From the IMG/VR virus record IMGVR_UViG_3300048592_000456, positions 1 through 52,056 of that record: a stretch of DNA of 52,056 nt, one strand, 5' to 3'. This DNA is from a virus. The notes beneath the pieces were generated by a model, which was not told where the DNA came from, made no database searches, and saw only the letters and a program-made list of their open reading frames with translations. This document shows, in pieces, positions 1 through 52,056 of this stretch. The position numbers were made by a program, and so were the translations under genes. Every line of letters begins with the position of its first letter. Position 1 is the stretch's first letter.

Positions 1-28
1 GGGTGTCCCAGCCGGCGCCGATGACGAA
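1..28. repeat. Terminal direct repeat, left copy
   Basis: These 28 bases are identical to positions 52029-52056. Together with a gene that leaves the left edge and resumes in the same frame at the right edge, this shows the sequence closes on itself. The repeat is short enough to be an assembler overlap rather than a physical terminal repeat, so it supports circular permutation or circularity but does not by itself locate cos or pac ends. Confidence 0.95.
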
Positions 29-1564
29 GTAGGACGTGCCGCCCTCGTTGATGGCCGAGCGCGGGATGTCCACCGTGACCTCCTCGGTGGGCCACCCGGA
101 CGGGACCACGCCGAGGATGGCGTACTGCTCCACGTCGGTCGGCTGTGACGAGGACCACCCGAAGAAGTAGGGTCCGGCCTCGGCCACCGGTCCGAAGATG
201 AAGTTGGGGTCGATGGCCGGCAGCGTGAAGCGGGCGCCGGTCACGTCATCAGCGAGCGCCCCGGTCGTGTATTCGTACCACGCCTCCTTCTTGCTGATGC
301 CCTGCCACCCGCCGTTGCCGAGCGGGCACCCGACCGTGGTATAGGGCAGGTTGTGGAAGATGCCCCGGGCGACGCGCTTCGTGACCGGGTTGCCGTAGGA
401 CACGGTGTCGATGTAGTCGCTCGCGATGGGGTCATGGAGGTGGCTCATTTCACGCTGCGTGAGCGTGATGGCCGACCCGACATCATCGGTGGCGCTGTCG
501 CCGCCGCCCCGGTTCCGGCCGCGCGCCTTGTGCCGGCGCCGGTCGCTGTACGTGACCTCGGTCCGAAGCTGCGCCTCGCCGTTGTCATCGTGCGGGTCCA
601 CCGCGCGCGTCTCGATGCCGACCACGATGTACGGCGAGTCGGTCGCGACGCCGGGCCAGAGGTGGTGGTCAACCTCGACGGTCATGCCCGCCCGGAGCCC
701 GTACGCCGCGATGGTGCACCGGCCCTCGATGGCCGGGTACGCGTCATTCAGGAGCGCCCGGGTGCCGGCCCGCGTGAGTCCCGCGGCCTTGCGCACGGAG
801 GCGTCCGAGACGGTGCCCTCCTTGACGCCGTAGAGCCCCACGGCCGTCGTGTCCGCGATGAGCGCGTAGGACTTGTCCCCGATGACGAGCGCCTTCGTGC
901 GCTGCTCGGACACGTCGCGCTCATGCGACCAGTCCCAGAACGGCATGGAGTCGTACCCGTCCGCGCCGGCGGCCACGATGGCGAAGGGTGCCGTGACCGT
1001 CTCCGTCGTGAAGATGTGGAGCCCCTTGTCGAAGTCCACGTAGAACGAGAGCCCGAGGTCTTGGCAGAGTTGCTCGATGCCGTCGAGCACCGAGGTCCCG
1101 AGGTAGTCGGCGGACTCGACGGTGGTCGATGGGAGCGTCGCGGACGCCACGCTGATTCCGTGCGTGTGGTGCGACATGAGCCACGTGAGCCGGTCCGACG
1201 CCGACTCGGCGCGCCGGGCGCCGGATGACTTGATGACATCCCAGCCCAGCATCGGCGTGTAGTCCGTGCACTGGAGCGACCAGACGCGCGGGCCGGACCT
1301 TCCGTGGTCGCGCCACGTGATGACCGTCAGGGGTCCCTCGTGCACGTCCACGGCGCCGGAGCCGTCATCGTGCGTGACCCGGATGATGTCATCTTCCTCG
1401 AACGTGAGCGACGCCGCGATGTCCTCCACGTCGCACTCGAACGTGGCCTGCTCGACGGGGTGCTCGTCCTTGATGCTGATGGACTCCAGCAGCGGCCAGA
1501 AGTCGAAGCCCCGTGTGACGTTGCGGAACCGCCACGCGACGCGCGAGACGGTGGTCGGCGGCAT
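1..1564 (-). CDS. Tail-tip/baseplate hub-like protein, N-terminal 521 codons (crosses contig join)
   Basis: The ATG at 1564 lies 3 bases after the tape-measure stop. The frame stays open to position 1 and continues without a stop into 52028-51637, giving a protein of about 651 residues across the join. The N-terminus (PPTTVSRVAWRFRN) and the beta-rich middle with many aromatic and Asp residues suit a tail-tip or hub protein, and its place directly after the tape measure is where siphophages put distal-tail or tail-hub genes. I recognise no specific family domain, so the name rests mainly on position. Confidence 0.75.
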   Translation of the reverse strand, partial: MPPTTVSRVAWRFRNVTRGFDFWPLLESISIKDEHPVEQATFECDVEDIAASLTFEEDDIIRVTHDDGSGAVDVHEGPLTVITWRDHGRSGPRVWSLQCTDYTPMLGWDVIKSSGARRAESASDRLTWLMSHHTHGISVASATLPSTTVESADYLGTSVLDGIEQLCQDLGLSFYVDFDKGLHIFTTETVTAPFAIVAAGADGYDSMPFWDWSHERDVSEQRTKALVIGDKSYALIADTTAVGLYGVKEGTVSDASVRKAAGLTRAGTRALLNDAYPAIEGRCTIAAYGLRAGMTVEVDHHLWPGVATDSPYIVVGIETRAVDPHDDNGEAQLRTEVTYSDRRRHKARGRNRGGGDSATDDVGSAITLTQREMSHLHDPIASDYIDTVSYGNPVTKRVARGIFHNLPYTTVGCPLGNGGWQGISKKEAWYEYTTGALADDVTGARFTLPAIDPNFIFGPVAEAGPYFFGWSSSQPTDVEQYAILGVVPSGWPTEEVTVDIPRSAINEGGTSYFVIGAGWDT

Positions 1565-1567
1565 CGC

Positions 1568-4540
1568 CTAGTACCGCTCGGGGTCGCGCTCGGCTCGCTT
1601 GGACAGCCGGCGCCGGCGCAGGGTCCGACGGTCGAGTTCGCCCAGCCCCGCCTCGTTCGCGATGAGGGTGCCGATGTGGTAGTGCACGTCGCCGCCACCG
1701 CGGCCGCCACGGACCCGGAGGTCACGGACGGCCATGTGAGCGACCCGCATCCGGTCCACAGACCGCCCACGGCCGGCCCAGCCGCCCCCAGAGCCGCCGC
1801 GGGGTCCATCGTGGTCATCCCGTGCCCACTTGGGCCGCACAGCCCGTCCTAGGCGGTCCCCGCGCTTCTCCACGTCCCGGATGTGCCGGTCGATGGGCTT
1901 CACCCACTCCATGACCATGTGCGGCCCCCACTGCCGGATGGTGGACAGCGGCCCCTTCTTGGGCGGCGCGCTGAACCCCATTCGCGAGTGCACCGCGCCG
2001 GCCAGCGACTCGGCGGCCCGGATGGCGGCGCCGTACTGGCTGCTGATGCCGGCCGCGAAGTTCGCGCCCAGATGGGAGCCCCACGTGGTCGCGGCCGTGG
2101 CCGCGTTCGTGAGCGGAGTCTCCACCGCGGTCGCCGTCTGCTCGGCCACCGTGGCAACCTTGGGCTTCTGGTCCGCCATCGCCTCCGGCACGGCCTTCGA
2201 CTGCCGGCGTGCCTGACGCTCGGCCACCCGGGCGGCCTTGCGCGCCTCGCGCTCGGTCGTCTTGGTCATCCCCTGCTGCTGCCGCTTGGCACGGGCCGCG
2301 TGGCGTCCGAGGATGGCGCCGGCCTCCTGCATGATGGCCTTCTGGTTGCCGACAATCTCGGCCCGGGCCTCCTGCGCCGCCTTGATGCGGGACGTGTATT
2401 CGGCGGCCGCGACGCTATCGCCGGCGCGCACGGCGCGACGGAGCCCCCTGACGTTCTGCTCGATGGCCTTTCGGATGGTCGCCATCCGCTTCGTGAACGT
2501 CTGGACCTTGGGACCCTTCGACAGCGCGGAGGTCACGGCGTCCCACGCGCTCGACACGGCGGACCGCACGTCGGCCATGGACGCCTTGACCTTCGCGCCG
2601 GCGGACCCGACCGCGCCGGCCACCACGTCCCCGCCCTGCTCGATGCCCATGGCGGCCGCCTCGGCCTCGTCCAGCGTCTCGGTCGGCGCCGTCCACACGC
2701 CGCCCGTCTTGGCCGCCTCGGCCTTCATCTGCTCCAGCGTCGTGATGTTCGTCCGCAACTGCCCGGCGATGGCCGAGTTACCCCGGGCCTCGGCCTCCAC
2801 GACGGCCGCCGACACGGACGCGATGGCGTCCTCAATCTGCGCGGTCGTCAGGCTCTCGGCCTTCGTGATGGCCGTGGAGAGGTTGCGCAGCGCCTCCACC
2901 TGCTGGGCACCGCCGAACGTGTCCCCGATGACGCGCTGGAACCCCTGCGCGTCGTGCATCGACGCGGTGAGCTTTTTCAGGTTGGCGAGCGCATCCTCGC
3001 CCGACTGGTTGGCCGCCTCGGACGCCTTCGTGGTGAGGTCCGCCTGCGCCTTGCCCACGGTGTCGAGGAACGTGAGCAACTGCTGGACGGCGAGCACGAT
3101 GGCCGTGATGCCGGCGAGCACCGGGCCGCCGATGGCGAACGCGCCGGCGATGGTCGCGACCGCGCCGAGCCCGCCCATGGCGGCCGCCACGCCGGCGTCC
3201 TTCTCCCCGGCCGCCATCCCCGACGCGACCTGACCGCCGATGATGAGCCCCGCCCCGGCGAGCAACTTCTTGGCGCCGGCGCCCTTGATGGATGACACGA
3301 CGGACTGCACGAGCCCCTTGCCCATCCCGCCGCCGGCCTCGATGCCCAACTGCGTCGCTGCGTCCACGAAGGACGGCGCGAGCCGGGAGAGGATGGGCAG
3401 CGCGGCCTTCCCGGCGAGCGCGAGCCCGGCGCCGATGCCCCGGCCAATCCACCGGCCAATCTGGGGACCGAAGGCCATGAACAGCGGCGCCATCGGCTCC
3501 AGCACCTGCCCGACCGTCAACTGGAGGTCCGCGAGCCCGGCCTGCATCCGGCGGATGGTCCCGCCGATGCCGCCCTGCATGATGCGGAAGGCGTCATCGG
3601 TGGAGCCGGCCGTCTCCCGGATGTAGTCGAGCGCCTCCCCGGCCGCCTCGGCGTTCTGCCCGGTGAGCATGAGCACCGCGGACGTGCCCTCGATGCGGCC
3701 CGTCAACTTGGGGAGCGTGATGCCCGTCTGCTCGCTGATGTCGCGCACGAGTTCCATCGCGCCCTGATAGCCGAGCGCGTCGATGGCCGCCTGACCCGAC
3801 GCGAACCCGGCGCGCTCCAGCCCGGCCTTCAACGGCGGCAGGGGCTTCAAGAGCGCCACGAGGGACGAGCGCATCATCGTGACGGCCTCGGACGTGGAGG
3901 CGCCCTGCAACGTCATCGCCGTGATGGTCGCGAGCACCTCGTCCACGCCGATGCCCATGGCCGAGGCGATGGGCGTGACCGCGCTCATGGCCGAGGAAAG
4001 CTCGGGGATGGTGGTCACGCCCTTGTTCACGGCGTTGAACATCTGGTCGGACACCTTCGTCATGTCCGCCATCTCCAGCCGGTAGGCGTTCTTGACCTGC
4101 GTGAGCAGGTTGACGCTCTCCTGCGTGGTGGACACGCCGGCGACCGCCATCTTCTGGGCGGTGCGCATGAATGACCCGATGTCCGTCTGGTCGATGCCGC
4201 TCGACAGGGCGTCGTAGAGCCCCGGGATGACATCGTTCGCGACCACGCCGAACTCCTTGGCGAGGTCGCGCACCTGACCCTTCATCGTGTTGAAGGCAGC
4301 GTCCGACTTGTCGGGCAGGATGGTCAGCACCTGCCGCATCTGGTCATCGAAGCGGACCCACTGCTGGGACGATGCCGCCACGAAGTCGCCCACGGCGGCG
4401 CCGGCGAAGGCGGTCGCTGCGGTCGCGTGCTTCTGGAGCCCGGCCATGGTCCGCTGGGCGGACGTGGCGCCCTGCGCGACGCCGGAGGGGTCCATGCCCA
4501 ACTTGATGAGCAGCGAGGCGATGACGCCCTGCGGTCCCAT
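1568..4540 (-). CDS. Tail tape measure protein
   Basis: At 990 residues this is the longest gene here. It sets tail length and is ejected with the DNA. The first 250 residues resemble the TP901-type tape-measure core (segments such as VFGVVAND-like helices, YDALSSGIDQT, and ATITAMTLQGAS). They are followed by Ala/Gly-rich hydrophobic stretches around residues 360-490 and a basic Lys/Arg/Ala coiled region around 690-780. It begins 6 bases after the frameshifted tail chaperone, the canonical order chaperone then tape measure, and its stop is followed at once by the tail-tip gene. No catalytic peptidase domain was seen. The length implies a moderately long siphovirus tail. Confidence 0.93.
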   Translation of the reverse strand: MGPQGVIASLLIKLGMDPSGVAQGATSAQRTMAGLQKHATAATAFAGAAVGDFVAASSQQWVRFDDQMRQVLTILPDKSDAAFNTMKGQVRDLAKEFGVVANDVIPGLYDALSSGIDQTDIGSFMRTAQKMAVAGVSTTQESVNLLTQVKNAYRLEMADMTKVSDQMFNAVNKGVTTIPELSSAMSAVTPIASAMGIGVDEVLATITAMTLQGASTSEAVTMMRSSLVALLKPLPPLKAGLERAGFASGQAAIDALGYQGAMELVRDISEQTGITLPKLTGRIEGTSAVLMLTGQNAEAAGEALDYIRETAGSTDDAFRIMQGGIGGTIRRMQAGLADLQLTVGQVLEPMAPLFMAFGPQIGRWIGRGIGAGLALAGKAALPILSRLAPSFVDAATQLGIEAGGGMGKGLVQSVVSSIKGAGAKKLLAGAGLIIGGQVASGMAAGEKDAGVAAAMGGLGAVATIAGAFAIGGPVLAGITAIVLAVQQLLTFLDTVGKAQADLTTKASEAANQSGEDALANLKKLTASMHDAQGFQRVIGDTFGGAQQVEALRNLSTAITKAESLTTAQIEDAIASVSAAVVEAEARGNSAIAGQLRTNITTLEQMKAEAAKTGGVWTAPTETLDEAEAAAMGIEQGGDVVAGAVGSAGAKVKASMADVRSAVSSAWDAVTSALSKGPKVQTFTKRMATIRKAIEQNVRGLRRAVRAGDSVAAAEYTSRIKAAQEARAEIVGNQKAIMQEAGAILGRHAARAKRQQQGMTKTTEREARKAARVAERQARRQSKAVPEAMADQKPKVATVAEQTATAVETPLTNAATAATTWGSHLGANFAAGISSQYGAAIRAAESLAGAVHSRMGFSAPPKKGPLSTIRQWGPHMVMEWVKPIDRHIRDVEKRGDRLGRAVRPKWARDDHDGPRGGSGGGWAGRGRSVDRMRVAHMAVRDLRVRGGRGGGDVHYHIGTLIANEAGLGELDRRTLRRRRLSKRAERDPERY

Positions 4541-4546
4541 CAGCGG

Positions 4547-5002
4547 CTACTCCTTCCGGCGACTCCGAGCCGGTCGGGTCGGCGCGGCGGGCGTGGCGCC
4601 CGGTCCCCCGTGGAGGATGGCGAGCGCGCGTGACGGTGGCGGCTTCTTGCGGGTCCGTCGCTCACCCGGTCGGGCGATGCGACCGCCGAGCATCATCATC
4701 GCACTGCTGATGCGCTCTGTCAGCGCCTTGGACCGCTCCCGGGCCGACTGCGGCTCGGCCGGCATGAAGTCCTCGACGGTGTACGGCTTGGAGCGCTTCT
4801 TGGGGTCCCGGTTGACGTTCGCGATGACCATCGCGATGGTCGCTGCCTGTGTCCACGTCTCATCCGGGCCGAAGGGTTCCAGTTCGTGGTAGGCCATCCA
4901 CTCCGCGAACTCCGGGGCGGACACCCATCGCTGGGCGTCCGCCACGGACCGGTGGCCTAGTGCGAGCGCGAGTCGGAACCAGAACCGGCGCTCGGGTCGG
5001 CT
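4547..5002 (-). CDS. Tail assembly chaperone, T-like extension reached by -1 frameshift
   Basis: This frame has a possible GTG start at 4945, but it is open upstream to 5005 and reads ERRFWFRLALALGHRSVADA there, then SAPEFAEWMAYHELEPFG. That is the conserved signature of T-type tail assembly proteins, and part of it lies upstream of the GTG. The family is therefore best made as a G-T fusion by slippage at CTAAAAG (5007-5001), giving about 307 residues in total. A separately initiated 132-residue product from 4945 cannot be excluded. The product chaperones the tape measure during tail assembly. Confidence 0.85.
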   Translation of the reverse strand, partial: SRPERRFWFRLALALGHRSVADAQRWVSAPEFAEWMAYHELEPFGPDETWTQAATIAMVIANVNRDPKKRSKPYTVEDFMPAEPQSARERSKALTERISSAMMMLGGRIARPGERRTRKKPPPSRALAILHGGPGATPAAPTRPARSRRKE

Positions 5003-5469
5003 TTTAGGTCGGTGCGTGCGGCCTCCACCGACTCGGCGCCCTTCATGCCGGAGAGACGGATGACGGCATCGTCCACGCGGTCGATGACCGCGCCGTTCTT
5101 GGCGCCCAGCGCCACGATGTCCGCGTCATCGAACAGCCGCGCACCCTGCTCGTCCACGATGGCCTTCGCCACGCGCCGAGCCCGGAAGTTGGCGAGCGCC
5201 GCGGTCTGGCCGCCGGCGTTGTTCGCCTGCCACGTCTCCGCGTCGTACGCGTCGCGCTCGGCGCCCGTGAGGGACCGGACCCGGACGAACACGAGCGACG
5301 GGTCCATCCCCGCCGGTGCCCACTCCGGGACCGCCACGTAGTCGTACCGGGTGTCCTCGGCCGCGAGGATGGCATCCCGGGAGAGGATGAGGCGGCCGGC
5401 GGCGGATAGCACGTCGCCGGTCACCTTGGGCACGTCCCGCGTCTCGGGGTCCGCGACAGGCTTGGTCAT
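4957..5469 (-). CDS. Tail assembly chaperone, G-like
   Basis: This 170-residue protein sits between the tail-tube gene and the tape measure, where the G-type chaperone is found. The ATG at 5469 has the phage's usual initiation context (CCCGACC before ATG). A mixed alpha/beta N-terminus is followed by a helical Ala-rich stretch and an acidic/Ser-Gly-rich end (DPSAGSGSDSRSH). A slippery CTAAAAG at codons 155-156 allows a minority of ribosomes to move back one base into the T frame. As in lambda G/GT, the ratio of the two products would matter for tail assembly. Confidence 0.88.
   Translation of the reverse strand: MTKPVADPETRDVPKVTGDVLSAAGRLILSRDAILAAEDTRYDYVAVPEWAPAGMDPSLVFVRVRSLTGAERDAYDAETWQANNAGGQTAALANFRARRVAKAIVDEQGARLFDDADIVALGAKNGAVIDRVDDAVIRLSGMKGAESVEAARTDLKADPSAGSGSDSRSH
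5001..5007 (-). promoter_or_regulatory. Programmed -1 frameshift site CTAAAAG
   Basis: Read on the minus strand, the G-frame codons are CTA AAA GCC. Re-pairing of the lysine tRNA from AAA to the overlapping AAA one base back places translation in the T frame, which is open from here through the conserved T signature to 4547. The geometry (site 15 codons before the G stop, tape measure next) is that of known tail-chaperone frameshifts. The slip is a single-codon A AAA G type, weaker than a classic X XXY YYZ heptamer. Confidence 0.8.
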
Positions 5470-5518
5470 GGTCGGGTTCTACCTCCGTGGTTGCCCGGAG
5501 CCCCGGGCAGGGCGCCCC

Positions 5519-5926
5519 TTACGAGGCGGCGGTGAAGGTCGGCTCGCCGGACGGGCGAAGCGTGACCGCGGCCGACAGATGGCCGTTGACCGGAGCGCTC
5601 TTGCCGAACCCGGTCACGTAGGCGTCGAACTCCCACGTGGAGCCGTCCGGGTACGTGAGGGTGTACGGGTCGAGGCTCTTGTTCGACCACGCCGCGAGCA
5701 TGGCCGCATGGCCGGCGTTCGCGGGGTTGAACACGAGCGGGAAGGAGACCTCGCCCGTCCGCTTGATGGTGGCGATGAACTCCTCGACGGCACCCGGGGA
5801 CGAGTGGTTGGTGATTTCGTCCGTGTCCGTCGAGAGGTTCGGACCGTCGATGTCCTGAACCTGCGCGATGGGCACGGCATCCATGTCGAGGGTGGTGCCG
5901 AACGTGTCTACCGCGACGCTGCTCAT
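5519..5926 (-). CDS. Major tail tube protein
   Basis: This 135-residue protein lies immediately before the tail chaperones, the usual place of the tube subunit. The sequence is beta-rich with the motif pattern of lambda gpV/phi13-type tube proteins: an early IAQVQDIDGP segment, a central EFIATIKRTGEVSF strand, FNPANAGHAAMLAAW, then WEFDAYVTGFG and VTLRPSG. The ATG at 5926 follows a GGAGGGATGACCCCACC-like leader. Assignment rests on pattern plus synteny. Confidence 0.85.
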   Translation of the reverse strand: MSSVAVDTFGTTLDMDAVPIAQVQDIDGPNLSTDTDEITNHSSPGAVEEFIATIKRTGEVSFPLVFNPANAGHAAMLAAWSNKSLDPYTLTYPDGSTWEFDAYVTGFGKSAPVNGHLSAAVTLRPSGEPTFTAAS

Positions 5927-5942
5927 GGTGGGGTCATCCCTC

Positions 5943-6287
5943 CTACCGAGACGTGATGATGCCCGCCCGTCGCGCCCGTTCCTCGACGGTCAGTTGCCGA
6001 GGCTCAGGATGCACGATGGCGCGGTGCTTGTCCACCGCCGCGTGCGAGCGGGCGGTGAAGTCGCGGCACGACGGGCAGCCATAGAGCGCCGACCCGCGCC
6101 ACTCCCGGAGGTAGTACGGCGACGCGTCGCCCGCCGGGCCACCGTCCCCCAGCGTGCCCCGCTGTGGCGCCACGGCCGGCCGCTGGGCGTCGGAGTGGGT
6201 CCGGGTGGTGCGGACGGGCGGTCGGGGGTCCTCCGAGCCGTCTCGGGCCGTCCTGCGGGCGCTGGCGCGGTGCGTGGTCGGGTCCAT
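5943..6287 (-). CDS. Hypothetical protein with C2H2-like zinc motif in neck/tail region
   Basis: This 114-residue protein has a low-complexity Arg/Thr/Asp N-terminus and a C-terminal finger-like motif, CPSCRDF then a paired H...H (KHRAIVH), which could bind zinc. Its ATG overlaps the stop of the preceding tail-terminator gene as TGATG, so it is translationally coupled. It sits between tail terminator and tube genes, where non-conserved accessory genes occur. Function unknown; a virion role is not implied by the finger itself. Confidence 0.7.
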   Translation of the reverse strand: MDPTTHRASARRTARDGSEDPRPPVRTTRTHSDAQRPAVAPQRGTLGDGGPAGDASPYYLREWRGSALYGCPSCRDFTARSHAAVDKHRAIVHPEPRQLTVEERARRAGIITSR

Positions 6288-6682
6288 CACGGCGCGTCGG
6301 ACCCCAGCATCACGTCGATGCGCTGCCGGAACAGCCCGCGCGGCTCCGGGTCCACGTCCTCGGCCTCGTCCGCGATGGTGGCGGACACGTCCCAGCCGTC
6401 CATGGACGCCCGGACGCCGTTGAGCGCGTCCACCACGTCCCGGGCGGCCACGAGCGCGGCGGTGTAGCGGTCGGCGTAGATGGTCAACTGGAACCGGCGC
6501 TGCGCCCACGTGGTGCCGCCGGAGTGGGTCATCGGGCGGCGCGTGCTGATGCGCTGGTACGTGCCGCACACGCCATCCTTCATGGCGCCGTCAGGGAGCC
6601 GGAGCGGGTACCACCCGCCGGCGAGCGGCACGGTGGACGTGAGCCAGTCGAACAGGGCCTCGCTCAGCCCGGCGGCGGTCAT
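6287..6682 (-). CDS. Tail terminator / tail completion protein
   Basis: This 131-residue protein starts in an ATGA overlap with the HK97 gp10-like gene. It has a helix at the start, SEALFDWLTSTVPLAGG, then alternating strands with YQRISTRRPMTHSGG and FQLTIYADRY. This matches the DUF3168/minor tail U-type layout of proteins that cap the tail tube and join it to the neck. Position between the neck and tube genes agrees. The family call is by pattern, not by search. Confidence 0.72.
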   Translation of the reverse strand: MTAAGLSEALFDWLTSTVPLAGGWYPLRLPDGAMKDGVCGTYQRISTRRPMTHSGGTTWAQRRFQLTIYADRYTAALVAARDVVDALNGVRASMDGWDVSATIADEAEDVDPEPRGLFRQRIDVMLGSDAP

Positions 6683-7128
6683 TCGTACAGCCCCTCCACG
6701 ACGGTCGGACGGATGGACCGACGATACGTCCCCGTGCGGTAGCGCGCCAGTTCCGCCCACCGGGTCGCGATGACCCACCCGCCGGCGAGCAGCGCCGGCT
6801 CGATGGTGTCCTCCGGGCGTCGGTTCCCCCGGGCGATGGCCTGCCCCAACTGGTCGGCCACCGTGGAGAGCGCAACGTCCCGCGTCTCATCGAACGCCGG
6901 GCGGGCGGCCGGGTAGGCGGGCATCCGCGAGGTCCCGTATTCGAGGAAGTACGGGTAGGGCGGGTCGGTGAGGTCGGTCCCGATGAGCGCGGTCATGGCG
7001 CCGGTCACGCCGAGGTCCGCGAGCATCTGCAACTGCCGCTCCAGCTCGTCCATGCCCACGATGGTCACGTTGGCGCGTGCCCGGTCGGACATGAACCGTC
7101 CGCGGGCGTCGCGCCGCGCGGCGGGCAT
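6679..7128 (-). CDS. Neck protein, HK97 gp10-like
   Basis: This 149-residue protein has an ATG overlapping the previous stop (TGATG). After a basic N-terminus comes VGMDELERQLQMLADLG, then the YPYFLEYGTSRMPAYPAARPAF segment, which is typical of HK97-gp10-type neck proteins (LE.G...M...P..RPA). A basic C-terminus follows (YRRSIRPTVVEG). It would act at the head-tail interface with the two connector genes upstream. Confidence 0.83.
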   Translation of the reverse strand: MPAARRDARGRFMSDRARANVTIVGMDELERQLQMLADLGVTGAMTALIGTDLTDPPYPYFLEYGTSRMPAYPAARPAFDETRDVALSTVADQLGQAIARGNRRPEDTIEPALLAGGWVIATRWAELARYRTGTYRRSIRPTVVEGLYE

Positions 7129-7553
7129 CAGGAGCCCTCGTCGGGCGTCCCCGGGCGCCGGCGACGGCCGAGGATGATGGTGGTCGCGCGGGCGGGGTCG
7201 CGCGCCACGCCCACCACGTCCCAGCGGTCGCCGGCGCGTGGGTCGGGGTCGGCGGTCGGCACGTATTCCTCGCGGATGCGGTACTCCGGCTGGATGTCCC
7301 GGTCGCCCGCGAGCAGGATGCTCACGTCGGTTGACTCCGTGGGCACGTTCGGGAAGTAGGCGGCCGTCCGGTTCGACAGCGGCTCGATGACCGCCGGCAC
7401 GTCGGCGTCCACGTCCTCCCACGTGTCGATGGGGTCGCCGGCGTCATCCTGCGTGCGCACCGGGCGCTCGATGGCGACCGTGGTCGGGAACACCGTCGCG
7501 GCCACCTGCTGGACGATGGGTCCGAGCAGCCCGCGGAGGTCGATGGCCGGCAT
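7128..7553 (-). CDS. Head closure / head-tail adaptor-like protein
   Basis: This 141-residue protein is the second of three tightly coupled connector genes (TGATG overlaps at both ends). It is beta-rich, with VAIERPVRTQDDAGD, TWEDVDADVPAVIEP, and YRIREEYVPT...DRWDVVGVARDP, a layout like SPP1 gp16/HK97 gp7-type head closure proteins that test material properties of a beta barrel. No diagnostic motif is present, so the assignment depends on position. Confidence 0.7.
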   Translation of the reverse strand: MPAIDLRGLLGPIVQQVAATVFPTTVAIERPVRTQDDAGDPIDTWEDVDADVPAVIEPLSNRTAAYFPNVPTESTDVSILLAGDRDIQPEYRIREEYVPTADPDPRAGDRWDVVGVARDPARATTIILGRRRRPGTPDEGS

Positions 7554-7996
7554 CAGAACGCCCCGCGCCGGCGCATGTCATCGAGCAGGATGTCCCGGTG
7601 GGACACGGGGTCCAGCGCCATCCCGGCCCACCCGATGTCATCCTCCACGCCGGCGTCAGAGTCGGCGTCCGCCGCGCGGTAGCGGGCCGCGAGCATCAGG
7701 AACGTCTCGGCCGCCTTGGCGCCGTCGAGGGTGATGGAGCCGACCGTCAACTTGGTCACGCCACCGAGCACCGAGTCGGCGGTCGGGTCGGCGTCGCGGA
7801 CCTTGCGGAGCAGGAGCGCGTTGTCGCCGGCGATGCGCTCCAGCCCGAGCGCGGCCGCCCGGAGCACCGTGCCCTCGATGGACAGGAGCACGTCGATGTC
7901 CGCGTCCTCGAACACGGCGGTCGCCTCGACGGCCTCGCCCGTGATGAGCACCCGGACCTTGCCGCGGTCCGTGTCCCGGTCCAGCGTCCACGTCAT
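7553..7996 (-). CDS. Head-tail connector (gp6-like)
   Basis: This 147-residue protein starts in ATGA overlap with the preceding small gene. It opens with TLDRDTDRGKVRVLITG, has an acidic DADIDVLLSIEG, and then helical A-rich stretches (RAAALGLERIAGDNALLL; AAETFLMLAARYR), the helical build of gp6-type adaptor proteins that dock under the portal. It belongs to the capsid-to-neck gene run; part of the DNA channel of the neck is the expected location. Confidence 0.75.
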   Translation of the reverse strand: MTWTLDRDTDRGKVRVLITGEAVEATAVFEDADIDVLLSIEGTVLRAAALGLERIAGDNALLLRKVRDADPTADSVLGGVTKLTVGSITLDGAKAAETFLMLAARYRAADADSDAGVEDDIGWAGMALDPVSHRDILLDDMRRRGAF

Positions 7997-8244
7997 GTCT
8001 CGCCTCCCGGCAGGATGCGCTCCCCGCCGATGATGTACGGGCCGCCCACGGGCGCGTCCCCGGCCGTGATGAGCGCGAGGTCAGAGTACGGCATCCGGTT
8101 CCCGTCGATGACCACCGGCGTCGTGGGGTCGGGGTCCCGGAGGTCGTTGCCGGCGATGACGCCCACCGGCGCGGCCGCGTCGATGCGCCCGCCGAGGATG
8201 AGCGGGTCATCCACGCCCAGCCGGTTGCCGCGGTAGATGGTCAC
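7993..8244 (-). CDS. Small beta-rich protein after major capsid
   Basis: I start this 83-residue protein at the GTG at 8244 because a strong GGGGAGG lies 5 bases before it; a TTG 42 bases further up would add 14 residues but lies inside the hairpin loop. The sequence is a run of short Gly/Asp/Pro turns (RGNRLGVDDPLILGG, GGPYIIGGERI), suggesting a compact beta fold. Position between major capsid and connector fits a head protein of unknown role, or a gp7-like spacer protein. Confidence 0.65.
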   Translation of the reverse strand: MTIYRGNRLGVDDPLILGGRIDAAAPVGVIAGNDLRDPDPTTPVVIDGNRMPYSDLALITAGDAPVGGPYIIGGERILPGGET

Positions 8245-8268
8245 GGTTCCCTCCCCGGAGACGAGGAA

Positions 8269-8300
8269 CGCCCGGCCCGGATGCAATCCCGGACCGGGCG
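8269..8300 (-). terminator. Hairpin after the major capsid gene
   Basis: CGCCCGG (8269-8275) pairs with CCGGGCG (8294-8300), and an inner CCGG/CCGG continues the stem after one mismatch around an A/T-containing loop. It lies between the capsid stop (8341) and the next start (8244). No U-run follows, so it may be an attenuating or mRNA-stabilising hairpin. Lowering expression after the very abundant capsid mRNA is a common arrangement. Confidence 0.6.
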
Positions 8301-8340
8301 CTGTGCCCCTCGGATGATGCCGGCGGGTGCCGGCGCCCGA

Positions 8341-9552
8341 TTACGAGCCGCTGCCGTTGCTGGCGACGGTCGCCTTCGGGTCCACGACGGCGGTGCCGAG
8401 CACGTGGCGGACCTTGTAGGCCACGCTGTCCGTGTCGAAGTCGCCGTCGAGCGGGTCGATGTCCCCGCCGCCGCCCACCCGTCGCGCGTTGGCGCTCTTG
8501 ATGAACACGGCCGGGTCCTCCCACCCGCGCAGGAACGCCATCACGAGCGCCTCCCGGTCCGCGTTGGGGTTCGCGAACAGGTACCACGCCGTGTTGCCGC
8601 GCGTCGTGTCGATGAGCGGCAGGAGCGGGTTGACCTCGATGGCGACCCGCTTGCTGAGCCAGTTGGCCGCGAGCAGCCGGCGCTCCGGGAACGGCGTGCC
8701 GCCCACGGTGCCGCCGTCCGTCGTGAGTTCGACCGACGTGGCGTTGATGATGTTGTTCGCGATGACCTCCAGCGCGGGCGGGACCATCAGGGTCACCGCC
8801 TCGTGCTCGATGGGGTTGCCATCCTCGTCCAACTGGTTGCCGAAGATGAGCAGCGCGTCCGTGAGGGACGCGATGGTCAGCGCGGGGTTGTTGGACGCCG
8901 CGCCGTTCTCCGTGTGCACCCGGTTCTTGTTGGCCGTCGAGTAGAGCGTGCTCGACGGGCCGGTGCTCGTGGCGTAGAGCCCCGTGGCCTTGTACGCCTC
9001 GGTCCGGCGCGCCATGCGGGCGAGGCGCCCGGGGATGGCCCGCAGGAGGTCGAGGTCGTCATTGACCAGCGTCTCCCACGAGACGCCGACGCGCTTGCCG
9101 AACTTGGTCACCGTGATTTCCTGCGGCGACTGCTCGGCCATCGCACCCTCGGGGTACTCGGCCAGTTGCCCGACTTCCTCCAACTGACCGGCGAGCCCGG
9201 TCAGCGGCTTCATGAGCTTGACGCCCCGGAAGTCGCGCACCACGCGGCGCTTCGCGACACGCTCCCAGCGCCCCGTCCGCTCGCGGTACTCGGCCAGCAT
9301 CTGCCGGTCGAGGATGTCCCCGAACAGGATGGGGAAGTCGGACGTGCTCATCGCCTCCGAGAGGTGGTACGTGGGCCGGCGACCCGCGTAGACCTCCCCG
9401 ACGAAGGTGACCGCCTCCAGCAGCCGGCGCCGGTACTCCGGCCGCTCGCCCGCGACCGTGCGGCCGGGCGCGCGCTGGCCCTCGCCGGCGAACATGCGCT
9501 GGACATCCGCCTCGCCGGCGCGGATGGACTCCAGCGTCTCCAAGAACTCCAT
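8341..9552 (-). CDS. Major capsid protein
   Basis: This 403-residue protein lies directly downstream of the protease-scaffold and decoration genes, the canonical head order. It begins with a helical N-terminal arm, then SEAMSTSDFPILFGDILDR and WERVAKRRVVRDFRGVK, followed by TVTKFGKRVGVSWETLVNDDLDLL, the P-domain and E-loop pattern of HK97-fold capsids related to Mu gpT/ClpP-associated types. The ATG at 9552 is preceded by GGAGGGTCATCGACC. The flanking hairpin after its stop agrees with high expression. Confidence 0.9.
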   Translation of the reverse strand: MEFLETLESIRAGEADVQRMFAGEGQRAPGRTVAGERPEYRRRLLEAVTFVGEVYAGRRPTYHLSEAMSTSDFPILFGDILDRQMLAEYRERTGRWERVAKRRVVRDFRGVKLMKPLTGLAGQLEEVGQLAEYPEGAMAEQSPQEITVTKFGKRVGVSWETLVNDDLDLLRAIPGRLARMARRTEAYKATGLYATSTGPSSTLYSTANKNRVHTENGAASNNPALTIASLTDALLIFGNQLDEDGNPIEHEAVTLMVPPALEVIANNIINATSVELTTDGGTVGGTPFPERRLLAANWLSKRVAIEVNPLLPLIDTTRGNTAWYLFANPNADREALVMAFLRGWEDPAVFIKSANARRVGGGGDIDPLDGDFDTDSVAYKVRHVLGTAVVDPKATVASNGSGS

Positions 9553-9592
9553 GGTCGATGACCCTCCTGTGCTGCTGTGGCGCGTGGTCGGG

Positions 9593-9934
9593 TTACGACC
9601 CGGAGCCCGGCTCGATGCCGCCGATGCGAACGTCCACCATGTCGTCCGCGTCGGAGTCCGTGATGCAGACCCCGAAGAAGACCTTGTCGGCGTCGTCCGT
9701 CAGCGACAGGGCGCCGGTGGACGGCGTGATGTAGACCGCATCCTCGGCGCTCGCGGATGCGAGTTCGACGTTCACCACGCCGTCGAACTTGAGCGTCGCG
9801 TACCCGTCCGCGTCACGGTCCGTGAGCGCGACGGCCGGCTGGTTGCCGAAGACCACGAGGTCGTTCGACTCGACGCCGGACGCGACGGGGAGCCGCAACT
9901 GGTTCCCCTCCTGATACCGCACGATGGTCGCCAT
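9593..9934 (-). CDS. Capsid decoration / DUF2190-like protein
   Basis: This 113-residue protein is rich in Val, Asp and Ala. The pattern ATIVRYQEGNQLRLPVASGV, then DLVVFGNQPAVALTD and VFFGVCITDSDADD, fits DUF2190 proteins, which form small beta-barrel trimers on phage heads (capsid cement). It sits between protease-scaffold and major capsid, exactly where decoration genes are found. Confidence 0.8.
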   Translation of the reverse strand: MATIVRYQEGNQLRLPVASGVESNDLVVFGNQPAVALTDRDADGYATLKFDGVVNVELASASAEDAVYITPSTGALSLTDDADKVFFGVCITDSDADDMVDVRIGGIEPGSGS

Positions 9935-9981
9935 TGTCTGGGTACCTCCCTACCGGGTGGGACCGGGTGTCGCCCGGTGGG

Positions 9982-11325
9982 TTAGCGGCGGCCGGCCGCC
10001 GCGACCTTGGCCGCCGACTCCGACAGCCCGAGCGCGACGAACTGCGCCTCCAGCGCGGCCTCGGACGCCTCGGTGGACGTGGTGCCGGCGCCGGCGCCCG
10101 TGGCCGGGGCGGTGCCGGAGCCCATGCCGCGGACCTCGCCCTTGCCGGTGAGCGCCGCGATGTACGCGGCCTCCTTCGTCGCGGCCTCGGTGGCGGCCTT
10201 GGTCAGCGCCTCCTTGTCGAGCACGCCGTCCTTCATGGGCGGGTCGGCGGACAGCCGCTCCGTGATGACCGCCTTCGCGGCACCCGGGAGGTCCACCTTG
10301 GACAGCGCCTCCGCGATGACCGCGCCCGAGGCGAGGATGGCGGCGGCGGTGCGCGCCGTGTCGCGCTCGCGGATGGCCTCGGCCAACTTGGCCGCGGTGT
10401 CATCCGTCGTGGTGCCGGTCGGGAGTCCCATGGTGCTCGTGCCCTCCGTGGTGCCGGCGCCGCCGGCGTCGTTGCGGCCGCGAGCGGCCTCGAACAGGGA
10501 TGCTACACGCCCTCCGCGCCCGGGGATGGTCACGAAGTCGATGCTGTTGGTCGCGTGCGGCAGGAGCCGCTGGATGACCGGACCCGTGCGGCCCTCCGCG
10601 GTGCCCGTCGAGACGAGCGCCCCGGCGCGGATGCTCACGCCGATGTGGTCCTTCAACTCCTCGACGGCCGGCGCGTACGCGCTGAACACCTTCGCCGGCG
10701 CGTAGACGCCGGGACCCTGCGGCCCGTCATCCATCCACCGGGCCGGACCCGTCGTCTCGGCCGCGAGGTCGCGCAGCGAGCGCTCCGGGCGCCCGGGTGC
10801 GGACGGGTCGGGGTGGTCCCAGAACATCTTGGTCCCGGTCGGGAACGCCGTGGCCGCGTCGCGCTCCAGCACCGGCCGGCCGTAGAACCCGGACGAGCCC
10901 CACCCGGCGTCGATGACCTTGATGAGCCCGCGCTGCCGGGACGCCTCGGTCACGGGGACCACGGCCTCCTGCACCACGGTCCCGCCGTCCGGGAGCCCAT
11001 CGGCGGACTGCTGCACCGGGACGGGCGCGCCCGGGGCGGCGCCCGGGGCGGGAGCGCCCGGCTGGCCGCCGGCGACCGGCTGCGCGGCGGGTGCCTGCTG
11101 GACCTGCGCGAGCAGCGCGTTGATGGCCTGCGCGATGGTCCGGAGGGTCTGCTCGTTGGCGGCGCTGAACACGCGCCCGGCCTCCGACACCGGCATGGCC
11201 GACAGGGCGGCCAGAGCGGCCATCGCCTCGCCCGCCGCGGTGCTCGCGTACGGGTTGCCGGGGAGCGGCGCACCGAGCCCGGTGGCGCTCTCGACAGCAA
11301 GGATGGCGCGGGTGATGCGGTCCAT
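9982..11325 (-). CDS. Capsid maturation protease fused to scaffold
   Basis: This 447-residue protein has an Ala/Pro/Gly linker around residues 80-110. A protease-like core follows, with GWGSSGFYGRPVLERD, then FWDHP (His171) and DHIGVSIRAGA (Ser231), matching the His/Ser pair of phage prohead serine proteases. From about residue 300 the chain is Ala/Lys/Glu-rich and helical, typical of an internal scaffold. The fusion implies that the scaffold is cut away by its own protease during head maturation. It precedes the decoration and capsid genes. Its ATG at 11325 follows a GAGGGCCACC leader. Confidence 0.82.
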   Translation of the reverse strand: MDRITRAILAVESATGLGAPLPGNPYASTAAGEAMAALAALSAMPVSEAGRVFSAANEQTLRTIAQAINALLAQVQQAPAAQPVAGGQPGAPAPGAAPGAPVPVQQSADGLPDGGTVVQEAVVPVTEASRQRGLIKVIDAGWGSSGFYGRPVLERDAATAFPTGTKMFWDHPDPSAPGRPERSLRDLAAETTGPARWMDDGPQGPGVYAPAKVFSAYAPAVEELKDHIGVSIRAGALVSTGTAEGRTGPVIQRLLPHATNSIDFVTIPGRGGRVASLFEAARGRNDAGGAGTTEGTSTMGLPTGTTTDDTAAKLAEAIRERDTARTAAAILASGAVIAEALSKVDLPGAAKAVITERLSADPPMKDGVLDKEALTKAATEAATKEAAYIAALTGKGEVRGMGSGTAPATGAGAGTTSTEASEAALEAQFVALGLSESAAKVAAAGRR

Positions 11326-11353
11326 GGTGGCCCTCGTTGCTGCCCGCGGCCGG

Positions 11354-11383
11354 AGGATACAGCGTGCCGGCGTCGGCGCGCAA
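11354..11383 (-). promoter_or_regulatory. Possible promoter before protease-scaffold gene
   Basis: On the minus strand TTGCGC (11383-11378) and TATCCT (11359-11354) are separated by 18 bases and lie about 30 bases before the ATG at 11325, in a 99-base non-coding gap. It lacks the dyad of the early cassettes. GC-rich DNA gives such hexamers rarely but not never; evidence is motif-only. Confidence 0.35.
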
Positions 11384-11424
11384 GTACCGCGGGTCACGCG
11401 GATGCTAGCAGCGGGCCGGCCGGC

Positions 11425-11619
11425 CTACTTGTGGTCCGTCCCCCAATGCCACTCGGCCGACGCGACGCGGGTGCCCGGCGCCGGCGCGGACCCGGACGGG
11501 AACTCCGTGACCACGAGCACGCGACCGGTGGCCGTGACGATGGCGGGCGCGCAGGGGTCTGACGGGGAGCGCCGCACGTGGATGATGTTGCCGACCTCGG
11601 CGTCCTTGCGCCGGCTCAT
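11425..11619 (-). CDS. Small protein downstream of MuF
   Basis: This 64-residue protein has an ATGA overlap with the previous gene. It starts MSRRKDAEVGNIIHVRRS and ends EWHWGTDHK; the middle (APAIVTATGRVLVVTEFPSG) looks like a small beta barrel. No known family recognised. After its stop, 99 bases hold a self-complementary GGCCGGCCGGCC and the possible promoter for the protease gene. Confidence 0.7.
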   Translation of the reverse strand: MSRRKDAEVGNIIHVRRSPSDPCAPAIVTATGRVLVVTEFPSGSAPAPGTRVASAEWHWGTDHK

Positions 11620-11819
11620 CGGTTCCACCCGTCGCGCGGGATGCGCGGGCGGTCCGGGTCCTGCACGAACACGAGCCCGCCGTCGCCGGCGATGGGCGTC
11701 CGGTGGTCCCCGGCCCGAAAGAACACGCGCTCCGGGATGCCGCCCGGGAACGGGTCGCACGTCCGGGCACCGCGGTAGCGGAGGCACCGGAGGCACATGG
11801 GCGAGCGCACCGTCGTCAT
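11616..11819 (-). CDS. Small Cys-pair protein downstream of MuF
   Basis: This 67-residue protein starts one base after the MuF stop. Its N-terminal CLRCLRYRGARTC carries a CxxC and a further Cys that could form a zinc knuckle, followed by a beta-rich part (DGGLVFVQDPDRPRIP). It is coupled by overlap to the next small gene. Function unknown. Confidence 0.7.
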   Translation of the reverse strand: MTTVRSPMCLRCLRYRGARTCDPFPGGIPERVFFRAGDHRTPIAGDGGLVFVQDPDRPRIPRDGWNR

Positions 11820-11820
11820 T

Positions 11821-13530
11821 TCAGTCCCACAGCCCCTTCACGCGCTGCTCGTGCAGCCACTCGCGCGTCACCTGACCGGCCGGCGAGAGGTCGCCGTAGG
11901 CTCGGGCAGACCGCGCCTCGCTGAACAACTCGGCCCACTGCTCGCGGGCGTTGGCCGCCGCGTACTGCGACGGGTGGACGGTGCCGGCGCCACCACGCGC
12001 CGCGAGCCGCTCGGGCAGCGTGCGGCTCAGGAACGCGTCGATGGCCTCGCCGTGCGCACGATGGACCACGTGCCCCCACTCGTGGTCGATGACGCCCTTG
12101 ACATCGCCCGTCGTGCGCCACGGGGTCGGCCCGTACTTCGGGTACACGACGGCATCCTCCGCGAGGTCGGCCTGTAGCGTGCGGAGGTTCTTGGCGTCCT
12201 TGAACTTGTCGCCCACGGTCATGTAGGTCCGCAGGGTGCCCTCTGCCGCCGAGCCCGAGTGCGTCACGAGCGCGATGTCCGTCTCGGCCGCCGATGGGAT
12301 GCCGTACGTGGTCCCGCGGAAGGTGCGCGCGGCCGCCGGGTAGTCCCGGGCGTTGGCGGCGAGGGATGACCGTATCTCGTTGGCGATGGGACGCGGCAAC
12401 TCCGGGAGGTCGGCGTAGAGCCCGGTGTCCGCGAAGGACCCGCGGAACGGCTTCGGACCGTTGAGCACCGCGGGGTCCGTGGGCACCCGGACCGCGGGCG
12501 CCGACGGCTCCGGGATGTCCGTCCGCTCGCCACGCGACAGGGCGCGGTACGTGACCGTGCACCGGCACCCGGGATGCGCCGGCGGTTCCTCCACGAGCGA
12601 CGGGAAGGACTCATCGTGGGGGATGGCGCCGGCCGCCTCGTTGTCGCTGCACGTCGGGTCCACGTGGCCGTCCCCGACCGTGAGCCACGACTTCTCCATC
12701 CGCAGCCCGGCGTCGGCCATCCGGTCCACCACGAGGCGCTTGCCCTTCTCGTACCCGAACGCCGTCTCGGTCACGGCGATGAGGTGCGCCCGGGACTGGA
12801 TGTGACCCAGCGGCGACCCGGCGCCCATGTACGCGAACTCACCCTTGATGGCCCGGGCGATGCGCTCCGATGACCACCCGGCGACCCGGCCATCGGCCAC
12901 GATGCGGCGGATGCGGTCGCGCGTCTGCGCGTCCACGCGGCGCACGAGCCGGGCAGCGTTCGCGTCGAGCCATTCCGCCGCCTCGCGGTTGCGCACGCTG
13001 AACACGGTGCCCGCGAGCACGGCGTGGCCGGCATCGTCCAGCGGCACGTCAGCGGTCCCGTCGATGACCCGGGGCGGCCTCACCCACGGCGGCACCGTCG
13101 CGGTCGCCTCCGTGGCGCTGGCGCCCACCTGACGCACCACGCGGCGAGCCCCGAGCACCATGGCGGTCGAATACCACGCCCGGACGCCCGCCACGAACCC
13201 GGCGCGCGTCTCGCCGGCGACGGCATCGAAGGCCCGGGCCACCCGCGCCTCCAGCCGCACGTCCGCCGCCATGCGGGCGACCCCGGGTGCTAGCGCGTCC
13301 GCCTGCGCCGCCCAGACGCCCCGGAGGTACGCCTCGCCCGCGTCCTCGATGGGTCCGGCGTCAAGCGTTCGCTGGCGCCGGCGTAGCGCGTCCCGTGCCG
13401 ACTCGACGGACAGGGCGAGTCGCGCGCGCCCCGCGGCGGCGAGGACCGGTCCCGGCGACCAGTGTGGCCGTGAACGCGTCGATGGCCTCAGCGAACGCCG
13501 CCGGCGGTGCGATGTCCCCGGTCGGGTCAC
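11821..13530 (-). CDS. MuF-like minor head protein with C-terminal zincin-like domain
   Basis: The first two-thirds is MuF-like: a helical N-terminus, then TETAFGYEKGKR, VGDGHVDPTCSDNEAAG and EEPPAHPGCRCTVTYR, the conserved C...HPxCRC end of the MuF domain, a head protein bound near the portal. The last 200 residues are a separate domain with HEWGH at about 483-487 and a downstream EQWAELFSEA supplying a plausible third zinc ligand, a zincin metallopeptidase arrangement. I place the start at GTG 13530 because GGGAGGG lies 8 bases upstream. This makes the gene overlap the portal by 170 bases; no ATG/GTG/TTG follows until 13272. A +1 frameshift from the portal is the alternative. Confidence 0.82.
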   Translation of the reverse strand: MTRPGTSHRRRRSLRPSTRSRPHWSPGPVLAAAGRARLALSVESARDALRRRQRTLDAGPIEDAGEAYLRGVWAAQADALAPGVARMAADVRLEARVARAFDAVAGETRAGFVAGVRAWYSTAMVLGARRVVRQVGASATEATATVPPWVRPPRVIDGTADVPLDDAGHAVLAGTVFSVRNREAAEWLDANAARLVRRVDAQTRDRIRRIVADGRVAGWSSERIARAIKGEFAYMGAGSPLGHIQSRAHLIAVTETAFGYEKGKRLVVDRMADAGLRMEKSWLTVGDGHVDPTCSDNEAAGAIPHDESFPSLVEEPPAHPGCRCTVTYRALSRGERTDIPEPSAPAVRVPTDPAVLNGPKPFRGSFADTGLYADLPELPRPIANEIRSSLAANARDYPAAARTFRGTTYGIPSAAETDIALVTHSGSAAEGTLRTYMTVGDKFKDAKNLRTLQADLAEDAVVYPKYGPTPWRTTGDVKGVIDHEWGHVVHRAHGEAIDAFLSRTLPERLAARGGAGTVHPSQYAAANAREQWAELFSEARSARAYGDLSPAGQVTREWLHEQRVKGLWD

Positions 13531-15166
13531 CCGGCATCCCTCCCATGAGCGGGTTGACCGCATCCGCGGCCGCGTCCGCCTCCTGCTCCGCGTGGAGGTC
13601 ATCGAGCACCTCGTCAATGTCCTCCACGCCCAGCGCCTCCAGCAGCAGCCGCACAAGGAGGTCGTGGGGCATGATGCCCGCCTCCGTCCGGCCCTCCAGC
13701 GTCGCGGCCGTGACGATGGCGCCGACCCGCGCCACGATGTCATCTTCGAGGATGTCCACGAAGGTCACGTCCGGCGTGAGTTCCACGTCGCGCATGACCG
13801 GCGCGTCCTGCACCACGCCCGCGGTCGGGTCCAGCACCGGGTCGGGGTCCGTGAGCCCGGCGGGGTCCGCCACGCCCGGGATGGCCGGCGCCTCGGCGTC
13901 GGGGTCCGGCTCCTGCCGCGGGATGGTGCCCTCGTCGGCGGCGCGCCGGAGGTCATACGCCACGATGTCCGTGAGCGCGTCCGTCCACACGCTCTGCCGC
14001 GCCTTCATCATCAACTCGGTCGGGCGGTCGAGCGTCCGCGCCGTCGCGAGGTTGCCGGCGTCCGCGTTGCCGAACAGGATTGTCTCCGGGATGCCCACGC
14101 CGGCCGCCACGAGCAGCCCGAGCCGCCGGCCTTCCTCCGGGTTGGGCGCCGCGCCGCGCGTGGTGAGTGGCGTGATGTCCGCGCCCTCCACCGCGACGAA
14201 CGCGCTGCCGGTCGCCGGCGCCGGGTTCGTCTCCCGCGGGTTGTCCATCGTGACCTCGGTGTTGAGCCGGTCACGGACGGAGCGAGCCTGCCCCCGGGTC
14301 TTCGTGACCACCTTCCACGCGAACCGGGCGAGCGCGCGCTTCACGGTCGCGTAGTCGGACAGGTCGCGCGACACGGCACGCGCCCATGCGAGCGCCGGGT
14401 AGATGGTCGGGAAGCCGTACTTGGCGCCCGTGAGCCCGCCGTCCTTCACGTGCACCACGGGCGAGTCCCAATGGACCTCCCCCTCGTCCGGCCCGTCGCC
14501 GTAGCGCCCGGGCCGCTCGGTCGCGTCGCGCGCCCACTCCACGGACGGGTAGTAGTCCACCCGTTCCTCCGGGGTCACCCGGCCCGACCGGTCGCGCGTC
14601 TGCCGCGTCCAGCGCCGCATGTAGAACCAGACCTCGGCGTCATCCTCGGGGTTGCGGATGATGTCGCCGGCGACCATCTGATGGGTCGGGATGGTGCGCA
14701 CCTTCGTGATGGTGCCCGGCTTGCTGAACAGGGCGAAGTACCGATTGCCCTCATACGTGAGCGCCCGGTCGTGCCCGAGCAGCGCCACCTGACCGAACAG
14801 CACCTTGGCGTTGCGCGGGTCCGCGATGAAGGTCTGCACCCGGTCGTTGGCCGCGCCCACGCCGGCGATGTTCACACCCTGCCCGAACACGTAGACGGCG
14901 ATGGTATCGACCGCGTGGTTGATGAGGGGGTTCGCGAGGTACATCGTCTGCGCGTCGCGGATGACGCGCCGTAGATGCTGGGCGGACGGGTCGATGGACG
15001 TGCCCGAGTCGTCAATCCGCTCCCACCCGGCGTCCTCGGTCGCGAACTCCAGCTCCGCGATGCGCTCCTGTAGCGCGGCGACCTCGTGCTCGGTCGCGAG
15101 CAGGGCCGCCTCCGCGAGGGACGTGGACGCGAAGTCGGCCGACTCGTCGCTGATGGGGTCCGTCAT
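13361..15166 (-). CDS. Portal protein
   Basis: This 601-residue protein forms the dodecameric DNA gateway of the head. Recognisable parts are the N-terminal helix, HLRRVIRDAQTMYLANPLINHAVDTIA, VFGQGVNIAG, a long clip/stem region, and VAAGVGIPETILFGNADAGNLATA before a Thr/Leu-rich helix. It follows terminase in the late order and precedes MuF. The tail (about residues 570-601: GPRRRGARATRPVRR) changes to Arg/Pro/Ala composition exactly where the overlapping MuF frame becomes protein-like. The ATG at 15166 is 14 bases from GGAGG. Confidence 0.92.
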   Translation of the reverse strand: MTDPISDESADFASTSLAEAALLATEHEVAALQERIAELEFATEDAGWERIDDSGTSIDPSAQHLRRVIRDAQTMYLANPLINHAVDTIAVYVFGQGVNIAGVGAANDRVQTFIADPRNAKVLFGQVALLGHDRALTYEGNRYFALFSKPGTITKVRTIPTHQMVAGDIIRNPEDDAEVWFYMRRWTRQTRDRSGRVTPEERVDYYPSVEWARDATERPGRYGDGPDEGEVHWDSPVVHVKDGGLTGAKYGFPTIYPALAWARAVSRDLSDYATVKRALARFAWKVVTKTRGQARSVRDRLNTEVTMDNPRETNPAPATGSAFVAVEGADITPLTTRGAAPNPEEGRRLGLLVAAGVGIPETILFGNADAGNLATARTLDRPTELMMKARQSVWTDALTDIVAYDLRRAADEGTIPRQEPDPDAEAPAIPGVADPAGLTDPDPVLDPTAGVVQDAPVMRDVELTPDVTFVDILEDDIVARVGAIVTAATLEGRTEAGIMPHDLLVRLLLEALGVEDIDEVLDDLHAEQEADAAADAVNPLMGGMPGDPTGDIAPPAAFAEAIDAFTATLVAGTGPRRRGARATRPVRRVGTGRATPAPANA

Positions 15167-15342
15167 GCCGGCATCCTACCCTCCCCCGGGCGGGCGAGGA
15201 ATCCCCGCCGGCCGGGAGTGCTCCACGGGTCCGGTGGCGTTGCGCGGCCCGGGACGGCGCGGCCCATCGGTCCCCGTCCGGCCGGCGGGGTCCCGGCCAT
15301 GGTACCAGTGTGGTCCCGGCGCAACACATGACCATCGTACGG

Positions 15343-15373
15343 GTGGACAAGTCCACTGCCGGCGCGCTACCTT
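15343..15373 (+). promoter_or_regulatory. Dyad-operator promoter cassette A (plus strand)
   Basis: The perfect dyad GTGGACAAGTCCAC except for its centre (15343-15356) contains the -35 TGGACA (15344-15349). TACCTT (15368-15373) follows at 18 bases as -10, and GTGGACATCG just after it recurs at cassette F. Upstream lie GGTACCA (15301) and CGTACGGG. It is the only copy of the cassette facing the plus strand with a full promoter, and it serves the 15430-16313 unit. Confidence 0.75.
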
Positions 15374-15399
15374 GTGGACATCGCACGACGCGACCCGCC

Positions 15400-15415
15400 C
15401 CGGCCGGACAGCCGG
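15400..15415 (+). promoter_or_regulatory. Leader hairpin of plus-strand unit
   Basis: CCGGC-CGGACA-GCCGG forms a 5-bp G/C stem right before the GGAG of the gene at 15430. The same hairpin, with varying loop, precedes most genes driven by the dyad cassettes (26474-26489, 28460-28475, 36912-36927, 38133-38148, 40437-40452, 42584-42599) and the plus gene at 42796 (42766-42781). Confidence 0.7.
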
Positions 15416-15429
15416 ATGGAGCATCGACC

Positions 15430-15702
15430 GTGAGCAAGACCGTCATCGTCCAGCACCCGAACCCCCACGCCCGCGGGTTCTCGGTGTCCGCCATCGTCAC
15501 CCTCGACGCCGAGGACACCCGCGCCGGCCGCGCGCGCTACCTCGTGACGGACGGGTCCGGCGAACTGCTCGGCCGCGTCACCCGCGGGTTCGATGGCCGC
15601 TGGCGGTACGACTCCACGGAGCCCGGCCGGCGCGACCACACCCGCCACGGGCGCGACACCCGCAACGAGGCCCTCTGGGACCTGCTCGAACTCGGCCGCT
15701 GA
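15430..15702 (+). CDS. Small hypothetical protein, first gene of plus-strand unit
   Basis: This 90-residue protein starts at GTG, chosen because GGATGGAGCATCGACC and the shared leader hairpin precede it. It has a beta-rich N-terminus (SVSAIVTLDAEDTRAG, RYLVTDGSGELLGRV) and a charged basic/acidic C-terminus ending LWDLLELGR. No family recognised. It is the first of three plus-strand genes embedded between the late genes portal and terminase, under an early-type promoter cassette, so its timing likely differs from its neighbours. Confidence 0.75.
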   Translation: MSKTVIVQHPNPHARGFSVSAIVTLDAEDTRAGRARYLVTDGSGELLGRVTRGFDGRWRYDSTEPGRRDHTRHGRDTRNEALWDLLELGR

Positions 15703-15732
15703 GCCACCACGCACCACGAAGGGATACCCGAC

Positions 15733-16149
15733 ATGCTCGTCAAGACGTACCTCAACGACGGACCCGGCCGCTTCTTCGAGTACCAGCCCGGCGACCGGCT
15801 CCACGTCGGCCCGGAGGTCATGGTCCCCGACGCCGTGGCGCACGACGAGGATGGTGCGCTCGCCATCGCGTGGGCGGTCGGCAACCGGATGCAGGAGGCA
15901 TGGGTCCGCTGGGCCGGCACCGGCGCCCGGGACTGGCCGTCCTTCGTCCGGAGCCTCTCAGCCGGCGACGTGCTCGTCATCGGGGAGACGGCGTGGGCGG
16001 TCGCGCACGTCGGCTTCGACCGCATCGACACGGACGCGCTGGAGCGGTCGCTGTCATCGGACGCGGCCGTGGACGCACCACGCGAGCCCTTCGGCCCGCC
16101 GGCGCGGTCGGCGGCCGAGGCCGGCCCGGGCATCCGCCAGTGGCCGTGA
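15733..16149 (+). CDS. Hypothetical protein, second gene of plus-strand unit
   Basis: This 138-residue acidic protein begins MLVKTYLNDGPGRFFEYQPG; the ATG follows GGGATACCCGAC. Alternating beta segments and Trp residues (AIAWAVGNRMQEAWVRWAG, IGETAWAVAHVGFDRIDTD) suggest a compact globular domain. The tail is Pro/Ala-rich. Its stop overlaps the next start as GTGA. Function not recognised. Confidence 0.75.
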   Translation: MLVKTYLNDGPGRFFEYQPGDRLHVGPEVMVPDAVAHDEDGALAIAWAVGNRMQEAWVRWAGTGARDWPSFVRSLSAGDVLVIGETAWAVAHVGFDRIDTDALERSLSSDAAVDAPREPFGPPARSAAEAGPGIRQWP

Positions 16150-16313
16150 CCCGCCGCACCCGCCGGTGCATCCTCGGGTGGTTCCAGCACCGATGGGAGC
16201 GCCTCCCCACGGGCGAGACGCGGTGCTACCGGTGCGCGCTGGAGCACGAGGCGCGCGCCATCGGGTCGCCCCTCCGGCCCGACAGCCAGTATTGGGGTCC
16301 CGACCGACCATGA
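16146..16313 (+). CDS. Small zinc-finger-like protein, last gene of plus-strand unit
   Basis: This 55-residue protein starts at the GTGA overlap. The pattern RRCILGWFQHRWERL then GETRCYRCALEHE gives one Cys, a His and a CxxC, a form often seen in short phage zinc-binding proteins. It ends 3 bases before a perfect 10-bp terminator hairpin. Role unknown. Confidence 0.7.
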   Translation: MTRRTRRCILGWFQHRWERLPTGETRCYRCALEHEARAIGSPLRPDSQYWGPDRP

Positions 16314-16316
16314 CGA

Positions 16317-16345
16317 AGCCCCGGGGCGGACACGTCCCCGGGGCT
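16317..16345. terminator. Bidirectional terminator between convergent genes
   Basis: AGCCCCGGGG (16317-16326) pairs perfectly with CCCCGGGGCT (16336-16345) around a 9-base loop, between the end of the plus-strand unit (16313) and the end of the leftward gene at 16377. It can serve both strands. The only other convergent junction in the genome (43162-43201) has the same kind of perfect 10-bp hairpin. Confidence 0.85.
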
Positions 16346-16376
16346 ATCGCCTACCTGCGTCGGGAGCCTACCACGC

Positions 16377-16901
16377 TCAATGCACGTGGATGGTGCCCTC
16401 GTACGTGCGCTCCATGACGCCACCGATGACCTTGGACGCCGAGAACGGCCAGCGCCGGCGTTCGACCCGGAGGCTGATGGTCCGGTCGTACCCTTGCAGG
16501 ACGAGTTGCTGGTGGTACACGCGCGGCGTGGTGCCGCACCCTGCCCACGACGTGCCGACGTAGCCCTGCGAGACGATGGCGCCCGACGCGTCCCGTGTGA
16601 CGCCCCAGAGGTACCAGCCGTCCTTCTCCTGCGTGGTGCCGGCGCCCGTGGGCGGTGCGCACCCGACGAAGATGGCCGCGTCGAGCCATCGCCACGCCGG
16701 CTGACCGCCGACCGTGATGATGGCGCACTCCCCGGACTCGCCCGTGCTCGTGGCGATGGGCACCGGGTCATCGGTGGGCGATGTCACCAGCCCGTCACAG
16801 ACGGACGGAGGCGGGTCCTGCGCGGCGACCGGGACCACGCCCGGCACGGCGGTCAGCAGGAGCGCGAGCGCGGCCGCCAGCGCGGCCAGACGGGACCTCA
16901 T
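16377..16901 (-). CDS. Exported protein with signal peptide
   Basis: The 174-residue product starts at ATG 16901, supported by GGAGGGTGACCCG. MRSR, an Ala/Leu-rich hydrophobic core and VPVAAQDPP form a clear Sec signal peptide with cleavage near residue 27-30. The mature part has four Cys (SVCDGL, GECAI, VGCAPP, AGCGTT) that could form two disulfides, and Trp/Tyr-rich beta segments (DGWYLWGVTRD). It lies among late genes between terminase and portal. A role at the host envelope, such as blocking superinfection, is inference; no family recognised. Confidence 0.75.
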   Translation of the reverse strand: MRSRLAALAAALALLLTAVPGVVPVAAQDPPPSVCDGLVTSPTDDPVPIATSTGESGECAIITVGGQPAWRWLDAAIFVGCAPPTGAGTTQEKDGWYLWGVTRDASGAIVSQGYVGTSWAGCGTTPRVYHQQLVLQGYDRTISLRVERRRWPFSASKVIGGVMERTYEGTIHVH

Positions 16902-16958
16902 CGGGTCACCCTCCATGGCTCGGGCCGGTCGCCGGCGGCGCCGGTCCCGCGGCCCATC

Positions 16959-17156
16959 CTACACGCCGTCCGCCGGCTCATCCCGGCCGTCCGTCCGGCC
17001 GACGTGCCACGCGCCGCAGGCACACGCGTACGCCCAGAACGGCCAGCCCATGACCCGCGAGAGCCGCCGGGCGTGGTGCTCCGCGAGGGACCGCCGGCCG
17101 TAGGGCACCTTGGGCACGCCGTCCCGGGTGCGGTGCGCCCACCCGTGCCGGCCCAC
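16959..17156 (-). CDS. Small Cys/His protein after terminase
   Basis: This 65-residue protein starts at GTG 17156, 4 bases past the terminase stop. HGWAHRTRDG at the start and FWAYACACGAWHVGR near the end give paired Cys and His residues that may bind one zinc. Basic overall. Possibly a packaging accessory by position, but nothing in the sequence proves it. Confidence 0.65.
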   Translation of the reverse strand: MGRHGWAHRTRDGVPKVPYGRRSLAEHHARRLSRVMGWPFWAYACACGAWHVGRTDGRDEPADGV

Positions 17157-17160
17157 GTGG

Positions 17161-18699
17161 TCAGAACCCGCCGCCGATGTCCAGCGGGTCGTCATACACG
17201 ATGTAGCCCTCCAAGTCCTCCGGCTCGGGCAGCGCGAACGCCTGCACGACGGCATCGCCCTTGTCCGTGGAGCGGCCGAGGCGCTTGCGGATGTCATCCT
17301 TCGACTCGATGACGAGACGGCCGCCGGCGCCGACCCGGTAGAGCGGCGTCACGAGGTCCCCGATGAGGTCATCGTCGGGCGGCAGGGCGATGGTGCTATC
17401 GAAGGCCGGGTCCAGCGCCTCGCGCAGATGCCACCACGCGGCCGCGCGGCGGTTCGCGAAGCCCAGCTCCCCCGACCGGTCAACGTGCTGCGACCGGCCC
17501 GCCGCGTTGAAGGCGACGATGCGCCGCCAGCCCTGCGCCCGTAGGATGTCCACGACGCCGGCGCCGAGCCCGATGACATCGACCACGGCCTCAGCGTGGG
17601 CCATGTTCTGCCCGGATGCCCGGAGCACGCCGGCGACCCGGCCGGCCGTCTGTGCGGTGTCCTCGCGATGGTGCGCGTCGATGCGGCTGATGGCGTCCCC
17701 GTGCCGGACCGCGAGCACCGTCCGGTCCTCGCCGTAGCGCGCCACGTCCACGCCCACGTTGACGAAGGGAGCGTACCCGCCGGCGAGGTCCCGCCAGCGC
17801 TCCACGGCCTTCTCCACCCATGCGAGGGGGATGACCACGTTGGCGTCCTCGGCCGCGAACTCGCCCAGCACGCGGTTGCGGTAGATGGCCGAGTCGGGTC
17901 CCCACTGCCGGGCGCGCTGGGCCGCCCATTCCTCGCTGATGCGACCCGCCGCCATCGCCTCCGCGAGCGTGACGTGCTTGGCCCACCAGTCCTCGTAGCC
18001 GGGCCGCCGGTGGTGGATGTCCGCGAAGCGCCCGACCGGCGCGCCCGGCGTCGAGCCCGCCCATGCGAAGGCGTCACGTCCCGCCACGCCGGCGCCCGAG
18101 AACGCGCCCTCCGACGCATCGAAGGTGGCCGGCAGGATGGACTTGGCCTCGTCGTACACGTAGAGCAGTTGGTCCGCGTGCGCGCCCTCGATGAGTTCCG
18201 GGCGGTTCGACGCGACCGCGAACGCCTGCCCGGACCGGAGCTTGATGGACATCTGGAGCAACTCCGACCCCTCGCGCCACCGGAGCGCCGGCGACACGAC
18301 GCGCGGGTACCACTTGTGGACCTCGGGCCAGAGGAAGTTGCGCAACTGGCTCCACGAGCCCGCCGTCGTGACCACCTTCCAGTCCACGCCGGCGCGTTCC
18401 CGGGTGTCCACGAACCAGAGGATGACCCACGATGACAGGGCGGTCTTGCCGAGCCCGTGGGGTCCGCGGGCGGACGCGCGCCGGCGCTCGCCCAGCATGT
18501 GGAGCGCCTCCAACTGGTACTCGGTCGGCCGCTCGCCCGGGTCGAAGCGCACGCGGTCCATGACCCAGCGGTCGGGGTCATACCAGTAGTCGCGTGGTCG
18601 GCTCTTGACGGGAGCACGGAGACGCGCGGCGGCGAGTGGCAGCACCGCCAGCAGCGCGTCTCCCGGCATCATCCGGCCGGCCGTCGTGCGACCGGCCAC
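17161..18699 (-). CDS. terL: Terminase large subunit
   Basis: This 512-residue motor and nuclease packages DNA into proheads. Walker A is RGPHGLGKT (residues 78-86), Walker B LLYVYDEA (178-185), followed by the coupling-motif region GSTPGAP. The RNase H-like nuclease domain starts with NVGVDVARYGEDRT (Asp318) and ends with an acidic DKGDAVVQAFA near the C-terminus. It starts 4 bases after the small-subunit stop. All key residues are present, so it should be active. Confidence 0.95.
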   Translation of the reverse strand: MAGRTTAGRMMPGDALLAVLPLAAARLRAPVKSRPRDYWYDPDRWVMDRVRFDPGERPTEYQLEALHMLGERRRASARGPHGLGKTALSSWVILWFVDTRERAGVDWKVVTTAGSWSQLRNFLWPEVHKWYPRVVSPALRWREGSELLQMSIKLRSGQAFAVASNRPELIEGAHADQLLYVYDEAKSILPATFDASEGAFSGAGVAGRDAFAWAGSTPGAPVGRFADIHHRRPGYEDWWAKHVTLAEAMAAGRISEEWAAQRARQWGPDSAIYRNRVLGEFAAEDANVVIPLAWVEKAVERWRDLAGGYAPFVNVGVDVARYGEDRTVLAVRHGDAISRIDAHHREDTAQTAGRVAGVLRASGQNMAHAEAVVDVIGLGAGVVDILRAQGWRRIVAFNAAGRSQHVDRSGELGFANRRAAAWWHLREALDPAFDSTIALPPDDDLIGDLVTPLYRVGAGGRLVIESKDDIRKRLGRSTDKGDAVVQAFALPEPEDLEGYIVYDDPLDIGGGF

Positions 18700-18702
18700 G
18701 GG

Positions 18703-19164
18703 TCAGCCCCCCCGCATGACCGCAGCGTGCTCGGCCAGCAGCGCCTCGGCCTCCGCGATGAGCGCGTCGGCGTCGAGCCCGTGCTCGGACGCGTACCGCT
18801 CGACGGCCTGTCGCACGTCCACGGTCACGCGTCGCCCGAACTCGTGCGGTCGGCGCCGCTCCAGCCACCACATGGCCGTCTGGGGGTTGGGCTTGACCTC
18901 GGCCCGGATGACGTTGCCGGCATCGTCGTACTGCGCCGGTCGCCCGAAGGCGTCATCCATGACCACGGCCGTCGCCCGGATGGCGGCTGTCGCCTCGGCC
19001 TCGTCGCACGCGCGTTGGACAGCGGCGGATGCGACACACCAGCGTTGCAGCGTCCGCACGTCCATGCCGGCGTACACCGCCGCGTCCGTCCGCGTGGCAC
19101 CGGAGCGCAGCGCCCGCGTGATGACCTCCAGCCGCTCCGGCGTGCGCAGCGTCTTGGCGCTCAT
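18703..19164 (-). CDS. terS: Terminase small subunit
   Basis: This 153-residue protein has an N-terminal helix-turn-helix, SGATRTDAAVYAGMDVRTLQRWC, typical of DNA-recognising small terminases. A helical AEATAAIRATAVVMDDAF, the PNPQTAMWWLERRRPHEFGRR segment common in this family, and a helical oligomerisation tail follow. ATGA-coupled to the gene before it and directly upstream of terL. Confidence 0.92.
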   Translation of the reverse strand: MSAKTLRTPERLEVITRALRSGATRTDAAVYAGMDVRTLQRWCVASAAVQRACDEAEATAAIRATAVVMDDAFGRPAQYDDAGNVIRAEVKPNPQTAMWWLERRRPHEFGRRVTVDVRQAVERYASEHGLDADALIAEAEALLAEHAAVMRGG

Positions 19165-19796
19165 TCGGGCACCGCCTCCACCACGGCGTAGACCTCGGGG
19201 ATGCCGGCGACCGACAGGATGCGGGCGAGCGCCTTGGGGCTGATGCGCACGACGTACATCGTGCTACCGGGTCCGCCCTCCGCGATGCCGCGCCGCTCCT
19301 GCTCCTGCGCGACGTGGCCGGCCTCGCGGCGGGTCACCTTCCGCTCGTCACGGGTCGGCGGGGCGGCCATGTCCGCCCGGATGCCGACCGGTGCGGGCGC
19401 GTCGCCCATGGATGCGGTCGCGTAGTGCCACGGGTTGCCGCAGCCGACGATGGGGACGGCCGCGCCGTCATCCGGGTCCGTGACCTCGGCCTGCCAGTCG
19501 GGACCGAGCCGCACGACGGCCGCGGGGTCGGGGCAGCCCTCGATGGCGCACCCGGCGACGGTCACCATCCGCCACTTCTCGTAGCCGCCCATCGGCTCGC
19601 CCGGTGCGGCGATGGCCTGACCCGGGCGCACGGTGTCCGTCTCGCCGTCGTCATCCTCCACCACGGGCACGGCGTCGCCCTCCACGATGGTCGGAGCGGC
19701 CTCGGAGGGGTCATCCGGGGTGGATGGAGCGGCCGGGGTCGTCTCGGGTCGCTCCGTGGCCTGCGTGGGCCGCTGCGTGGGCTTCCTGCGCGTCAT
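19161..19796 (-). CDS. Hypothetical protein with Cys/His cluster before terminase
   Basis: This 211-residue protein has a low-complexity Thr/Pro/Glu/Asp N-terminus (about 70 residues), then a domain with MVTVAGCAIEGCPDPAAVVRLG and IVGCGNPWHYAT, three Cys and a His suited to a zinc site. A charged helix and a beta C-terminus (YVVRISPKALARIL) follow. It is ATGA-coupled to the ParB-like gene upstream and terS downstream. No known family recognised. Confidence 0.72.
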   Translation of the reverse strand: MTRRKPTQRPTQATERPETTPAAPSTPDDPSEAAPTIVEGDAVPVVEDDDGETDTVRPGQAIAAPGEPMGGYEKWRMVTVAGCAIEGCPDPAAVVRLGPDWQAEVTDPDDGAAVPIVGCGNPWHYATASMGDAPAPVGIRADMAAPPTRDERKVTRREAGHVAQEQERRGIAEGGPGSTMYVVRISPKALARILSVAGIPEVYAVVEAVPE

Positions 19797-20407
19797 CGGG
19801 TACCTCCACGGACGGTCCGGGGTCGGCCCGGCTCGCCCCTCTGCTCGTCGGTCACGTCCGCGGGGTCGGCCGTGGTCCATCCCTTGCTGAACCCGGTCGC
19901 CCCGAGGGTGCCGCGCTTGGTCATGCGCCCATGGTCCATGAGCCGGTCAACCTCCTCATCGTCCATGCCGAGCCGGTGGGCGATGTCCGGTCGGGAGACA
20001 CCCATGGCGGCGAGGTCGTTCACGATGTCGGCCATGCGGATGACGGCGTGGGAGCCTCGGGCGCGGTTGTGCCGGATGGTCGCCATCCGCTGCGTCGCCG
20101 GGTCGATGTCCGCGAGGCGCACGACGGGCACGAGCCCGCCGGCGAGCGCGGCTACATCGGGGTCCGTGGTGCCCAGCGTCCACCGGTGGAAGCCATCGAC
20201 AATCTCGCCGTCGCGGCGCGCCACGATGGGCTGCGTCCAGCCGTTCTCCAGCAGCGAGAGCCGGAGCAGCGCCAACTCGGGCCGGGCGACCTTGTTGGGG
20301 TTGTAGTCGTTTGCCCGGAGGGTCCGCGGGTCCACCCACTCGACGGAGGCGAGGGGCTGCGTGGACGGGTCGCCCGATGGCGCCCGGATGATGGGTTCGT
20401 CCGTCAC
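19793..20407 (-). CDS. ParB N-terminal domain protein, IbrB-like
   Basis: This 204-residue protein has the ParB/Srx fold: VDPRTLRANDYNPNKV, LRLSLLENGWTQPIVARRD, EIVDGFHRW (the G-x-HR motif), then the segment RMATIRHNRARGSH typical of phage/IbrB-type members. A helix-turn-helix-like region (MGVSRPDIAHRLGMDDEEVDRL) follows. It overlaps the PAPS-reductase-like gene by ATGA. IbrA/IbrB pairs of exactly this composition are known as gene regulators in E. coli; other ParB-fold proteins are nucleases, CTPases or serine kinases, so the reaction is open. Confidence 0.85.
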   Translation of the reverse strand: MTDEPIIRAPSGDPSTQPLASVEWVDPRTLRANDYNPNKVARPELALLRLSLLENGWTQPIVARRDGEIVDGFHRWTLGTTDPDVAALAGGLVPVVRLADIDPATQRMATIRHNRARGSHAVIRMADIVNDLAAMGVSRPDIAHRLGMDDEEVDRLMDHGRMTKRGTLGATGFSKGWTTADPADVTDEQRGEPGRPRTVRGGTR

Positions 20408-21657
20408 GGGATGACCTCCGCTATGCGCCCGGATGCCGTGAGCGCGGCTATCTCGGCCTCGTACTCGCGCCGGCGTCGCACCGCGTCATCCGCGCCGCCC
20501 GCCGCCGTCTCCTTGCGGCCCTTCACGTCGCCCCGGACCGCGATGCGGAGCACGAGGGACCACGAGACACCGCAGCAGGGGCACCGCGCCTTCTCCGCGA
20601 GCGGCGTCGTGGAGCGCTTGTAGTGGCGCCGGAGGAACGATGCCACCCGGTCGGCCACGTACGGCTGGAACGCCGGCGGCTGCCGGTCGATGTGGTGCCG
20701 GATGAACTCGGTCCATGGGAGCCCGTCCGGCTTGGGCGGCAGACCACCGAACGCCCATAGCTCCGTCCGCGAGTAGCGCGCGGCGGCGGCGGCGCCCGGG
20801 ACCCGGTAGGCCATCCGGTCCCAGATGTCCGGGAAGCACTGCGCGAACATGTCGAGGTTGCGCAGCGGTTCCTCGCCATACGGCGGCGCGCACCGCTGCG
20901 CCCGGTGGGGGATGCCCAGCATCTCCATCGCGTCATACGCGCGGTTGTAGTCCCAGCCGAGCAGCGCCGGCGCGAGCCACACGTCCGGGACCGTCCAGTC
21001 GTACGCCGGGTAGACCTTCGTCACGTTGCCGGCCTCCGTCGCGCCGCCCGCGCGGGTCATCCACGGGTCGTGGAGGTGGTGCGTGATGGCGCGCCGGCGG
21101 TTGACCGACTCATCCGCCCGGATGCCCATCACGAGCGCGACGGCGCCGAGCCGGGCAGGGTGCAGGAGCCCGTTGATGTCCGGGATGGTCAGCCGCGCGT
21201 CGGGGTCATCGTGGAGGTAGCCCGGGACCGTCGTGATGGCCTCCGGCGGGAGCGGCCGGACCCAGAGGTCACGCGCCTCCGGTGCCCACGGGTACCACCA
21301 CGGCGACGTGGACGAGCACGCGTTCCGGTGCCGCACGGGGACGCAGTACCACTCCAAGTCCACGTCTGGTAGCTGGGCCACCCGGCGGACATACTGCTCC
21401 GTCTCGTAGGGGATGGCCTCCTCATCGAAGTGGATGACGCGGAGCCGCTGCCCGCGCCGGCGCGCCTCATCGAGCGCGAGGTTCAGGACCACGGTGGAGT
21501 CCTTCCCGCCGCTGAACGAGACAACCACGTGGTCGAACCGGTCGAACGTCTCGGCCATGCGCTCGCGGCCGAGCGTGAGCACGTCCTTCTCGACGGCGAC
21601 CGTATCCCAGCCCTTGCGCCGCTTCCCGGTGTACGGGTTGAGCGGCCGGCCCGCCAC
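20404..21657 (-). CDS. PAPS reductase / DndC-like ATP-pyrophosphatase, IbrA-like
   Basis: This 417-residue protein has the PP-loop SFSGGKDST at residues 47-55, a downstream HFDEE segment, ALVMGIRADESVNRR, and YPAYDWTVPDVW, the layout of phage and IbrA-type PAPS reductase-domain proteins. A C-terminal CPCCGVSW could bind zinc or a metal cluster. It is much longer than assimilatory CysH and lacks a recognisable C-terminal ECGLH, so a role in sulfate assimilation is unlikely; AMP-forming activation of a substrate, nucleic-acid modification or regulation is more probable. Coupled to the ParB partner downstream. Confidence 0.85.
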   Translation of the reverse strand: MAGRPLNPYTGKRRKGWDTVAVEKDVLTLGRERMAETFDRFDHVVVSFSGGKDSTVVLNLALDEARRRGQRLRVIHFDEEAIPYETEQYVRRVAQLPDVDLEWYCVPVRHRNACSSTSPWWYPWAPEARDLWVRPLPPEAITTVPGYLHDDPDARLTIPDINGLLHPARLGAVALVMGIRADESVNRRRAITHHLHDPWMTRAGGATEAGNVTKVYPAYDWTVPDVWLAPALLGWDYNRAYDAMEMLGIPHRAQRCAPPYGEEPLRNLDMFAQCFPDIWDRMAYRVPGAAAAARYSRTELWAFGGLPPKPDGLPWTEFIRHHIDRQPPAFQPYVADRVASFLRRHYKRSTTPLAEKARCPCCGVSWSLVLRIAVRGDVKGRKETAAGGADDAVRRRREYEAEIAALTASGRIAEVIP

Positions 21658-21663
21658 GGCGGG

Positions 21664-22179
21664 CTACCCGGGGCGCCGGACGGTCGGCCGGCGCGGGCAC
21701 TCGATACTGTGCTCGTCCGACGCCTCGCCGGCGCCGCAGAGGCACATGGGTCCGCCGTCCGCGTGCATCGGGACCATGACCCGGGTGCCGTGCCAGTCGG
21801 TCGGGACCATCCGCTCGGGACTGTCCACGGCCTTGTGCGGCGCGCCGATGGACACGAGCACGTGCCCACGCTCCGTCGCGCCCACGGCGTGCGGGACGTT
21901 GCCGGGGATGAGGTAGAGGTCGCCCGGCCGGACGATGTACGTCTCGCGGTCGATGCTGATGCTCCCCTCCCCGTCGATGCACAGGAGCAGATGGTCGCCC
22001 GGGTGCGCGTGCACCGGGAACGAGTGGAGCGGCGGGACCCACAGCACGTCGGCGCCCAGCACGTCTCCGGCGGATGCCATCAGGGGGAGCCCCGACGCCG
22101 TGGCGCCATGGACCGCGAGCGCGTCGGCCGGCGGTCGCTTCGGGATGTCGAACAGGACGTTGACGATGGTCGGCTTCAC
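21664..22179 (-). CDS. Cupin-domain protein
   Basis: This 171-residue protein has the two cupin motifs: FPVHAHPGDHLLLCIDGEG (about residues 54-72, metal ligands H57, H59, H63) and PGDLYLIPGNVPHAVGA (85-101, last His ligand). An RmlC-like barrel with a metal site is expected; many such proteins are small-molecule binders or dioxygenases. The tail carries MCLCGAG...SIECP, two Cys pairs. It starts by GTGA overlap after the ParB-like gene and is followed by the PAPS-reductase-like gene 6 bases on, so the three are one operon. Confidence 0.85.
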   Translation of the reverse strand: MKPTIVNVLFDIPKRPPADALAVHGATASGLPLMASAGDVLGADVLWVPPLHSFPVHAHPGDHLLLCIDGEGSISIDRETYIVRPGDLYLIPGNVPHAVGATERGHVLVSIGAPHKAVDSPERMVPTDWHGTRVMVPMHADGGPMCLCGAGEASDEHSIECPRRPTVRRPG

Positions 22180-22886
22180 GCGATGCGCTCCCACTGCTCG
22201 ATGATGGCGAGCAGGGCGGCCGGCTGGGTCATCCCCGGGGTCCGGTCCTGCACGCTCTTGACGGCCGCCATCACGCGGTCACGGTCCGCCGGCGCGAAGG
22301 TGAAGGCCACCGTGACGAACAGCCCGGGGTCCACTCCCGCCGCGATGGCGGACGGTGCGTCGAGGGTCGGGCGCCCGCCCTCCGGGTGGAGCCCGGAGCC
22401 GGGCGCGATGCCCGGCTTCGGGTCCGCGTAGGACGTGAGGAACGAGGTCGCGGCGTTCGCGATGCGCCCGGTGGTCCGCAGGAGGTCATCCACGTCATCG
22501 CGGTCCCACGCGGTGCCGGCGAGCGTGCCGGCGTTCGCCAACTCGGTCAGGAGGTCCGCGAGCCGGTCATCGTCATCCCGGCCGCGGTCGTGGGTCCGGT
22601 TGTCCGCGAGCATGATGCGGAGCGCCGTCTCGTCATCGGTGTCCACCAGCACCGCGTCGATGTCCTTCATCCCGGCCGCCCGGGCAGCGCGCCACGTCGT
22701 GTTGCCCGCGAGGATGACCATGCGCGGGGTCCCATCCGGGAGCGCCCGCTGCACGACGATGGGCCGGTACTGACCGAACGCCCTGATGCTCTCGGTCACG
22801 GCGCCCACGTCGCCCTCGCGGGCGTTCCGGGGATGCGGGGTCAGGTCGCCAAGGGGGACCCGGAGGACCGGGTGTCGGGTATCCAT
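22176..22886 (-). CDS. ParB-like nuclease-domain protein, second paralogue
   Basis: This 236-residue protein is a divergent ParB-fold protein: VPLGDLTPHPRNARE, SIRAFGQYRPIVVQRA, VILAGNTTWRAARAAGM, and the later LADNRTHDRGRDDDDRLADLL. The catalytic-region GNTTWRA replaces the GFHRW seen in the other ParB-like gene. The C-terminal third (FVTVAFTFAPADRDRVMAAVKSV) is a separate ferredoxin-like segment. It lies between the symporter and the cupin in one leftward run. A partition role is unlikely as no ParA is present. Confidence 0.83.
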   Translation of the reverse strand: MDTRHPVLRVPLGDLTPHPRNAREGDVGAVTESIRAFGQYRPIVVQRALPDGTPRMVILAGNTTWRAARAAGMKDIDAVLVDTDDETALRIMLADNRTHDRGRDDDDRLADLLTELANAGTLAGTAWDRDDVDDLLRTTGRIANAATSFLTSYADPKPGIAPGSGLHPEGGRPTLDAPSAIAAGVDPGLFVTVAFTFAPADRDRVMAAVKSVQDRTPGMTQPAALLAIIEQWERIA

Positions 22887-22907
22887 GGCGCGGAGTGTAG
22901 CCCGGTG

Positions 22908-24206
22908 TCAGGTGCGCCGGCGCATCCCCCACGCCGTGAGCCCGCCCGAGAGCGCCCAGACGAGCAGCGACGCCGTGATGATGGCCGGCCACTCGCCCCG
23001 GAGGTTGCCGTAGGCGGACACGGGGAGCCCGATGGCGATGGCGAGCCCGATGCCCCACGCGACCCAGCGGCCGCGCACCCGGTCGGACCGGAGGGTGAGG
23101 ATGGTCGGCCAGAACGTCGAGGCGCGGACCGTCCCGTAGATGATGAACAGACCCACGATGGTCATGCCCGGGATGTTGGCGATGAGCACGCCACCGATGC
23201 CGAGCGCCACCATGCCCCATCGGGCGCGGGTCACGGCGCGCTCCACGTCGCGGGTCCCGTCGTGGCCCACGAGCGAGCCGAAGGCGACCGCCATGGAGTC
23301 GAGGGTGGACACGAGCCCGGCGAGGATGAGCACCGCGAAGGGGATGGTGGTCCATGCCGGGAGGTAGAACTGGACCGTCGTGATGTTCACCGTCTGGGCC
23401 GACTCGACGGGGATGCCGGCGCCGCCGGCGATGAAGCCCAACTGGCCCAGCGTCAGGGGCACCACGGCGAACGCGGCCGCCGCGACGATGAACGCGGCCT
23501 TGACGCGCCCGGCCTCCGTCGCCCACGTGCGCTGCCAGAAGGACTGGTCCCCGAACGGACCCGACAGGAGCCCGATGGTGGTCGGGATGCCGAAGGACAG
23601 GGCGATGAGCAGCGGGTCCTTCCCGGACGTGCCGCCGAACCCGGCGACGGCCGTCGAGTAGCCGCCCGACTCGATGATGACCCACGGCACGATGACCGCC
23701 GCGATGGCGAGGATGATGAGCATCTGGAGCCAGTCGGACGCGAGCGACGCGCGCAGCCCGCCGATGAGCGAGTAGGACAGGGCGAACACGGCGAGCCCGA
23801 TGGTCAGGGGCACGAAGGCGAGCCCGGTCACCTGCGCGATGAACACACCGCCGGCGAGCAACTGGACGGCGAAGGACCCCAGCGCGAGCAAGCCCATCTG
23901 CGTCAGGTAGAGCCGGTGCACCGCCGGCCCGTGGCGGTCGCGCATGTACGCCGGGAGGGTGTAGCCGTCCGGCACGCGCTCCCGGATGAGCGCCGCGAAG
24001 GCCGCGAACAGCAGGAGGCAGAGGACGTTCGGGATGGTGAACCACGCGAGCCCCCAGAGCCCGTTCTGATACGCCTGCTGCGCCGACACGAACAGCGACG
24101 GCGCCCAGACCCAGTTGCTCGCGATGGCGAGCCCGGCGGCGGCGAACGCCACGCGGCGGTGCGCGACGAGGAACCCCTCCTTGCGCTCGATGGCGGATGC
24201 GGTCAT
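22908..24206 (-). CDS. Sodium:solute symporter (SSF) family membrane protein
   Basis: This 432-residue integral membrane protein has about 12 hydrophobic segments, starting near residue 17. SNWVWAPSLFVSAQQAYQNG early on, GLRASLASDWLQMLII in the middle (the family's G-G...TD-QM-like motif) and VSTLDSMAVAFGSL later (the conserved S/T-rich segment before the last helices, sodium-site region) identify the SSF/LeuT-fold group. It is shorter than most bacterial members (about 480-550). Sugar, proline, urea and acetate transporters share the fold, so the substrate cannot be told. The ATG at 24206 has GGGGAGACACCCGACC. No frameshift, so probably functional cargo. Confidence 0.85.
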   Translation of the reverse strand: MTASAIERKEGFLVAHRRVAFAAAGLAIASNWVWAPSLFVSAQQAYQNGLWGLAWFTIPNVLCLLLFAAFAALIRERVPDGYTLPAYMRDRHGPAVHRLYLTQMGLLALGSFAVQLLAGGVFIAQVTGLAFVPLTIGLAVFALSYSLIGGLRASLASDWLQMLIILAIAAVIVPWVIIESGGYSTAVAGFGGTSGKDPLLIALSFGIPTTIGLLSGPFGDQSFWQRTWATEAGRVKAAFIVAAAAFAVVPLTLGQLGFIAGGAGIPVESAQTVNITTVQFYLPAWTTIPFAVLILAGLVSTLDSMAVAFGSLVGHDGTRDVERAVTRARWGMVALGIGGVLIANIPGMTIVGLFIIYGTVRASTFWPTILTLRSDRVRGRWVAWGIGLAIAIGLPVSAYGNLRGEWPAIITASLLVWALSGGLTAWGMRRRT

Positions 24207-24268
24207 GGTCGGGTGTCTCCCCTCATGCCCGGCGCACGCGGCCGGGATGCCGGGAGTCTACGCCGGCC

Positions 24269-24499
24269 CTAGACGGCCTGAGACGGCTCGGGCGGGGCGG
24301 GCGGCGCCATGACACCGGGCGCGGTCGGCTCGGGCGCCAGCGGCCGGTGCTCGGCCATCACGGCGGACGCTGTGCCGTCCGCGTGGCGCATCCGCCGGCC
24401 GGGCGCGCCGCACTCCGGGCAGGACCGGCGGTCGATGCGCCCGCCACCACGGCGCGGCGTGGACATGAAGCACCATCCGACCACGGGGCACGTCAGCAT
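24269..24499 (-). CDS. Small zinc-ribbon-like protein
   Basis: This 76-residue protein has an ATG inside the end of the previous gene (ATGCTGA overlap). CPVVGWCFM and RRSCPECGAPGRRMRH supply Cys pairs for a zinc ribbon; the tail is Pro/Ala-rich. Typical of small early phage proteins; function unknown. A 62-base gap with no visible promoter cassette separates it from the symporter. Confidence 0.65.
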   Translation of the reverse strand: MLTCPVVGWCFMSTPRRGGGRIDRRSCPECGAPGRRMRHADGTASAVMAEHRPLAPEPTAPGVMAPPAPPEPSQAV

Positions 24500-24696
24500 G
24501 TCGCCCAGCAGCGGCCGCACATGCGGATGGTCCCGTCCGTGGACGTGGGCGAGCCCCAGCACCGGCGCTCGCCGGAACGGGACCGCGTGCCGTGGCAGTA
24601 GTGCGTGCACTGACATGACGGGCGCCGGGGTCGGCGGAATAGAGCGCCGCCGAGCGGTCCGGCGCGGCCGCGCTCGGGTCGGGTCAGGTCATCCAC
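24493..24696 (-). CDS. Small Cys-rich protein
   Basis: This 67-residue protein starts at GTG overlapping the previous stop. An Arg/Gly/Pro N-terminus is followed by SCQCTHYCHG and RMCGRCWATC at the end: seven Cys plus a His in 45 residues, enough for one or two zinc sites. Overlaps on both sides mark translational coupling. No family recognised. Confidence 0.62.
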   Translation of the reverse strand: MDDLTRPERGRAGPLGGALFRRPRRPSCQCTHYCHGTRSRSGERRCWGSPTSTDGTIRMCGRCWATC

Positions 24697-24997
24697 GGTC
24701 CCACGCCTCCAGCGCTCCGCGGCACTCGGCCACGTACTGCCTGCGCTCCGCGTACCGGGGTCCGACCCGGTTGGCCCACGACGCCCACGCCACGCGCTCG
24801 ACGGTCCGGAGTAGCGCCGCGAGCGCCGGGTCGGCGGCCGCGTCGGCCTCGCGGTCGGCGCGCGAGCGACGCATCCACGCGCGGAGGGTCGCGACCGACT
24901 CGTTGCGCTCGGACAGCGCGAGCCCGGACCGGTTGGCGTGGCCGCGCCAGATGACATCGCGCACGGCCTCGATGACCGCCGCCGTGCCGTCCCTCAT
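24689..24997 (-). CDS. Helical hypothetical protein
   Basis: This 102-residue protein starts by ATGA overlap. It is almost entirely helical and charged, with Trp residues at intervals (VIEAVRDVIWRGHANRSG, ATLRAWMRRSRADRE, RVAWASWANRVG). No motif recognised. Part of a run of small overlapped genes read from cassette B. Confidence 0.68.
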   Translation of the reverse strand: MRDGTAAVIEAVRDVIWRGHANRSGLALSERNESVATLRAWMRRSRADREADAAADPALAALLRTVERVAWASWANRVGPRYAERRQYVAECRGALEAWDRG

Positions 24998-25242
24998 CCC
25001 GACTCGCCCACCACGGCGACCACCCAGCACGACGGATGGTCACGGATGTAGTCCCAGACCATGGACAGCGGCGCGATGGAGCGCAGCGTCTCCAGCGCGT
25101 CGGCGCCGGGCGGGACCATCATCGTCTCCGTGCGCACGATGGTCGGGTCCTCCGCGAGCATTTCCGCGAGCAGCACCGACGCCATCAGCGACATCTTCTC
25201 GGGCACGGTGGCGCCGAGCCGGAGGGTCAGGTCCCCGGTCAT
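24994..25242 (-). CDS. Small hypothetical protein
   Basis: This 82-residue protein starts by ATGA overlap with the small membrane protein. LTLRLGATVPEKMSLMASVLLAEMLAE suggests a helix after a beta strand; the end (CWVVAVVGESG) is a hydrophobic strand, too short for a membrane span. No family recognised. Confidence 0.68.
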   Translation of the reverse strand: MTGDLTLRLGATVPEKMSLMASVLLAEMLAEDPTIVRTETMMVPPGADALETLRSIAPLSMVWDYIRDHPSCWVVAVVGESG

Positions 25243-25349
25243 CGCCGGGACGCGGCGACGAGCAGGACCCCGACCACGAGCAGGACCGCCACGACGCCGG
25301 CGAGCCCGGCGATGGCGGCCTGACCGATGGCGGCGTTGATGCCGTCCAT
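25239..25349 (-). CDS. Single-span membrane miniprotein
   Basis: This 36-residue protein has its start at 25349 set by AAGGAGGTCACC. MDGINAAIGQA is followed by one hydrophobic helix (residues 12-33, rich in Val/Leu/Ala) and the basic end ASRR. It lies in the early/middle block directly after the DUF6011 gene. Such phage miniproteins often act on host membranes or as antiholin-like factors; not proven here. Confidence 0.62.
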   Translation of the reverse strand: MDGINAAIGQAAIAGLAGVVAVLLVVGVLLVAASRR

Positions 25350-25375
25350 GGTGACCTCCTTGCTGGTGGCGCCCA

Positions 25376-26455
25376 TCAGCGGGCGACCTTGTTGATGCAC
25401 ACCGGGCCGATGCCGGCCTCGATGCTGCCCTCGTCCGTGAGGGTCCGGCCGCACACCGCGCACACGCCGTAGAGCCGGCCGAACGATGCGGCGGCCTCGA
25501 CGGTGAGGCGGTCGGCCTCCGTCAGCAGCCGGACCATGCCCGGCGCGTACTCCCACGACGCCTCGCCCGGACCCGTGACCACGAGCCGCTTGGCGTAGAG
25601 GTTGCCGGACCCGTGGACGGCGCGCTGGACCTTGAAGATGTCCGCGCCCTTCTGGTACCACCCGTCCTGCGTCACGGCCGGCTGCGTCGCCTGAGCGGGC
25701 CGCTCCGGGGATGCGGTGCGGGCGGCGTCGCGGTCCACGTTGCGGAGCACCGCGTCGTACTGGTTCTGGGTCAGCGAGCCGAACCGGCGCATCCCGGCGA
25801 GCAGCGAGCGCGCGAAGTCGTTGCGGTCCGCATGGGCGAGCACCCACGCCTTGGCCTCGTCCTCGCGGTCGCGCGCCGGCGTCGCCGGGCGGTCGGCCTC
25901 GCGCCGGGCGGCGGCGTCCCGGGTGCGGATGATGGCGGCCGCCATGTTCTCGGTCACCCGGAAGTAGGCCGGCCCCTTGCGCTCACGGTCCGCGATGAGG
26001 GTGAGGATGAAGTCGGGGATGCCGGTGGAGCCGGTGGACGCGCGGCGGTCGGCCATCGCGTTCAGGTACGCGGTCGCCTCCGCGATGAGCGCCACGACCT
26101 CGGGGTCCTTCGCGACGCGCTGCCCGGTGCCGCCGGACGGCTTGCGGGTCGATGCGTCGGGGATGTCCGAGAGCCGGGTGTCGAGCGCCCGGTTGACGGC
26201 CTCGCTGTGGGCGCGGCACGCGGCGCCGAGCCACGGGACCGGCTCCACGCACCCGTGCCCGAAGTTAGCGGACCACTCGGGGTTGAAGGTGGGGCGGTCG
26301 ATGGCGGCTTCCTTCCAGCCACCGTGCGCGACCACGAAGCGGTCACCGCACACGAACGGGGAGCCGTCCTCGCGGAGCGTGACCCACCGCGGGTCCGTGA
26401 TGTAGTCGGCCGGCGGGGTGGTCGGGCGGCTGTCGAGCGAGTAGGTCGGGGTCAC
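25376..26455 (-). CDS. DUF6011-domain protein
   Basis: This 359-residue protein is first after promoter cassette B; GTG 26455 follows GAGGACCCGACC. The C-terminal motif YGVCAVCGRTLTDEGSIEAG then GPVCINK is the DUF6011 zinc-knuckle seen in many actinobacterial-phage and plasmid proteins. The N-terminal half has CGDRF, HGC and CRAH segments, and the middle is helical (DFARSLLAGMRRFGSLTQNQYDAV). Role unknown; the domain is thought to bind zinc. Confidence 0.8.
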   Translation of the reverse strand: MTPTYSLDSRPTTPPADYITDPRWVTLREDGSPFVCGDRFVVAHGGWKEAAIDRPTFNPEWSANFGHGCVEPVPWLGAACRAHSEAVNRALDTRLSDIPDASTRKPSGGTGQRVAKDPEVVALIAEATAYLNAMADRRASTGSTGIPDFILTLIADRERKGPAYFRVTENMAAAIIRTRDAAARREADRPATPARDREDEAKAWVLAHADRNDFARSLLAGMRRFGSLTQNQYDAVLRNVDRDAARTASPERPAQATQPAVTQDGWYQKGADIFKVQRAVHGSGNLYAKRLVVTGPGEASWEYAPGMVRLLTEADRLTVEAAASFGRLYGVCAVCGRTLTDEGSIEAGIGPVCINKVAR

Positions 26456-26506
26456 GGTCGGGTCCTCGTGCGTCCGGCGTTCCGGCCGGGGCGGTTGATG
26501 GGTCCC

Positions 26507-26536
26507 ACGTTGACGCCTCCGGGTGGACATGTCAAC
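26507..26536 (-). promoter_or_regulatory. Dyad-operator promoter cassette B
   Basis: GTGGACATGTCAAC (26523-26536) holds the minus-strand -35 TTGACA (26535-26530). CAACGT (26512-26507) is the -10 at 17 bases, and GGTACC lies 3 bases upstream of the dyad with a second GTAC 21 bases further. The leader hairpin 26489-26474 and the GTG at 26455 follow. Confidence 0.75.
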
Positions 26537-26575
26537 CGGTACCATCGGCTGCCCCGGCCGTACCGGTGCGCACCG

Positions 26576-26770
26576 TCAACGCGACACGGCCGCGAGCGCG
26601 ACCACGCCGACGAGCGACCAGAACCCCGCGAGCGCCAGCACCACCATGACGGCGGGCGGCGGCTCGCGGGACTCGCGCCACGCGAAGAACGTGCCCATCC
26701 CGGCGATGGCCGCGAGCACGAGCGCGAACACGCACGCGACGATGCCGCCGGCCGCGATGAGCGGGGTCAC
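26576..26770 (-). CDS. Two-span small membrane protein
   Basis: This 64-residue protein starts at GTGA overlap. Two hydrophobic segments (residues about 4-29 and 40-61) are separated by WRESREPPP. It ends 40 bases before the cassette B promoter. Function unknown. Confidence 0.65.
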   Translation of the reverse strand: MTPLIAAGGIVACVFALVLAAIAGMGTFFAWRESREPPPAVMVVLALAGFWSLVGVVALAAVSR

Positions 26771-27189
26771 TCGACGGTCCCGCGGACCGGGAGCCGGACC
26801 GCCCGGGACGGGAGCGGCGGCCGGGGCGGCGGGAACACCGCCCGGCCCTTCGGGTCGATGCGCTCGACCTCGGCCCAGCACGCCGGGCAGAGGATGGCGT
26901 CCGTGAGCGCGAGGCACACCCGGCGGAACGCGCCGACGCAGCGCCGGAGCGTCGCGCCGTCCGGGTGCCCGGGCATCCCCGGCTGCACGACGGAGCGGCG
27001 TATCCAGTCGCCCACGTCGGGGGACACCCAGAGCGGCACGCCGGCGCGGATGGCGGCCGCGATGGACTCCGACACGTCGAGCCGGTCCCAGCCGTCCGGG
27101 AGCAACCGGCGCCGCTGCGGCTCGCACGCGACCGTCCCGGCGGGGAGCATGGCGCTCACGGTGTAGCGCCATCCGGTCAGGGCGCTCAC
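26767..27189 (-). CDS. Hypothetical protein downstream of ART-like gene
   Basis: This 140-residue protein starts at GTGA overlap with the candidate ADP-ribosyltransferase. Segments: LPDGWDRLDVSESIAAAIRAG, PDVGDWIRRSVVQPG, and ALTDAILCPACWAEVERIDPKG with a CxxC. Basic Pro-rich C-terminus. It could be a partner of the ART-like protein by position only. Confidence 0.68.
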   Translation of the reverse strand: MSALTGWRYTVSAMLPAGTVACEPQRRRLLPDGWDRLDVSESIAAAIRAGVPLWVSPDVGDWIRRSVVQPGMPGHPDGATLRRCVGAFRRVCLALTDAILCPACWAEVERIDPKGRAVFPPPRPPLPSRAVRLPVRGTVE

Positions 27190-27947
27190 CGGAGGAACGC
27201 CGGGTTGATGATGACCTCCTGCTCGCGCCGGGTGGTCAGGTAGGCCATCACCATCCGCCGGTGGATGCGAGCGGTGTAGACGACCGGGTTGGGGATGCCG
27301 CCCGGGACGCGCACGCTGGCGCCGTTCGCGAACTTGCGGGCCACGTCCTCCGACAGCGACCACGCGATGCCGGCCCGGTCATCCCGACCCTGCCCGCGGT
27401 AGACCACGAGCCGGCGCCCGGGCGGGAGCGGCTTGTCGGGGTCATCGAGGATGGTCCGGTGGCCGTTGGCGGCCCACGCGTCCTCCCACAGCCGGAGCAT
27501 GTCGGGGTCCGTGTCATCCGGGTCCGAGTGCGGCCACCACGCCGGGAGCGCATCCCAGACGGTCGCCTCGGGCACCCGGCCGGCGCGCGCCATGTCGAGC
27601 ATCCACCGGATGCGGCTGTAGGAGCCGACGTGGATGGTCGCGTGGACGAAGCTCACGCCGGCGTCGAGCATCGACGTGGCCGCCTCGGCCGACTGCGCGT
27701 CGCCGGCCATGGTGAGGCACGTGATGAAGGGTACGGCCGGGTTGGCCTCGTGGATGGCGTGCGCCCGGGCCATCTGGTCGGTCGCCCGGGCGACGTTGGC
27801 ATCGGGCGTCTGGTCCACGGTCCGGAGCCACGCGCGGTACGCGGCGTGGTCGGCCTCATCCTCGGTCTGCGGCGGGTCATCGGGCGGCTGATAGAACGCG
27901 GGTCCCTCGTCGGTCCCGAGTGCCTCGCCCCACGTCATGTCGGTCAT
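27186..27947 (-). CDS. Candidate mono-ADP-ribosyltransferase
   Basis: This 253-residue protein's C-terminal domain shows the order of the R-S-E class of ADP-ribosyltransferases: VVYRG (Arg184), WSLS (196-199), VARKFAN, then REQEVII with an ExE pair (Glu242, Glu244) on the last strand. Phage enzymes of this class (T4 Alt/Mod types) modify host RNA polymerase and translation proteins. The N-terminal 170 residues are helical, with TCLTMAGDAQSAEAATSML and an aromatic linker, perhaps target recognition. ATG 27947 follows GGAGCACCCGACC; a 12-bp hairpin with an alternative fold sits in its leader. Confidence 0.7.
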   Translation of the reverse strand: MTDMTWGEALGTDEGPAFYQPPDDPPQTEDEADHAAYRAWLRTVDQTPDANVARATDQMARAHAIHEANPAVPFITCLTMAGDAQSAEAATSMLDAGVSFVHATIHVGSYSRIRWMLDMARAGRVPEATVWDALPAWWPHSDPDDTDPDMLRLWEDAWAANGHRTILDDPDKPLPPGRRLVVYRGQGRDDRAGIAWSLSEDVARKFANGASVRVPGGIPNPVVYTARIHRRMVMAYLTTRREQEVIINPAFLR

Positions 27948-27988
27948 GGTCGGGTGCTCCTTCGTCCGGGTCCGTGCCCGGGAGTGGA

Positions 27989-28033
27989 CGCCGGCGGGTG
28001 GCGCTGGAGGAGGGGTGCGAGCACCCGCCGGCG
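27989..28033 (-). promoter_or_regulatory. Long leader hairpin with alternative fold before the ART-like gene
   Basis: CGCCGGCGGGTG (27989-28000) and CACCCGCCGGCG (28022-28033) make a perfect 12-bp stem. Inside, GGGTGC (28013-28018) and GCACCC (28021-28026) form a rival hairpin that would compete for the same bases. Without a U-run it could be a terminator for the gene ending at 28048 or a switch in the leader of 27947. Confidence 0.6.
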
Positions 28034-28047
28034 ATGAGGGGGATGGG

Positions 28048-28308
28048 TCAGGATGGTCGGTCGGCCGTGCGGATGCCTCCCTTCGTCGTGGTGGTCCGGG
28101 TGGCGGGACCGAGGTCCGCGAACACGACCTCCACGAGGTCCGAGCCCGGGATGGCCTCGGCGTGGATGACGTGCCCGAGCCGGCGCCCGAGCGCCTCCGC
28201 GGCCTCGGCGGCGGACCGGAGGTCGGCACCGTCCACGACGATGCTGATGCCCTCCGGGTGGAGCGCGCGATGCTCGGCGTCGGCGTAGAGGCGGTCGATG
28301 TAGGTCAT
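28048..28308 (-). CDS. Small hypothetical protein
   Basis: This 86-residue protein starts by ATGA overlap. MTYIDRLYADAEHRAL, GISIVVDGADLRSAAEAAEALGRRLG and VIHAEAIPGSDLVEVVFADLG read as a beta-alpha-beta fold. No family recognised. Second gene behind cassette C. Confidence 0.7.
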   Translation of the reverse strand: MTYIDRLYADAEHRALHPEGISIVVDGADLRSAAEAAEALGRRLGHVIHAEAIPGSDLVEVVFADLGPATRTTTTKGGIRTADRPS

Positions 28309-28445
28309 CGGGTGACCTTCGCCGGAAGGGTGGCGGCGGCCGCGCGGCGGACCCACTCGGACCGGCCGGGGAGGATGGGGCACGAGTGCGACCGGAGGTC
28401 CACGAAGGGGACCGGGGTCTTGCATCGCTGGCACGTGTGCGTCAT
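28305..28445 (-). CDS. Zinc-finger miniprotein
   Basis: This 46-residue protein is first after cassette C. It has CQRCKTPVPFVDLRSHSCPILPG: two CxxC-like ligands plus His/Cys, a rubredoxin- or C2HC-like knuckle, followed by a basic helix. The ATG follows GGGAGACGCCCCG and the shared leader hairpin. Confidence 0.7.
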   Translation of the reverse strand: MTHTCQRCKTPVPFVDLRSHSCPILPGRSEWVRRAAAATLPAKVTR

Positions 28446-28495
28446 CGGGGCGTCTCCCTCCGGCGTTCCGGCCGGGGCGGTTGGTCGATGCGGCA

Positions 28496-28525
28496 ACACT
28501 ACCCCGGCCCGGTGGACATGTCCAC
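28496..28525 (-). promoter_or_regulatory. Dyad-operator promoter cassette C
   Basis: Perfect 14-bp palindrome GTGGACATGTCCAC (28512-28525). -35 TGGACA (28524-28519), 17-base spacer, -10 TAGTGT (28501-28496), GGTACC 3 bases upstream and a second GGTACC about 32 bases farther. The leader hairpin at 28475-28460 is base-for-base the one at cassette B. Confidence 0.78.
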
Positions 28526-28536
28526 TGGTACCATGG

Positions 28537-28923
28537 TCACGTGTTGCGGGTCGGCACCGGTACCACCCGGACGGGGAGCCGGAGCCGGATGAGCAGCGCG
28601 TCCATGTCGGCCGGCCGGACCACGCGGGCACCCAGCGCCATGAGCCACTCGCGCTGGCCCGGCTTCCACTGCGCGCCGACCTGCCGCTTGCACTCCACGA
28701 TGATGACCTCGCCGGCACGTGCGAGCACGAGGTCCGGGAAGCCGGGGTCGCCGGCCGTGGCCGTGATGTGCTGGAAGGTGCCGTCCCGCCGCGAAAGCCT
28801 GACGGGCGGGTCATGGTGGACGCGCCATCCGTGCATCTGCGCCGTCTGGATGATGGTCCGCTGCATCTGGGCCTCGGACATCGACCGGAGCAGCACGTCC
28901 CGGGCGTCACGCTGCGGCCGCAC
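28537..28923 (-). CDS. VRR-NUC domain nuclease
   Basis: This 128-residue protein has the compact PD-(D/E)XK arrangement of stand-alone VRR-NUC enzymes: MSEAQMQRTIIQTAQMHGW, then GDPGFPDLVL (Asp64) and VIIVECKR (Glu77, Lys79), and QREWL after. Such enzymes cut branched or flap DNA in phage replication. GTG start overlaps the preceding gene by 17 bases. All catalytic positions are present. Confidence 0.9.
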   Translation of the reverse strand: MRPQRDARDVLLRSMSEAQMQRTIIQTAQMHGWRVHHDPPVRLSRRDGTFQHITATAGDPGFPDLVLARAGEVIIVECKRQVGAQWKPGQREWLMALGARVVRPADMDALLIRLRLPVRVVPVPTRNT

Positions 28924-29209
28924 GGCGCCCGGCCTCCGTCGCTGTCCAGTAGGTCGGGGCGGACCCGCGCCGGGACGCGTAGCCCATCCGCCAGAGCCGG
29001 CCGAGGGTCACGCCGGCGCGCATCTTCAAGCCGACCGCCATGGCGCCTCCGGCCGGGGTCGCGTGGCGGTGCGACCGGCGGTCCCAGCCGTTCGAGTCGG
29101 ACCACAGGATGCGGGCGAACCATCCGGCCGTGATGGGCCGGTCCTGCGCCACGAGCACGGCGAGCGCCCGGAGGTCCGCCGGGGTCGGGGTCAGCGGGTC
29201 ACGAGCCAT
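28907..29209 (-). CDS. Winged-helix-like small protein
   Basis: This 100-residue protein contains PADLRALAVLVAQDRPITAGWFARILW, then GVTLGRLWRMGYASRR and YWTATEAGRRA: helix-helix-wing order with a TxxG-type recognition helix, like transcriptional or replication winged-helix proteins. The start overlaps the previous gene. DNA binding is inferred, not shown. Confidence 0.68.
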   Translation of the reverse strand: MARDPLTPTPADLRALAVLVAQDRPITAGWFARILWSDSNGWDRRSHRHATPAGGAMAVGLKMRAGVTLGRLWRMGYASRRGSAPTYWTATEAGRRAAAA

Positions 29210-29879
29210 CGGTGTCATCCGGCGGGTTGGGGCAGTCGCCCGGGTGGTCATCGCGGAGGTCGCACCACGGCGCGTGCTCGGTTCCCGGGCCATCCGTGAC
29301 CACCGTCGCCGGCGCGTCCTCCAGCATCGTCCGGGATGCCGCCGCGGCCGCGTCCACGAGCCGCCGCTGCTCCGATGGGGTCAGGGTGGCGAACACCTGC
29401 CAGCGCGGGTTCTCGTAGCGGTTGGTCCGGCCGGTCTGGCGGCGGTACGTCGCGCCGCTCCGGGTCCAGACCATCCACTCGTCCACGATGAGGCGGCCGG
29501 CCCAGACCGCCCAATCGAGCACCCGTTGAAGCTCGGTCGCCGGGTACTCGCACCATCCGCACTTCGTCGGGTGCTCGGCGGTCACGGCCACGCTCACGCC
29601 GGCGACGGGTCGGGTCCGCCATCGGGCCATGGCGCAGCGGCCGATGGCCGCGATGACGGCCGGGTCATCGTCCGCGAGTCCGGGCCGGCCGTCGCCCTGC
29701 CGCCACCGGCGGGCACGGTCCTCGCCGTGGCGGTAGATGGGCTCGGCGTACGTGGTCGCCAGTTCGCCGTTGCCGAGGATGCCGATGACCATGGACAGGT
29801 CCAGCGTGTCGAGGTACGCGGTCACCCGGCGGTCGGCCAGCGAGCCGGACTTGGCGAGCGCGTCGAGGTCGGCGCTCAT
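29199..29879 (-). CDS. Hypothetical protein after replication initiator
   Basis: This 226-residue protein has an ATGA overlap with the initiator-like gene. The N-terminal half is helical, the middle has KCGWCEYPATELQ, and the C-terminus HAPWCDLRDDHPGDCPNPP carries two Cys with His, so zinc binding is possible. A TLTPSEQRRLVDAAAAAS helix precedes it. Coupling to the initiator suggests a replication partner; no family recognised. Confidence 0.7.
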   Translation of the reverse strand: MSADLDALAKSGSLADRRVTAYLDTLDLSMVIGILGNGELATTYAEPIYRHGEDRARRWRQGDGRPGLADDDPAVIAAIGRCAMARWRTRPVAGVSVAVTAEHPTKCGWCEYPATELQRVLDWAVWAGRLIVDEWMVWTRSGATYRRQTGRTNRYENPRWQVFATLTPSEQRRLVDAAAAASRTMLEDAPATVVTDGPGTEHAPWCDLRDDHPGDCPNPPDDTDGS

Positions 29880-30628
29880 GCGTCGGTCCTACCGCGCCGG
29901 CAGTCGGGGCACCGCTTCCCGCCGGCCGTCAGCCCCGTGTTGAGGCACGTCGAGCAGTCGGCCGGTGCCCGGGGCACGAGGGGCACGGCGTCGAGGATGT
30001 TGCCGGCGCCGAGCACGACCTGACCTATCTCGGGGTACATGCCGGCGGCCGTGGCGGCCCGGGTCATCGCGTCCGTGACGGCATCGAGGCCGTGCTTCGC
30101 CAGCATCCGCACCATCCGCTCCCCGAGCCGGGTGGTCGGGTCCGGGAGAACGAACGCCCGGCCGGTCAGCGTCTCGGCCAGCGTGGCGACCCGGTGCCAC
30201 GTGTCGGCGTCCGGTGGGGGGACCGAGGGGGGCGTTGCAGCGTTCGGCGTTGACGACGACGACGATGACGACGACGACGCGCGCGTGAGGGGTTCGTGAA
30301 CCGTTCTTGAACCGTTCGCGAACGGTTCGGCGCGCCGGCGTCGCATCCGGGCGGCCGCGTCCGACTCGCCGGGGTAGAACCCACGCTCCACGACGCGGTA
30401 CGTCGGACCCTCCCGGGAGAGCAGCCCGGCCCGTTCGAGGTCATCCACCCGGTCCATGACGCGACCCGGGACGCACGCGGCGAGGTGGGCGTGCGATGCC
30501 CACTCACCCGGCGGGGATGTCTCGCTGCCGGCGGCGGCGATGGTGACGTAGGCGCGGAACGCGTCATCGGTCAGGGCGGCGACGGCGGGGCTACGGAGCA
30601 TGTCGGCGTCGAGCCGGACCCAAGGCAT
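29876..30628 (-). CDS. Replication initiator-like protein with winged-helix N-terminus
   Basis: This 250-residue protein starts MPWVRLDADMLRSPAVAALTDDAFRAYVTI, the usual opening of phage replisome organisers, followed by DRVDDLERAGLL and a basic wing. A serine tract from a GAC-repeat DNA tract (30251-30280) links to a C-terminal domain with MVRMLAKHGLDAVTDAM and a CSTCLNTG...KRCPDCRRG zinc knuckle. Two DnaA boxes lie 100 bases before the start, so it may act at a nearby origin. No polymerase or helicase is encoded, so the host's replisome must be recruited. Confidence 0.75.
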   Translation of the reverse strand: MPWVRLDADMLRSPAVAALTDDAFRAYVTIAAAGSETSPPGEWASHAHLAACVPGRVMDRVDDLERAGLLSREGPTYRVVERGFYPGESDAAARMRRRRAEPFANGSRTVHEPLTRASSSSSSSSSTPNAATPPSVPPPDADTWHRVATLAETLTGRAFVLPDPTTRLGERMVRMLAKHGLDAVTDAMTRAATAAGMYPEIGQVVLGAGNILDAVPLVPRAPADCSTCLNTGLTAGGKRCPDCRRGRTDA

Positions 30629-30705
30629 GTCGGGTTCTCCATCAGGGTCGGGTTGTCCCGGCGGTTCGCCGGGGTCGGGGATGGTACGCCGGTCGGATGG
30701 GCCTG

Positions 30706-31116
30706 TCACGGCGTCCCCGCGGGTCGATGTGGACAACGTGTGGACAACCGGTAGAGGCTGTCGATGTAGGCGCGGAGGATGGGCCGGATGGCCCGTGCGT
30801 GCTCGGTCTTGTGCCGGTGGTGCGCCCGGCAGAGCGCGACGAGGTTGCAGCGGCAGGATGGTCCGCGCCGGCCCATCCCCTCGCTGTCCACGTGGTCCAG
30901 TTCGGTCGGCCCGCCGCACGGTCCCGGGATGGGGAGGAACCGGCCGACGCACGGACCATCCTGACCGCGAACAGCGGCCGCCACGGGCTCAGACACCGGG
31001 TCCCGGTGCCCACGACCGCCGCGGGTCGGGCTGGGCGCCCTGCGCGGCCTGCACCGCCAGCAGAGGCCATCCGCGTGCGTGGTCCCGCGGCCGCACCGCG
31101 AGCATGACCGGCTCAC
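30706..31116 (-). CDS. HNH endonuclease
   Basis: This 136-residue protein begins with a zinc knuckle CSRCGRG...LCWRC and carries the HNH core: TELDHVDSEG (His75), SCRCNLVALCRAHHRHK (Asn91, His99-His102 with Cys ligands). Size and form match phage HNH nucleases, which can be homing enzymes or assist packaging. It lies in the replication region, not by terminase, so a recombination or homing role is as likely. GTG start overlaps the gene before. Its 3' end contains the two DnaA boxes. Confidence 0.88.
   Translation of the reverse strand: MSRSCSRCGRGTTHADGLCWRCRPRRAPSPTRGGRGHRDPVSEPVAAAVRGQDGPCVGRFLPIPGPCGGPTELDHVDSEGMGRRGPSCRCNLVALCRAHHRHKTEHARAIRPILRAYIDSLYRLSTRCPHRPAGTP
30728..30747 (-). other. 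Two tandem DnaA-box sequences
   Basis: TTGTCCACA occurs at 30736-30728 and 30747-30739 on the minus strand, 11 bases apart and so on the same DNA face. This equals the consensus DnaA box of Streptomyces and related actinobacteria. They sit about 100 bases before the initiator-like start, inside the 3' end of the HNH gene. Origin function is inference. Confidence 0.6.
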
Positions 31117-31442
31117 GCGTCCGGGTCATCCGGGAGCACGAGGTCCCGGCCATCGACCCGCTCCAGCGGGGCAGTCTCGAGCGCCGGCATGGCACGAGCC
31201 TTCCGGTGCTCCGCGAGCATGAAGCCGGCGTCCGCGGCCGCCATCATCGACGCGATGGCGACCGTGAGCAGGTTCGGCGCCATCCGCCACGCGACCACGA
31301 GCGCATCGTCCGTGGACAGCCCAAGCATGTCCACGAGGTCCGCGGCCGCTGCCGCCGCGATGGCGTTGTGCGCGTCACGGATGGCCGAGCCGGCGATGAC
31401 GGCCGCGTCCTCAGCGGTCAGCCCGTCGAGTCGTGTCCCCAC
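31113..31442 (-). CDS. Ala-rich helical protein
   Basis: This 109-residue protein has its start at GTG 31442 after GGAGGACCGACCAC. Long hydrophobic-faced helices (GSAIRDAHNAIAAAAAADLV, NLLTVAIASMMAAADAG) alternate with acidic turns. Not a clear membrane protein. Overlaps the small zinc protein before it. No family recognised. Confidence 0.7.
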   Translation of the reverse strand: MGTRLDGLTAEDAAVIAGSAIRDAHNAIAAAAAADLVDMLGLSTDDALVVAWRMAPNLLTVAIASMMAAADAGFMLAEHRKARAMPALETAPLERVDGRDLVLPDDPDA

Positions 31443-31581
31443 GTGGTCGGTCCTCCCATCGGTTCCACTTGCCGGTCCCGCCGCATCGGTAGCAGACGGG
31501 GTTGCCGACCGGGTGGCCGGCCGGTCCGCCCTTCCAGACGGAGCCGGCACCGCCACACGTCGGGCACTGCCCGTGTGCCAC
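31411..31581 (-). CDS. DnaJ-type zinc-knuckle miniprotein
   Basis: This 56-residue protein, absent from simple length-filtered gene lists, begins at GTG 31581 overlapping the TAG of the previous gene. CPTCGGAGSVWKGG and CYRCGGTGKWNRW are two CxxCGGxG knuckles as in DnaJ zinc domains, pairing to bind zinc. It overlaps the next gene by 32 bases. Probably nucleic-acid or chaperone related, unproven. Confidence 0.72.
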   Translation of the reverse strand: MAHGQCPTCGGAGSVWKGGPAGHPVGNPVCYRCGGTGKWNRWEDRPRGDTTRRADR

Positions 31582-32486
31582 TACTCGGGCAGGAGGTCGG
31601 GGTCATCCGGGAGCGCGTCCCGGAAGGCGTCCGGCACGTCCGGCCGCTCGGTGGGGTCCTCGGGCGCCGGGTCGTTCGCCGGCGACGGCTTCGGCGTCCG
31701 CGCCTTGCGGCCCCGGCCCTTGATGGCCGCGCCGTGGGCGTCCACGTGGTCGCCCTTGTGCTCGGCGTAGAGCGTGCACCCGGCGTAGGGGCACGCGTCC
31801 GGCTCACCGGCCACGTCGGGCGGGGTCCCCTCGGGCAACCCGCCGTCCGTCTCACCCTCGGGGAGGTCCGAGTGGTACGAGTCGCGCGGCGCCGGCACGT
31901 GGTCCGGCCGGGTCGGCTCATCGTCGGTCCCGGATGAGACGTGGTAGCCGACCGCCCACTGGACGGCGGCCTCGCGCTGGGGCTCCGTCCACCCGTCCAC
32001 CGTCTCGGCCGTGACCTCGACGCCGACGCGCCCGAGCACGTCCCGGATGCGCTCGATGCCGAGGGACCCCACGTCCGGGCCGGTCAGCCCCGTGATGTCC
32101 CACGCCTCCGTCTGGCCGGCGGCCTCGGGGGACGTGAGGGGGAGCACGGTCTGTCCGCACACGTGCACGACGGGACTGCTGATGAGCAGCATCCCGGCGA
32201 TGCCGCCCTTGGCCCGGGACTTCGTGTAGGACTCGATGGTGCCCGTGATGGGGATGGTCATGCCGCACCCGTGCACGTGGCACGTCGCCCGCAGATGCAC
32301 CGTGGCCGGCTCGGTCAGTTCGGCCTCCGACTCATCGGGCGGCGGGACCGGGACGGCCGCGAGCACCCGGGAGGCGCTGTCCGCCGAGAGCATGAGCACG
32401 CCGTCGAGCGGCCCTCCCTCGATGGGCACCATGGCGGCCGCGAGCGCCTCGTGAACGTCGCGGCGGTACTGGTCGAAGCGGGTCAT
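31581..32486 (-). CDS. Hypothetical protein with acidic tail
   Basis: This 301-residue protein starts by ATGA overlap. A helical N-terminus (TRFDQYRRDVHEALAAAM) is followed by a beta core with RATCHVHGCGMTIPITGTIES and VVHVCGQTVLPL, Cys and His spaced for metal. Then comes a helical EPQREAAVQWAVGYHVS and a long acidic Pro-rich tail with CPYAGCTLYAEHKGDHVD, another Cys2His2 pattern. No family recognised. Confidence 0.72.
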   Translation of the reverse strand: MTRFDQYRRDVHEALAAAMVPIEGGPLDGVLMLSADSASRVLAAVPVPPPDESEAELTEPATVHLRATCHVHGCGMTIPITGTIESYTKSRAKGGIAGMLLISSPVVHVCGQTVLPLTSPEAAGQTEAWDITGLTGPDVGSLGIERIRDVLGRVGVEVTAETVDGWTEPQREAAVQWAVGYHVSSGTDDEPTRPDHVPAPRDSYHSDLPEGETDGGLPEGTPPDVAGEPDACPYAGCTLYAEHKGDHVDAHGAAIKGRGRKARTPKPSPANDPAPEDPTERPDVPDAFRDALPDDPDLLPE

Positions 32487-32668
32487 CGGTTCCTCCGGTG
32501 GTCGGCTGCGTTGGGGCACGTCGCGAAGTGGCTCACGCCGTCCTTGTTCATCGGCACCCGATTGTCCTTGGGCGAGTAGCACCACACGATGTCGGCGCCG
32601 CACGATGAGCACGTGCCCATGTTCGAGTAGGTGTAGCCCTTCGCGATGATGACGCCGAAGGGCGGCAT
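32483..32668 (-). CDS. Small zinc-binding-like protein
   Basis: This 61-residue protein has an ATG 1 base past the previous stop. GTCSSCGADIVWCYSPKDNRVPMN is followed by HFATCPNAADHRR, two CxxC-type half sites with His: the pattern of small 'DUF'-like phage zinc ribbons that carry a CxxC...W...NGK-like stretch. Role unknown. Confidence 0.7.
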   Translation of the reverse strand: MPPFGVIIAKGYTYSNMGTCSSCGADIVWCYSPKDNRVPMNKDGVSHFATCPNAADHRRNR

Positions 32669-32669
32669 G

Positions 32670-32969
32670 TCAGCCCTCGGCATCGTCGGCCTTGGGCTTC
32701 CGGGTCCGGGGCGCGCGCGGCTTGCCCGCCGTGTCATCGCCCACGCGGTCCTGCACGATGGCGACGAGGCTATCGGCCGAGACGCGGATGGTCCGCGCCG
32801 GCGTCCGGTGCTTGTCGCCACGGCGCTCGTGGATGAGGTAGAACCCCTGCCCGGTGCGGGCGTCCAACTCGGCCTTGGCATCGACCTCGATGTCCGAGCC
32901 GGACGTTCGGGCGACGAGGATGAGCGTCTGCCCATCCTTCGTCGTGATGGTGGCGCGGTCGCCCTTCAT
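32670..32969 (-). CDS. Small protein after Erf gene cluster
   Basis: This 99-residue protein has its start at ATG 32969 after CCGGAGGGACC. KGDRATITTKDGQTLILVAR, a helix, GQGFYLIHERRGDK and a Lys/Arg-rich acidic-mixed tail (GKPRAPRTRKPKADDAEG). Basic tail may bind nucleic acid. No family recognised. Confidence 0.7.
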   Translation of the reverse strand: MKGDRATITTKDGQTLILVARTSGSDIEVDAKAELDARTGQGFYLIHERRGDKHRTPARTIRVSADSLVAIVQDRVGDDTAGKPRAPRTRKPKADDAEG

Positions 32970-33006
32970 GGTCCCTCCGGTGTCGCTTGTGGTGGTCACA
33001 TGTGAT

Positions 33007-33345
33007 TCAGTGGGTCGGGTCGATGGGCGCCTCCCTCCGCATCGCGGCCGCGCCGGCGGCGACCCGGGCGGCGGCCGCGCCACGGCGGAACTCGGCACGC
33101 ACGGACGCCAGATGCTCGGGCGTCGAGCCGTGGTCCATCAGGTACGCCTCGATGACCCGGAGCAGCACCCGGGCGAGCGCCGGGTCCTCGACGGCGAGGA
33201 TGATGACCGCGTGCATGATGGCGCCCGGGCCGGAGTCCTCCTGCCCGAGCGTCGTGTGCACGAAGGACAGGGCCACCGCGATGTTGGGGTCACGGTCCTC
33301 CAGCAGCGCGTCGAGGTTCGGGTGCGGGTGGCGCGTCTCGTCCAC
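33007..33345 (-). CDS. Helical hypothetical protein next to Erf
   Basis: This 112-residue protein starts at GTG 33345, 1 base past the Erf stop. It is alpha-helical throughout (NLDALLEDRDPNIAVALSFVH, ARVLLRVIEAYLMDHG, VRAEFRRGAAAARVAAGAAAM). No motif known to me. Tight spacing suggests a recombination helper, inferred from position. Confidence 0.7.
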   Translation of the reverse strand: MDETRHPHPNLDALLEDRDPNIAVALSFVHTTLGQEDSGPGAIMHAVIILAVEDPALARVLLRVIEAYLMDHGSTPEHLASVRAEFRRGAAAARVAAGAAAMRREAPIDPTH

Positions 33346-33346
33346 G

Positions 33347-34183
33347 TCAGCGCTCCTGCGCCGCGACCCACTCGCGGCTGGGGCGCTCGTTGCACCATCC
33401 GTCCCCGACCCGGGTGGCGCAATACCAGCCCCGGGACCCGGAGCGGAACGCCTTGTGGTGCACCGGGCACTGACCATCGACGGACCCGCCGGCCGGCTGG
33501 GCGTGCTGGGCGGCCGGAGCGCCCGCGTCGCCGGGGAACGGTGGCTCATCCCCGTCCTGCGTCACGACGGGCCGCTGGGACGGCTGGGCGCGGCCGGAGG
33601 GTCGGGCGCCGCCCATGCGCTGCTGCGGCCGGGACTGCTGGCGTGGAGCCTGCCCGCCGGCGGCGTCGGGTAGGGTCGGCGCTTCCTCGTCGGGGTCCTT
33701 CCCGGTGGGGATGCTGTATGCGTTCAGCAGCCCCGCCTTGACGCCTGCGGTGATGGCCTTCGCGAGCGGCTTGTCGCTGTAGTCCACCGCCATGCCGGCG
33801 TACGTGGACTCGAACCGGTCCTCGGGGTTGTCCACGTTGATGAAGATGAGCCGGCCCTGCACCCGGGCGATGAAGGCTCGCTTGCCGGACCCGCCCTCCA
33901 GAACCTCGACGGACCAATCGTCCACCGTGTGCTGCGACATGATGCCCTGCGCCACGTGGGCATCCCGGATGGCGTCCTTGATGTGCTCCACCCGGGCGAA
34001 CGCGTACGACCCCTGCTCGGCCGGGCCGGTGCCCAACTTGGGGATGTAGCCGATGGTGGCGACCACGTTGAGCATCCGGGCGTGGATGTTGGCGTCGGTG
34101 CCGGCGAGCGCCGGGACCGTGTGTTGCACGGGCGCGTCCGGCGCCTCGGTCGGCGCCGGCGCGGCGGCGTTCGGCTGGGTCAT
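33347..34183 (-). CDS. erf: Erf-family single-strand annealing protein
   Basis: This 278-residue protein's N-terminal 165 residues match Erf: LNVVATIGYIPKLGTGPAEQG, YAFARVEHIKDAIRDAHVAQGI, VQGRLIFINVDNPEDRFESTYAG and DKPLAKAITAGVKAGLLNAYSI. Gln/Pro-rich linker then a CPVHHKAF...WYCATRV...WCNER zinc motif. It anneals complementary ssDNA in phage recombination. First gene behind cassette D and directly downstream of the RecB-like nuclease, together an exonuclease-annealase pair. Confidence 0.9.
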   Translation of the reverse strand: MTQPNAAAPAPTEAPDAPVQHTVPALAGTDANIHARMLNVVATIGYIPKLGTGPAEQGSYAFARVEHIKDAIRDAHVAQGIMSQHTVDDWSVEVLEGGSGKRAFIARVQGRLIFINVDNPEDRFESTYAGMAVDYSDKPLAKAITAGVKAGLLNAYSIPTGKDPDEEAPTLPDAAGGQAPRQQSRPQQRMGGARPSGRAQPSQRPVVTQDGDEPPFPGDAGAPAAQHAQPAGGSVDGQCPVHHKAFRSGSRGWYCATRVGDGWCNERPSREWVAAQER

Positions 34184-34221
34184 GGTCGGGTCCTCCGTGT
34201 GGTGGGTTCGTCGGTCCCGCG

Positions 34222-34251
34222 ATGATGACGCGGGCGGGTGGACATGTCAAC
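34222..34251 (-). promoter_or_regulatory. Dyad-operator promoter cassette D
   Basis: GTGGACATGTCAAC (34238-34251), -35 TTGACA (34250-34245), 17-base spacer, -10 CATCAT (34227-34222). The stop TGA of the upstream nuclease is inside the -35. This copy lacks the CCGGC leader hairpin and instead has CCCGCG-N7-CGCGGG (34216-34234) spanning the -10. Confidence 0.72.
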
Positions 34252-35656
34252 CGGCGTCCGGGTCATCCTCCGGCGGCGCGATGTCGAGCACGGCCGGCCC
34301 GATGGGGCAGCCCGGGTGGATGACCTGCCCGTACCGGTCCGCGATGGGCTCGCGGTAGTGGCACTTCCCGCACGCCTTCGGGTTGAAGGCCAGCGCGGTC
34401 GGGTCGCCGGTGTCGAGCGCCACTCCCCAGCGGTCGAAGTAGGACCGCGCCACGGCGAGGATGGACGGGTGGACGGGCGCCGTGATGAGCGCCCAATACG
34501 GCTTCTGGGTCCGGCGGTATTCGAGGTAGCCGTGCCACGTCGGGAGGGTCCCGCCGTTCGCGACCGTGAGCATCCAGTCGTACGCGGCCGCCTCGCCGGC
34601 GACCCACTTCGCCGGGTAGGAGCCGGCCTTGCTGAGCGCCTTGACATCCACCCACGCGTCCAGCGACCCCTCGCCGTTCACGAACACGTAGTCGGGCTGT
34701 CCCGTGATGCCACGGCCGCCGACCACGCCGGGCGCGTGGAGTTTCATCTGCGCCCGCGTGGTGGTCCCGGGCACGTCGAGCCACGCGATGGGCGGTCCGT
34801 CCGGTGTGCCCTCGGGCTCGGGCTCCGTGAGCCACTCCACGACCTCGCCCTTGGACATCCGGGGCTTGACGCGGTTGGGCCAGAGGCCGAGCAGTTTCTC
34901 GCACGCCAGCCCTAGCTGGGCCGTGAGCACCTTCCAGTCCTCATCGGTCCATGGCCGCGAGAGCATCCGGCCGCGCGCGACGGACACGCCACGGCGGACC
35001 GCCTCGCCCACGTCCTCCCACAGCCCTTCCTCCGTGACCGCCTCGCCCATGCCCTCCGCGGACACGTCGATGCCCACGGTGCTCATGTCGTGCGGCCCGA
35101 ACTCCAGCCGGCGCGCCATCAGGAAGCCGTGGGATGCGTCGAGCGCCATGCCGAAGACGATGGGCTCGTCGGCGCCGGTGCGGAGCCGGTAGCCGCGCTC
35201 GTCGCGCACGACCTCCCGGTAGAACGTCTCGCGCTCGCACCCGTACCCGCCGGTCGCGCCGATGACCGACTTCCAGATGGCCTCCTTCGGCCCGTGCGTG
35301 CTGGTAGCATCCGGAGCGACCGCGCGCTTGGGTTCGTCGGGTTCTCCGGGCGCGCGGTCATCCGTCACCACGGTCACGGTCGCGCCGACGCCGGCGACGG
35401 CCTCCACGTGGAGCACCGCGTCATCCGGGACCACCGGCAGCGCCTCGGGCGTCTCCGTGGCAGCGCGCGCCACGCGGTCCGTGTGCCGTGGGTCGCCGGG
35501 CATGACGATGCACCCGGGCTCCGCGGGCGGGATGTCCCCGAACACGGGCACGGGCGCCAGCCCGGGATGGGTCCCACCACCGGTCCGCTCGCACCGCCGG
35601 GCGGCGGCCGTGGTCCGGTGCGCGATGGTGCAGACGGTCGGGTTCGTGCCGGTCAT
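34247..35656 (-). CDS. RecB/Cas4-like PD-(D/E)XK nuclease
   Basis: This 469-residue protein has a nuclease core GITGQPDYVF (Asp322) with WVDVKALSK (Asp337, Lys339), then a helix with WVAGEAAAYDWML. The C-terminus has CGKCHYREPI...HPGC, and an upstream Cys (GYGCERE at 138-142), giving the four-Cys pattern of Cas4/AddB-type Fe-S nucleases. The first 110 residues are an unassigned extension. Together with Erf downstream it would process double-stranded ends for recombination. It overlaps the XRE regulator by ATGA. Confidence 0.85.
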   Translation of the reverse strand: MTGTNPTVCTIAHRTTAAARRCERTGGGTHPGLAPVPVFGDIPPAEPGCIVMPGDPRHTDRVARAATETPEALPVVPDDAVLHVEAVAGVGATVTVVTDDRAPGEPDEPKRAVAPDATSTHGPKEAIWKSVIGATGGYGCERETFYREVVRDERGYRLRTGADEPIVFGMALDASHGFLMARRLEFGPHDMSTVGIDVSAEGMGEAVTEEGLWEDVGEAVRRGVSVARGRMLSRPWTDEDWKVLTAQLGLACEKLLGLWPNRVKPRMSKGEVVEWLTEPEPEGTPDGPPIAWLDVPGTTTRAQMKLHAPGVVGGRGITGQPDYVFVNGEGSLDAWVDVKALSKAGSYPAKWVAGEAAAYDWMLTVANGGTLPTWHGYLEYRRTQKPYWALITAPVHPSILAVARSYFDRWGVALDTGDPTALAFNPKACGKCHYREPIADRYGQVIHPGCPIGPAVLDIAPPEDDPDAG

Positions 35657-35979
35657 GGCCGGGTGACGCCCGTGCCGTAGCCGGTCGCGATGAGGTCCAC
35701 GGCGGCGCGGTAGCGGCCGGCGGCCTCGATGGACGCGTCACCGTTCTCCATCTTGCTCACCATCTGCTTGCTGAGGTCCAGCGCGGACCCCACGTCGGAC
35801 ATGCCGACGCCGGCGGCCTCGCGGTAGAGCCGGAGCACCACGCCCGGGACCCGGGTCATGGTGGGCGGGAGCATCCGGCGCGCGAACCGGTTCGCGAGGT
35901 TCAGGTTCCGGGTCACGGCGACCGCCACGCGCGCGGCGCTGGCAGCCTCCCGTTCCTCGACGGCGGACGGGGTGGTCAC
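35653..35979 (-). CDS. XRE-family helix-turn-helix regulator
   Basis: This 108-residue protein starts at GTG 35979 after GGCAGGAGGGCAATC. After a basic N-terminal helix (ARVAVAVTRNLNLANRFARR) comes the Xre domain: LRLYREAAGVGMSDVGSALDLSKQMVSKMENGDASI, with helix 2 and 3 residues 60-85. No dyad operator lies near its own start, so autoregulation is not evident; it is a plausible but unproven binder of the eight cassette dyads. Confidence 0.82.
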   Translation of the reverse strand: MTTPSAVEEREAASAARVAVAVTRNLNLANRFARRMLPPTMTRVPGVVLRLYREAAGVGMSDVGSALDLSKQMVSKMENGDASIEAAGRYRAAVDLIATGYGTGVTRP

Positions 35980-36020
35980 GATTGCCCTCCTGCCGCGCTC
36001 CGCGGCCTCAGACGGCCGGA

Positions 36021-36039
36021 AGCCCCGGCGGGATGCCGG
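36021..36039 (-). terminator. Hairpin before XRE gene
   Basis: CCCCGGC (36021-36027) pairs with GCCGGGG (36033-36039) over a 5-base loop in the 175-base gap between 36155 and 35979. The gap holds no cassette dyad; a GGTACC lies right beside the hairpin at 36039-36044. Terminator or leader hairpin of the regulator cannot be told apart. Confidence 0.5.
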
Positions 36040-36154
36040 GGTACCGGTGGGGTGGATTGCGGCCCGCCTTGCGCCCATGGGGCGGGTCTGGGGACCATCC
36101 GCGGTCGGCACCGTCGCGTGCCTGCGACGCACCGCGGGGACGCGGCCCCTGTGG

Positions 36155-36895
36155 TCAGTGGAGCGTCGCCTTCGCGACCGTCTCCAGCGCGGCCTGCGCC
36201 TCGTCCGTGGCCGACGCGATGACCGCCTGCGGGGCGGGCATCCGGTCGATGCGGTCGATGAGCGCCTTGGCCTCGCGGACCTTGGCGAGGTCGGTCGGGT
36301 CCGGGAGCCGGCCGGCGCCACGCCGGGACTCCGTGACCGTGACCGCCGACGCGGCGGCCTCGATGCCCGGGGTCGATGCCGGGACCGCGAGGCGCCACCG
36401 GCGCGCGTACTTGGCGCGCTTGGCCTTGTCGGTGGACGGCGCCTTGGACGGACCCTCGGGCGCGGACCCGTTGGGGCGGACCCAGCGGCCCGTCGTGTTG
36501 AGCGCCGTCATCAGCGCCACGTCGCCGGAGGCGATGATGGCGTCCACGGCCGCGACCGTCAGGAGGACCACGGGCTCGCCGGCGACCGGCGCGGCCGGCT
36601 CCACCGGGGCGGGCTTGGCGGCCTTGGCCGGCTTGGCGGCCGGCTTCGCCTTGGGCTCGGGCTTCGGGGCGGCGGCGCGCTTGGCCTTGGCCTCGGCGGC
36701 CCGGGCGGCTGCGCGGGTGGCCGGATTCTTCGCCGGGACCGGCTCGCCCACGGCGTCGGTCGCGATGTCCGCGATGACCTCGCCCACCGTGGGCTCATCC
36801 GCGGCCGCCACGTCCGCGAGGACGGTATCGGCCGTCGCGGTGCCGTTGAGGATGGCCGCGATGCCGGCCTTGACGGTTGCCTTCTTGGTCGCCAT
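36155..36895 (-). CDS. Lys/Ala/Pro-rich protein, product of internal promoter E
   Basis: This 246-residue protein starts at ATG 36895 after GGAGGGAGAACCGACACC. N-terminus MATKKATVKAGIAAIL, then a 50-residue AKAKRAAAPKP/AKPAKAAKPAP linker like bacterial histone-H1-type tails. A C-terminal domain has VLLTVAAVDAIIASGDVALM and KYARRWRLAVPAS. DNA or RNA binding is likely from composition. The reading frame is open upstream into the preceding gene. Confidence 0.78.
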   Translation of the reverse strand: MATKKATVKAGIAAILNGTATADTVLADVAAADEPTVGEVIADIATDAVGEPVPAKNPATRAAARAAEAKAKRAAAPKPEPKAKPAAKPAKAAKPAPVEPAAPVAGEPVVLLTVAAVDAIIASGDVALMTALNTTGRWVRPNGSAPEGPSKAPSTDKAKRAKYARRWRLAVPASTPGIEAAASAVTVTESRRGAGRLPDPTDLAKVREAKALIDRIDRMPAPQAVIASATDEAQAALETVAKATLH

Positions 36896-37456
36896 GGTGT
36901 CGGTTCTCCCTCCGGCTGTCCTGCCGGGCTGGTCGCCCGCCGTGGTGGTCGGGTCGATGGGTGCATCTTGCGCCGTCGTGGTGGACATGTCAACTTGCTG
37001 GGATGGTACGGTGGTCCCATCTGGCACCGGTACCCTTGCCGACTCGGCGCCGGCGTGGCATCGGCAGTCGCATCCGCGCACGGCGCCCGGGCAGTCCCGG
37101 GGCGGCTGCCCGACACCGCAGAGGAACGAGTGTCCATCCGTCCACGGCGCGTCGGACCATTCCTGCTCCACGTCGAGCAGCCGGCCGACGTGGAACGGGC
37201 ACGCGTACGTGTGGCCGACCGGGAGGCTCGGGATGGTGGCGGCGCATCCGTCCCCGACACAGACCGTCCGGCCCGGCTGGACGCGGACGGAGCGGTAGAC
37301 GGCTTCCTCGTCATCGTCCGGCTCCGCGAGGCGCCAGATGCCCTCGGTCATCTGCCACGCGTGACCGCGGCCGGCCTCCACGAGCGCCGGCGCCGGCGTG
37401 CCCGGGAGCACCCGGCCGGTGGCCGCGTCCACGACCACGAGTTCCGGGCGGCTCAC
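36155..37456 (-). CDS. Cys-rich protein in frame with the downstream Lys/Ala-rich gene
   Basis: A GTG at 37456 (GTGA overlap) opens a frame that never stops before 36155. The first 145 codons look genuine: DPDDEEAVYR-like acidic region, RTVCVGDGCAATIP, YACPFHVGR, HSFLCGVGQPPRDCP and GCDCRCHAG, eight or more Cys for zinc. The next 45 codons are simply the promoter and leader of cassette E, then ATG 36895. A full product of 433 residues is possible from the upstream promoter, or the first gene ends in a lost stop. Confidence 0.6.
   Translation of the reverse strand: MSRPELVVVDAATGRVLPGTPAPALVEAGRGHAWQMTEGIWRLAEPDDDEEAVYRSVRVQPGRTVCVGDGCAATIPSLPVGHTYACPFHVGRLLDVEQEWSDAPWTDGHSFLCGVGQPPRDCPGAVRGCDCRCHAGAESARVPVPDGTTVPSQQVDMSTTTAQDAPIDPTTTAGDQPGRTAGGRTDTMATKKATVKAGIAAILNGTATADTVLADVAAADEPTVGEVIADIATDAVGEPVPAKNPATRAAARAAEAKAKRAAAPKPEPKAKPAAKPAKAAKPAPVEPAAPVAGEPVVLLTVAAVDAIIASGDVALMTALNTTGRWVRPNGSAPEGPSKAPSTDKAKRAKYARRWRLAVPASTPGIEAAASAVTVTESRRGAGRLPDPTDLAKVREAKALIDRIDRMPAPQAVIASATDEAQAALETVAKATLH
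36965..36994 (-). promoter_or_regulatory. Dyad-operator promoter cassette E (inside an open frame)
   Basis: GTGGACATGTCAAC (36981-36994), -35 TTGACA (36993-36988), 17-base spacer, -10 CAAGAT (36970-36965). The spacer and -10 are the same as at cassette H, including flanking CCACGACGGCG. Leader hairpin 36927-36912 has the form CCGGC-N6-GCCGG. Confidence 0.78.
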
Positions 37457-38115
37457 GAGTGGACCCACCCGAACCGGTCGCCCACCCGGTAGAACCGGGC
37501 CATGGTGCCGAACGGCTCGCGCATCCCGGGAGTGGACACGACGAACATGGCCGTGATGCCCGGGCGCCGCTGCTCGACGTACGGCAGGGCGCCGTACTCG
37601 GCACCGCGCGCGCCGCGGAGCATGACCACCTTGTCGTTGCCGGTCCGGGTGACCTCGTACTTGCGGCCGAGCACCGCGAGGGTGACGCTCTGGCCGGCCG
37701 GCGGGAGGATGACCTCATCGGTCATGCGCGGGAACGGCTTCGGGTTGCCGTCGAGCCACGAGGCCCGGAGGCACGCCACGCACTCGCCGGCGCCCGGCAT
37801 GTCCTGACCGCGGAGCACGCGGCCGGCGATGGCGCACTCGCGGGCGTCCACGTGCTCCGGCACCGTCACGCGGACGATGGCGACTCCGCGCCAGCCATCC
37901 TCGTGCTGCTCGATGGCGGCCCACTCGGCGTCGAACACGTCGCCGGGCACGAAGCCCCACGACTCCGGGTCATCCGTCGTGTTGACGGTGAGGTACTGGT
38001 CCTGCACCGCGGCGATGGCCGCGCGAGCGGCCGCGTTCTGGGTGATGTACCCGCGGACGAGGACGTGGACGGTGGTCGGCTCGGTGGTGGGCCGGACCTC
38101 GATGGTGCGCGTCAT
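37453..38115 (-). CDS. Hypothetical protein behind cassette F
   Basis: This 220-residue protein's ATG 38115 follows GAAGGAGAACCGACC. An N-terminal beta-alpha unit (RTIEVRPTTEPTTVHVLVRG, AARAAIAAVQDQY), a centre with GECVACLRASWL, and MTDEVILPPAGQSVTLAVLGRKYEVTRT. No family recognised. Stop overlaps the next start by GTGA. Confidence 0.75.
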   Translation of the reverse strand: MTRTIEVRPTTEPTTVHVLVRGYITQNAAARAAIAAVQDQYLTVNTTDDPESWGFVPGDVFDAEWAAIEQHEDGWRGVAIVRVTVPEHVDARECAIAGRVLRGQDMPGAGECVACLRASWLDGNPKPFPRMTDEVILPPAGQSVTLAVLGRKYEVTRTGNDKVVMLRGARGAEYGALPYVEQRRPGITAMFVVSTPGMREPFGTMARFYRVGDRFGWVHS

Positions 38116-38166
38116 GGTCGGTTCTCCTTCGTCCGGCTGACCGGCCGGGGCGGTGTCGATGTCCAC

Positions 38167-38196
38167 AAGATAGCCGACCGTGGTGGACATGTCCAC
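38167..38196 (-). promoter_or_regulatory. Dyad-operator promoter cassette F
   Basis: Perfect palindrome GTGGACATGTCCAC (38183-38196), -35 TGGACA (38195-38190), -10 TATCTT (38172-38167), the best -10 of the set. GTGGACATCG follows the -10, as in cassette A. GTACC sites lie 3 and about 24 bases upstream; leader hairpin 38148-38133. Confidence 0.82.
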
Positions 38197-38235
38197 TGGT
38201 ACGGTCGGCTACCCCGGTGGTACCGGTGCGGGCCG

Positions 38236-39018
38236 TCAACGGTCGCGGCGCCACCATCCGGGCGGGATGCCCTGCGCGCGCTCGTACGGCATCGCCCGGC
38301 CGTCATCGGACCCGCCCGGGCCACCCTTGCCGACGATGCCCGCGAAGGACGCCGTGAGGGTCCGCCATAGGTCGCGCTCGGCCATGGTCCCCAGAGCGCC
38401 GAGGTCGCGCCATCGGGCGGACCGGTAGAGCCGCATGGCCGCCTCCGTCTGGTCCGCGGTCATCCCGGACCGGAGCCGGTACCCGCCGACCGTGGTGAGC
38501 GCCGGGCATCCGATGACGTGGCCGATGGCGGTGCACCGGCAGCCGGCCCGCTGGGCGCCCTCAGCGGCCGGAGCCGGCTCGGGCGGTGTCCCGGGACCAT
38601 CCGTGGGCGTCTCGGCCGTCTGGGACGGGCTGGCGGCGCCCACGGGTGGCACGATGGGCCACCGGCCGATGCCGAGCGCTGCGCGGACGGTGCACGGCCA
38701 GCAGGACCGGTCGGCGCCGTACTTGGCGTCCGGCCGGCGACCGTACCGGATGCAGTCGTCAGGGCCGGTGGTGCTGTTCTCGCACGCGTCGAGCGCACCG
38801 GGTCCGAGCGCGAGGATGAAGGCGTTGACCGGGACCACGGGCACGTCCTGACGAGCCGGCGCCGGGCGGCCGAGCACGTGCCCGCCGCCGTGGCCGGCGA
38901 CCCACTGGCACGCGTACCCGTCAGCCTGCACCGGGCAGAGCGCCTCCGGGACCCACGAGCCGCACGACTCGCGCCAGTGGTCGATGGTCCCGCACACGGG
39001 GCAGATGGGCTCGCTCAT
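38236..39018 (-). CDS. Cys-rich multi-knuckle protein
   Basis: This 260-residue protein opens ICPVCGTIDHWRESCGSW and then ALCPVQADGYACQWVAGHGGGHV, DACENS, DRSCWPCTVRAALG, and GCRCTAIGHVIGCP: at least five Cys/His groups for several zinc ions. The HxxCG and CQWVAGHGGGH patterns are common in actinophage early proteins. It starts ATGA-coupled after the DUF3846 gene. Role unknown. Confidence 0.72.
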   Translation of the reverse strand: MSEPICPVCGTIDHWRESCGSWVPEALCPVQADGYACQWVAGHGGGHVLGRPAPARQDVPVVPVNAFILALGPGALDACENSTTGPDDCIRYGRRPDAKYGADRSCWPCTVRAALGIGRWPIVPPVGAASPSQTAETPTDGPGTPPEPAPAAEGAQRAGCRCTAIGHVIGCPALTTVGGYRLRSGMTADQTEAAMRLYRSARWRDLGALGTMAERDLWRTLTASFAGIVGKGGPGGSDDGRAMPYERAQGIPPGWWRRDR

Positions 39019-39527
39019 GCGTCGATGACCTCCGACACGAGGCGCTGCCGGACGGCGGCCGGGAGCGGCGTGTCCTCGCCCTCGTCATCCGGCCCGCCGA
39101 TGAGCACGACGGGACCCATGAGGATGTCCCCGCGGACGCCGAGGAAGATGGTGGCGGCGCTGTTGACGGGCTGGCCGTTGAGCTTCCCTTCTTCGTCGCA
39201 GTACGCGGTGAAGTCGCCGTCATGCGGCACGACCTCGATGTACCCGCCGACCGCGGACTGGAGGTCCGTCAGGGTCGGCTTGCCGAACCGCCACGAGACA
39301 CGGCCGGCCGGGTCGATGACCACCCAGAACGGCGCCTCCGTGAGCGCCGGGAGGGACGGTTCGGCGGGGTCGGCCGCCACGTAGTCATCGCCACCGGGCG
39401 TGAGCGCGTAGGCGACCTCGCGGCGGGACTGCCGGAGGCTCCGCGCCCAGACCACGAGGGGGTGCTGGTCGAGCGGCACGTCATCCGCCTCCACCATCAG
39501 GTGAGCGTAGTCGTCTCGGGTGCACAT
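39015..39527 (-). CDS. DUF3846-domain protein
   Basis: This 170-residue protein's C-terminal part GGYIEVVPHDGDFTAYCDEEGKL, NGQPVNSAATIF and ILMGPVVLIGG is the DUF3846 core, widespread in phages and host mobile elements with unknown role. The N-terminal 60 residues are charged. ATG 39527 is 6 bases after the previous stop. Confidence 0.8.
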   Translation of the reverse strand: MCTRDDYAHLMVEADDVPLDQHPLVVWARSLRQSRREVAYALTPGGDDYVAADPAEPSLPALTEAPFWVVIDPAGRVSWRFGKPTLTDLQSAVGGYIEVVPHDGDFTAYCDEEGKLNGQPVNSAATIFLGVRGDILMGPVVLIGGPDDEGEDTPLPAAVRQRLVSEVIDA

Positions 39528-39532
39528 CGGGT

Positions 39533-39748
39533 TCAGACTCCTTCCGGGAAACAGGTGGTGCACAGGTCCCACTCGTCTGACGTGGGACGGTCGGCGGTGT
39601 GCTCGCCCTGCTCGGGGAGCAACAGGTAGCGTTCCTCGCCCAGACCGCACGTGGTCTGGTACGCGTAGCCGGTCCGCCCGCGAGGGTCGGCCCAGCGGCC
39701 ATAGTGGTCGGTCGGCCCCTCGCTCACGACGTGAGCGGTGCCGTCCAC
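39533..39748 (-). CDS. Small Trp/Cys protein with missing standard start
   Basis: GTG 39748 gives 71 residues: HVVSEGPTDHYGRW, QTTCGLGEERYLLLP, and DLCTTCFPEGV with CxxC. However the phage's usual GGAGGACCCGAC initiation block lies farther up and is followed by ATC (39769) where ATG is expected, in frame with this protein (78 residues). Either ATC starts it or a weak GTG is used. Function unknown. Confidence 0.65.
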   Translation of the reverse strand: MDGTAHVVSEGPTDHYGRWADPRGRTGYAYQTTCGLGEERYLLLPEQGEHTADRPTSDEWDLCTTCFPEGV

Positions 39749-39824
39749 GAGCAGCGCATAGGTGGTGATCGTCGGGTCCTCCTGTCGGGTGGGTCGATGC
39801 GTCGATGGTGCGCCCGCCCGGGCG

Positions 39825-39851
39825 CCGGGACCACCCTGACGATGGTCCCGG
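39825..39851 (-). terminator. Hairpin in 120-base gap
   Basis: CCGGGACCA (39825-39833) pairs with TGGTCCCGG (39843-39851), a perfect 9-bp stem with a 9-base loop, between 39870 and the gene at 39748. No U-run. Likely ends or slows the transcript from cassette G. Confidence 0.6.
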
Positions 39852-39869
39852 CCGCCGGCGGTACCCGTC

Positions 39870-40421
39870 CTACTCGGCCTCGGTCCCCTCCGGCGCGACC
39901 CATCCGACGATGCCGGCGTGAGCCTTGCAGATGCGGCAGTGGACCGTGCCGTTGGCGATGGCGTACGCGTCCTCGTGGGACCCGACCACGATGCGCCGGG
40001 CGGACCGGTGGCCGCACGCGAGCGCGACCCGGCGGACCTTCTCCGTCGCCGTGGCGTCGGCCTCGGCCTTGCGGGTGGTGGACACCCACGGCTTGTGCGT
40101 CGCGGGGTCGAAGACGATGCCCTCGGCCTTCACGCGGTCCGCGAAGCACGGCGCCCACTCGAACCCGTGGTGCGTGCTCCAGCAGGACTCGCCCGACTCG
40201 TCATCGAGCCCGTCGTACGGCTCGCGGCAGAACCACGAGGCGGCGTCCGTGTCCATCGCCACGATGGCGTCAAGGAGGGTCGCGCCGTCGAACGTCGGCG
40301 GCTCGCCGCCGGGACCCTGCGTCCGGTCGTGCGACTTCGCGATGTCCCGGCACCCGGCCATGTGGACCTTGAAGTCCCCGCGGTGCTCGCGGACGAGGGT
40401 GACGGCGGTGGTTGCGGTCAT
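39870..40421 (-). CDS. Hypothetical protein behind cassette G
   Basis: This 183-residue protein's ATG 40421 follows GGAGAACCGACCG. HMAGCRDIAKSHDRTQ, WFCREPYDG...ESCWSTHHGFEWAPCF, RVALACGHRSARR and VHCRICKAHAG show several Cys/His groups. The last CGH...HCxxC could be a zinc knuckle. No known family recognised. Confidence 0.73.
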   Translation of the reverse strand: MTATTAVTLVREHRGDFKVHMAGCRDIAKSHDRTQGPGGEPPTFDGATLLDAIVAMDTDAASWFCREPYDGLDDESGESCWSTHHGFEWAPCFADRVKAEGIVFDPATHKPWVSTTRKAEADATATEKVRRVALACGHRSARRIVVGSHEDAYAIANGTVHCRICKAHAGIVGWVAPEGTEAE

Positions 40422-40479
40422 CGGTCGGTTCTCCGTCCGGCTGTGCGGCCGGGGCGCGTCGCGTCATCGCGATACCCGC

Positions 40480-40509
40480 ATGTTGGCACGTCCCGGTGGA
40501 CATGTCCAC
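40480..40509 (-). promoter_or_regulatory. Dyad-operator promoter cassette G
   Basis: Perfect palindrome GTGGACATGTCCAC (40496-40509), -35 TGGACA (40508-40503), -10 CAACAT (40485-40480), GTACC sites upstream at 3 and 24 bases (GGTACCGGTGC distal), leader hairpin 40452-40437. Confidence 0.78.
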
Positions 40510-40555
40510 TGGTACCCTTGGATGCACCGGTGGTACCGGTGCGGCCGCGCAACGC

Positions 40556-40762
40556 TCAGACGCCGTGGAGCCGGTGCAGCCGAGAGAGCATCCGCCGGAC
40601 CCGGTGGCGGTCCCGGCCGTTCCGGTGGTCGGCCGCGACGTGCTCCATGACCTCCTGCAACGTCGGCCGCCGCTTGCGGCGCTCGGTCACGACGATGACC
40701 CGGAGCGCCGTGATGTAGGCGGCTTGGATGGCCGGCGGGTCGATGGGCCGGTACGCGGTCAC
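40556..40762 (-). CDS. Small basic winged-helix-like protein
   Basis: This 68-residue protein starts at GTGA overlap. RPIDPPAIQAAYITALRVIVV is followed by RPTLQEVMEHVAADHR and DRHRVRRMLSRLHRL, a helix-turn-helix-like pattern with a basic recognition helix. DNA binding is inferred. It ends 47 bases before cassette G. Confidence 0.68.
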   Translation of the reverse strand: MTAYRPIDPPAIQAAYITALRVIVVTERRKRRPTLQEVMEHVAADHRNGRDRHRVRRMLSRLHRLHGV

Positions 40763-41421
40763 GCGTCCGCCCGCCCGATGCCGGCGTCGATGGCGCCGAC
40801 GATGGCGCCGACGATGCGAGCCCTGACGGCCGCGTCCCGGCGTCCCCAGTTCGGGGATGACCGGTACCACGTCACGCCCGGCCGGACGGTGTAGAGCACG
40901 AGCCCGCCGTCCCGGTCATGCCAGCCCAGCGTGGCCTCTCCGGCGAGCCACCGGGGTCCCTCATCCGGGCCGATGCGGAGCCGTGACGGCTCGACGTGGA
41001 TGCCGCGCGCCGGCCGGGCGGCTTGGTCCAGCGTCGGGTCCAGCAGCCAGCCCTCATCCGGTGCGCCGTCCTCCACGAAGGCGACCATGTGCAGTTCGCG
41101 CCCGGCGGTGAGCCCGCCACGGCCGACCACGGGCGTCTCAGGCAGCCCGAGGTCCACGTTCCACCCGTCCGCCGGCCGGGGTCGGGATGGCGGGTCGGGC
41201 CAGCCGAGCGCCCGCTGCTCGTCCGTCCACGCGGCCGAGGCGGGGTTGGCGACCCGGGTGGAGACGACCACCGGGTAGCCGCTGTACCCGTAGGCCCAGA
41301 GCGCCTCGCACGCGATGGCGACGCCGGCGATGCACGAGTTCGGCGCGTACCGGGTCAGCATGGCCGCCCGGCCCACGTCGAGGATGGCATCCATGACGAG
41401 CGTGATGGGCGCGTCCCTCAT
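40759..41421 (-). CDS. Transglutaminase/NAT-fold-like protein
   Basis: This 220-residue protein has a cysteine-first triad pattern: RYAPNSCIAGVAIACEAL (Cys30 at the start of a helix), GRELHMVAFVEDG (His111) and EGWLLDPTLDQA (Asp128), in the order C-H-D of the transglutaminase-like superfamily. Substrate unknown; phage members could be peptidases or amide transferases. ATGA-coupled on both sides. Confidence 0.7.
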   Translation of the reverse strand: MRDAPITLVMDAILDVGRAAMLTRYAPNSCIAGVAIACEALWAYGYSGYPVVVSTRVANPASAAWTDEQRALGWPDPPSRPRPADGWNVDLGLPETPVVGRGGLTAGRELHMVAFVEDGAPDEGWLLDPTLDQAARPARGIHVEPSRLRIGPDEGPRWLAGEATLGWHDRDGGLVLYTVRPGVTWYRSSPNWGRRDAAVRARIVGAIVGAIDAGIGRADA

Positions 41422-41783
41422 CCCAGCAGCGCCCGGACCACGGAGCGTGCGGCGCGCTCCGCGTCATCGACCGGCACGCCGGCGTCCGCAGCGAGCCGGT
41501 CGCGCATCTGCTCCGCGATGACGGCCGCCACGTGGTCCCGGCACGCGGACCGCCAGTCCGCGATGAGCAGATGGCGGGTCGCGCCGGCGCCGACCGTGCC
41601 GCCGCCGAAGCGGTCCCACTGCCCGATGAGCGTCCCGTCGAGGAACGCATCCCACCGGGTGCCGGTGCCTCCCCGGACCGGGTACGTGGTGCGCTGGAAC
41701 TGGAGCCCGGCCGGGTCGCGCCGCCGGGCCGGCATGGGGACGCCGTAGCGGTTGCGCTGCCGGCGTGGACGGAGCGTGGTCAT
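41418..41783 (-). CDS. Hypothetical basic protein
   Basis: This 121-residue protein has an Arg-rich start (RPRRQRNRYGVPMPARRRD), then FQRTTYPVRGGTGTRWDAFLDGTLIGQWDRFGG-type beta hairpins and a helical C-terminus (HVAAVIAEQMRDRLAA). The WDAFLDGTLIG run resembles a small beta-sheet domain. No family recognised. Neighbours coupled by ATGA. Confidence 0.7.
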   Translation of the reverse strand: MTTLRPRRQRNRYGVPMPARRRDPAGLQFQRTTYPVRGGTGTRWDAFLDGTLIGQWDRFGGGTVGAGATRHLLIADWRSACRDHVAAVIAEQMRDRLAADAGVPVDDAERAARSVVRALLG

Positions 41784-42190
41784 CGGTAGAGCCTCCCTTC
41801 GGCCGCGAGCACGGCGCGGCGCCGGTCATCCCCGAACGGGTCCGCGACCTGTCCGCGGTTCCACGTGATGGAGTGGCATGGTGAGAGGTAGCCGTGGTCG
41901 CAGCAGCGCACCGGCGACCGGAGCCCGACCGACACGCCGTCGCCCGGGAGCCCCTGCACGTGCGGCGCCGGGCACGGCCGGCTCTCGGCCATGACCCGCC
42001 GCTCCTGCCGGACCTCATCCGCGAGCGCCGCCATCCGGGCGTCGATGGTCCGCAGCGCTGCCTCCCACCCGGCCCGGTGCTGCTCGTACGCCTCACGGTT
42101 CGGGAAGTCCCGGATGTTGGGCGCCATGTCCTCGACGCGGACGCGCTCGCGCTGGAGCCGGAGGGTCTGGGTGTACGCGCTCTCGGTCAC
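41780..42190 (-). CDS. Coiled-coil hypothetical protein with Cys motif
   Basis: This 136-residue protein, GTG start. A long charged helix (residues 1-70: RLQRERVRVEDM, YEQHRAGWEAALRTIDARMAAL) is followed by CPAPHVQG, RCCDHGYLSPCHS, a Cys/His cluster. No family recognised. Confidence 0.7.
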   Translation of the reverse strand: MTESAYTQTLRLQRERVRVEDMAPNIRDFPNREAYEQHRAGWEAALRTIDARMAALADEVRQERRVMAESRPCPAPHVQGLPGDGVSVGLRSPVRCCDHGYLSPCHSITWNRGQVADPFGDDRRRAVLAAEGRLYR

Positions 42191-42567
42191 GCGAGGGTCC
42201 CGGCGATGGTCACGCCCTCGGGCAGCAGCCCGGCCTCCGGCTCGCGGACGATGATGGTGAGGCCGCGGTCAGACCCGCACACGATGGAGTGGACCACGAG
42301 GATGCTGGCCGCCGGCTGGTCCACGAGCGCCAGCACGCCCTCGGGGTTGGTCCACGGCGCGCCCGACCGAAGCTCAGCCCGACCGCGGCGCATGTCGAGC
42401 AGGACCACGGAGTCCTTCGACCCCTCGTCCCAGCAGACGGTCCAGCGGCGCGGCCCGGTGTACGCCTCCATGCGGATGAGGCGGCCGCGGTAGGCCGGGA
42501 AGGTCGCCCGGATGAGCGCCTTCACGGCGGGGTTGGAGCGAGAGAGCGGGGTCTGGGTGGGGAGCAT
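42187..42567 (-). CDS. First leftward gene behind cassette H
   Basis: This 126-residue protein's ATG 42567 follows GGAGGACCCGAC. KALIRATFPAYRGRLIRM then RWTVCWDEGSKDSVVLLDM, ASILVVHSIVCGS and GLTIIVREPEAG form an alternating beta/alpha pattern. No family recognised. It heads a five-gene coupled run that ends at 40556. Confidence 0.75.
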   Translation of the reverse strand: MLPTQTPLSRSNPAVKALIRATFPAYRGRLIRMEAYTGPRRWTVCWDEGSKDSVVLLDMRRGRAELRSGAPWTNPEGVLALVDQPAASILVVHSIVCGSDRGLTIIVREPEAGLLPEGVTIAGTLA

Positions 42568-42627
42568 GTCGGGTCCTCCTTCTCCGGCTGTCCGGCCGGG
42601 GCGGTCCGCCGTGTTGGCGATGACCGC

Positions 42628-42657
42628 ATCTTGCGCCGTCGTGGTGGACATGTCAAC
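42628..42657 (-). promoter_or_regulatory. Dyad-operator promoter cassette H
   Basis: GTGGACATGTCAAC (42644-42657), -35 TTGACA (42656-42651), 17-base spacer, -10 CAAGAT (42633-42628); spacer and -10 match cassette E. Two GGTACC sites lie upstream within 22 bases. Leader hairpin 42599-42584. The plus-strand gene at 42796 diverges from the same block. Confidence 0.8.
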
Positions 42658-42795
42658 CGGTCAAGGATGGTACCGTGGTACCGACGCACCACCGGACCAT
42701 CGTCAGCATTGACGCCGGCGGCTCGACGCGGGAAGGTGGACGCGTCGCCAGCGAGGCGGCCCGACCCGGCCGGGAAGCCGGAGGGAGCGAACCCG

Positions 42796-43152
42796 ATGGA
42801 CATCAACGCAGCGGCGGCGCTCGTGCTCGCGGATACCGAGCACCCGTGCGTGTTCGGCCACTTCGACTGCGCGACCTACGAGGGTGGCGCGTGCTCCGGT
42901 GAGGCGGCCGCCGCCATCCACGCCCGCGGCATGAGCGGCATGGACGTGCAGGAGGCCGCCGAGGCGGTCCCGGCGCGCCGCTACTGCCACTGGTGCGGCG
43001 AGTGGGTCGGCTCCCACGGCGGGTACCACGGCGCCAGCGTGTGCGGTCGGACCTCGCCGTGCGACCGGTGCCTCATCCCCCTCGTCGGCGGGTACGACGG
43101 CCAGACGGGCCAGCGGGTCGAGACGCTCTGCGTCCGGTGCCGGACGGCGTGA
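42796..43152 (+). CDS. Zinc-ribbon protein on the plus strand
   Basis: This 118-residue protein has CVFGHFDCATYEGGACSG, then RRYCHWCGEWVGSHGGYHG, SVCGRTSPCDRCLIP and LCVRCRTA, eight or more Cys for zinc. The ATG follows GGAGGGAGCGAACCCG and the shared CCGGC-N6-GCCGG hairpin (42766-42781). A weak TTGACG at 42709-42714 is the best -35 seen. Divergent from the gene at 42567 and closed by a perfect hairpin. Confidence 0.75.
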   Translation: MDINAAAALVLADTEHPCVFGHFDCATYEGGACSGEAAAAIHARGMSGMDVQEAAEAVPARRYCHWCGEWVGSHGGYHGASVCGRTSPCDRCLIPLVGGYDGQTGQRVETLCVRCRTA

Positions 43153-43161
43153 CCGGGCGCA

Positions 43162-43201
43162 TCGGGGAGGGGCGGACGGGCGTGACCGGAGCCCTCCCCG
43201 A
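43162..43201. terminator. Bidirectional terminator between convergent genes
   Basis: TCGGGGAGGG (43162-43171) pairs perfectly with CCCTCCCCGA (43192-43201), loop 20 bases, between the plus-strand gene end (43152) and the end of the leftward late run (43205). Same 10-bp design as 16317-16345. Confidence 0.82.
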
Positions 43202-43204
43202 CGC

Positions 43205-44152
43205 CTACATCGCGCGGCCGATGGCCTCCGCGGCATCCGCCGCGCCACCGCCGGCGTAGACCACCCGCACGACCTCGCGGCGCGCGAGCCGGACCCCGGT
43301 CGGGTCCACGAGCGCCATGCGCACGGTGTCCATGAGTCGCCCCGGCTCATCCACCTGTAGCCCGACGTGGGCGAGGTCCCAGAACCGCATCCCGTGACGG
43401 ACGTGCCGCCGGTACCGCGGGGAGTTGAGCAGGACCACGGGCCGGTCCGTCGCTGCCCACTCGAACAGGGCGGACGTGTTGTCGGCCACGAGCACGTCAG
43501 CGCGGCGCGCCACGTCATCGAGGGACGCGACCGGCTCGATGCCCACGCGCTCGTACTGCCGGGCGAACTCGTCGCCCCAGCGGGGATGCCAGTGCCCGAT
43601 GACCCGGTACCGCTCCGCGAGCGCCGGCAGGGCGCCCCGGAAGTCGCGCCACGCGCTGCCCGTCTCCGGCACGAGCCCGCAGGGCCAGTGGAACGTGACC
43701 GCGACGGTGCGCTCATCGTCCGGCACCCGGGCCGGGAGCGGCTTGACGTTCCCGACCATCGCCACGGCGGCCTCCGGGTACGCGGCGCGCCACCGGGCGG
43801 CCGGGTCGGCGCCCGGGACCACGAACAGCCGCACGTCGCCCATGCCCGGCGCGCCGGCATAGGACGGGTTGCCGGCGGACCGCCGGTCGCCGTGGTAGGA
43901 CTGGCCGGCGCCGTGCTGCATGAGCACGAAGGGACCGTACCCCAGCCGCCGCGCCCGGAACAGGTCGAACCACCCGGCGACGATGGCCGGCCCCTGACCG
44001 CGCTGGACGGGCCGAGCGCCGCGTTCGGCGGCCTCCGGGTGTCGCAACAGGTCCCGGTCGGTCTGGAGCCGTCCCGGGCCGCCCAGCGCGTCCCAGACGG
44101 GCAGGATGTGGGCGAGGTAGTGGCGCCGGGAGGCGATGGCCGTCAGGTCCAC
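43205..44152 (-). CDS. CDP-glycerol glycerophosphotransferase-like (TagF-type) GT-B protein
   Basis: This 315-residue protein contains YGPFVLMQHGAGQSYHGD and later VLVADNTSALFEWAATDRPVVLLN then RYRRH, the GT-B signature (H-G and the D-N-S-E donor site) of the Glyphos_transf family that builds wall teichoic acid or similar glycerol-phosphate polymers. TagF-type enzymes are longer, so this is a compact form. GTG 44152, 2 bases past the previous stop. Last gene of the late run; it may decorate host surface glycans or the virion. Confidence 0.78.
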   Translation of the reverse strand: MDLTAIASRRHYLAHILPVWDALGGPGRLQTDRDLLRHPEAAERGARPVQRGQGPAIVAGWFDLFRARRLGYGPFVLMQHGAGQSYHGDRRSAGNPSYAGAPGMGDVRLFVVPGADPAARWRAAYPEAAVAMVGNVKPLPARVPDDERTVAVTFHWPCGLVPETGSAWRDFRGALPALAERYRVIGHWHPRWGDEFARQYERVGIEPVASLDDVARRADVLVADNTSALFEWAATDRPVVLLNSPRYRRHVRHGMRFWDLAHVGLQVDEPGRLMDTVRMALVDPTGVRLARREVVRVVYAGGGAADAAEAIGRAM

Positions 44153-44154
44153 GG

Positions 44155-44808
44155 TCAGACCGGCTCCCACGCCTGCGTCAGATGCTCCGGCCACGCCCGG
44201 GACGGCGCGTAGCCCATGGCCGCGAGCACCGGCCCGTACCGGCCCTCCCAATCCTCCAGCACGATGATGGGGCGGTCCCGGTCGATGGTCCGGGCGGCGC
44301 CGCGGAGAAGCTCGGCCTCGTGCCACTCGACATCAGCCTTGATGAGCGCGACGTGGTGGAGGTCCATCCTGTCCACGGTGTCCGTGTGCGCGTCGAAGGC
44401 GACCATCCCGGGCTGCGGGTACGGGTCCGTCGCGACCACGGCCGCGTGCCCGCGGTTGGCGTCCTCGTAGGCCATCGAGACGGTGCCCACGTGGTCCGAC
44501 AGGGCGACCGGGTGGATGGTCACGTTGGGCAGATGCGCCGTGTTCATCCGGAGCAGCCGGAGGTTGCCGGGCATCGGCTCGAACGCGTGGACGTGGACGG
44601 GCAGGTTCTCCGCGAGCGGCACGGCGTAGGTGCCAATCATCGCGCCGGCGTCGATGACGAGCCCGCCGGACCGGAGCCGCGGGTGCTCCACGAGCCACTG
44701 CACGATGGCCGACTCCCACCACGTGCCGCGCGCCATGTGGTCCGACACGTAGTCGGGCGAGGGGTGGACGTGGAACAGCCGGCCGCCGACCCGCACGGAC
44801 CGGCTCAC
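44155..44808 (-). CDS. FkbM-family methyltransferase
   Basis: This 217-residue SAM methyltransferase has motif I VIDAGAMIGTYAVPLAE, HAFEPMPGNLRLLRMN after it, VALSDHVG, and LIKADVEWHEAELLRGA, the usual FkbM order. FkbM enzymes O-methylate sugars or similar hydroxyls. GTGA overlap with the next methyltransferase suggests the pair acts in one pathway. Confidence 0.87.
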   Translation of the reverse strand: MSRSVRVGGRLFHVHPSPDYVSDHMARGTWWESAIVQWLVEHPRLRSGGLVIDAGAMIGTYAVPLAENLPVHVHAFEPMPGNLRLLRMNTAHLPNVTIHPVALSDHVGTVSMAYEDANRGHAAVVATDPYPQPGMVAFDAHTDTVDRMDLHHVALIKADVEWHEAELLRGAARTIDRDRPIIVLEDWEGRYGPVLAAMGYAPSRAWPEHLTQAWEPV

Positions 44809-45404
44809 CGCTTTCGGGCCGCCCACGACTTGTCCACGGCCGGGAGGATGTCCCACTCGCCGGACGGCAGGAGCACGTCACGGACCACGCGCGCCACGTC
44901 TGTATCGTCCGTGAGGTCATCCCCGAGGTAGTCGTGCAGCACGAGCACGCCGCCCGGGTCGATGCGCGGACCCCAGACGGTCACGTCGGTCAGGACGTGG
45001 CGGTAGGAGTGGTCGCCGTCGATGAATGCCATCCCGACCGGGTTCACGATGAGCGGCGCGGCGATGGCGGACAGGGTGCGCAGGGCGATGACCGGCCATC
45101 CGTGCTCGTCCATGTTCACGCGGAACCGGGCGAGCGCGAGGCGCTGGCGCTCGGCGTGCGCGTGGTCCCGCTCATCCGGCCGCGGGTCCGGCCACGGGTC
45201 GATGCAGACAACCCGGGCGCCCATCCCCGACGCGGCGCCGTACGCGAGCGCGAGGGTGGACGCGCCGACGTAGGACCCGACCTCGATGATGACCCGGGAC
45301 CCGGGCACGGCGGCCGCGTGGTCCGCGAGCATCGTCGCCTCGCGGCTGGAGTGGAGCCCGCCGAGCGTCAGCAGCGACGGCGGGAAACGCATCTGCACGG
45401 TCAC
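44805..45404 (-). CDS. Class I SAM methyltransferase (Methyltransf_24/CmcI-like)
   Basis: This 199-residue protein has VIIEVGSYVGASTLALAYG (motif I), VVCIDPWPD, MAFIDGDHSYRHVLTDV (acidic motif with the DGDHSY signature of Methyltransf_24) and GGVLVLHDYLGDD. This family methylates sugars and cephalosporin-like substrates. GTG 45404 in GTGA overlap with the glycosyltransferase fusion. Confidence 0.87.
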   Translation of the reverse strand: MTVQMRFPPSLLTLGGLHSSREATMLADHAAAVPGSRVIIEVGSYVGASTLALAYGAASGMGARVVCIDPWPDPRPDERDHAHAERQRLALARFRVNMDEHGWPVIALRTLSAIAAPLIVNPVGMAFIDGDHSYRHVLTDVTVWGPRIDPGGVLVLHDYLGDDLTDDTDVARVVRDVLLPSGEWDILPAVDKSWAARKR

Positions 45405-46735
45405 CAGCGCTTGTCCTCCGGGAGCCACGAACCGGCCCAATGGTGGGCGCCGAACGCCCACGGCTGTTCCTCGTCGTGCCGGCGCGCGCGGTGCGTCCGG
45501 GCCTGAGTGTAGTGGTACGGGTAGAAGGCCCCGGGCGGCAGGAGCAGCACGTCGGCGCGCCACGGCAGGACCGTCGTGAGCACGCCCGGGCCGGTCGCCT
45601 CCGGGATGTCCTCCACGCCGGCCGTGAGGCGCGAGACGGCCACGTCGATGCACTCGCGGATGGCCGGGTGCGCCGGCGCCGCGCCGATGACCGCGTTGGG
45701 CACGCGCCGGGCGTCCTCCCATGCCGCGAATGCCGACAGGGGCAGCAGCGCGTCCAGCGGGCGGTACGGCTCCACGTCGCTGTCCACGTAGACGCCGCCC
45801 TCGTTCCAGAGCGCCTCCAGCCGCACGAGGTCGGCCAGTTGCGCGCCATGGCGGACGCGGTGCCAGTGGGGGGACGTGAGGGGGAACCGGGCCGGGTCGA
45901 TGGGGTCGCGCCACGTGCGGAACTCCCACCCGGGATGGAGCCGCTGCCACGCGTCCCACCACGCCTCAACCTGCGCCGATGTTTCACGTGGAACGGTCCG
46001 GTGGAGGATGCGCGGGATGCCGGCGCCCGACGTGTCCACCGCCGGCGACGCCTCCGACCGGATGGCCCGGACGGCCTCGGCGTTGCCGCGGACCGCGAGG
46101 TAGCGGGCGGCCCGGGCGCGGTTCCGGTTGTGCGACGGCGTGCCCCGCTTGCCCTCCGGCGCGGTCGCGTGCCAGAGGTGCCAGAGGTCCCCGTCGATGC
46201 GGGCGATGGGCGGCCCGAACGTCTCGCACAGGACCGCGAAGGCGTTGTCCTCGAAGCCCCACCCGACGAACGCCTCATCGAAGCCGCCGGTGGCCTCCCA
46301 GAGCGGCCGCGGGACGGCGATGACGCTGCTCACCATGTCCCGGTAGGTCCGGGCCACGTGCCGCTCCCACGAGCCCGCGTAGCCCGCCATGACGCGCTGG
46401 CTGCCGGTCCGGTTCAGGTCCTTGCGGACGGTGTACGGCATGACCATGCCGCCGGTCATCAGCGCGCGCTCGACGGCCGCACGGGTCCGCGCCGGGTCGC
46501 AGATGACATCGGAGTCGATGATGACCGCCGCGTCCCACTCGCCGGCGTTCCGGGCGGCCCGGTTGATGGCGAGCGAGCGGTTGAAGAGCCCATCGCCGGC
46601 AGGGTGGTGCCCCTCCACGATGGGCCAGTCGGGGAAGTGCCGGGACCACCAGTCCCGGCACCATGCCCAGAGCGCATCCCGGTCGGGTTGGCCGTCGCGC
46701 CGGGGGACCAGCACGACGGTCCGGGTCGCCGTCAC
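45401..46735 (-). CDS. Two-domain glycosyltransferase (GT2-like plus GT32-like)
   Basis: This 444-residue protein's N-terminal half has AAVIIDSDVICDP (DSD 74-76) and GGFDEAFVGWGFEDNAFA (150-167), the pattern of GT2/galactosyltransferase-like domains. From 240, IPRILHRTVPRE, LRHPGW-like region, LADLVRLEALWNEGGVYVDSDVEPY (DSD 318-320) is the DXD domain of GT32-type glycosyltransferases. Two active sites in one chain suggest sequential sugar addition. GTGA overlap with the holin-like gene. Confidence 0.85.
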   Translation of the reverse strand: MTATRTVVLVPRRDGQPDRDALWAWCRDWWSRHFPDWPIVEGHHPAGDGLFNRSLAINRAARNAGEWDAAVIIDSDVICDPARTRAAVERALMTGGMVMPYTVRKDLNRTGSQRVMAGYAGSWERHVARTYRDMVSSVIAVPRPLWEATGGFDEAFVGWGFEDNAFAVLCETFGPPIARIDGDLWHLWHATAPEGKRGTPSHNRNRARAARYLAVRGNAEAVRAIRSEASPAVDTSGAGIPRILHRTVPRETSAQVEAWWDAWQRLHPGWEFRTWRDPIDPARFPLTSPHWHRVRHGAQLADLVRLEALWNEGGVYVDSDVEPYRPLDALLPLSAFAAWEDARRVPNAVIGAAPAHPAIRECIDVAVSRLTAGVEDIPEATGPGVLTTVLPWRADVLLLPPGAFYPYHYTQARTHRARRHDEEQPWAFGAHHWAGSWLPEDKRW

Positions 46736-47043
46736 TTCGTGAGTCCGCCCTGCGTCACCTGATGGACGCCCACGGCTGCGGTCGCGCAGGTCAGCCACGC
46801 CACGAACACGACCAGCCCCTCATCCAGCGTGTCCACGCCGACCGCGATACCGGCCAGCAGGAACAGGACGGCCGAAGCGATGAAGGCGAGCGATGCGCCG
46901 GTCACGCGAGCGGCGACGGCCGGGAACGTCCGGAGGATGAGCGCCACGAGCCCCGTGATGATGGTCGCTGCCACGCCAGCCCCGGCGGCCGTGAGCAGGA
47001 TGGCGAACGTCAGGTTATCCGGGGTCGGGTCGATGGGGGTCAT
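46732..47043 (-). CDS. Three-span holin-like membrane protein
   Basis: This 103-residue protein has three hydrophobic spans (about residues 12-35, 48-69, 76-96) and a short polar C-terminus, the class I holin form. ATGA-coupled to the small acidic gene. It would make the membrane lesion for lysis, though several other small membrane proteins here compete for this role. Confidence 0.6.
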   Translation of the reverse strand: MTPIDPTPDNLTFAILLTAAGAGVAATIITGLVALILRTFPAVAARVTGASLAFIASAVLFLLAGIAVGVDTLDEGLVVFVAWLTCATAAVGVHQVTQGGLTK

Positions 47044-47162
47044 CCGTTGTCCTCCTGCGCCGGCTCATCCGGCTCATCATCGGGCGCCGGCACGGGTCCG
47101 TCCCGGAAGTCGGGCGGCTCATCGTCCGGCGTGGTCACGACGGGCGGGCGCTCGTCGCTCAT
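47040..47162 (-). CDS. Acidic Pro-rich 40-residue protein
   Basis: The protein DERPPVVTTPDDEPPDFRDG...EPDEPAQEDNG is nearly all Asp, Glu and Pro and disordered. Its ATGA overlaps on both sides show it is translated with the lysis genes. Function unknown; possible tether or timing factor. Confidence 0.6.
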   Translation of the reverse strand: MSDERPPVVTTPDDEPPDFRDGPVPAPDDEPDEPAQEDNG

Positions 47163-48166
47163 CACAGCACCGGGTCCGGGAACGTCACGGCGTCGTGCGC
47201 CGTGCGTGCGGACTCCCATGCCGCCAGCCGCTCGATGAGCGGTGCTGTCGCGGCGCTCACGGCCGCGTCGATGAGGGGCTGGCAGTCGCCCGGCGCCGGC
47301 GCCTCCGTGATGGTCACGTCCCGGGCGCGCACGTACTCGCCGGCGCGCGGCCCGGACGCGAGCAGGACCATGCGCGTCTCCGGCACGCCCGGGCGGTCCG
47401 GCCGGTTGCTCACGCGGACGGTCGCGATGGTGGTCCCCGTGCTCGCGACCCGGGTGTCCTTCTGCGGGACGAGCGTCATGGCGCGCGGGTCCCATGCCCA
47501 CGTCGGGGTCCCCTTCGGGACGGTCACGGTCGCCGGCGGCCCGTAGGCGCGGTCCGGGATGATGGCGGTGCTCATGGCGGCTCCCTTCTCCAGTGTCATG
47601 CCCCAGACGCCGGACCGGGTGACCATCCCGGCGGCCTCGATGGCGTCGCGGATGATGGGCCAGCGGACCCACTCGCCCTCCGCGTCATCGGTCCGGAGCC
47701 CATCGACCCACCAGACCTCGCGCGACCCGGAGCGCCGGCGCATGTCCACCACGCCGGCGGCATGGTTCCGGGTGAAGGTGGGCGACCATCGCCGGAGCCG
47801 GTCGGGCAGGGCGTCGTACTTGACGCCGGCGGTGAACGTCAGCCGGCCTCCCTCGATGGCCGCCAGCAGCGCATCCTCGTCCCACGCGCCGTACTCGAAC
47901 GGCACCCACGGGATGATGAGCGCGGCGCCCCGGAGCATGTCGGCGCCGGTGGTCCCCTGCGCTCCGGACGGGCCGACCTCGGGCACGCCGGTCGCATCGC
48001 GCCACGCGCGGATGAGGCGCCGGCGGTCGGGGATGTTGACACCGCCGAAGACGAGGTGCCGGGCGCCGTCCACGAGCCGGCAGTTCGTGTACGGCGGGGA
48101 CTCGACGCTCCGCTGGCGGACGATGACTCGACGGCCGGGCGTCCCGGCGGTCACGAGCGGCGGCAT
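47162..48166 (-). CDS. Candidate cysteine peptidase/amidase (endolysin candidate)
   Basis: This 334-residue protein starts at ATG 48166. YTNCRLVDGARHL (Cys29), TFTRNHAAGVVDM (His135) and VWWVDGLRTDD (Asp156) give a C-H-D triad in C39/papain-like order. From about 195 a second region MSTAIIPDRAYGPPATVTVPKGTPTW is a cell-wall-type beta domain. It sits among holin-like genes, so lysis is the best guess; the family was not recognised with certainty. Confidence 0.6.
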   Translation of the reverse strand: MPPLVTAGTPGRRVIVRQRSVESPPYTNCRLVDGARHLVFGGVNIPDRRRLIRAWRDATGVPEVGPSGAQGTTGADMLRGAALIIPWVPFEYGAWDEDALLAAIEGGRLTFTAGVKYDALPDRLRRWSPTFTRNHAAGVVDMRRRSGSREVWWVDGLRTDDAEGEWVRWPIIRDAIEAAGMVTRSGVWGMTLEKGAAMSTAIIPDRAYGPPATVTVPKGTPTWAWDPRAMTLVPQKDTRVASTGTTIATVRVSNRPDRPGVPETRMVLLASGPRAGEYVRARDVTITEAPAPGDCQPLIDAAVSAATAPLIERLAAWESARTAHDAVTFPDPVL

Positions 48167-48200
48167 GGGCGCCCCGGGTGCGTGTTCTGACGCGCCGAGT

Positions 48201-48299
48201 CTACCTGTCCTGTCGAGCGCCACGCAGCGCGAGCCAGCGCGCGACCGTGACGGTGGCGACGCCGACGAGGATGCCCGCGAGGAACGCGCTGGTGACCAT
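48201..48299 (-). CDS. Single-span membrane miniprotein
   Basis: Thirty-two residues: MVTSAFLAGILVGVATVTVA is one hydrophobic helix, ending RWLALRGARQDR. The start is ATG 48299; the ribosome site is weak. It fills the gap between two lysis-region genes. Candidate pinholin or spanin-like part. Confidence 0.45.
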   Translation of the reverse strand: MVTSAFLAGILVGVATVTVARWLALRGARQDR

Positions 48300-48348
48300 G
48301 CCCCGATGATGCCGGACCACCGGGTGCCGGCGGCATGAGCAGATGTAC

Positions 48349-48618
48349 CTACGTTCGGGTGCCCATCAGCGCGTAGATGCCGCCCATGAGCGCCGATGAC
48401 CGGGTGATGGCCCGGAGCACGTCCCCGGTCCCGCGGTCCGCCACGAGGTCGAGCACGGCGGCCGCGGTGCCGGCGCCGATGACGAGCACGAGCGTCACGA
48501 TGGCCGCGTGCCAGACCTCGACGGGCGGGAGCCCGTGACGGCACCGCCATCCGGTCAGGAGCCAGAACCCGCACGCCGCCCATCCGACGCCTGCGAGCGC
48601 CATCTGCTCGGGCGTCAC
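48349..48618 (-). CDS. Small membrane protein (lysis region)
   Basis: This 89-residue protein has two to three hydrophobic segments (7-25, 36-60, and a weak last one), separated by the basic RCRHGLPP. ATGA overlap with the neighbour. Holin candidate. Confidence 0.6.
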   Translation of the reverse strand: MTPEQMALAGVGWAACGFWLLTGWRCRHGLPPVEVWHAAIVTLVLVIGAGTAAAVLDLVADRGTGDVLRAITRSSALMGGIYALMGTRT

Positions 48619-48851
48619 TTCGGACCCGGGAACAGCCGCGACAGACCCTCCAGCCCGAGCAGCGTCAGGGTGGTCCCGAAGGCCATCCCGAAGACCACGC
48701 TGTCCACCCGGAAGGACGGGTCCCGGAACAGCCGGCCGAGCACGTCGGCGGCGATGAGGAACACGTCGATGGCGAGGAACACGGCGATGGCCGCGCGCCG
48801 ATACGCCGAGAGAGGGTCCGGTCCGGTCCCCTTCGGCCGGTCAGTCGCCAC
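48615..48851 (-). CDS. Small membrane protein (lysis region)
   Basis: This 78-residue protein starts at GTG 48851, overlapping the previous gene by 11 bases. Spans YRRAAIAVFLAIDVFLIAAD and VVFGMAFGTTLTLLGLEG; ends SRLFPGPK. Two-span holin-like. Confidence 0.6.
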   Translation of the reverse strand: MATDRPKGTGPDPLSAYRRAAIAVFLAIDVFLIAADVLGRLFRDPSFRVDSVVFGMAFGTTLTLLGLEGLSRLFPGPK

Positions 48852-49062
48852 GGTGGCGCGGATGGCCGGCGAGCGCTGGCAGGACCACGAACCAGAGCAT
48901 GAGTGCCAGCACCACGCCGACGACCACACCAGCGCTGAACGCGATGCTCACGACGGCTCCTATCACGAGGGAGATTGTACCCGCCAGCCTGCCGGGCACA
49001 AGGGCCGACTGGTCCTTGCGGACGGTGGTAGCGGCGCGTCGGGCGCGTGACAGCCCGGTCAC
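48841..49062 (-). CDS. Small membrane protein (lysis region)
   Basis: This 73-residue protein starts at GTG 49062 in GTGA overlap. A basic N-terminus (SRARRAATTVRKDQ) is followed by a 37-residue hydrophobic hairpin (TISLVIGAVVSIAFSAG, VVGVVLALMLWFVVLP), two spans. First of the lysis genes after the fibres. Confidence 0.62.
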   Translation of the reverse strand: MTGLSRARRAATTVRKDQSALVPGRLAGTISLVIGAVVSIAFSAGVVVGVVLALMLWFVVLPALAGHPRHRGD

Positions 49063-49835
49063 CGGGGGAGCACCAGACCGGCCCACGAGCGCCGGCGGTA
49101 GCCGTCCGGGACGAACAGCCCCACGTCGGTCCGCTCGTGGAACCCGGACATCGCGACGGCCGCCTGCGACCGGGCGCCGCCGCCGGCGGCGGGTGGCGTG
49201 AAGATGTCCGCGCTGAACTCAATCCACGGCCGGTTGAAGAGGTTGTTCGATGAGGCGTCGCCGGTCGGGAGGTCGGACCCACCGTCGCCGGCGCCGAAAT
49301 ACATGTACCCCTGACACGTGGTCCGGGTGGACTCCGTGCGCATCCCTATCTCGGCCACCACGCGGCTCGTGGCATTGACGGTCGTGTATGACGAGATTGC
49401 CGTGGAGCCGTTGCGCGGCAGGTTGCGTGTATTCGCGGACGGGCTGTTCATTTCGGTGCCGCCCGAGTTGGCGCCGCCGAGCAACGTGTGGACGAGCGCC
49501 CCGCCGCTGTCCACGACGTAGAGCCCGAGTTGGGTATACATGTTGTCCGACGTGTTGCCCTCGCGGCACACGATGACGCCCTGCACGGTCCCGCTGATGA
49601 GCACGCCGGACGGCAGGGTGTCGGTCATGAACTGGCCGAAGGCGATGTCACACGGGTTGGACCCGTTGCCGAGGTTCGTCGTGAAGTGGTTCGTGTTGGT
49701 ATTGCCGTCGCCGGTGGTCCGGAGCCGCTTCGTCGTGAAGGCCCCGCTGATGTTCTGCTCCCATAGGCTGCCGACCTGCGCGCCGATGTTGAACGCGGCG
49801 GCCTGACTGTCACAGAAGTAGAGCTTGGTCGCCAT
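49059..49835 (-). CDS. Tail fibre / receptor-binding candidate
   Basis: This 258-residue protein starts at ATG 49835 in TAATG overlap. It opens KLYFCDSQAAAFNIGAQVG and runs as a Gly/Thr/Asn/Ser-rich beta protein (TTGDGNTNTNHFTTNLGNGS), a lectin-like or carbohydrate-binding beta sandwich in character. C-terminus FTPPAAGGGARSQ then FHERTDVGLFVPDGYRRR. Position after the repeated fibre suits a fibre tip. Confidence 0.72.
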   Translation of the reverse strand: MATKLYFCDSQAAAFNIGAQVGSLWEQNISGAFTTKRLRTTGDGNTNTNHFTTNLGNGSNPCDIAFGQFMTDTLPSGVLISGTVQGVIVCREGNTSDNMYTQLGLYVVDSGGALVHTLLGGANSGGTEMNSPSANTRNLPRNGSTAISSYTTVNATSRVVAEIGMRTESTRTTCQGYMYFGAGDGGSDLPTGDASSNNLFNRPWIEFSADIFTPPAAGGGARSQAAVAMSGFHERTDVGLFVPDGYRRRSWAGLVLPR

Positions 49836-50725
49836 TACGAGCGGTACCCGAAGATGGCGACCACGACGCGGGTGACCGTGGTCGCGCTGTCCACGTTGAA
49901 CCGGAGGGTGCTGTCGGCCGGGACCGACGTATCCCACGAGGTCAGCGTCGTGTCCTTCGACTTCGTGGCGCTGCTGATGGTCGGCGGGGTCCCGGCGCCC
50001 GGGAGCGAGTCGGCGTCGGTCGGCGGGTAGTTGGCGTAGGTGTCATTCCAGATGTCCACGACGATGCTGCCGGACTGGTCCGCGAGCATGACCACGCCCG
50101 TCACGGTGAAGGCGTCGGGCACGTACAGGTCACCCTTGACGCCCGTCGTGATGGCCGACCCGCCGCCGTCGATGACGAACTCGTAGACCACGCGCTCGGT
50201 CGCCCGGGCGTGCCGGTGGCCGGCGTCCGCGACCTCGCCCGTGGAGCCGGCGAGCACCGTGTCCCCGGGCGCGGATGCCGCGATGTCCCCCGACTCCCCG
50301 AAGTCGATGGACGATGCCGCCTCGCGGGCGTGACGGTGGTCCGCCCGGGCGACCTCATCGAGCACGCCGGCGGCGGCCGTGTCGCCCGGAGCGCTCGCGG
50401 CCACGTCGCCGGACTCGCCCCAATCGAGCGCCGCCGTGATGGTGGCGGCGGACGGGAACGGGTGGACGTGCCCGGCGTCCGCGACCTCGCCACTGGAGCC
50501 GGCTGATGCGGCCGCGCCGATGGTCAGGGTGCCGATGTCCCCGGCCTCCCCGAAGTCGAGCGTGACGCCCGGCGTGAGCCACGTCCCCCACGTGGTCCCA
50601 TCGTCGCTCGTCTGGTAGATGAGCCCGTGGTCCGAGCACGCGTAGAGCGTGCCCTTCACGAGCCCCGACGTGGGTCGGGCGGCATGGGTCCCGGTGAGCA
50701 GGATGCCGTTGACCGTGGCCGCCAT
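49835..50725 (-). CDS. Tail fibre with HxH repeat units
   Basis: This 296-residue protein's N-terminus MAATVNGILLTGTHAARP fits a baseplate-fibre attachment. Three tandem units follow: DFGEAGDI...SSGEVADAGHVHPF, DWGESGDVAASAPGDTAAAG...ARADHRHAR, DFGESGDIAASAPGDT...EVADAGHRHAR. Each ends in HxH, like the metal-binding His pairs of T4 gp12/gp37-type fibres that coordinate iron on the trimer axis. C-terminal 110 residues are a beta domain. Confidence 0.78.
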   Translation of the reverse strand: MAATVNGILLTGTHAARPTSGLVKGTLYACSDHGLIYQTSDDGTTWGTWLTPGVTLDFGEAGDIGTLTIGAAASAGSSGEVADAGHVHPFPSAATITAALDWGESGDVAASAPGDTAAAGVLDEVARADHRHAREAASSIDFGESGDIAASAPGDTVLAGSTGEVADAGHRHARATERVVYEFVIDGGGSAITTGVKGDLYVPDAFTVTGVVMLADQSGSIVVDIWNDTYANYPPTDADSLPGAGTPPTISSATKSKDTTLTSWDTSVPADSTLRFNVDSATTVTRVVVAIFGYRS

Positions 50726-50734
50726 GGTGACCTC

Positions 50735-51640
50735 CTACGCCGGACCGTAGGCCATGATGGCCTGACCGGTCGTCTCATCGAGCACGATGGTACCCGGCAC
50801 CGCTCCGTCCATGAGGGGTCGCCAGATGTACGGCGCCGCTCCGGGCGACTCAGGCACCCAAGAGCCGCCGCTGCGCACCAGATGGTCCCCGGATGCCGCC
50901 CCGGCCGTCGCAACGTCGCTCAGGTCATCCAGCGCGCCCGTGACGGCGTGCACGTGGTCCCGGCGGGCCGCCACGGCCGCGGCGCCGACCGAGCCCGACC
51001 CGCCGAGCGGGGATGCCGCCGGCGTGGTCGCGTCGAAGGCGAGGATGGTCGCGTCCCGGCGGATGGCCTCCGCGATGGACCCGGCCGCGTTCGCGGTGCC
51101 CAGCGTGAGCGCCGGCGTGCCGTACGTGACCGGGGTCACGGACCCGACCGTCTGCACGGCGCCCCGGAGGACCACGAGCGCCTTGTTGCCGGCGGTGCCC
51201 GAGGACTGGAAGGTCCCGAACGCGCCGATGCCGGCGGTCGCGCTGCTGTAGGCGGTGCCGTCCGTGGCGTGCGCGTACGCGTACTCGCCGCGCGTCGCGG
51301 TGCCGCCCAACCGGACGAGGGTGGTCCCCGACACGAGCACGGCCACCTGCGACACGTCGGGCGCGTCGCCCTCGATGAGCGTCTCGATGTCATCGGGGTC
51401 CCAATACCCGACCACGACGCCGAGGACCGTGACCTCATCCGTGGTCGTGGTCAGGACGATGCGCGGGTCGTTGTACGTGCCGGCGAGCCGGACGAGCGAG
51501 TGGAGCGTGATGGTGGAGCCGGTCCGGTTGATGCACTGCTTGATGACGCCGTGCGCCCACCCGGAGCGGTTGCCGGTCCCGCCGTTCACGCGCCGGAGGG
51601 TCTTCTGCACCTGCCGGCGCAGGTTCACGAGCCCGTTCAT
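50735..51640 (-). CDS. Tail fibre / baseplate-attached protein
   Basis: This 301-residue protein starts at ATG 51640 in ATGA overlap with the tail-tip protein. A beta N-terminus (VNLRRQVQKTLRRVN, SGWAHGVIKQCINRTG), a middle domain VVGYWDPDDIETLIEG, and a C-terminal VAARRDHVHAVTGALDDLSDVATAGAASGDHLVRSG repeat with another HxH like the next fibre. Likely the proximal fibre part. Confidence 0.75.
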   Translation of the reverse strand: MNGLVNLRRQVQKTLRRVNGGTGNRSGWAHGVIKQCINRTGSTITLHSLVRLAGTYNDPRIVLTTTTDEVTVLGVVVGYWDPDDIETLIEGDAPDVSQVAVLVSGTTLVRLGGTATRGEYAYAHATDGTAYSSATAGIGAFGTFQSSGTAGNKALVVLRGAVQTVGSVTPVTYGTPALTLGTANAAGSIAEAIRRDATILAFDATTPAASPLGGSGSVGAAAVAARRDHVHAVTGALDDLSDVATAGAASGDHLVRSGGSWVPESPGAAPYIWRPLMDGAVPGTIVLDETTGQAIMAYGPA

Positions 51641-52056
51641 CGGCTGATGCGGTACTGGAAGGTCACCACGTCGGAGCCCTCCCCGGCGGCGGACGGTCCC
51701 TCGGGCGCCCGGTTCAGGGTCACGGTGCCGGCATCCTCGTCGTACGTGTAGTCGCGGGACGTGAGGATGAGCCCGTTGACGTTCACCTTCGGCACGCCGG
51801 CGCCGTCCCAATACGGGAGTTCGAACGTGCGATTGGTCCCGTCGATGTCACCGATGCCGACCGTCCACGGCGAGAGCCCCTTGGCCGGCGCGCCCACGAG
51901 GTACGTGGCCGTGCACGTCGGCGCGTTCACCTGCCCCGACCCTCCCTCGCCACCGGACCCGGACGCGCCCATCGGGCCGTTGGCCGGGGTCACTAGGTCC
52001 TGCGCGCAGAAGAACCCCGTCTCCGCGAGGGTGTCCCAGCCGGCGCCGATGACGAA
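51637..52056 (-). CDS. Tail-tip/baseplate hub-like protein, C-terminal part (crosses contig join)
   Basis: The frame entering from the left edge (codons for FVIGAGWDT) continues here as LAETGFFCAQDLVTPANGP with no stop until 51637. A Gly/Ser linker (GASGSGGEGGSGQ) precedes a 100-residue beta domain (APTCTATYLVGAPAKG, NVNGLILTSRDYTYDEDAG). The internal GTG at 51993 would make this look like a separate 118-residue gene, but the frame is open through it. Confidence 0.72.
   Translation of the reverse strand, partial: FVIGAGWDTLAETGFFCAQDLVTPANGPMGASGSGGEGGSGQVNAPTCTATYLVGAPAKGLSPWTVGIGDIDGTNRTFELPYWDGAGVPKVNVNGLILTSRDYTYDEDAGTVTLNRAPEGPSAAGEGSDVVTFQYRISR
52029..52056. repeat. Terminal direct repeat, right copy
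   Basis: Identical to positions 1-28; see that entry for what it says about closure of the genome. Confidence 0.95.

Follow-up and report, generated by a model that had tools for sequence, protein, structure and literature searches.

The locus raises the question of whether eight similar operator-promoter units, dispersed between positions 15,343 and 42,657, belong to one regulon and, if they do, which protein reads them and to what effect. The DNA analysed, referred to here as the window, comprises the 52,056 bases of a virus record, has a GC content of 72.8% and is probably a complete genome since a 28-bp direct repeat is present at its two ends. Nearly all of its genes were placed on the minus strand by a simple gene caller of our own, for which start positions are approximate. 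The phage is a member of an uncultured, very high-GC lineage linked to Chloroflexi, and a megablast search of phage records with the dyad region gave no match.

A dyad repeated at eight promoters

The initial annotation listed eight palindromic dyads, and all are present at the positions that it gave. Seven are exact copies of GTKGACATGTCMAC, while the one at 15343, GTGGACAAGTCCAC, differs from these at its centre, where AA replaces AT. The dyad is 14 bp long and symmetric in 6/7 or 7/7 base pairs. Read on the gene strand it is GTKGACAWGTCCAC. The -35 hexamer (TTGACA or TGGACA) lies in the promoter-distal half, and the other, proximal half is GTCCAC in all eight. C/A variation had been claimed at two positions, but it occurs only at position 12, position 11 always being C. 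The pattern GTKGACAWGTCYAC is found at eight places on the two strands of the window, against 0.0 per genome expected under a first-order Markov model and 0.01 under a fourth-order model; when up to three mismatches are allowed, the strand-matches number 30, compared with an expectation of 9.1 (sd 3.6). A symmetric site repeated at eight separate promoters, with null expectations near zero, is what one would look for in a regulon.

Predicted operator A (15343..15356) is on the plus strand, with a -35 of TGGACA, a spacer of 18 nt and a -10 of TACCTT at 15368-15373. Its predicted targets are the plus-strand genes at 15430-15702 and 15733-16149, two small genes that are missing between terminase and portal in L008. 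The other predicted operators and their predicted targets are on the minus strand, each with a 17-nt spacer. Operator B (26523..26536; -35 TTGACA, -10 CAACGT at 26507-26512) would serve the DUF6011 gene at 25376-26455, and operator C (28512..28525; TGGACA, TAGTGT at 28496-28501) the gene at 28305-28445. Operator D (34238..34251; TTGACA, CATCAT at 34222-34227) overlaps the stop of the upstream gene and would serve the gene for an Erf-like annealing protein at 33347-34183. Operator E (36981..36994; TTGACA, CAAGAT at 36965-36970) is assigned to a gene starting at 36895 and to the XRE gene downstream of it, and operator F (38183..38196; TGGACA, TATCTT at 38167-38172) to a gene starting at 38115; both of these starts sit within longer open frames. 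Finally, operator G (40496..40509; TGGACA, CAACAT at 40480-40485) would control the gene at 39870-40421, and operator H (42644..42657; TTGACA, CAAGAT at 42628-42633) that at 42187-42567.

The earlier description of the right half as the -35 is accurate for the seven minus-strand units when read in plus-strand coordinates, but at 15343, which serves the plus-strand gene at 15430, it is the left half that supplies the hexamer. It is also true, as claimed, that no dyad precedes capsid or tail genes, though site 15343 falls within the structural region. Early timing of the dyad-linked genes is assumed from gene content.

Diverged versions of the dyad in related phages

A search with the terminase led to contig JALOOH010000066.1 (L110) of the MAG 'Chloroflexi bacterium isolate Prado098', which is largely syntenic with the window. 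Three contigs of this MAG (JALOOH01), L110, L123 and L124, each encode relatives of window proteins, mostly 33-87% identical, and together represent a sister phage: L110 carries late genes and the DUF6011 gene, and L123 carries the genes for Erf, a 469-aa protein and XRE, with neighbours. A contig from another metagenome, 99.8% identical to L110 over 8.8 kb, is a fragment of the same sister phage. When the MAG was scanned for GTTGACAAGTCYAC with at most one mismatch, seven places were found, all on L110, L123 and L124. The dyad of the sister phage is a diverged version, GTTGACAAGTCYAY, symmetric in only 5/7 pairs and present at seven promoters. Six of these are located before, or in the same interval as, counterparts of the genes at A (two copies), B, C, F and G; the seventh, L123:8644, is without an assigned window counterpart. 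A third phage (L128), with a terminase 72% identical, has two such promoters, with GTTGACATGTCTAC and GTTGACAAGTCTAC, and also the leader hairpin discussed below. Scanning of the window and its relatives thus gave eight sites in the window, seven in the sister phage and two in the third phage, and the dyad is conserved at orthologous promoters. The proposal that the copies form one regulon with a common operator-promoter is therefore well supported: the dyad over the -35 is kept in the sister and third phages, at several orthologous genes, in surroundings that have diverged.

A de novo search for palindromes and k-mers in more distant relatives (about 46-48% capsid identity) found no comparable repeated cassette. 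Two broader patterns were tried and rejected. The dyad followed after 22 nt by ATCG had a single match in viral contigs, within a coding-like stretch, and this was judged to be chance; GTACCRGTKGACATGTCCAC was absent from genome contigs, and in viral contigs it gave five copies of one AT-rich locus without the cassette.

Promoter geometry

The window promoters are of the sigma70 type, with TTGACA or TGGACA, a spacer of 17-18 nt and YANNNT. The -10 elements proposed at 17-18 nt were found as described, each window site having a gene-side hexamer with A at position 2 and T at position 6. When the window, sister and third phages are combined, all 17 sites have the -35 within the dyad and a -10 at 17-18 nt on the gene side, so that the dyad overlaps the promoter core. 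On the opposite side of the dyad a -10 is present at none of the 17, which rules out a bidirectional promoter. As a separate observation, the -10 begins with CA in all four TTGACA copies and with TA in three of the four TGGACA copies; the eight sites give only a hint that promoter strength is balanced between the two hexamers.

At three sites in the sister phage (L110:1012, L110:8911 and L123:8644), an ATG is found 22-23 nt past the dyad, leaving no space for a Shine-Dalgarno sequence. ATCG occurs at the matching distance in most window copies, within a recurring CATCG-like region. Taken together, these features fix the likely transcription start and place the dyad at approximately -36 to -23. 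In both the window and sister phages, column information is high across the 14 bases, drops outside them and returns only at the -10 and +1. A plain promoter would have no use for the half of the dyad beyond the -35, whose conservation therefore probably reflects selection on a binding site.

Additional elements of the cassette

The cassette is larger than earlier described, since it includes SGTACS boxes and a leader hairpin as well as the CATCG-like +1 region. Exactly two SGTACS hexamers are located within 60 nt upstream of the dyad in seven of the eight window copies, a total of 14 where about one would be expected from the 96 present across the 52 kb of the genome. The pairs span 15301..15341 at A (hexamers at 15301 and 15336), 26538..26564 at B (26538 and 26559), 28527..28564 at C (28527 and 28559), 37005..37034 at E (37005 and 37029), 38198..38224 at F (38198 and 38219), 40511..40537 at G (40511 and 40532) and 42669..42682 at H (42669 and 42677), those at H also being upstream of a divergent gene at 42796-43152. 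Measured from the likely +1, five copies have their near box centred at about -40, and three have their far box centred at about -61. The boxes are absent from the sister phage, and they look like sites for a second factor, particular to the window phage.

The leader hairpin, CCGGC-N6-GCCGG, is positioned directly ahead of the Shine-Dalgarno sequence in seven of the eight window leaders, at 15400..15415 on the plus strand for A and on the minus strand at 26474..26489 (B), 28460..28475 (C), 36912..36927 (E), 38133..38148 (F), 40437..40452 (G) and 42584..42599 (H). Unit D is without either the boxes or the hairpin. The distance from hairpin to dyad is variable (33-53 nt), whereas that to the start codon is roughly constant. 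Because its spacing is held to the start codon and not to the promoter, the hairpin is probably an RNA element rather than a second DNA operator. Other forms of the stem, CCGGG/CCCGG and CCGGGG/CCCCGG, are also found among the related phages, a compensatory change.

Repression as the likely mechanism

The eight shared palindromes over the -35, and the matching ones in two related phages, suggest that one phage protein probably switches all these genes. We consider it likely that the dyad serves a dispersed phage regulon as its operator, at which a dimeric phage protein blocks the host sigma70 RNA polymerase at all eight promoters. The protein, a phage-encoded DNA-binding dimer, would recognise GTKGACAWGTCYAC, a sequence that takes in the -35 hexamer and the beginning of the spacer, and once bound would keep the polymerase away from the promoter. 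At least eight units, comprising recombination and accessory genes and including the two-gene insertion in the structural region, would be silenced jointly at dispersed early and moron promoters. Such silencing might set in once the protein accumulates, or might belong to a lysogenic or carrier state. A lysogenic role is unsupported, as no integrase turned up among the scanned proteins. Repression is preferred to activation because the dyad has its centre at about -29.5 and the spacers are 17-18 nt, features that, by general promoter knowledge, would favour it. A more elaborate arrangement can be put forward tentatively, as possible but rather doubtful: a two-input promoter module, in which the repressor dyad in the -35/spacer region is combined with paired GTAC boxes at activator positions and with the leader hairpin, all in one portable cassette by which accessory genes are connected to a shared switch.

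Alternatively, the dyad could be bound by an activator or belong to an alternative-sigma promoter, where a phage factor recruits RNA polymerase and there is no repression. All 17 sites are indeed well-formed promoters with a fixed +1, four window copies swap TTGACA for TGGACA yet retain the palindrome, and the SGTACS boxes at about -40 and -61 are placed as activator sites might be. However, the dyad centre falls inside the polymerase footprint, the spacers are shorter than the 19-20 nt used by MerR-type activators, the hexamers are sigma70-like and the proteins scanned include no recognised sigma factor, and activation through the dyad therefore seems unlikely.

The copies could also be paralogous promoter cassettes spread by recombination, with the dyad as a passenger or as the recombination site itself. 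At site D the dyad and promoter stand alone, without the rest of the cassette, and comparison of the phages shows the dyad half outside the -35 to be retained amid differing flanks and SGTACS boxes. These observations make a purely recombinational explanation quite improbable, despite the Erf-like annealing protein encoded by the phage, the 88 nt shared by three copies (two of them at 67% and 74% identity to the third) and the different small genes that come with cassettes beside the terminase.

Identity of the binding protein

If the dyad is a repressor operator, the best candidate for its binder is an XRE-type helix-turn-helix protein encoded at 35653..35979 on the minus strand (Pfam HTH_31, E 6.4e-7). 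It was picked because it is the sole recognised regulator-type HTH among the early proteins scanned; further regulators are possible binders, since many early proteins match nothing. The gene has a counterpart in the corresponding place of the sister phage (L123:4068-4343), with 53% identity over 66 aa, and lies in the unit begun by operator E, so that the XRE protein, as binder, would repress its own operon. The AlphaFold model of the protein is poor (pLDDT 55.7). A PDB sequence search with it gave no match, and phage records yielded no relatives of it or of the 469-aa protein (34247-35656).

The initial annotation allowed the binder to be a phage or a host factor, and the genome scans disfavour the second. 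Phages often borrow host operators, but it is very unlikely that the phage genes are tied to host physiology through a dyad-binding host regulator, whether LexA-like or of another kind, given that the exact motif in the sister-bearing MAG is confined to phage contigs, that scanning 60 related genomes turned up three scattered matched places without any regulon, and that the operator sequence differs between the sister phages. The site was not found before several host genes in either the MAG or the 60 relatives, and its absence as a regulon from the latter makes the dyad look phage-specific. This argument assumes that the MAG is near the true host, of which the binning of phage contigs is no proof, and host identity is uncertain.

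The three related phages provide natural operator variants, and the identity of the small protein reading the site is therefore directly testable. The promoter-operator parts are ready for use in a host group with few genetic tools. If the two-input module were true, phages of Chloroflexota would offer an early case of a dispersed operator regulon, its operator sequence co-diverging with a small XRE regulator.

Comparison with known dispersed operators

Few phages, most of them infecting actinobacteria, have dispersed operator regulons that are known in detail. In the Streptomyces phage phiC31 the repressor sites are inverted repeats near early promoters, and the L5 operator overlaps a TTGACA -35. 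The window resembles phiC31 in the dispersal of its sites but not in their sequence, and shares with L5 and cluster A both the many dispersed sites and the overlap with TTGACA. Repressor sites number 18-30 in phiC31 and L5 and are dispersed over the phage genome, phiC31 having in addition three repressor isoforms of its own (PMC4557955). A site of the L5 type is a 13-mer without symmetry to which a monomer binds, and elongation is blocked at many such sites (PMC9283540). The contrast drawn earlier with L5 thus stands, the window site being a longer and symmetric 14-bp dyad. Asymmetric sites in a single orientation relative to transcription, many of them away from promoters, would be expected of an L5-type system, whereas each of the eight window sites is a dyad and carries its own promoter; the window therefore does not hold a stoperator system of that type.

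Mycobacteriophage BPs provides another parallel. Its repressor, gp33 (103 aa), is associated with a 12-bp palindrome, CGACATATGTCG, between the -10 and -35, and there are five regulatory regions across the genome and four promoters (PMC4557955). Both phages thus have a short palindrome at the promoter core, several dispersed promoters and a small repressor, which in the window would be the candidate XRE protein. They differ in sequence, in the bipartite nature of the BPs sites, which have a second degenerate half site 5-8 bp away, and in the integration-dependent immunity of BPs (PMC4557955).

Looser parallels are found in the dyads of cluster O and the SAS/ESAS elements of cluster K, repeated dyads or inverted repeats by gene starts that are mostly non-structural. 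Cluster O has 34 dyad repeats of 17 bp, about ten of them within genes, and these are not described as part of -35/-10 elements (PMC4351075). The SAS/ESAS elements have different sequences and accompany gene starts, not promoters (PMC3203893); it is the leader hairpin of the window that recalls the idea of a start-associated repeat. Within the records and literature searched, no known family with the operator sequence of the window was found. This Chloroflexi-linked, very high-GC uncultured lineage thus appears to have a dispersed operator regulon whose leader hairpin, dyad and portable cassette are its own and which resembles those of a few known phages in its organisation.

Genes linked to the operator-promoter cassettes

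The small genes that lie between terminase and portal appear to be morons linked to the common switch, the shared dyad operator. They differ between this phage (15343-16149) and its sister in the Chloroflexi MAG JALOOH01 (L110:8911-10002), each group standing under its own operator-promoter, and in the L008 phage no such small genes lie between terminase and portal. At three sister genes (L110:1012, L110:8911 and L123:8644) the transcription start predicted from the operator-promoter coincides with the gene start, and these genes are apparently leaderless.

Operator E (36981-36994, minus strand) and the gene start at 36895 both lie within a longer open frame, which runs on from upstream without a stop (region 36155-37456). 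In the sister phage, the downstream gene is fused to the orthologue of 39870-40421. Divergent from cassette H (region 42657-43152) is a gene at 42796-43152, which shares two GGTACC boxes with the cassette and has a leader hairpin, CCGGCCGGGAAGCCGG, and possibly a TTGACG promoter of its own.

Other features of the genome

The minus-strand stretch 30629-31112 is noncoding and lies upstream of a replication-initiation-like gene (29876-30628). It is a candidate origin of replication, containing two neighbouring DnaA-box-like sites, TTGTCCACA, and also a separate candidate promoter, GTGACA-17-TACCAT, which has a leader hairpin and stands outside the dyad regulon. Since the 28-bp ends (1-28 and 52029-52056) are identical, the record probably represents a closed circle.

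Adjoining the terminase genes is a group (19793-22886) in which a PAPS-reductase-like protein has two ParB-like proteins and a cupin as its neighbours; this group is mostly kept in L110 and may have a role in DNA or nucleotide modification. Genes for glycerophosphotransferase-like, FkbM methyltransferase and galactosyltransferase-like proteins (43205-46735) possibly serve to decorate the virion or host surface. A sodium:solute symporter-like protein (22908-24206), which is unusual in a phage, is 87% identical to its sister counterpart, far exceeding the other proteins (33-73%).

Follow-up and report, generated by a model that had tools for sequence, protein, structure and literature searches.

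A conserved phage gene cluster around IbrA/IbrB-like proteins as a candidate ATP-dependent ligation pathway

Why would a virus keep a solute transporter, a cupin, a PP-loop ATPase and two ParB-fold proteins in one gene run beside its terminase? The question is raised by the IMG/VR record IMGVR_UViG_3300048592_000456, analyzed here over its whole length of 52,056 bp (the window; 73% G+C). A 28-bp direct repeat is present at both ends of this viral record, which looks complete, and most of its predicted genes lie on the minus strand, as do all genes discussed here. The original prediction, made from the sequence alone, described a coupled run of four genes next to terminase, encoding ParB2, a cupin, an IbrA-like and an IbrB-like protein. 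All four were found in place, but a fifth gene at the head of the run, encoding a sodium:solute symporter (SSS) 21 nt upstream of ParB2, had been overlooked. The resulting gene order is SSS - ParB2 - cupin - IbrA - IbrB - small ORF - TerS - TerL, with a 19-nt overlap of ParB2 and cupin, a 6-nt gap between cupin and IbrA, and a 4-nt overlap of IbrA and IbrB; TerS (18703..19164, minus strand; phrog_4102, 8e-9) and TerL (17161..18699, minus strand; phrog_2, 1.3e-28) provide the context. GC content by codon position, about 0.72/0.52/0.93, identifies the four genes and the terminase genes as coding. The module genes are under purifying selection: their dN/dS against relatives, obtained by rough pairwise counting at 73% G+C, is 0.24-0.52, compared to 0.28-0.58 for the phage's own terminase genes.

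The co-occurrence that the original prediction proposed to check is borne out, as the same block, made up of ParB2, IbrA, IbrB and either a cupin or a transporter, is found repeatedly in the clade nearest to the window. With SSS as the seed, 55 loci were collected from viral contigs (38-87% identical), nearly all with IbrA and IbrB, and among those with enough flank ParB2, IbrA and IbrB were each present in 30 of 31. Two further seeds were absent from the window itself. For PAPSR2, a second, stand-alone PP-loop protein of relatives (about 265 aa, S[GA]GKDS), the matches listed with enough flank contained ParB2 and IbrB at 65/65 loci, IbrA at 64/65 and SSS at 59/65; for a bicupin of about 265 aa, they contained ParB2, IbrA and IbrB each at 46/46. 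Near-identical loci were not merged in any of these counts, so that they do not represent independent events, but identities between the proteins are commonly 30-60%. The loci listed lean to close relatives, and E-values of the pattern-seeded scans are relative to the candidates. In species genomes, the SSS profile revealed, among the matches listed, about 60 loci with module genes, mostly prophage-like in Clostridia, and about 20 cellular relatives that lack IbrA/IbrB; module loci were also found in Treponema, a Bacteroidales MAG, and a Chloroflexi MAG (87% identical transporter). One MAG contig (L063), the sole pointer to the host of the window, hints at Chloroflexi. Cultured carriers of the prophage are Anaerotruncus colihominis DSM 17241 (L110), Blautia sp. 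An249 (L071) and Agathobaculum desmolans ATCC 43058 (L099); a GpA-type terminase follows the module in the first of these. Because the cluster adjoins terminase genes of different families, its linkage is not mere descent from one phage. Opposite-strand ORFs in high-GC loci (clusters c1, c7, and c8) were judged to be artefacts. Altogether, we are confident that the cluster is a genuine functional module, conserved and centred on PP-loop ATPases.

The composition of the module varies around a constant core. Among the collected loci with ParB2, IbrA and IbrB, 170 contain SSS, 79 the bicupin, 3 a single cupin like that of the window, and 10 none of these, totals that come from loci seeded with the same genes and are not frequencies. 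None of these collected loci combined SSS with a single cupin or a bicupin; the window, with SSS and a single cupin but without PAPSR2, is exceptional in the set, with no second case. In a few loci the same slot is occupied by a TctC-type binding protein (L160, L163, L164) or an aldehyde dehydrogenase (L151). With the IbrA-IbrB-ParB core fixed and the enzymes around it exchanged, the arrangement resembles a pathway whose substrates vary.

The transporter (432 aa; 22908..24206, minus strand) belongs by sequence to the SSF family (PF00474, 46.6 bits, 2.9e-12, gathering cut-off 22.8; TIGR00813, 9.8e-22), and the similarity spans most of its length. The nearest solved relatives in a profile search of PDB are the urea symporter DUR3, then choline and SGLT transporters; we do not claim urea as the substrate, as choline and sugar transporters come next and the distances are large. 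In contrast to these SSF members, the window protein, which is phage-encoded, falls in a subfamily of its own that adjoins PP-loop ligases and has the motif FGDQSFWQR (residues 218-226; 23529..23555, minus strand), invariant in alignment A1. In the same alignment S300 is invariant and T301 nearly so; presumably these correspond to the sodium-site Ser/Thr of PutP. Most phage relatives have an N-terminal helix that is missing from the window protein and from its 87% identical counterpart in L007; the two have a common start site. In cells, transporters of this kind adjoin AsnB-like PP-loop ligases without the N-terminal glutaminase Cys2 (7 loci), another SGGIDS-type protein (L066, L068, L070, L072, and L106, five loci in 4 distinct genomes, L066 and L068 being on the same contig), and a class-II tRNA-synthetase-like protein (L125). 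Since phage and cellular transporters interleave in an approximate, midpoint-rooted tree, members of the subfamily were joined to adenylate-forming ligases on more than one occasion. It is unusual for a tailed phage to retain a symporter among its core genes.

The single-domain cupin (176 aa; 21664..22194, minus strand; PF07883, 2.1e-13) contains the motif HAHPGDH (residues 62-68; 21991..22011, minus strand), whose three histidines are invariant in alignment A6 and resemble metal ligands. Its nearest PDB chain is 9ug7 (7e-18). A single-protein scan of viral contigs with this cupin gave no matches, and its relatives in L005, L151, L153, L154, and L158 were found through IbrA loci alone. It was rejected as an ectoine synthase, given 17.3 bits against the NF009806 cut-off of 128 and no PF06339 match. 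In Mycobacterium phage Gaia, an ectoine-synthase cupin (PF06339, 1.3e-32) is fused to an IbrB-like ParB protein and adjoins IbrA, which ties a cupin to the IbrA/IbrB system once again; in contrast to this fusion, the window cupin is a separate protein outside the ectoine synthase family.

PAPSR2 was not found in the window by profile search, but the nearest relatives of the window, L007 and L002, have it at the matching place. A first clustering grouped PAPSR2 with IbrB, an assignment rejected on inspection of the sequences, which are those of a second PP-loop protein. A class-II glutaminase, absent from the window, lies directly behind PAPSR2 wherever it is present (16/16 loci), and its N-terminal Met-Cys is kept in all 6 sequences inspected. 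Glutaminase plus PP-loop is also the make-up of asparagine synthetase. Among 50,697 named phage records, PAPSR2 occurs in 1, the same single record that has SSS, and the bicupin in none; this near absence may be why the cluster has been overlooked so far. The DNA- or metabolite-modifying pathway suggested by the original prediction is favored by our data, whereas its chemical logic, which follows from the transporter, the second PP-loop enzyme of relatives and the glutaminase, had escaped that prediction.

The same neighbours suit another explanation, which we consider rather improbable, namely auxiliary metabolism: the cluster would serve the infected cell by taking up and amidating, or otherwise transforming, a small carboxylate or nitrogen metabolite, or it would produce a free effector or solute, and the ParB-fold proteins would regulate the operon or act as metabolite kinases. 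The transporter, cupins, aldehyde dehydrogenase and TctC-type protein are all metabolic, cellular SSS relatives near AsnB-like genes come without ParB genes, and a cellular SSS-bicupin pair stands on its own (L076). Some PAPS-reductase relatives act on free metabolites, which counts against ligation to DNA. However, IbrB and ParB2 are present in essentially every module locus, beyond the need of a regulator, the cluster is placed with packaging genes, and a complete known metabolic route is absent.

The core ATPase, IbrA (417 aa; 20404..21657, minus strand; phrog_2302, 1e-83), has the predicted PAPS-reductase-fold N-terminal domain (PF01507, 47 bits, cut-off 22.5) followed by a DUF3440 region (PF11922, 30.8 bits, cut-off 25). 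Its PP-loop SGGKDS (residues 49-54; 21496..21513, minus strand), also as predicted, is invariant from S49 to D53 and nearly so at S54 in an alignment of 29 relatives, and the whole ATP-pyrophosphatase signature including the PP-loop is invariant. A scan with the single protein returned 5 loci, and one with a profile 384 relatives. In the AF2 model (pLDDT 85) the nearest structure is FAD synthase (VIA Z 15.8, 3.2 A, 179 residues), followed at Z about 14 by APS/PAPS reductases and the ATP sulfurylase CysD (14.0), a match that covers the PP-loop domain. FAD synthase and CysD are both enzymes that transfer adenylyl groups. A role as assimilatory PAPS reductase is rejected, in line with the exclusion of sulfate assimilation in the original prediction, as IbrA scores 17.2 bits against the CysH cut-off of 154 (NF002537).

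DNA phosphorothioation or other sulfur transfer, with IbrA acting like DndC/SspD together with a host cysteine desulfurase, is in our view very unlikely. IbrA shares with DndC, SspD and BrxP a PAPS-reductase-type PP-loop and weakly matches DndC models (29.1 bits; PADLOC DndC, 2.5e-7), and IbrB has the ParB fold that a review describes for DndB (PMC12839542). However, 29.1 bits is one-tenth of what the DndC model requires (TIGR03183, 290.4). No DndD/DndE or SspB/SspC partner was noticed among the window proteins scanned. Neither the IbrA nor the PAPSR2 alignment contains an invariant cysteine, such as Fe-S or persulfide chemistry would lead one to expect (best Cys column 27/33), which argues against persulfide chemistry, and glutaminase and AsnB neighbours indicate nitrogen rather than sulfur. 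DndC is not among the 50 structure-alignment matches listed for IbrA, which is no evidence of a different fold.

The partner of IbrA, IbrB (204 aa; 19793..20407, minus strand; phrog_2159, 9.4e-61), contains the segment RMATIRHNRARGSH named in the original prediction. In alignment A3 it has the motifs DGFHRW (residues 71-76; 20180..20197, minus strand) and HNRARGSH (residues 113-120; 20048..20071, minus strand), of which HNRARG and H120 are invariant in 24 relatives. The best Foldseek matches of its model (pLDDT 75) are Noc/ParB/KorB, and HTH-like helices are present at its C-terminus. The second ParB_N-domain protein, ParB2 (236 aa; 22176..22886, minus strand), matches PF02195 with 40.0 bits (cut-off 26.3) and phrog_723 with 1e-40. 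The window pair thus has the architecture of E. coli IbrA/IbrB (phrog_2302/phrog_2159, COG3969), a PAPS-reductase and DUF3440 protein followed by a ParB-fold HNRARG protein, encoded by overlapping genes in both. However, the known pairs are solitary, whereas that of the window is joined to ParB2, cupin and SSS, and its relatives additionally have PAPSR2 and glutaminase. In many named phages IbrA-IbrB occurs with none of SSS, cupin and PAPSR2; the core pair is therefore able to function on its own.

In E. coli, IbrA and IbrB reportedly activate transcription of prophage eib genes, an observation attributed to Sandt et al. 2002; no other phenotype of the pair is known to us. The named homologues, the similarity of the IbrB model to Noc/ParB/KorB and its HTH-like helices would also suit transcription co-activators of late or prophage genes, with the neighbouring genes as passengers. 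We regard this as unlikely, as the PP-loop and the remaining ATP-pyrophosphatase signature are invariant, the accessory genes, unlike passengers, each retrieve IbrA/IbrB at 97-100% of viral loci, and a cupin-ParB fusion exists in Gaia.

The original prediction also left room for a defence or anti-defence function, of which we see no sign. An adenylyl-transfer fold, ParB-fold NTPases and the presence of the cluster in phages and prophages would fit defence or counter-defence, for instance by a nucleotide signal that is made or destroyed. Nevertheless, this is very unlikely: PADLOC cross-matches are weak (DndC, BrxP and MTase_II only; best 7.7e-9), the recurrent neighbours include no recognised effector gene (nuclease or membrane toxin), and the fixed position beside terminase is unusual for such cargo.

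Our preferred reading, which we hold tentatively and at somewhat less than an even chance, is that the five genes from 24206 to 19793 represent one variant of a modular ligation pathway driven by ATP, most likely for DNA hypermodification. In this pathway SSS would import a small carboxylate- or amine-like metabolite; in related clusters the bicupin is present in its place, and in single loci an aldehyde dehydrogenase or a TctC-type protein. The cupin would then reshape the metabolite. In most relatives, though not in the window, PAPSR2 with or without the glutaminase might adenylate a carboxyl or carbonyl group and add an amine or ammonia, a step modelled on asparagine synthetase, for which the gene pair itself is observed. 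Finally, IbrA, placed on DNA by its obligate partner IbrB and probably also by ParB2, would make the final adenylate and, ahead of packaging, attach the product to the genome of the phage or to a different target bound to DNA. Base carbonyls and phosphates are known targets of PP-loop enzymes, and either could be the acceptor where no enzyme provides a handle, unless the acceptor is not DNA.

A precedent is the AsnB-like ligase CmoY, which attaches glycine to carboxymethylcytosine in phage DNA; ParBc proteins occur in many of its neighbourhoods, and some of the ligases have a glutaminase domain (PMC12783734). The module may share with the CmoA/CmoX/CmoY system the logic of an AMP-forming PP-loop ligase, together with these ParBc and glutaminase features. 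However, although the window combines PP-loop and ParB proteins, they are of another subfamily: its putative ligases are of the PAPS-reductase rather than the AsnB type, and the transporter and cupins are extra. The Cx-SAM synthase CmoA (TIGR00740) was found in 0 of 38 records, the window included, and the DNA C5-cytosine transferase CmoX (PF00145) in 2 of the 38, the window not among them; as these handle genes are missing, membership in that system was rejected. More speculatively, and with considerable doubt, we suggest a new chemistry, by which phages of several bacterial phyla would ligate an imported or cupin-made molecule to a base carbonyl or backbone phosphate of DNA through PAPS-reductase-type PP-loop enzymes, ParB-guided and with no handle made by a methyltransferase; E. 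coli IbrA/IbrB would then be a stripped-down relative, and their effect on transcription secondary.

In our search no open-access paper joined solute symporter, phage, ParB and terminase, and open-access papers on phage ParB/ectoine synthase, DUF3440 or cupin/ParB/PAPS appear merely to list such genes. Hundreds of uncultivated viruses have this block, which is undescribed in the open-access literature searched, as do prophages of gut Clostridia, of spirochaetes and of further groups. E. coli ibrA/ibrB may do a job of the same kind. The unexplained IbrA/IbrB pair is now linked to transporter, cupin and ligase genes, which opens its function to tests in cultured bacteria. Should DNA prove to be the target, imported metabolites would supply a further route of phage DNA modification, which would matter for escape from restriction and for enzymes that can be used on DNA.

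Further gene arrangements are seen in relative loci collected from viral contigs, species genomes and named phages (L-numbers; coordinates are those within each locus). In Mycobacterium phage Gaia, gp104 (L144:5299-6198) is a fusion of an ectoine-synthase-type cupin with an IbrB-like ParB domain, and an IbrA-like gene adjoins it. In a Bdellovibrio MAG (L076:3126-5211), a locus without IbrA/IbrB, 16 bp separate the bicupin gene from that of the sodium:solute symporter family transporter (SSS). One subgroup (L009, L011, L012, L046, and L057) has a 2OG-Fe(II) oxygenase upstream of the ParB_N-domain protein ParB2, two genes ahead of SSS; the L009 oxygenase matches PF13759 (1e-14). A cellular gene group (L064, L065, L069, L089, L128, L137, and L139) combines SSS with an asparagine-synthetase-type ligase devoid of the glutaminase cysteine Cys2 and a third protein with a CxxC at its start and a weak Toprim match. 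The gene for PAPSR2, the stand-alone PP-loop protein of relatives, is split in Eubacterium plexicaudatum ASF492 (L084:7671-10917) by an inserted element encoding a rve/Mu-type transposase.

In Microbacterium phage Leaf (L146:1097-6152, genome end), the IbrA-like protein lacks an IbrB neighbour and adjoins glycosyltransferases, a methyltransferase, and an acetyltransferase. The window encodes an FkbM-type methyltransferase (44155-44856) and a galactosyltransferase/DXD glycosyltransferase (45401-46798), both away from the SSS-IbrB run.

Finally, the 14-bp palindrome GTGGACATGTC(C/A)AC occurs at eight sites in the window (15343, 26523, 28512, 34238, 36981, 38183, 40496, and 42644), with 16 matches at up to two mismatches, both strands counted, versus 0.9 expected by chance. 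Several sites are enclosed in larger repeats (40-88 nt) of the early region, and no exact copy was found across the collected relative loci. The palindrome is possibly an operator/stoperator or a ParB-like site.
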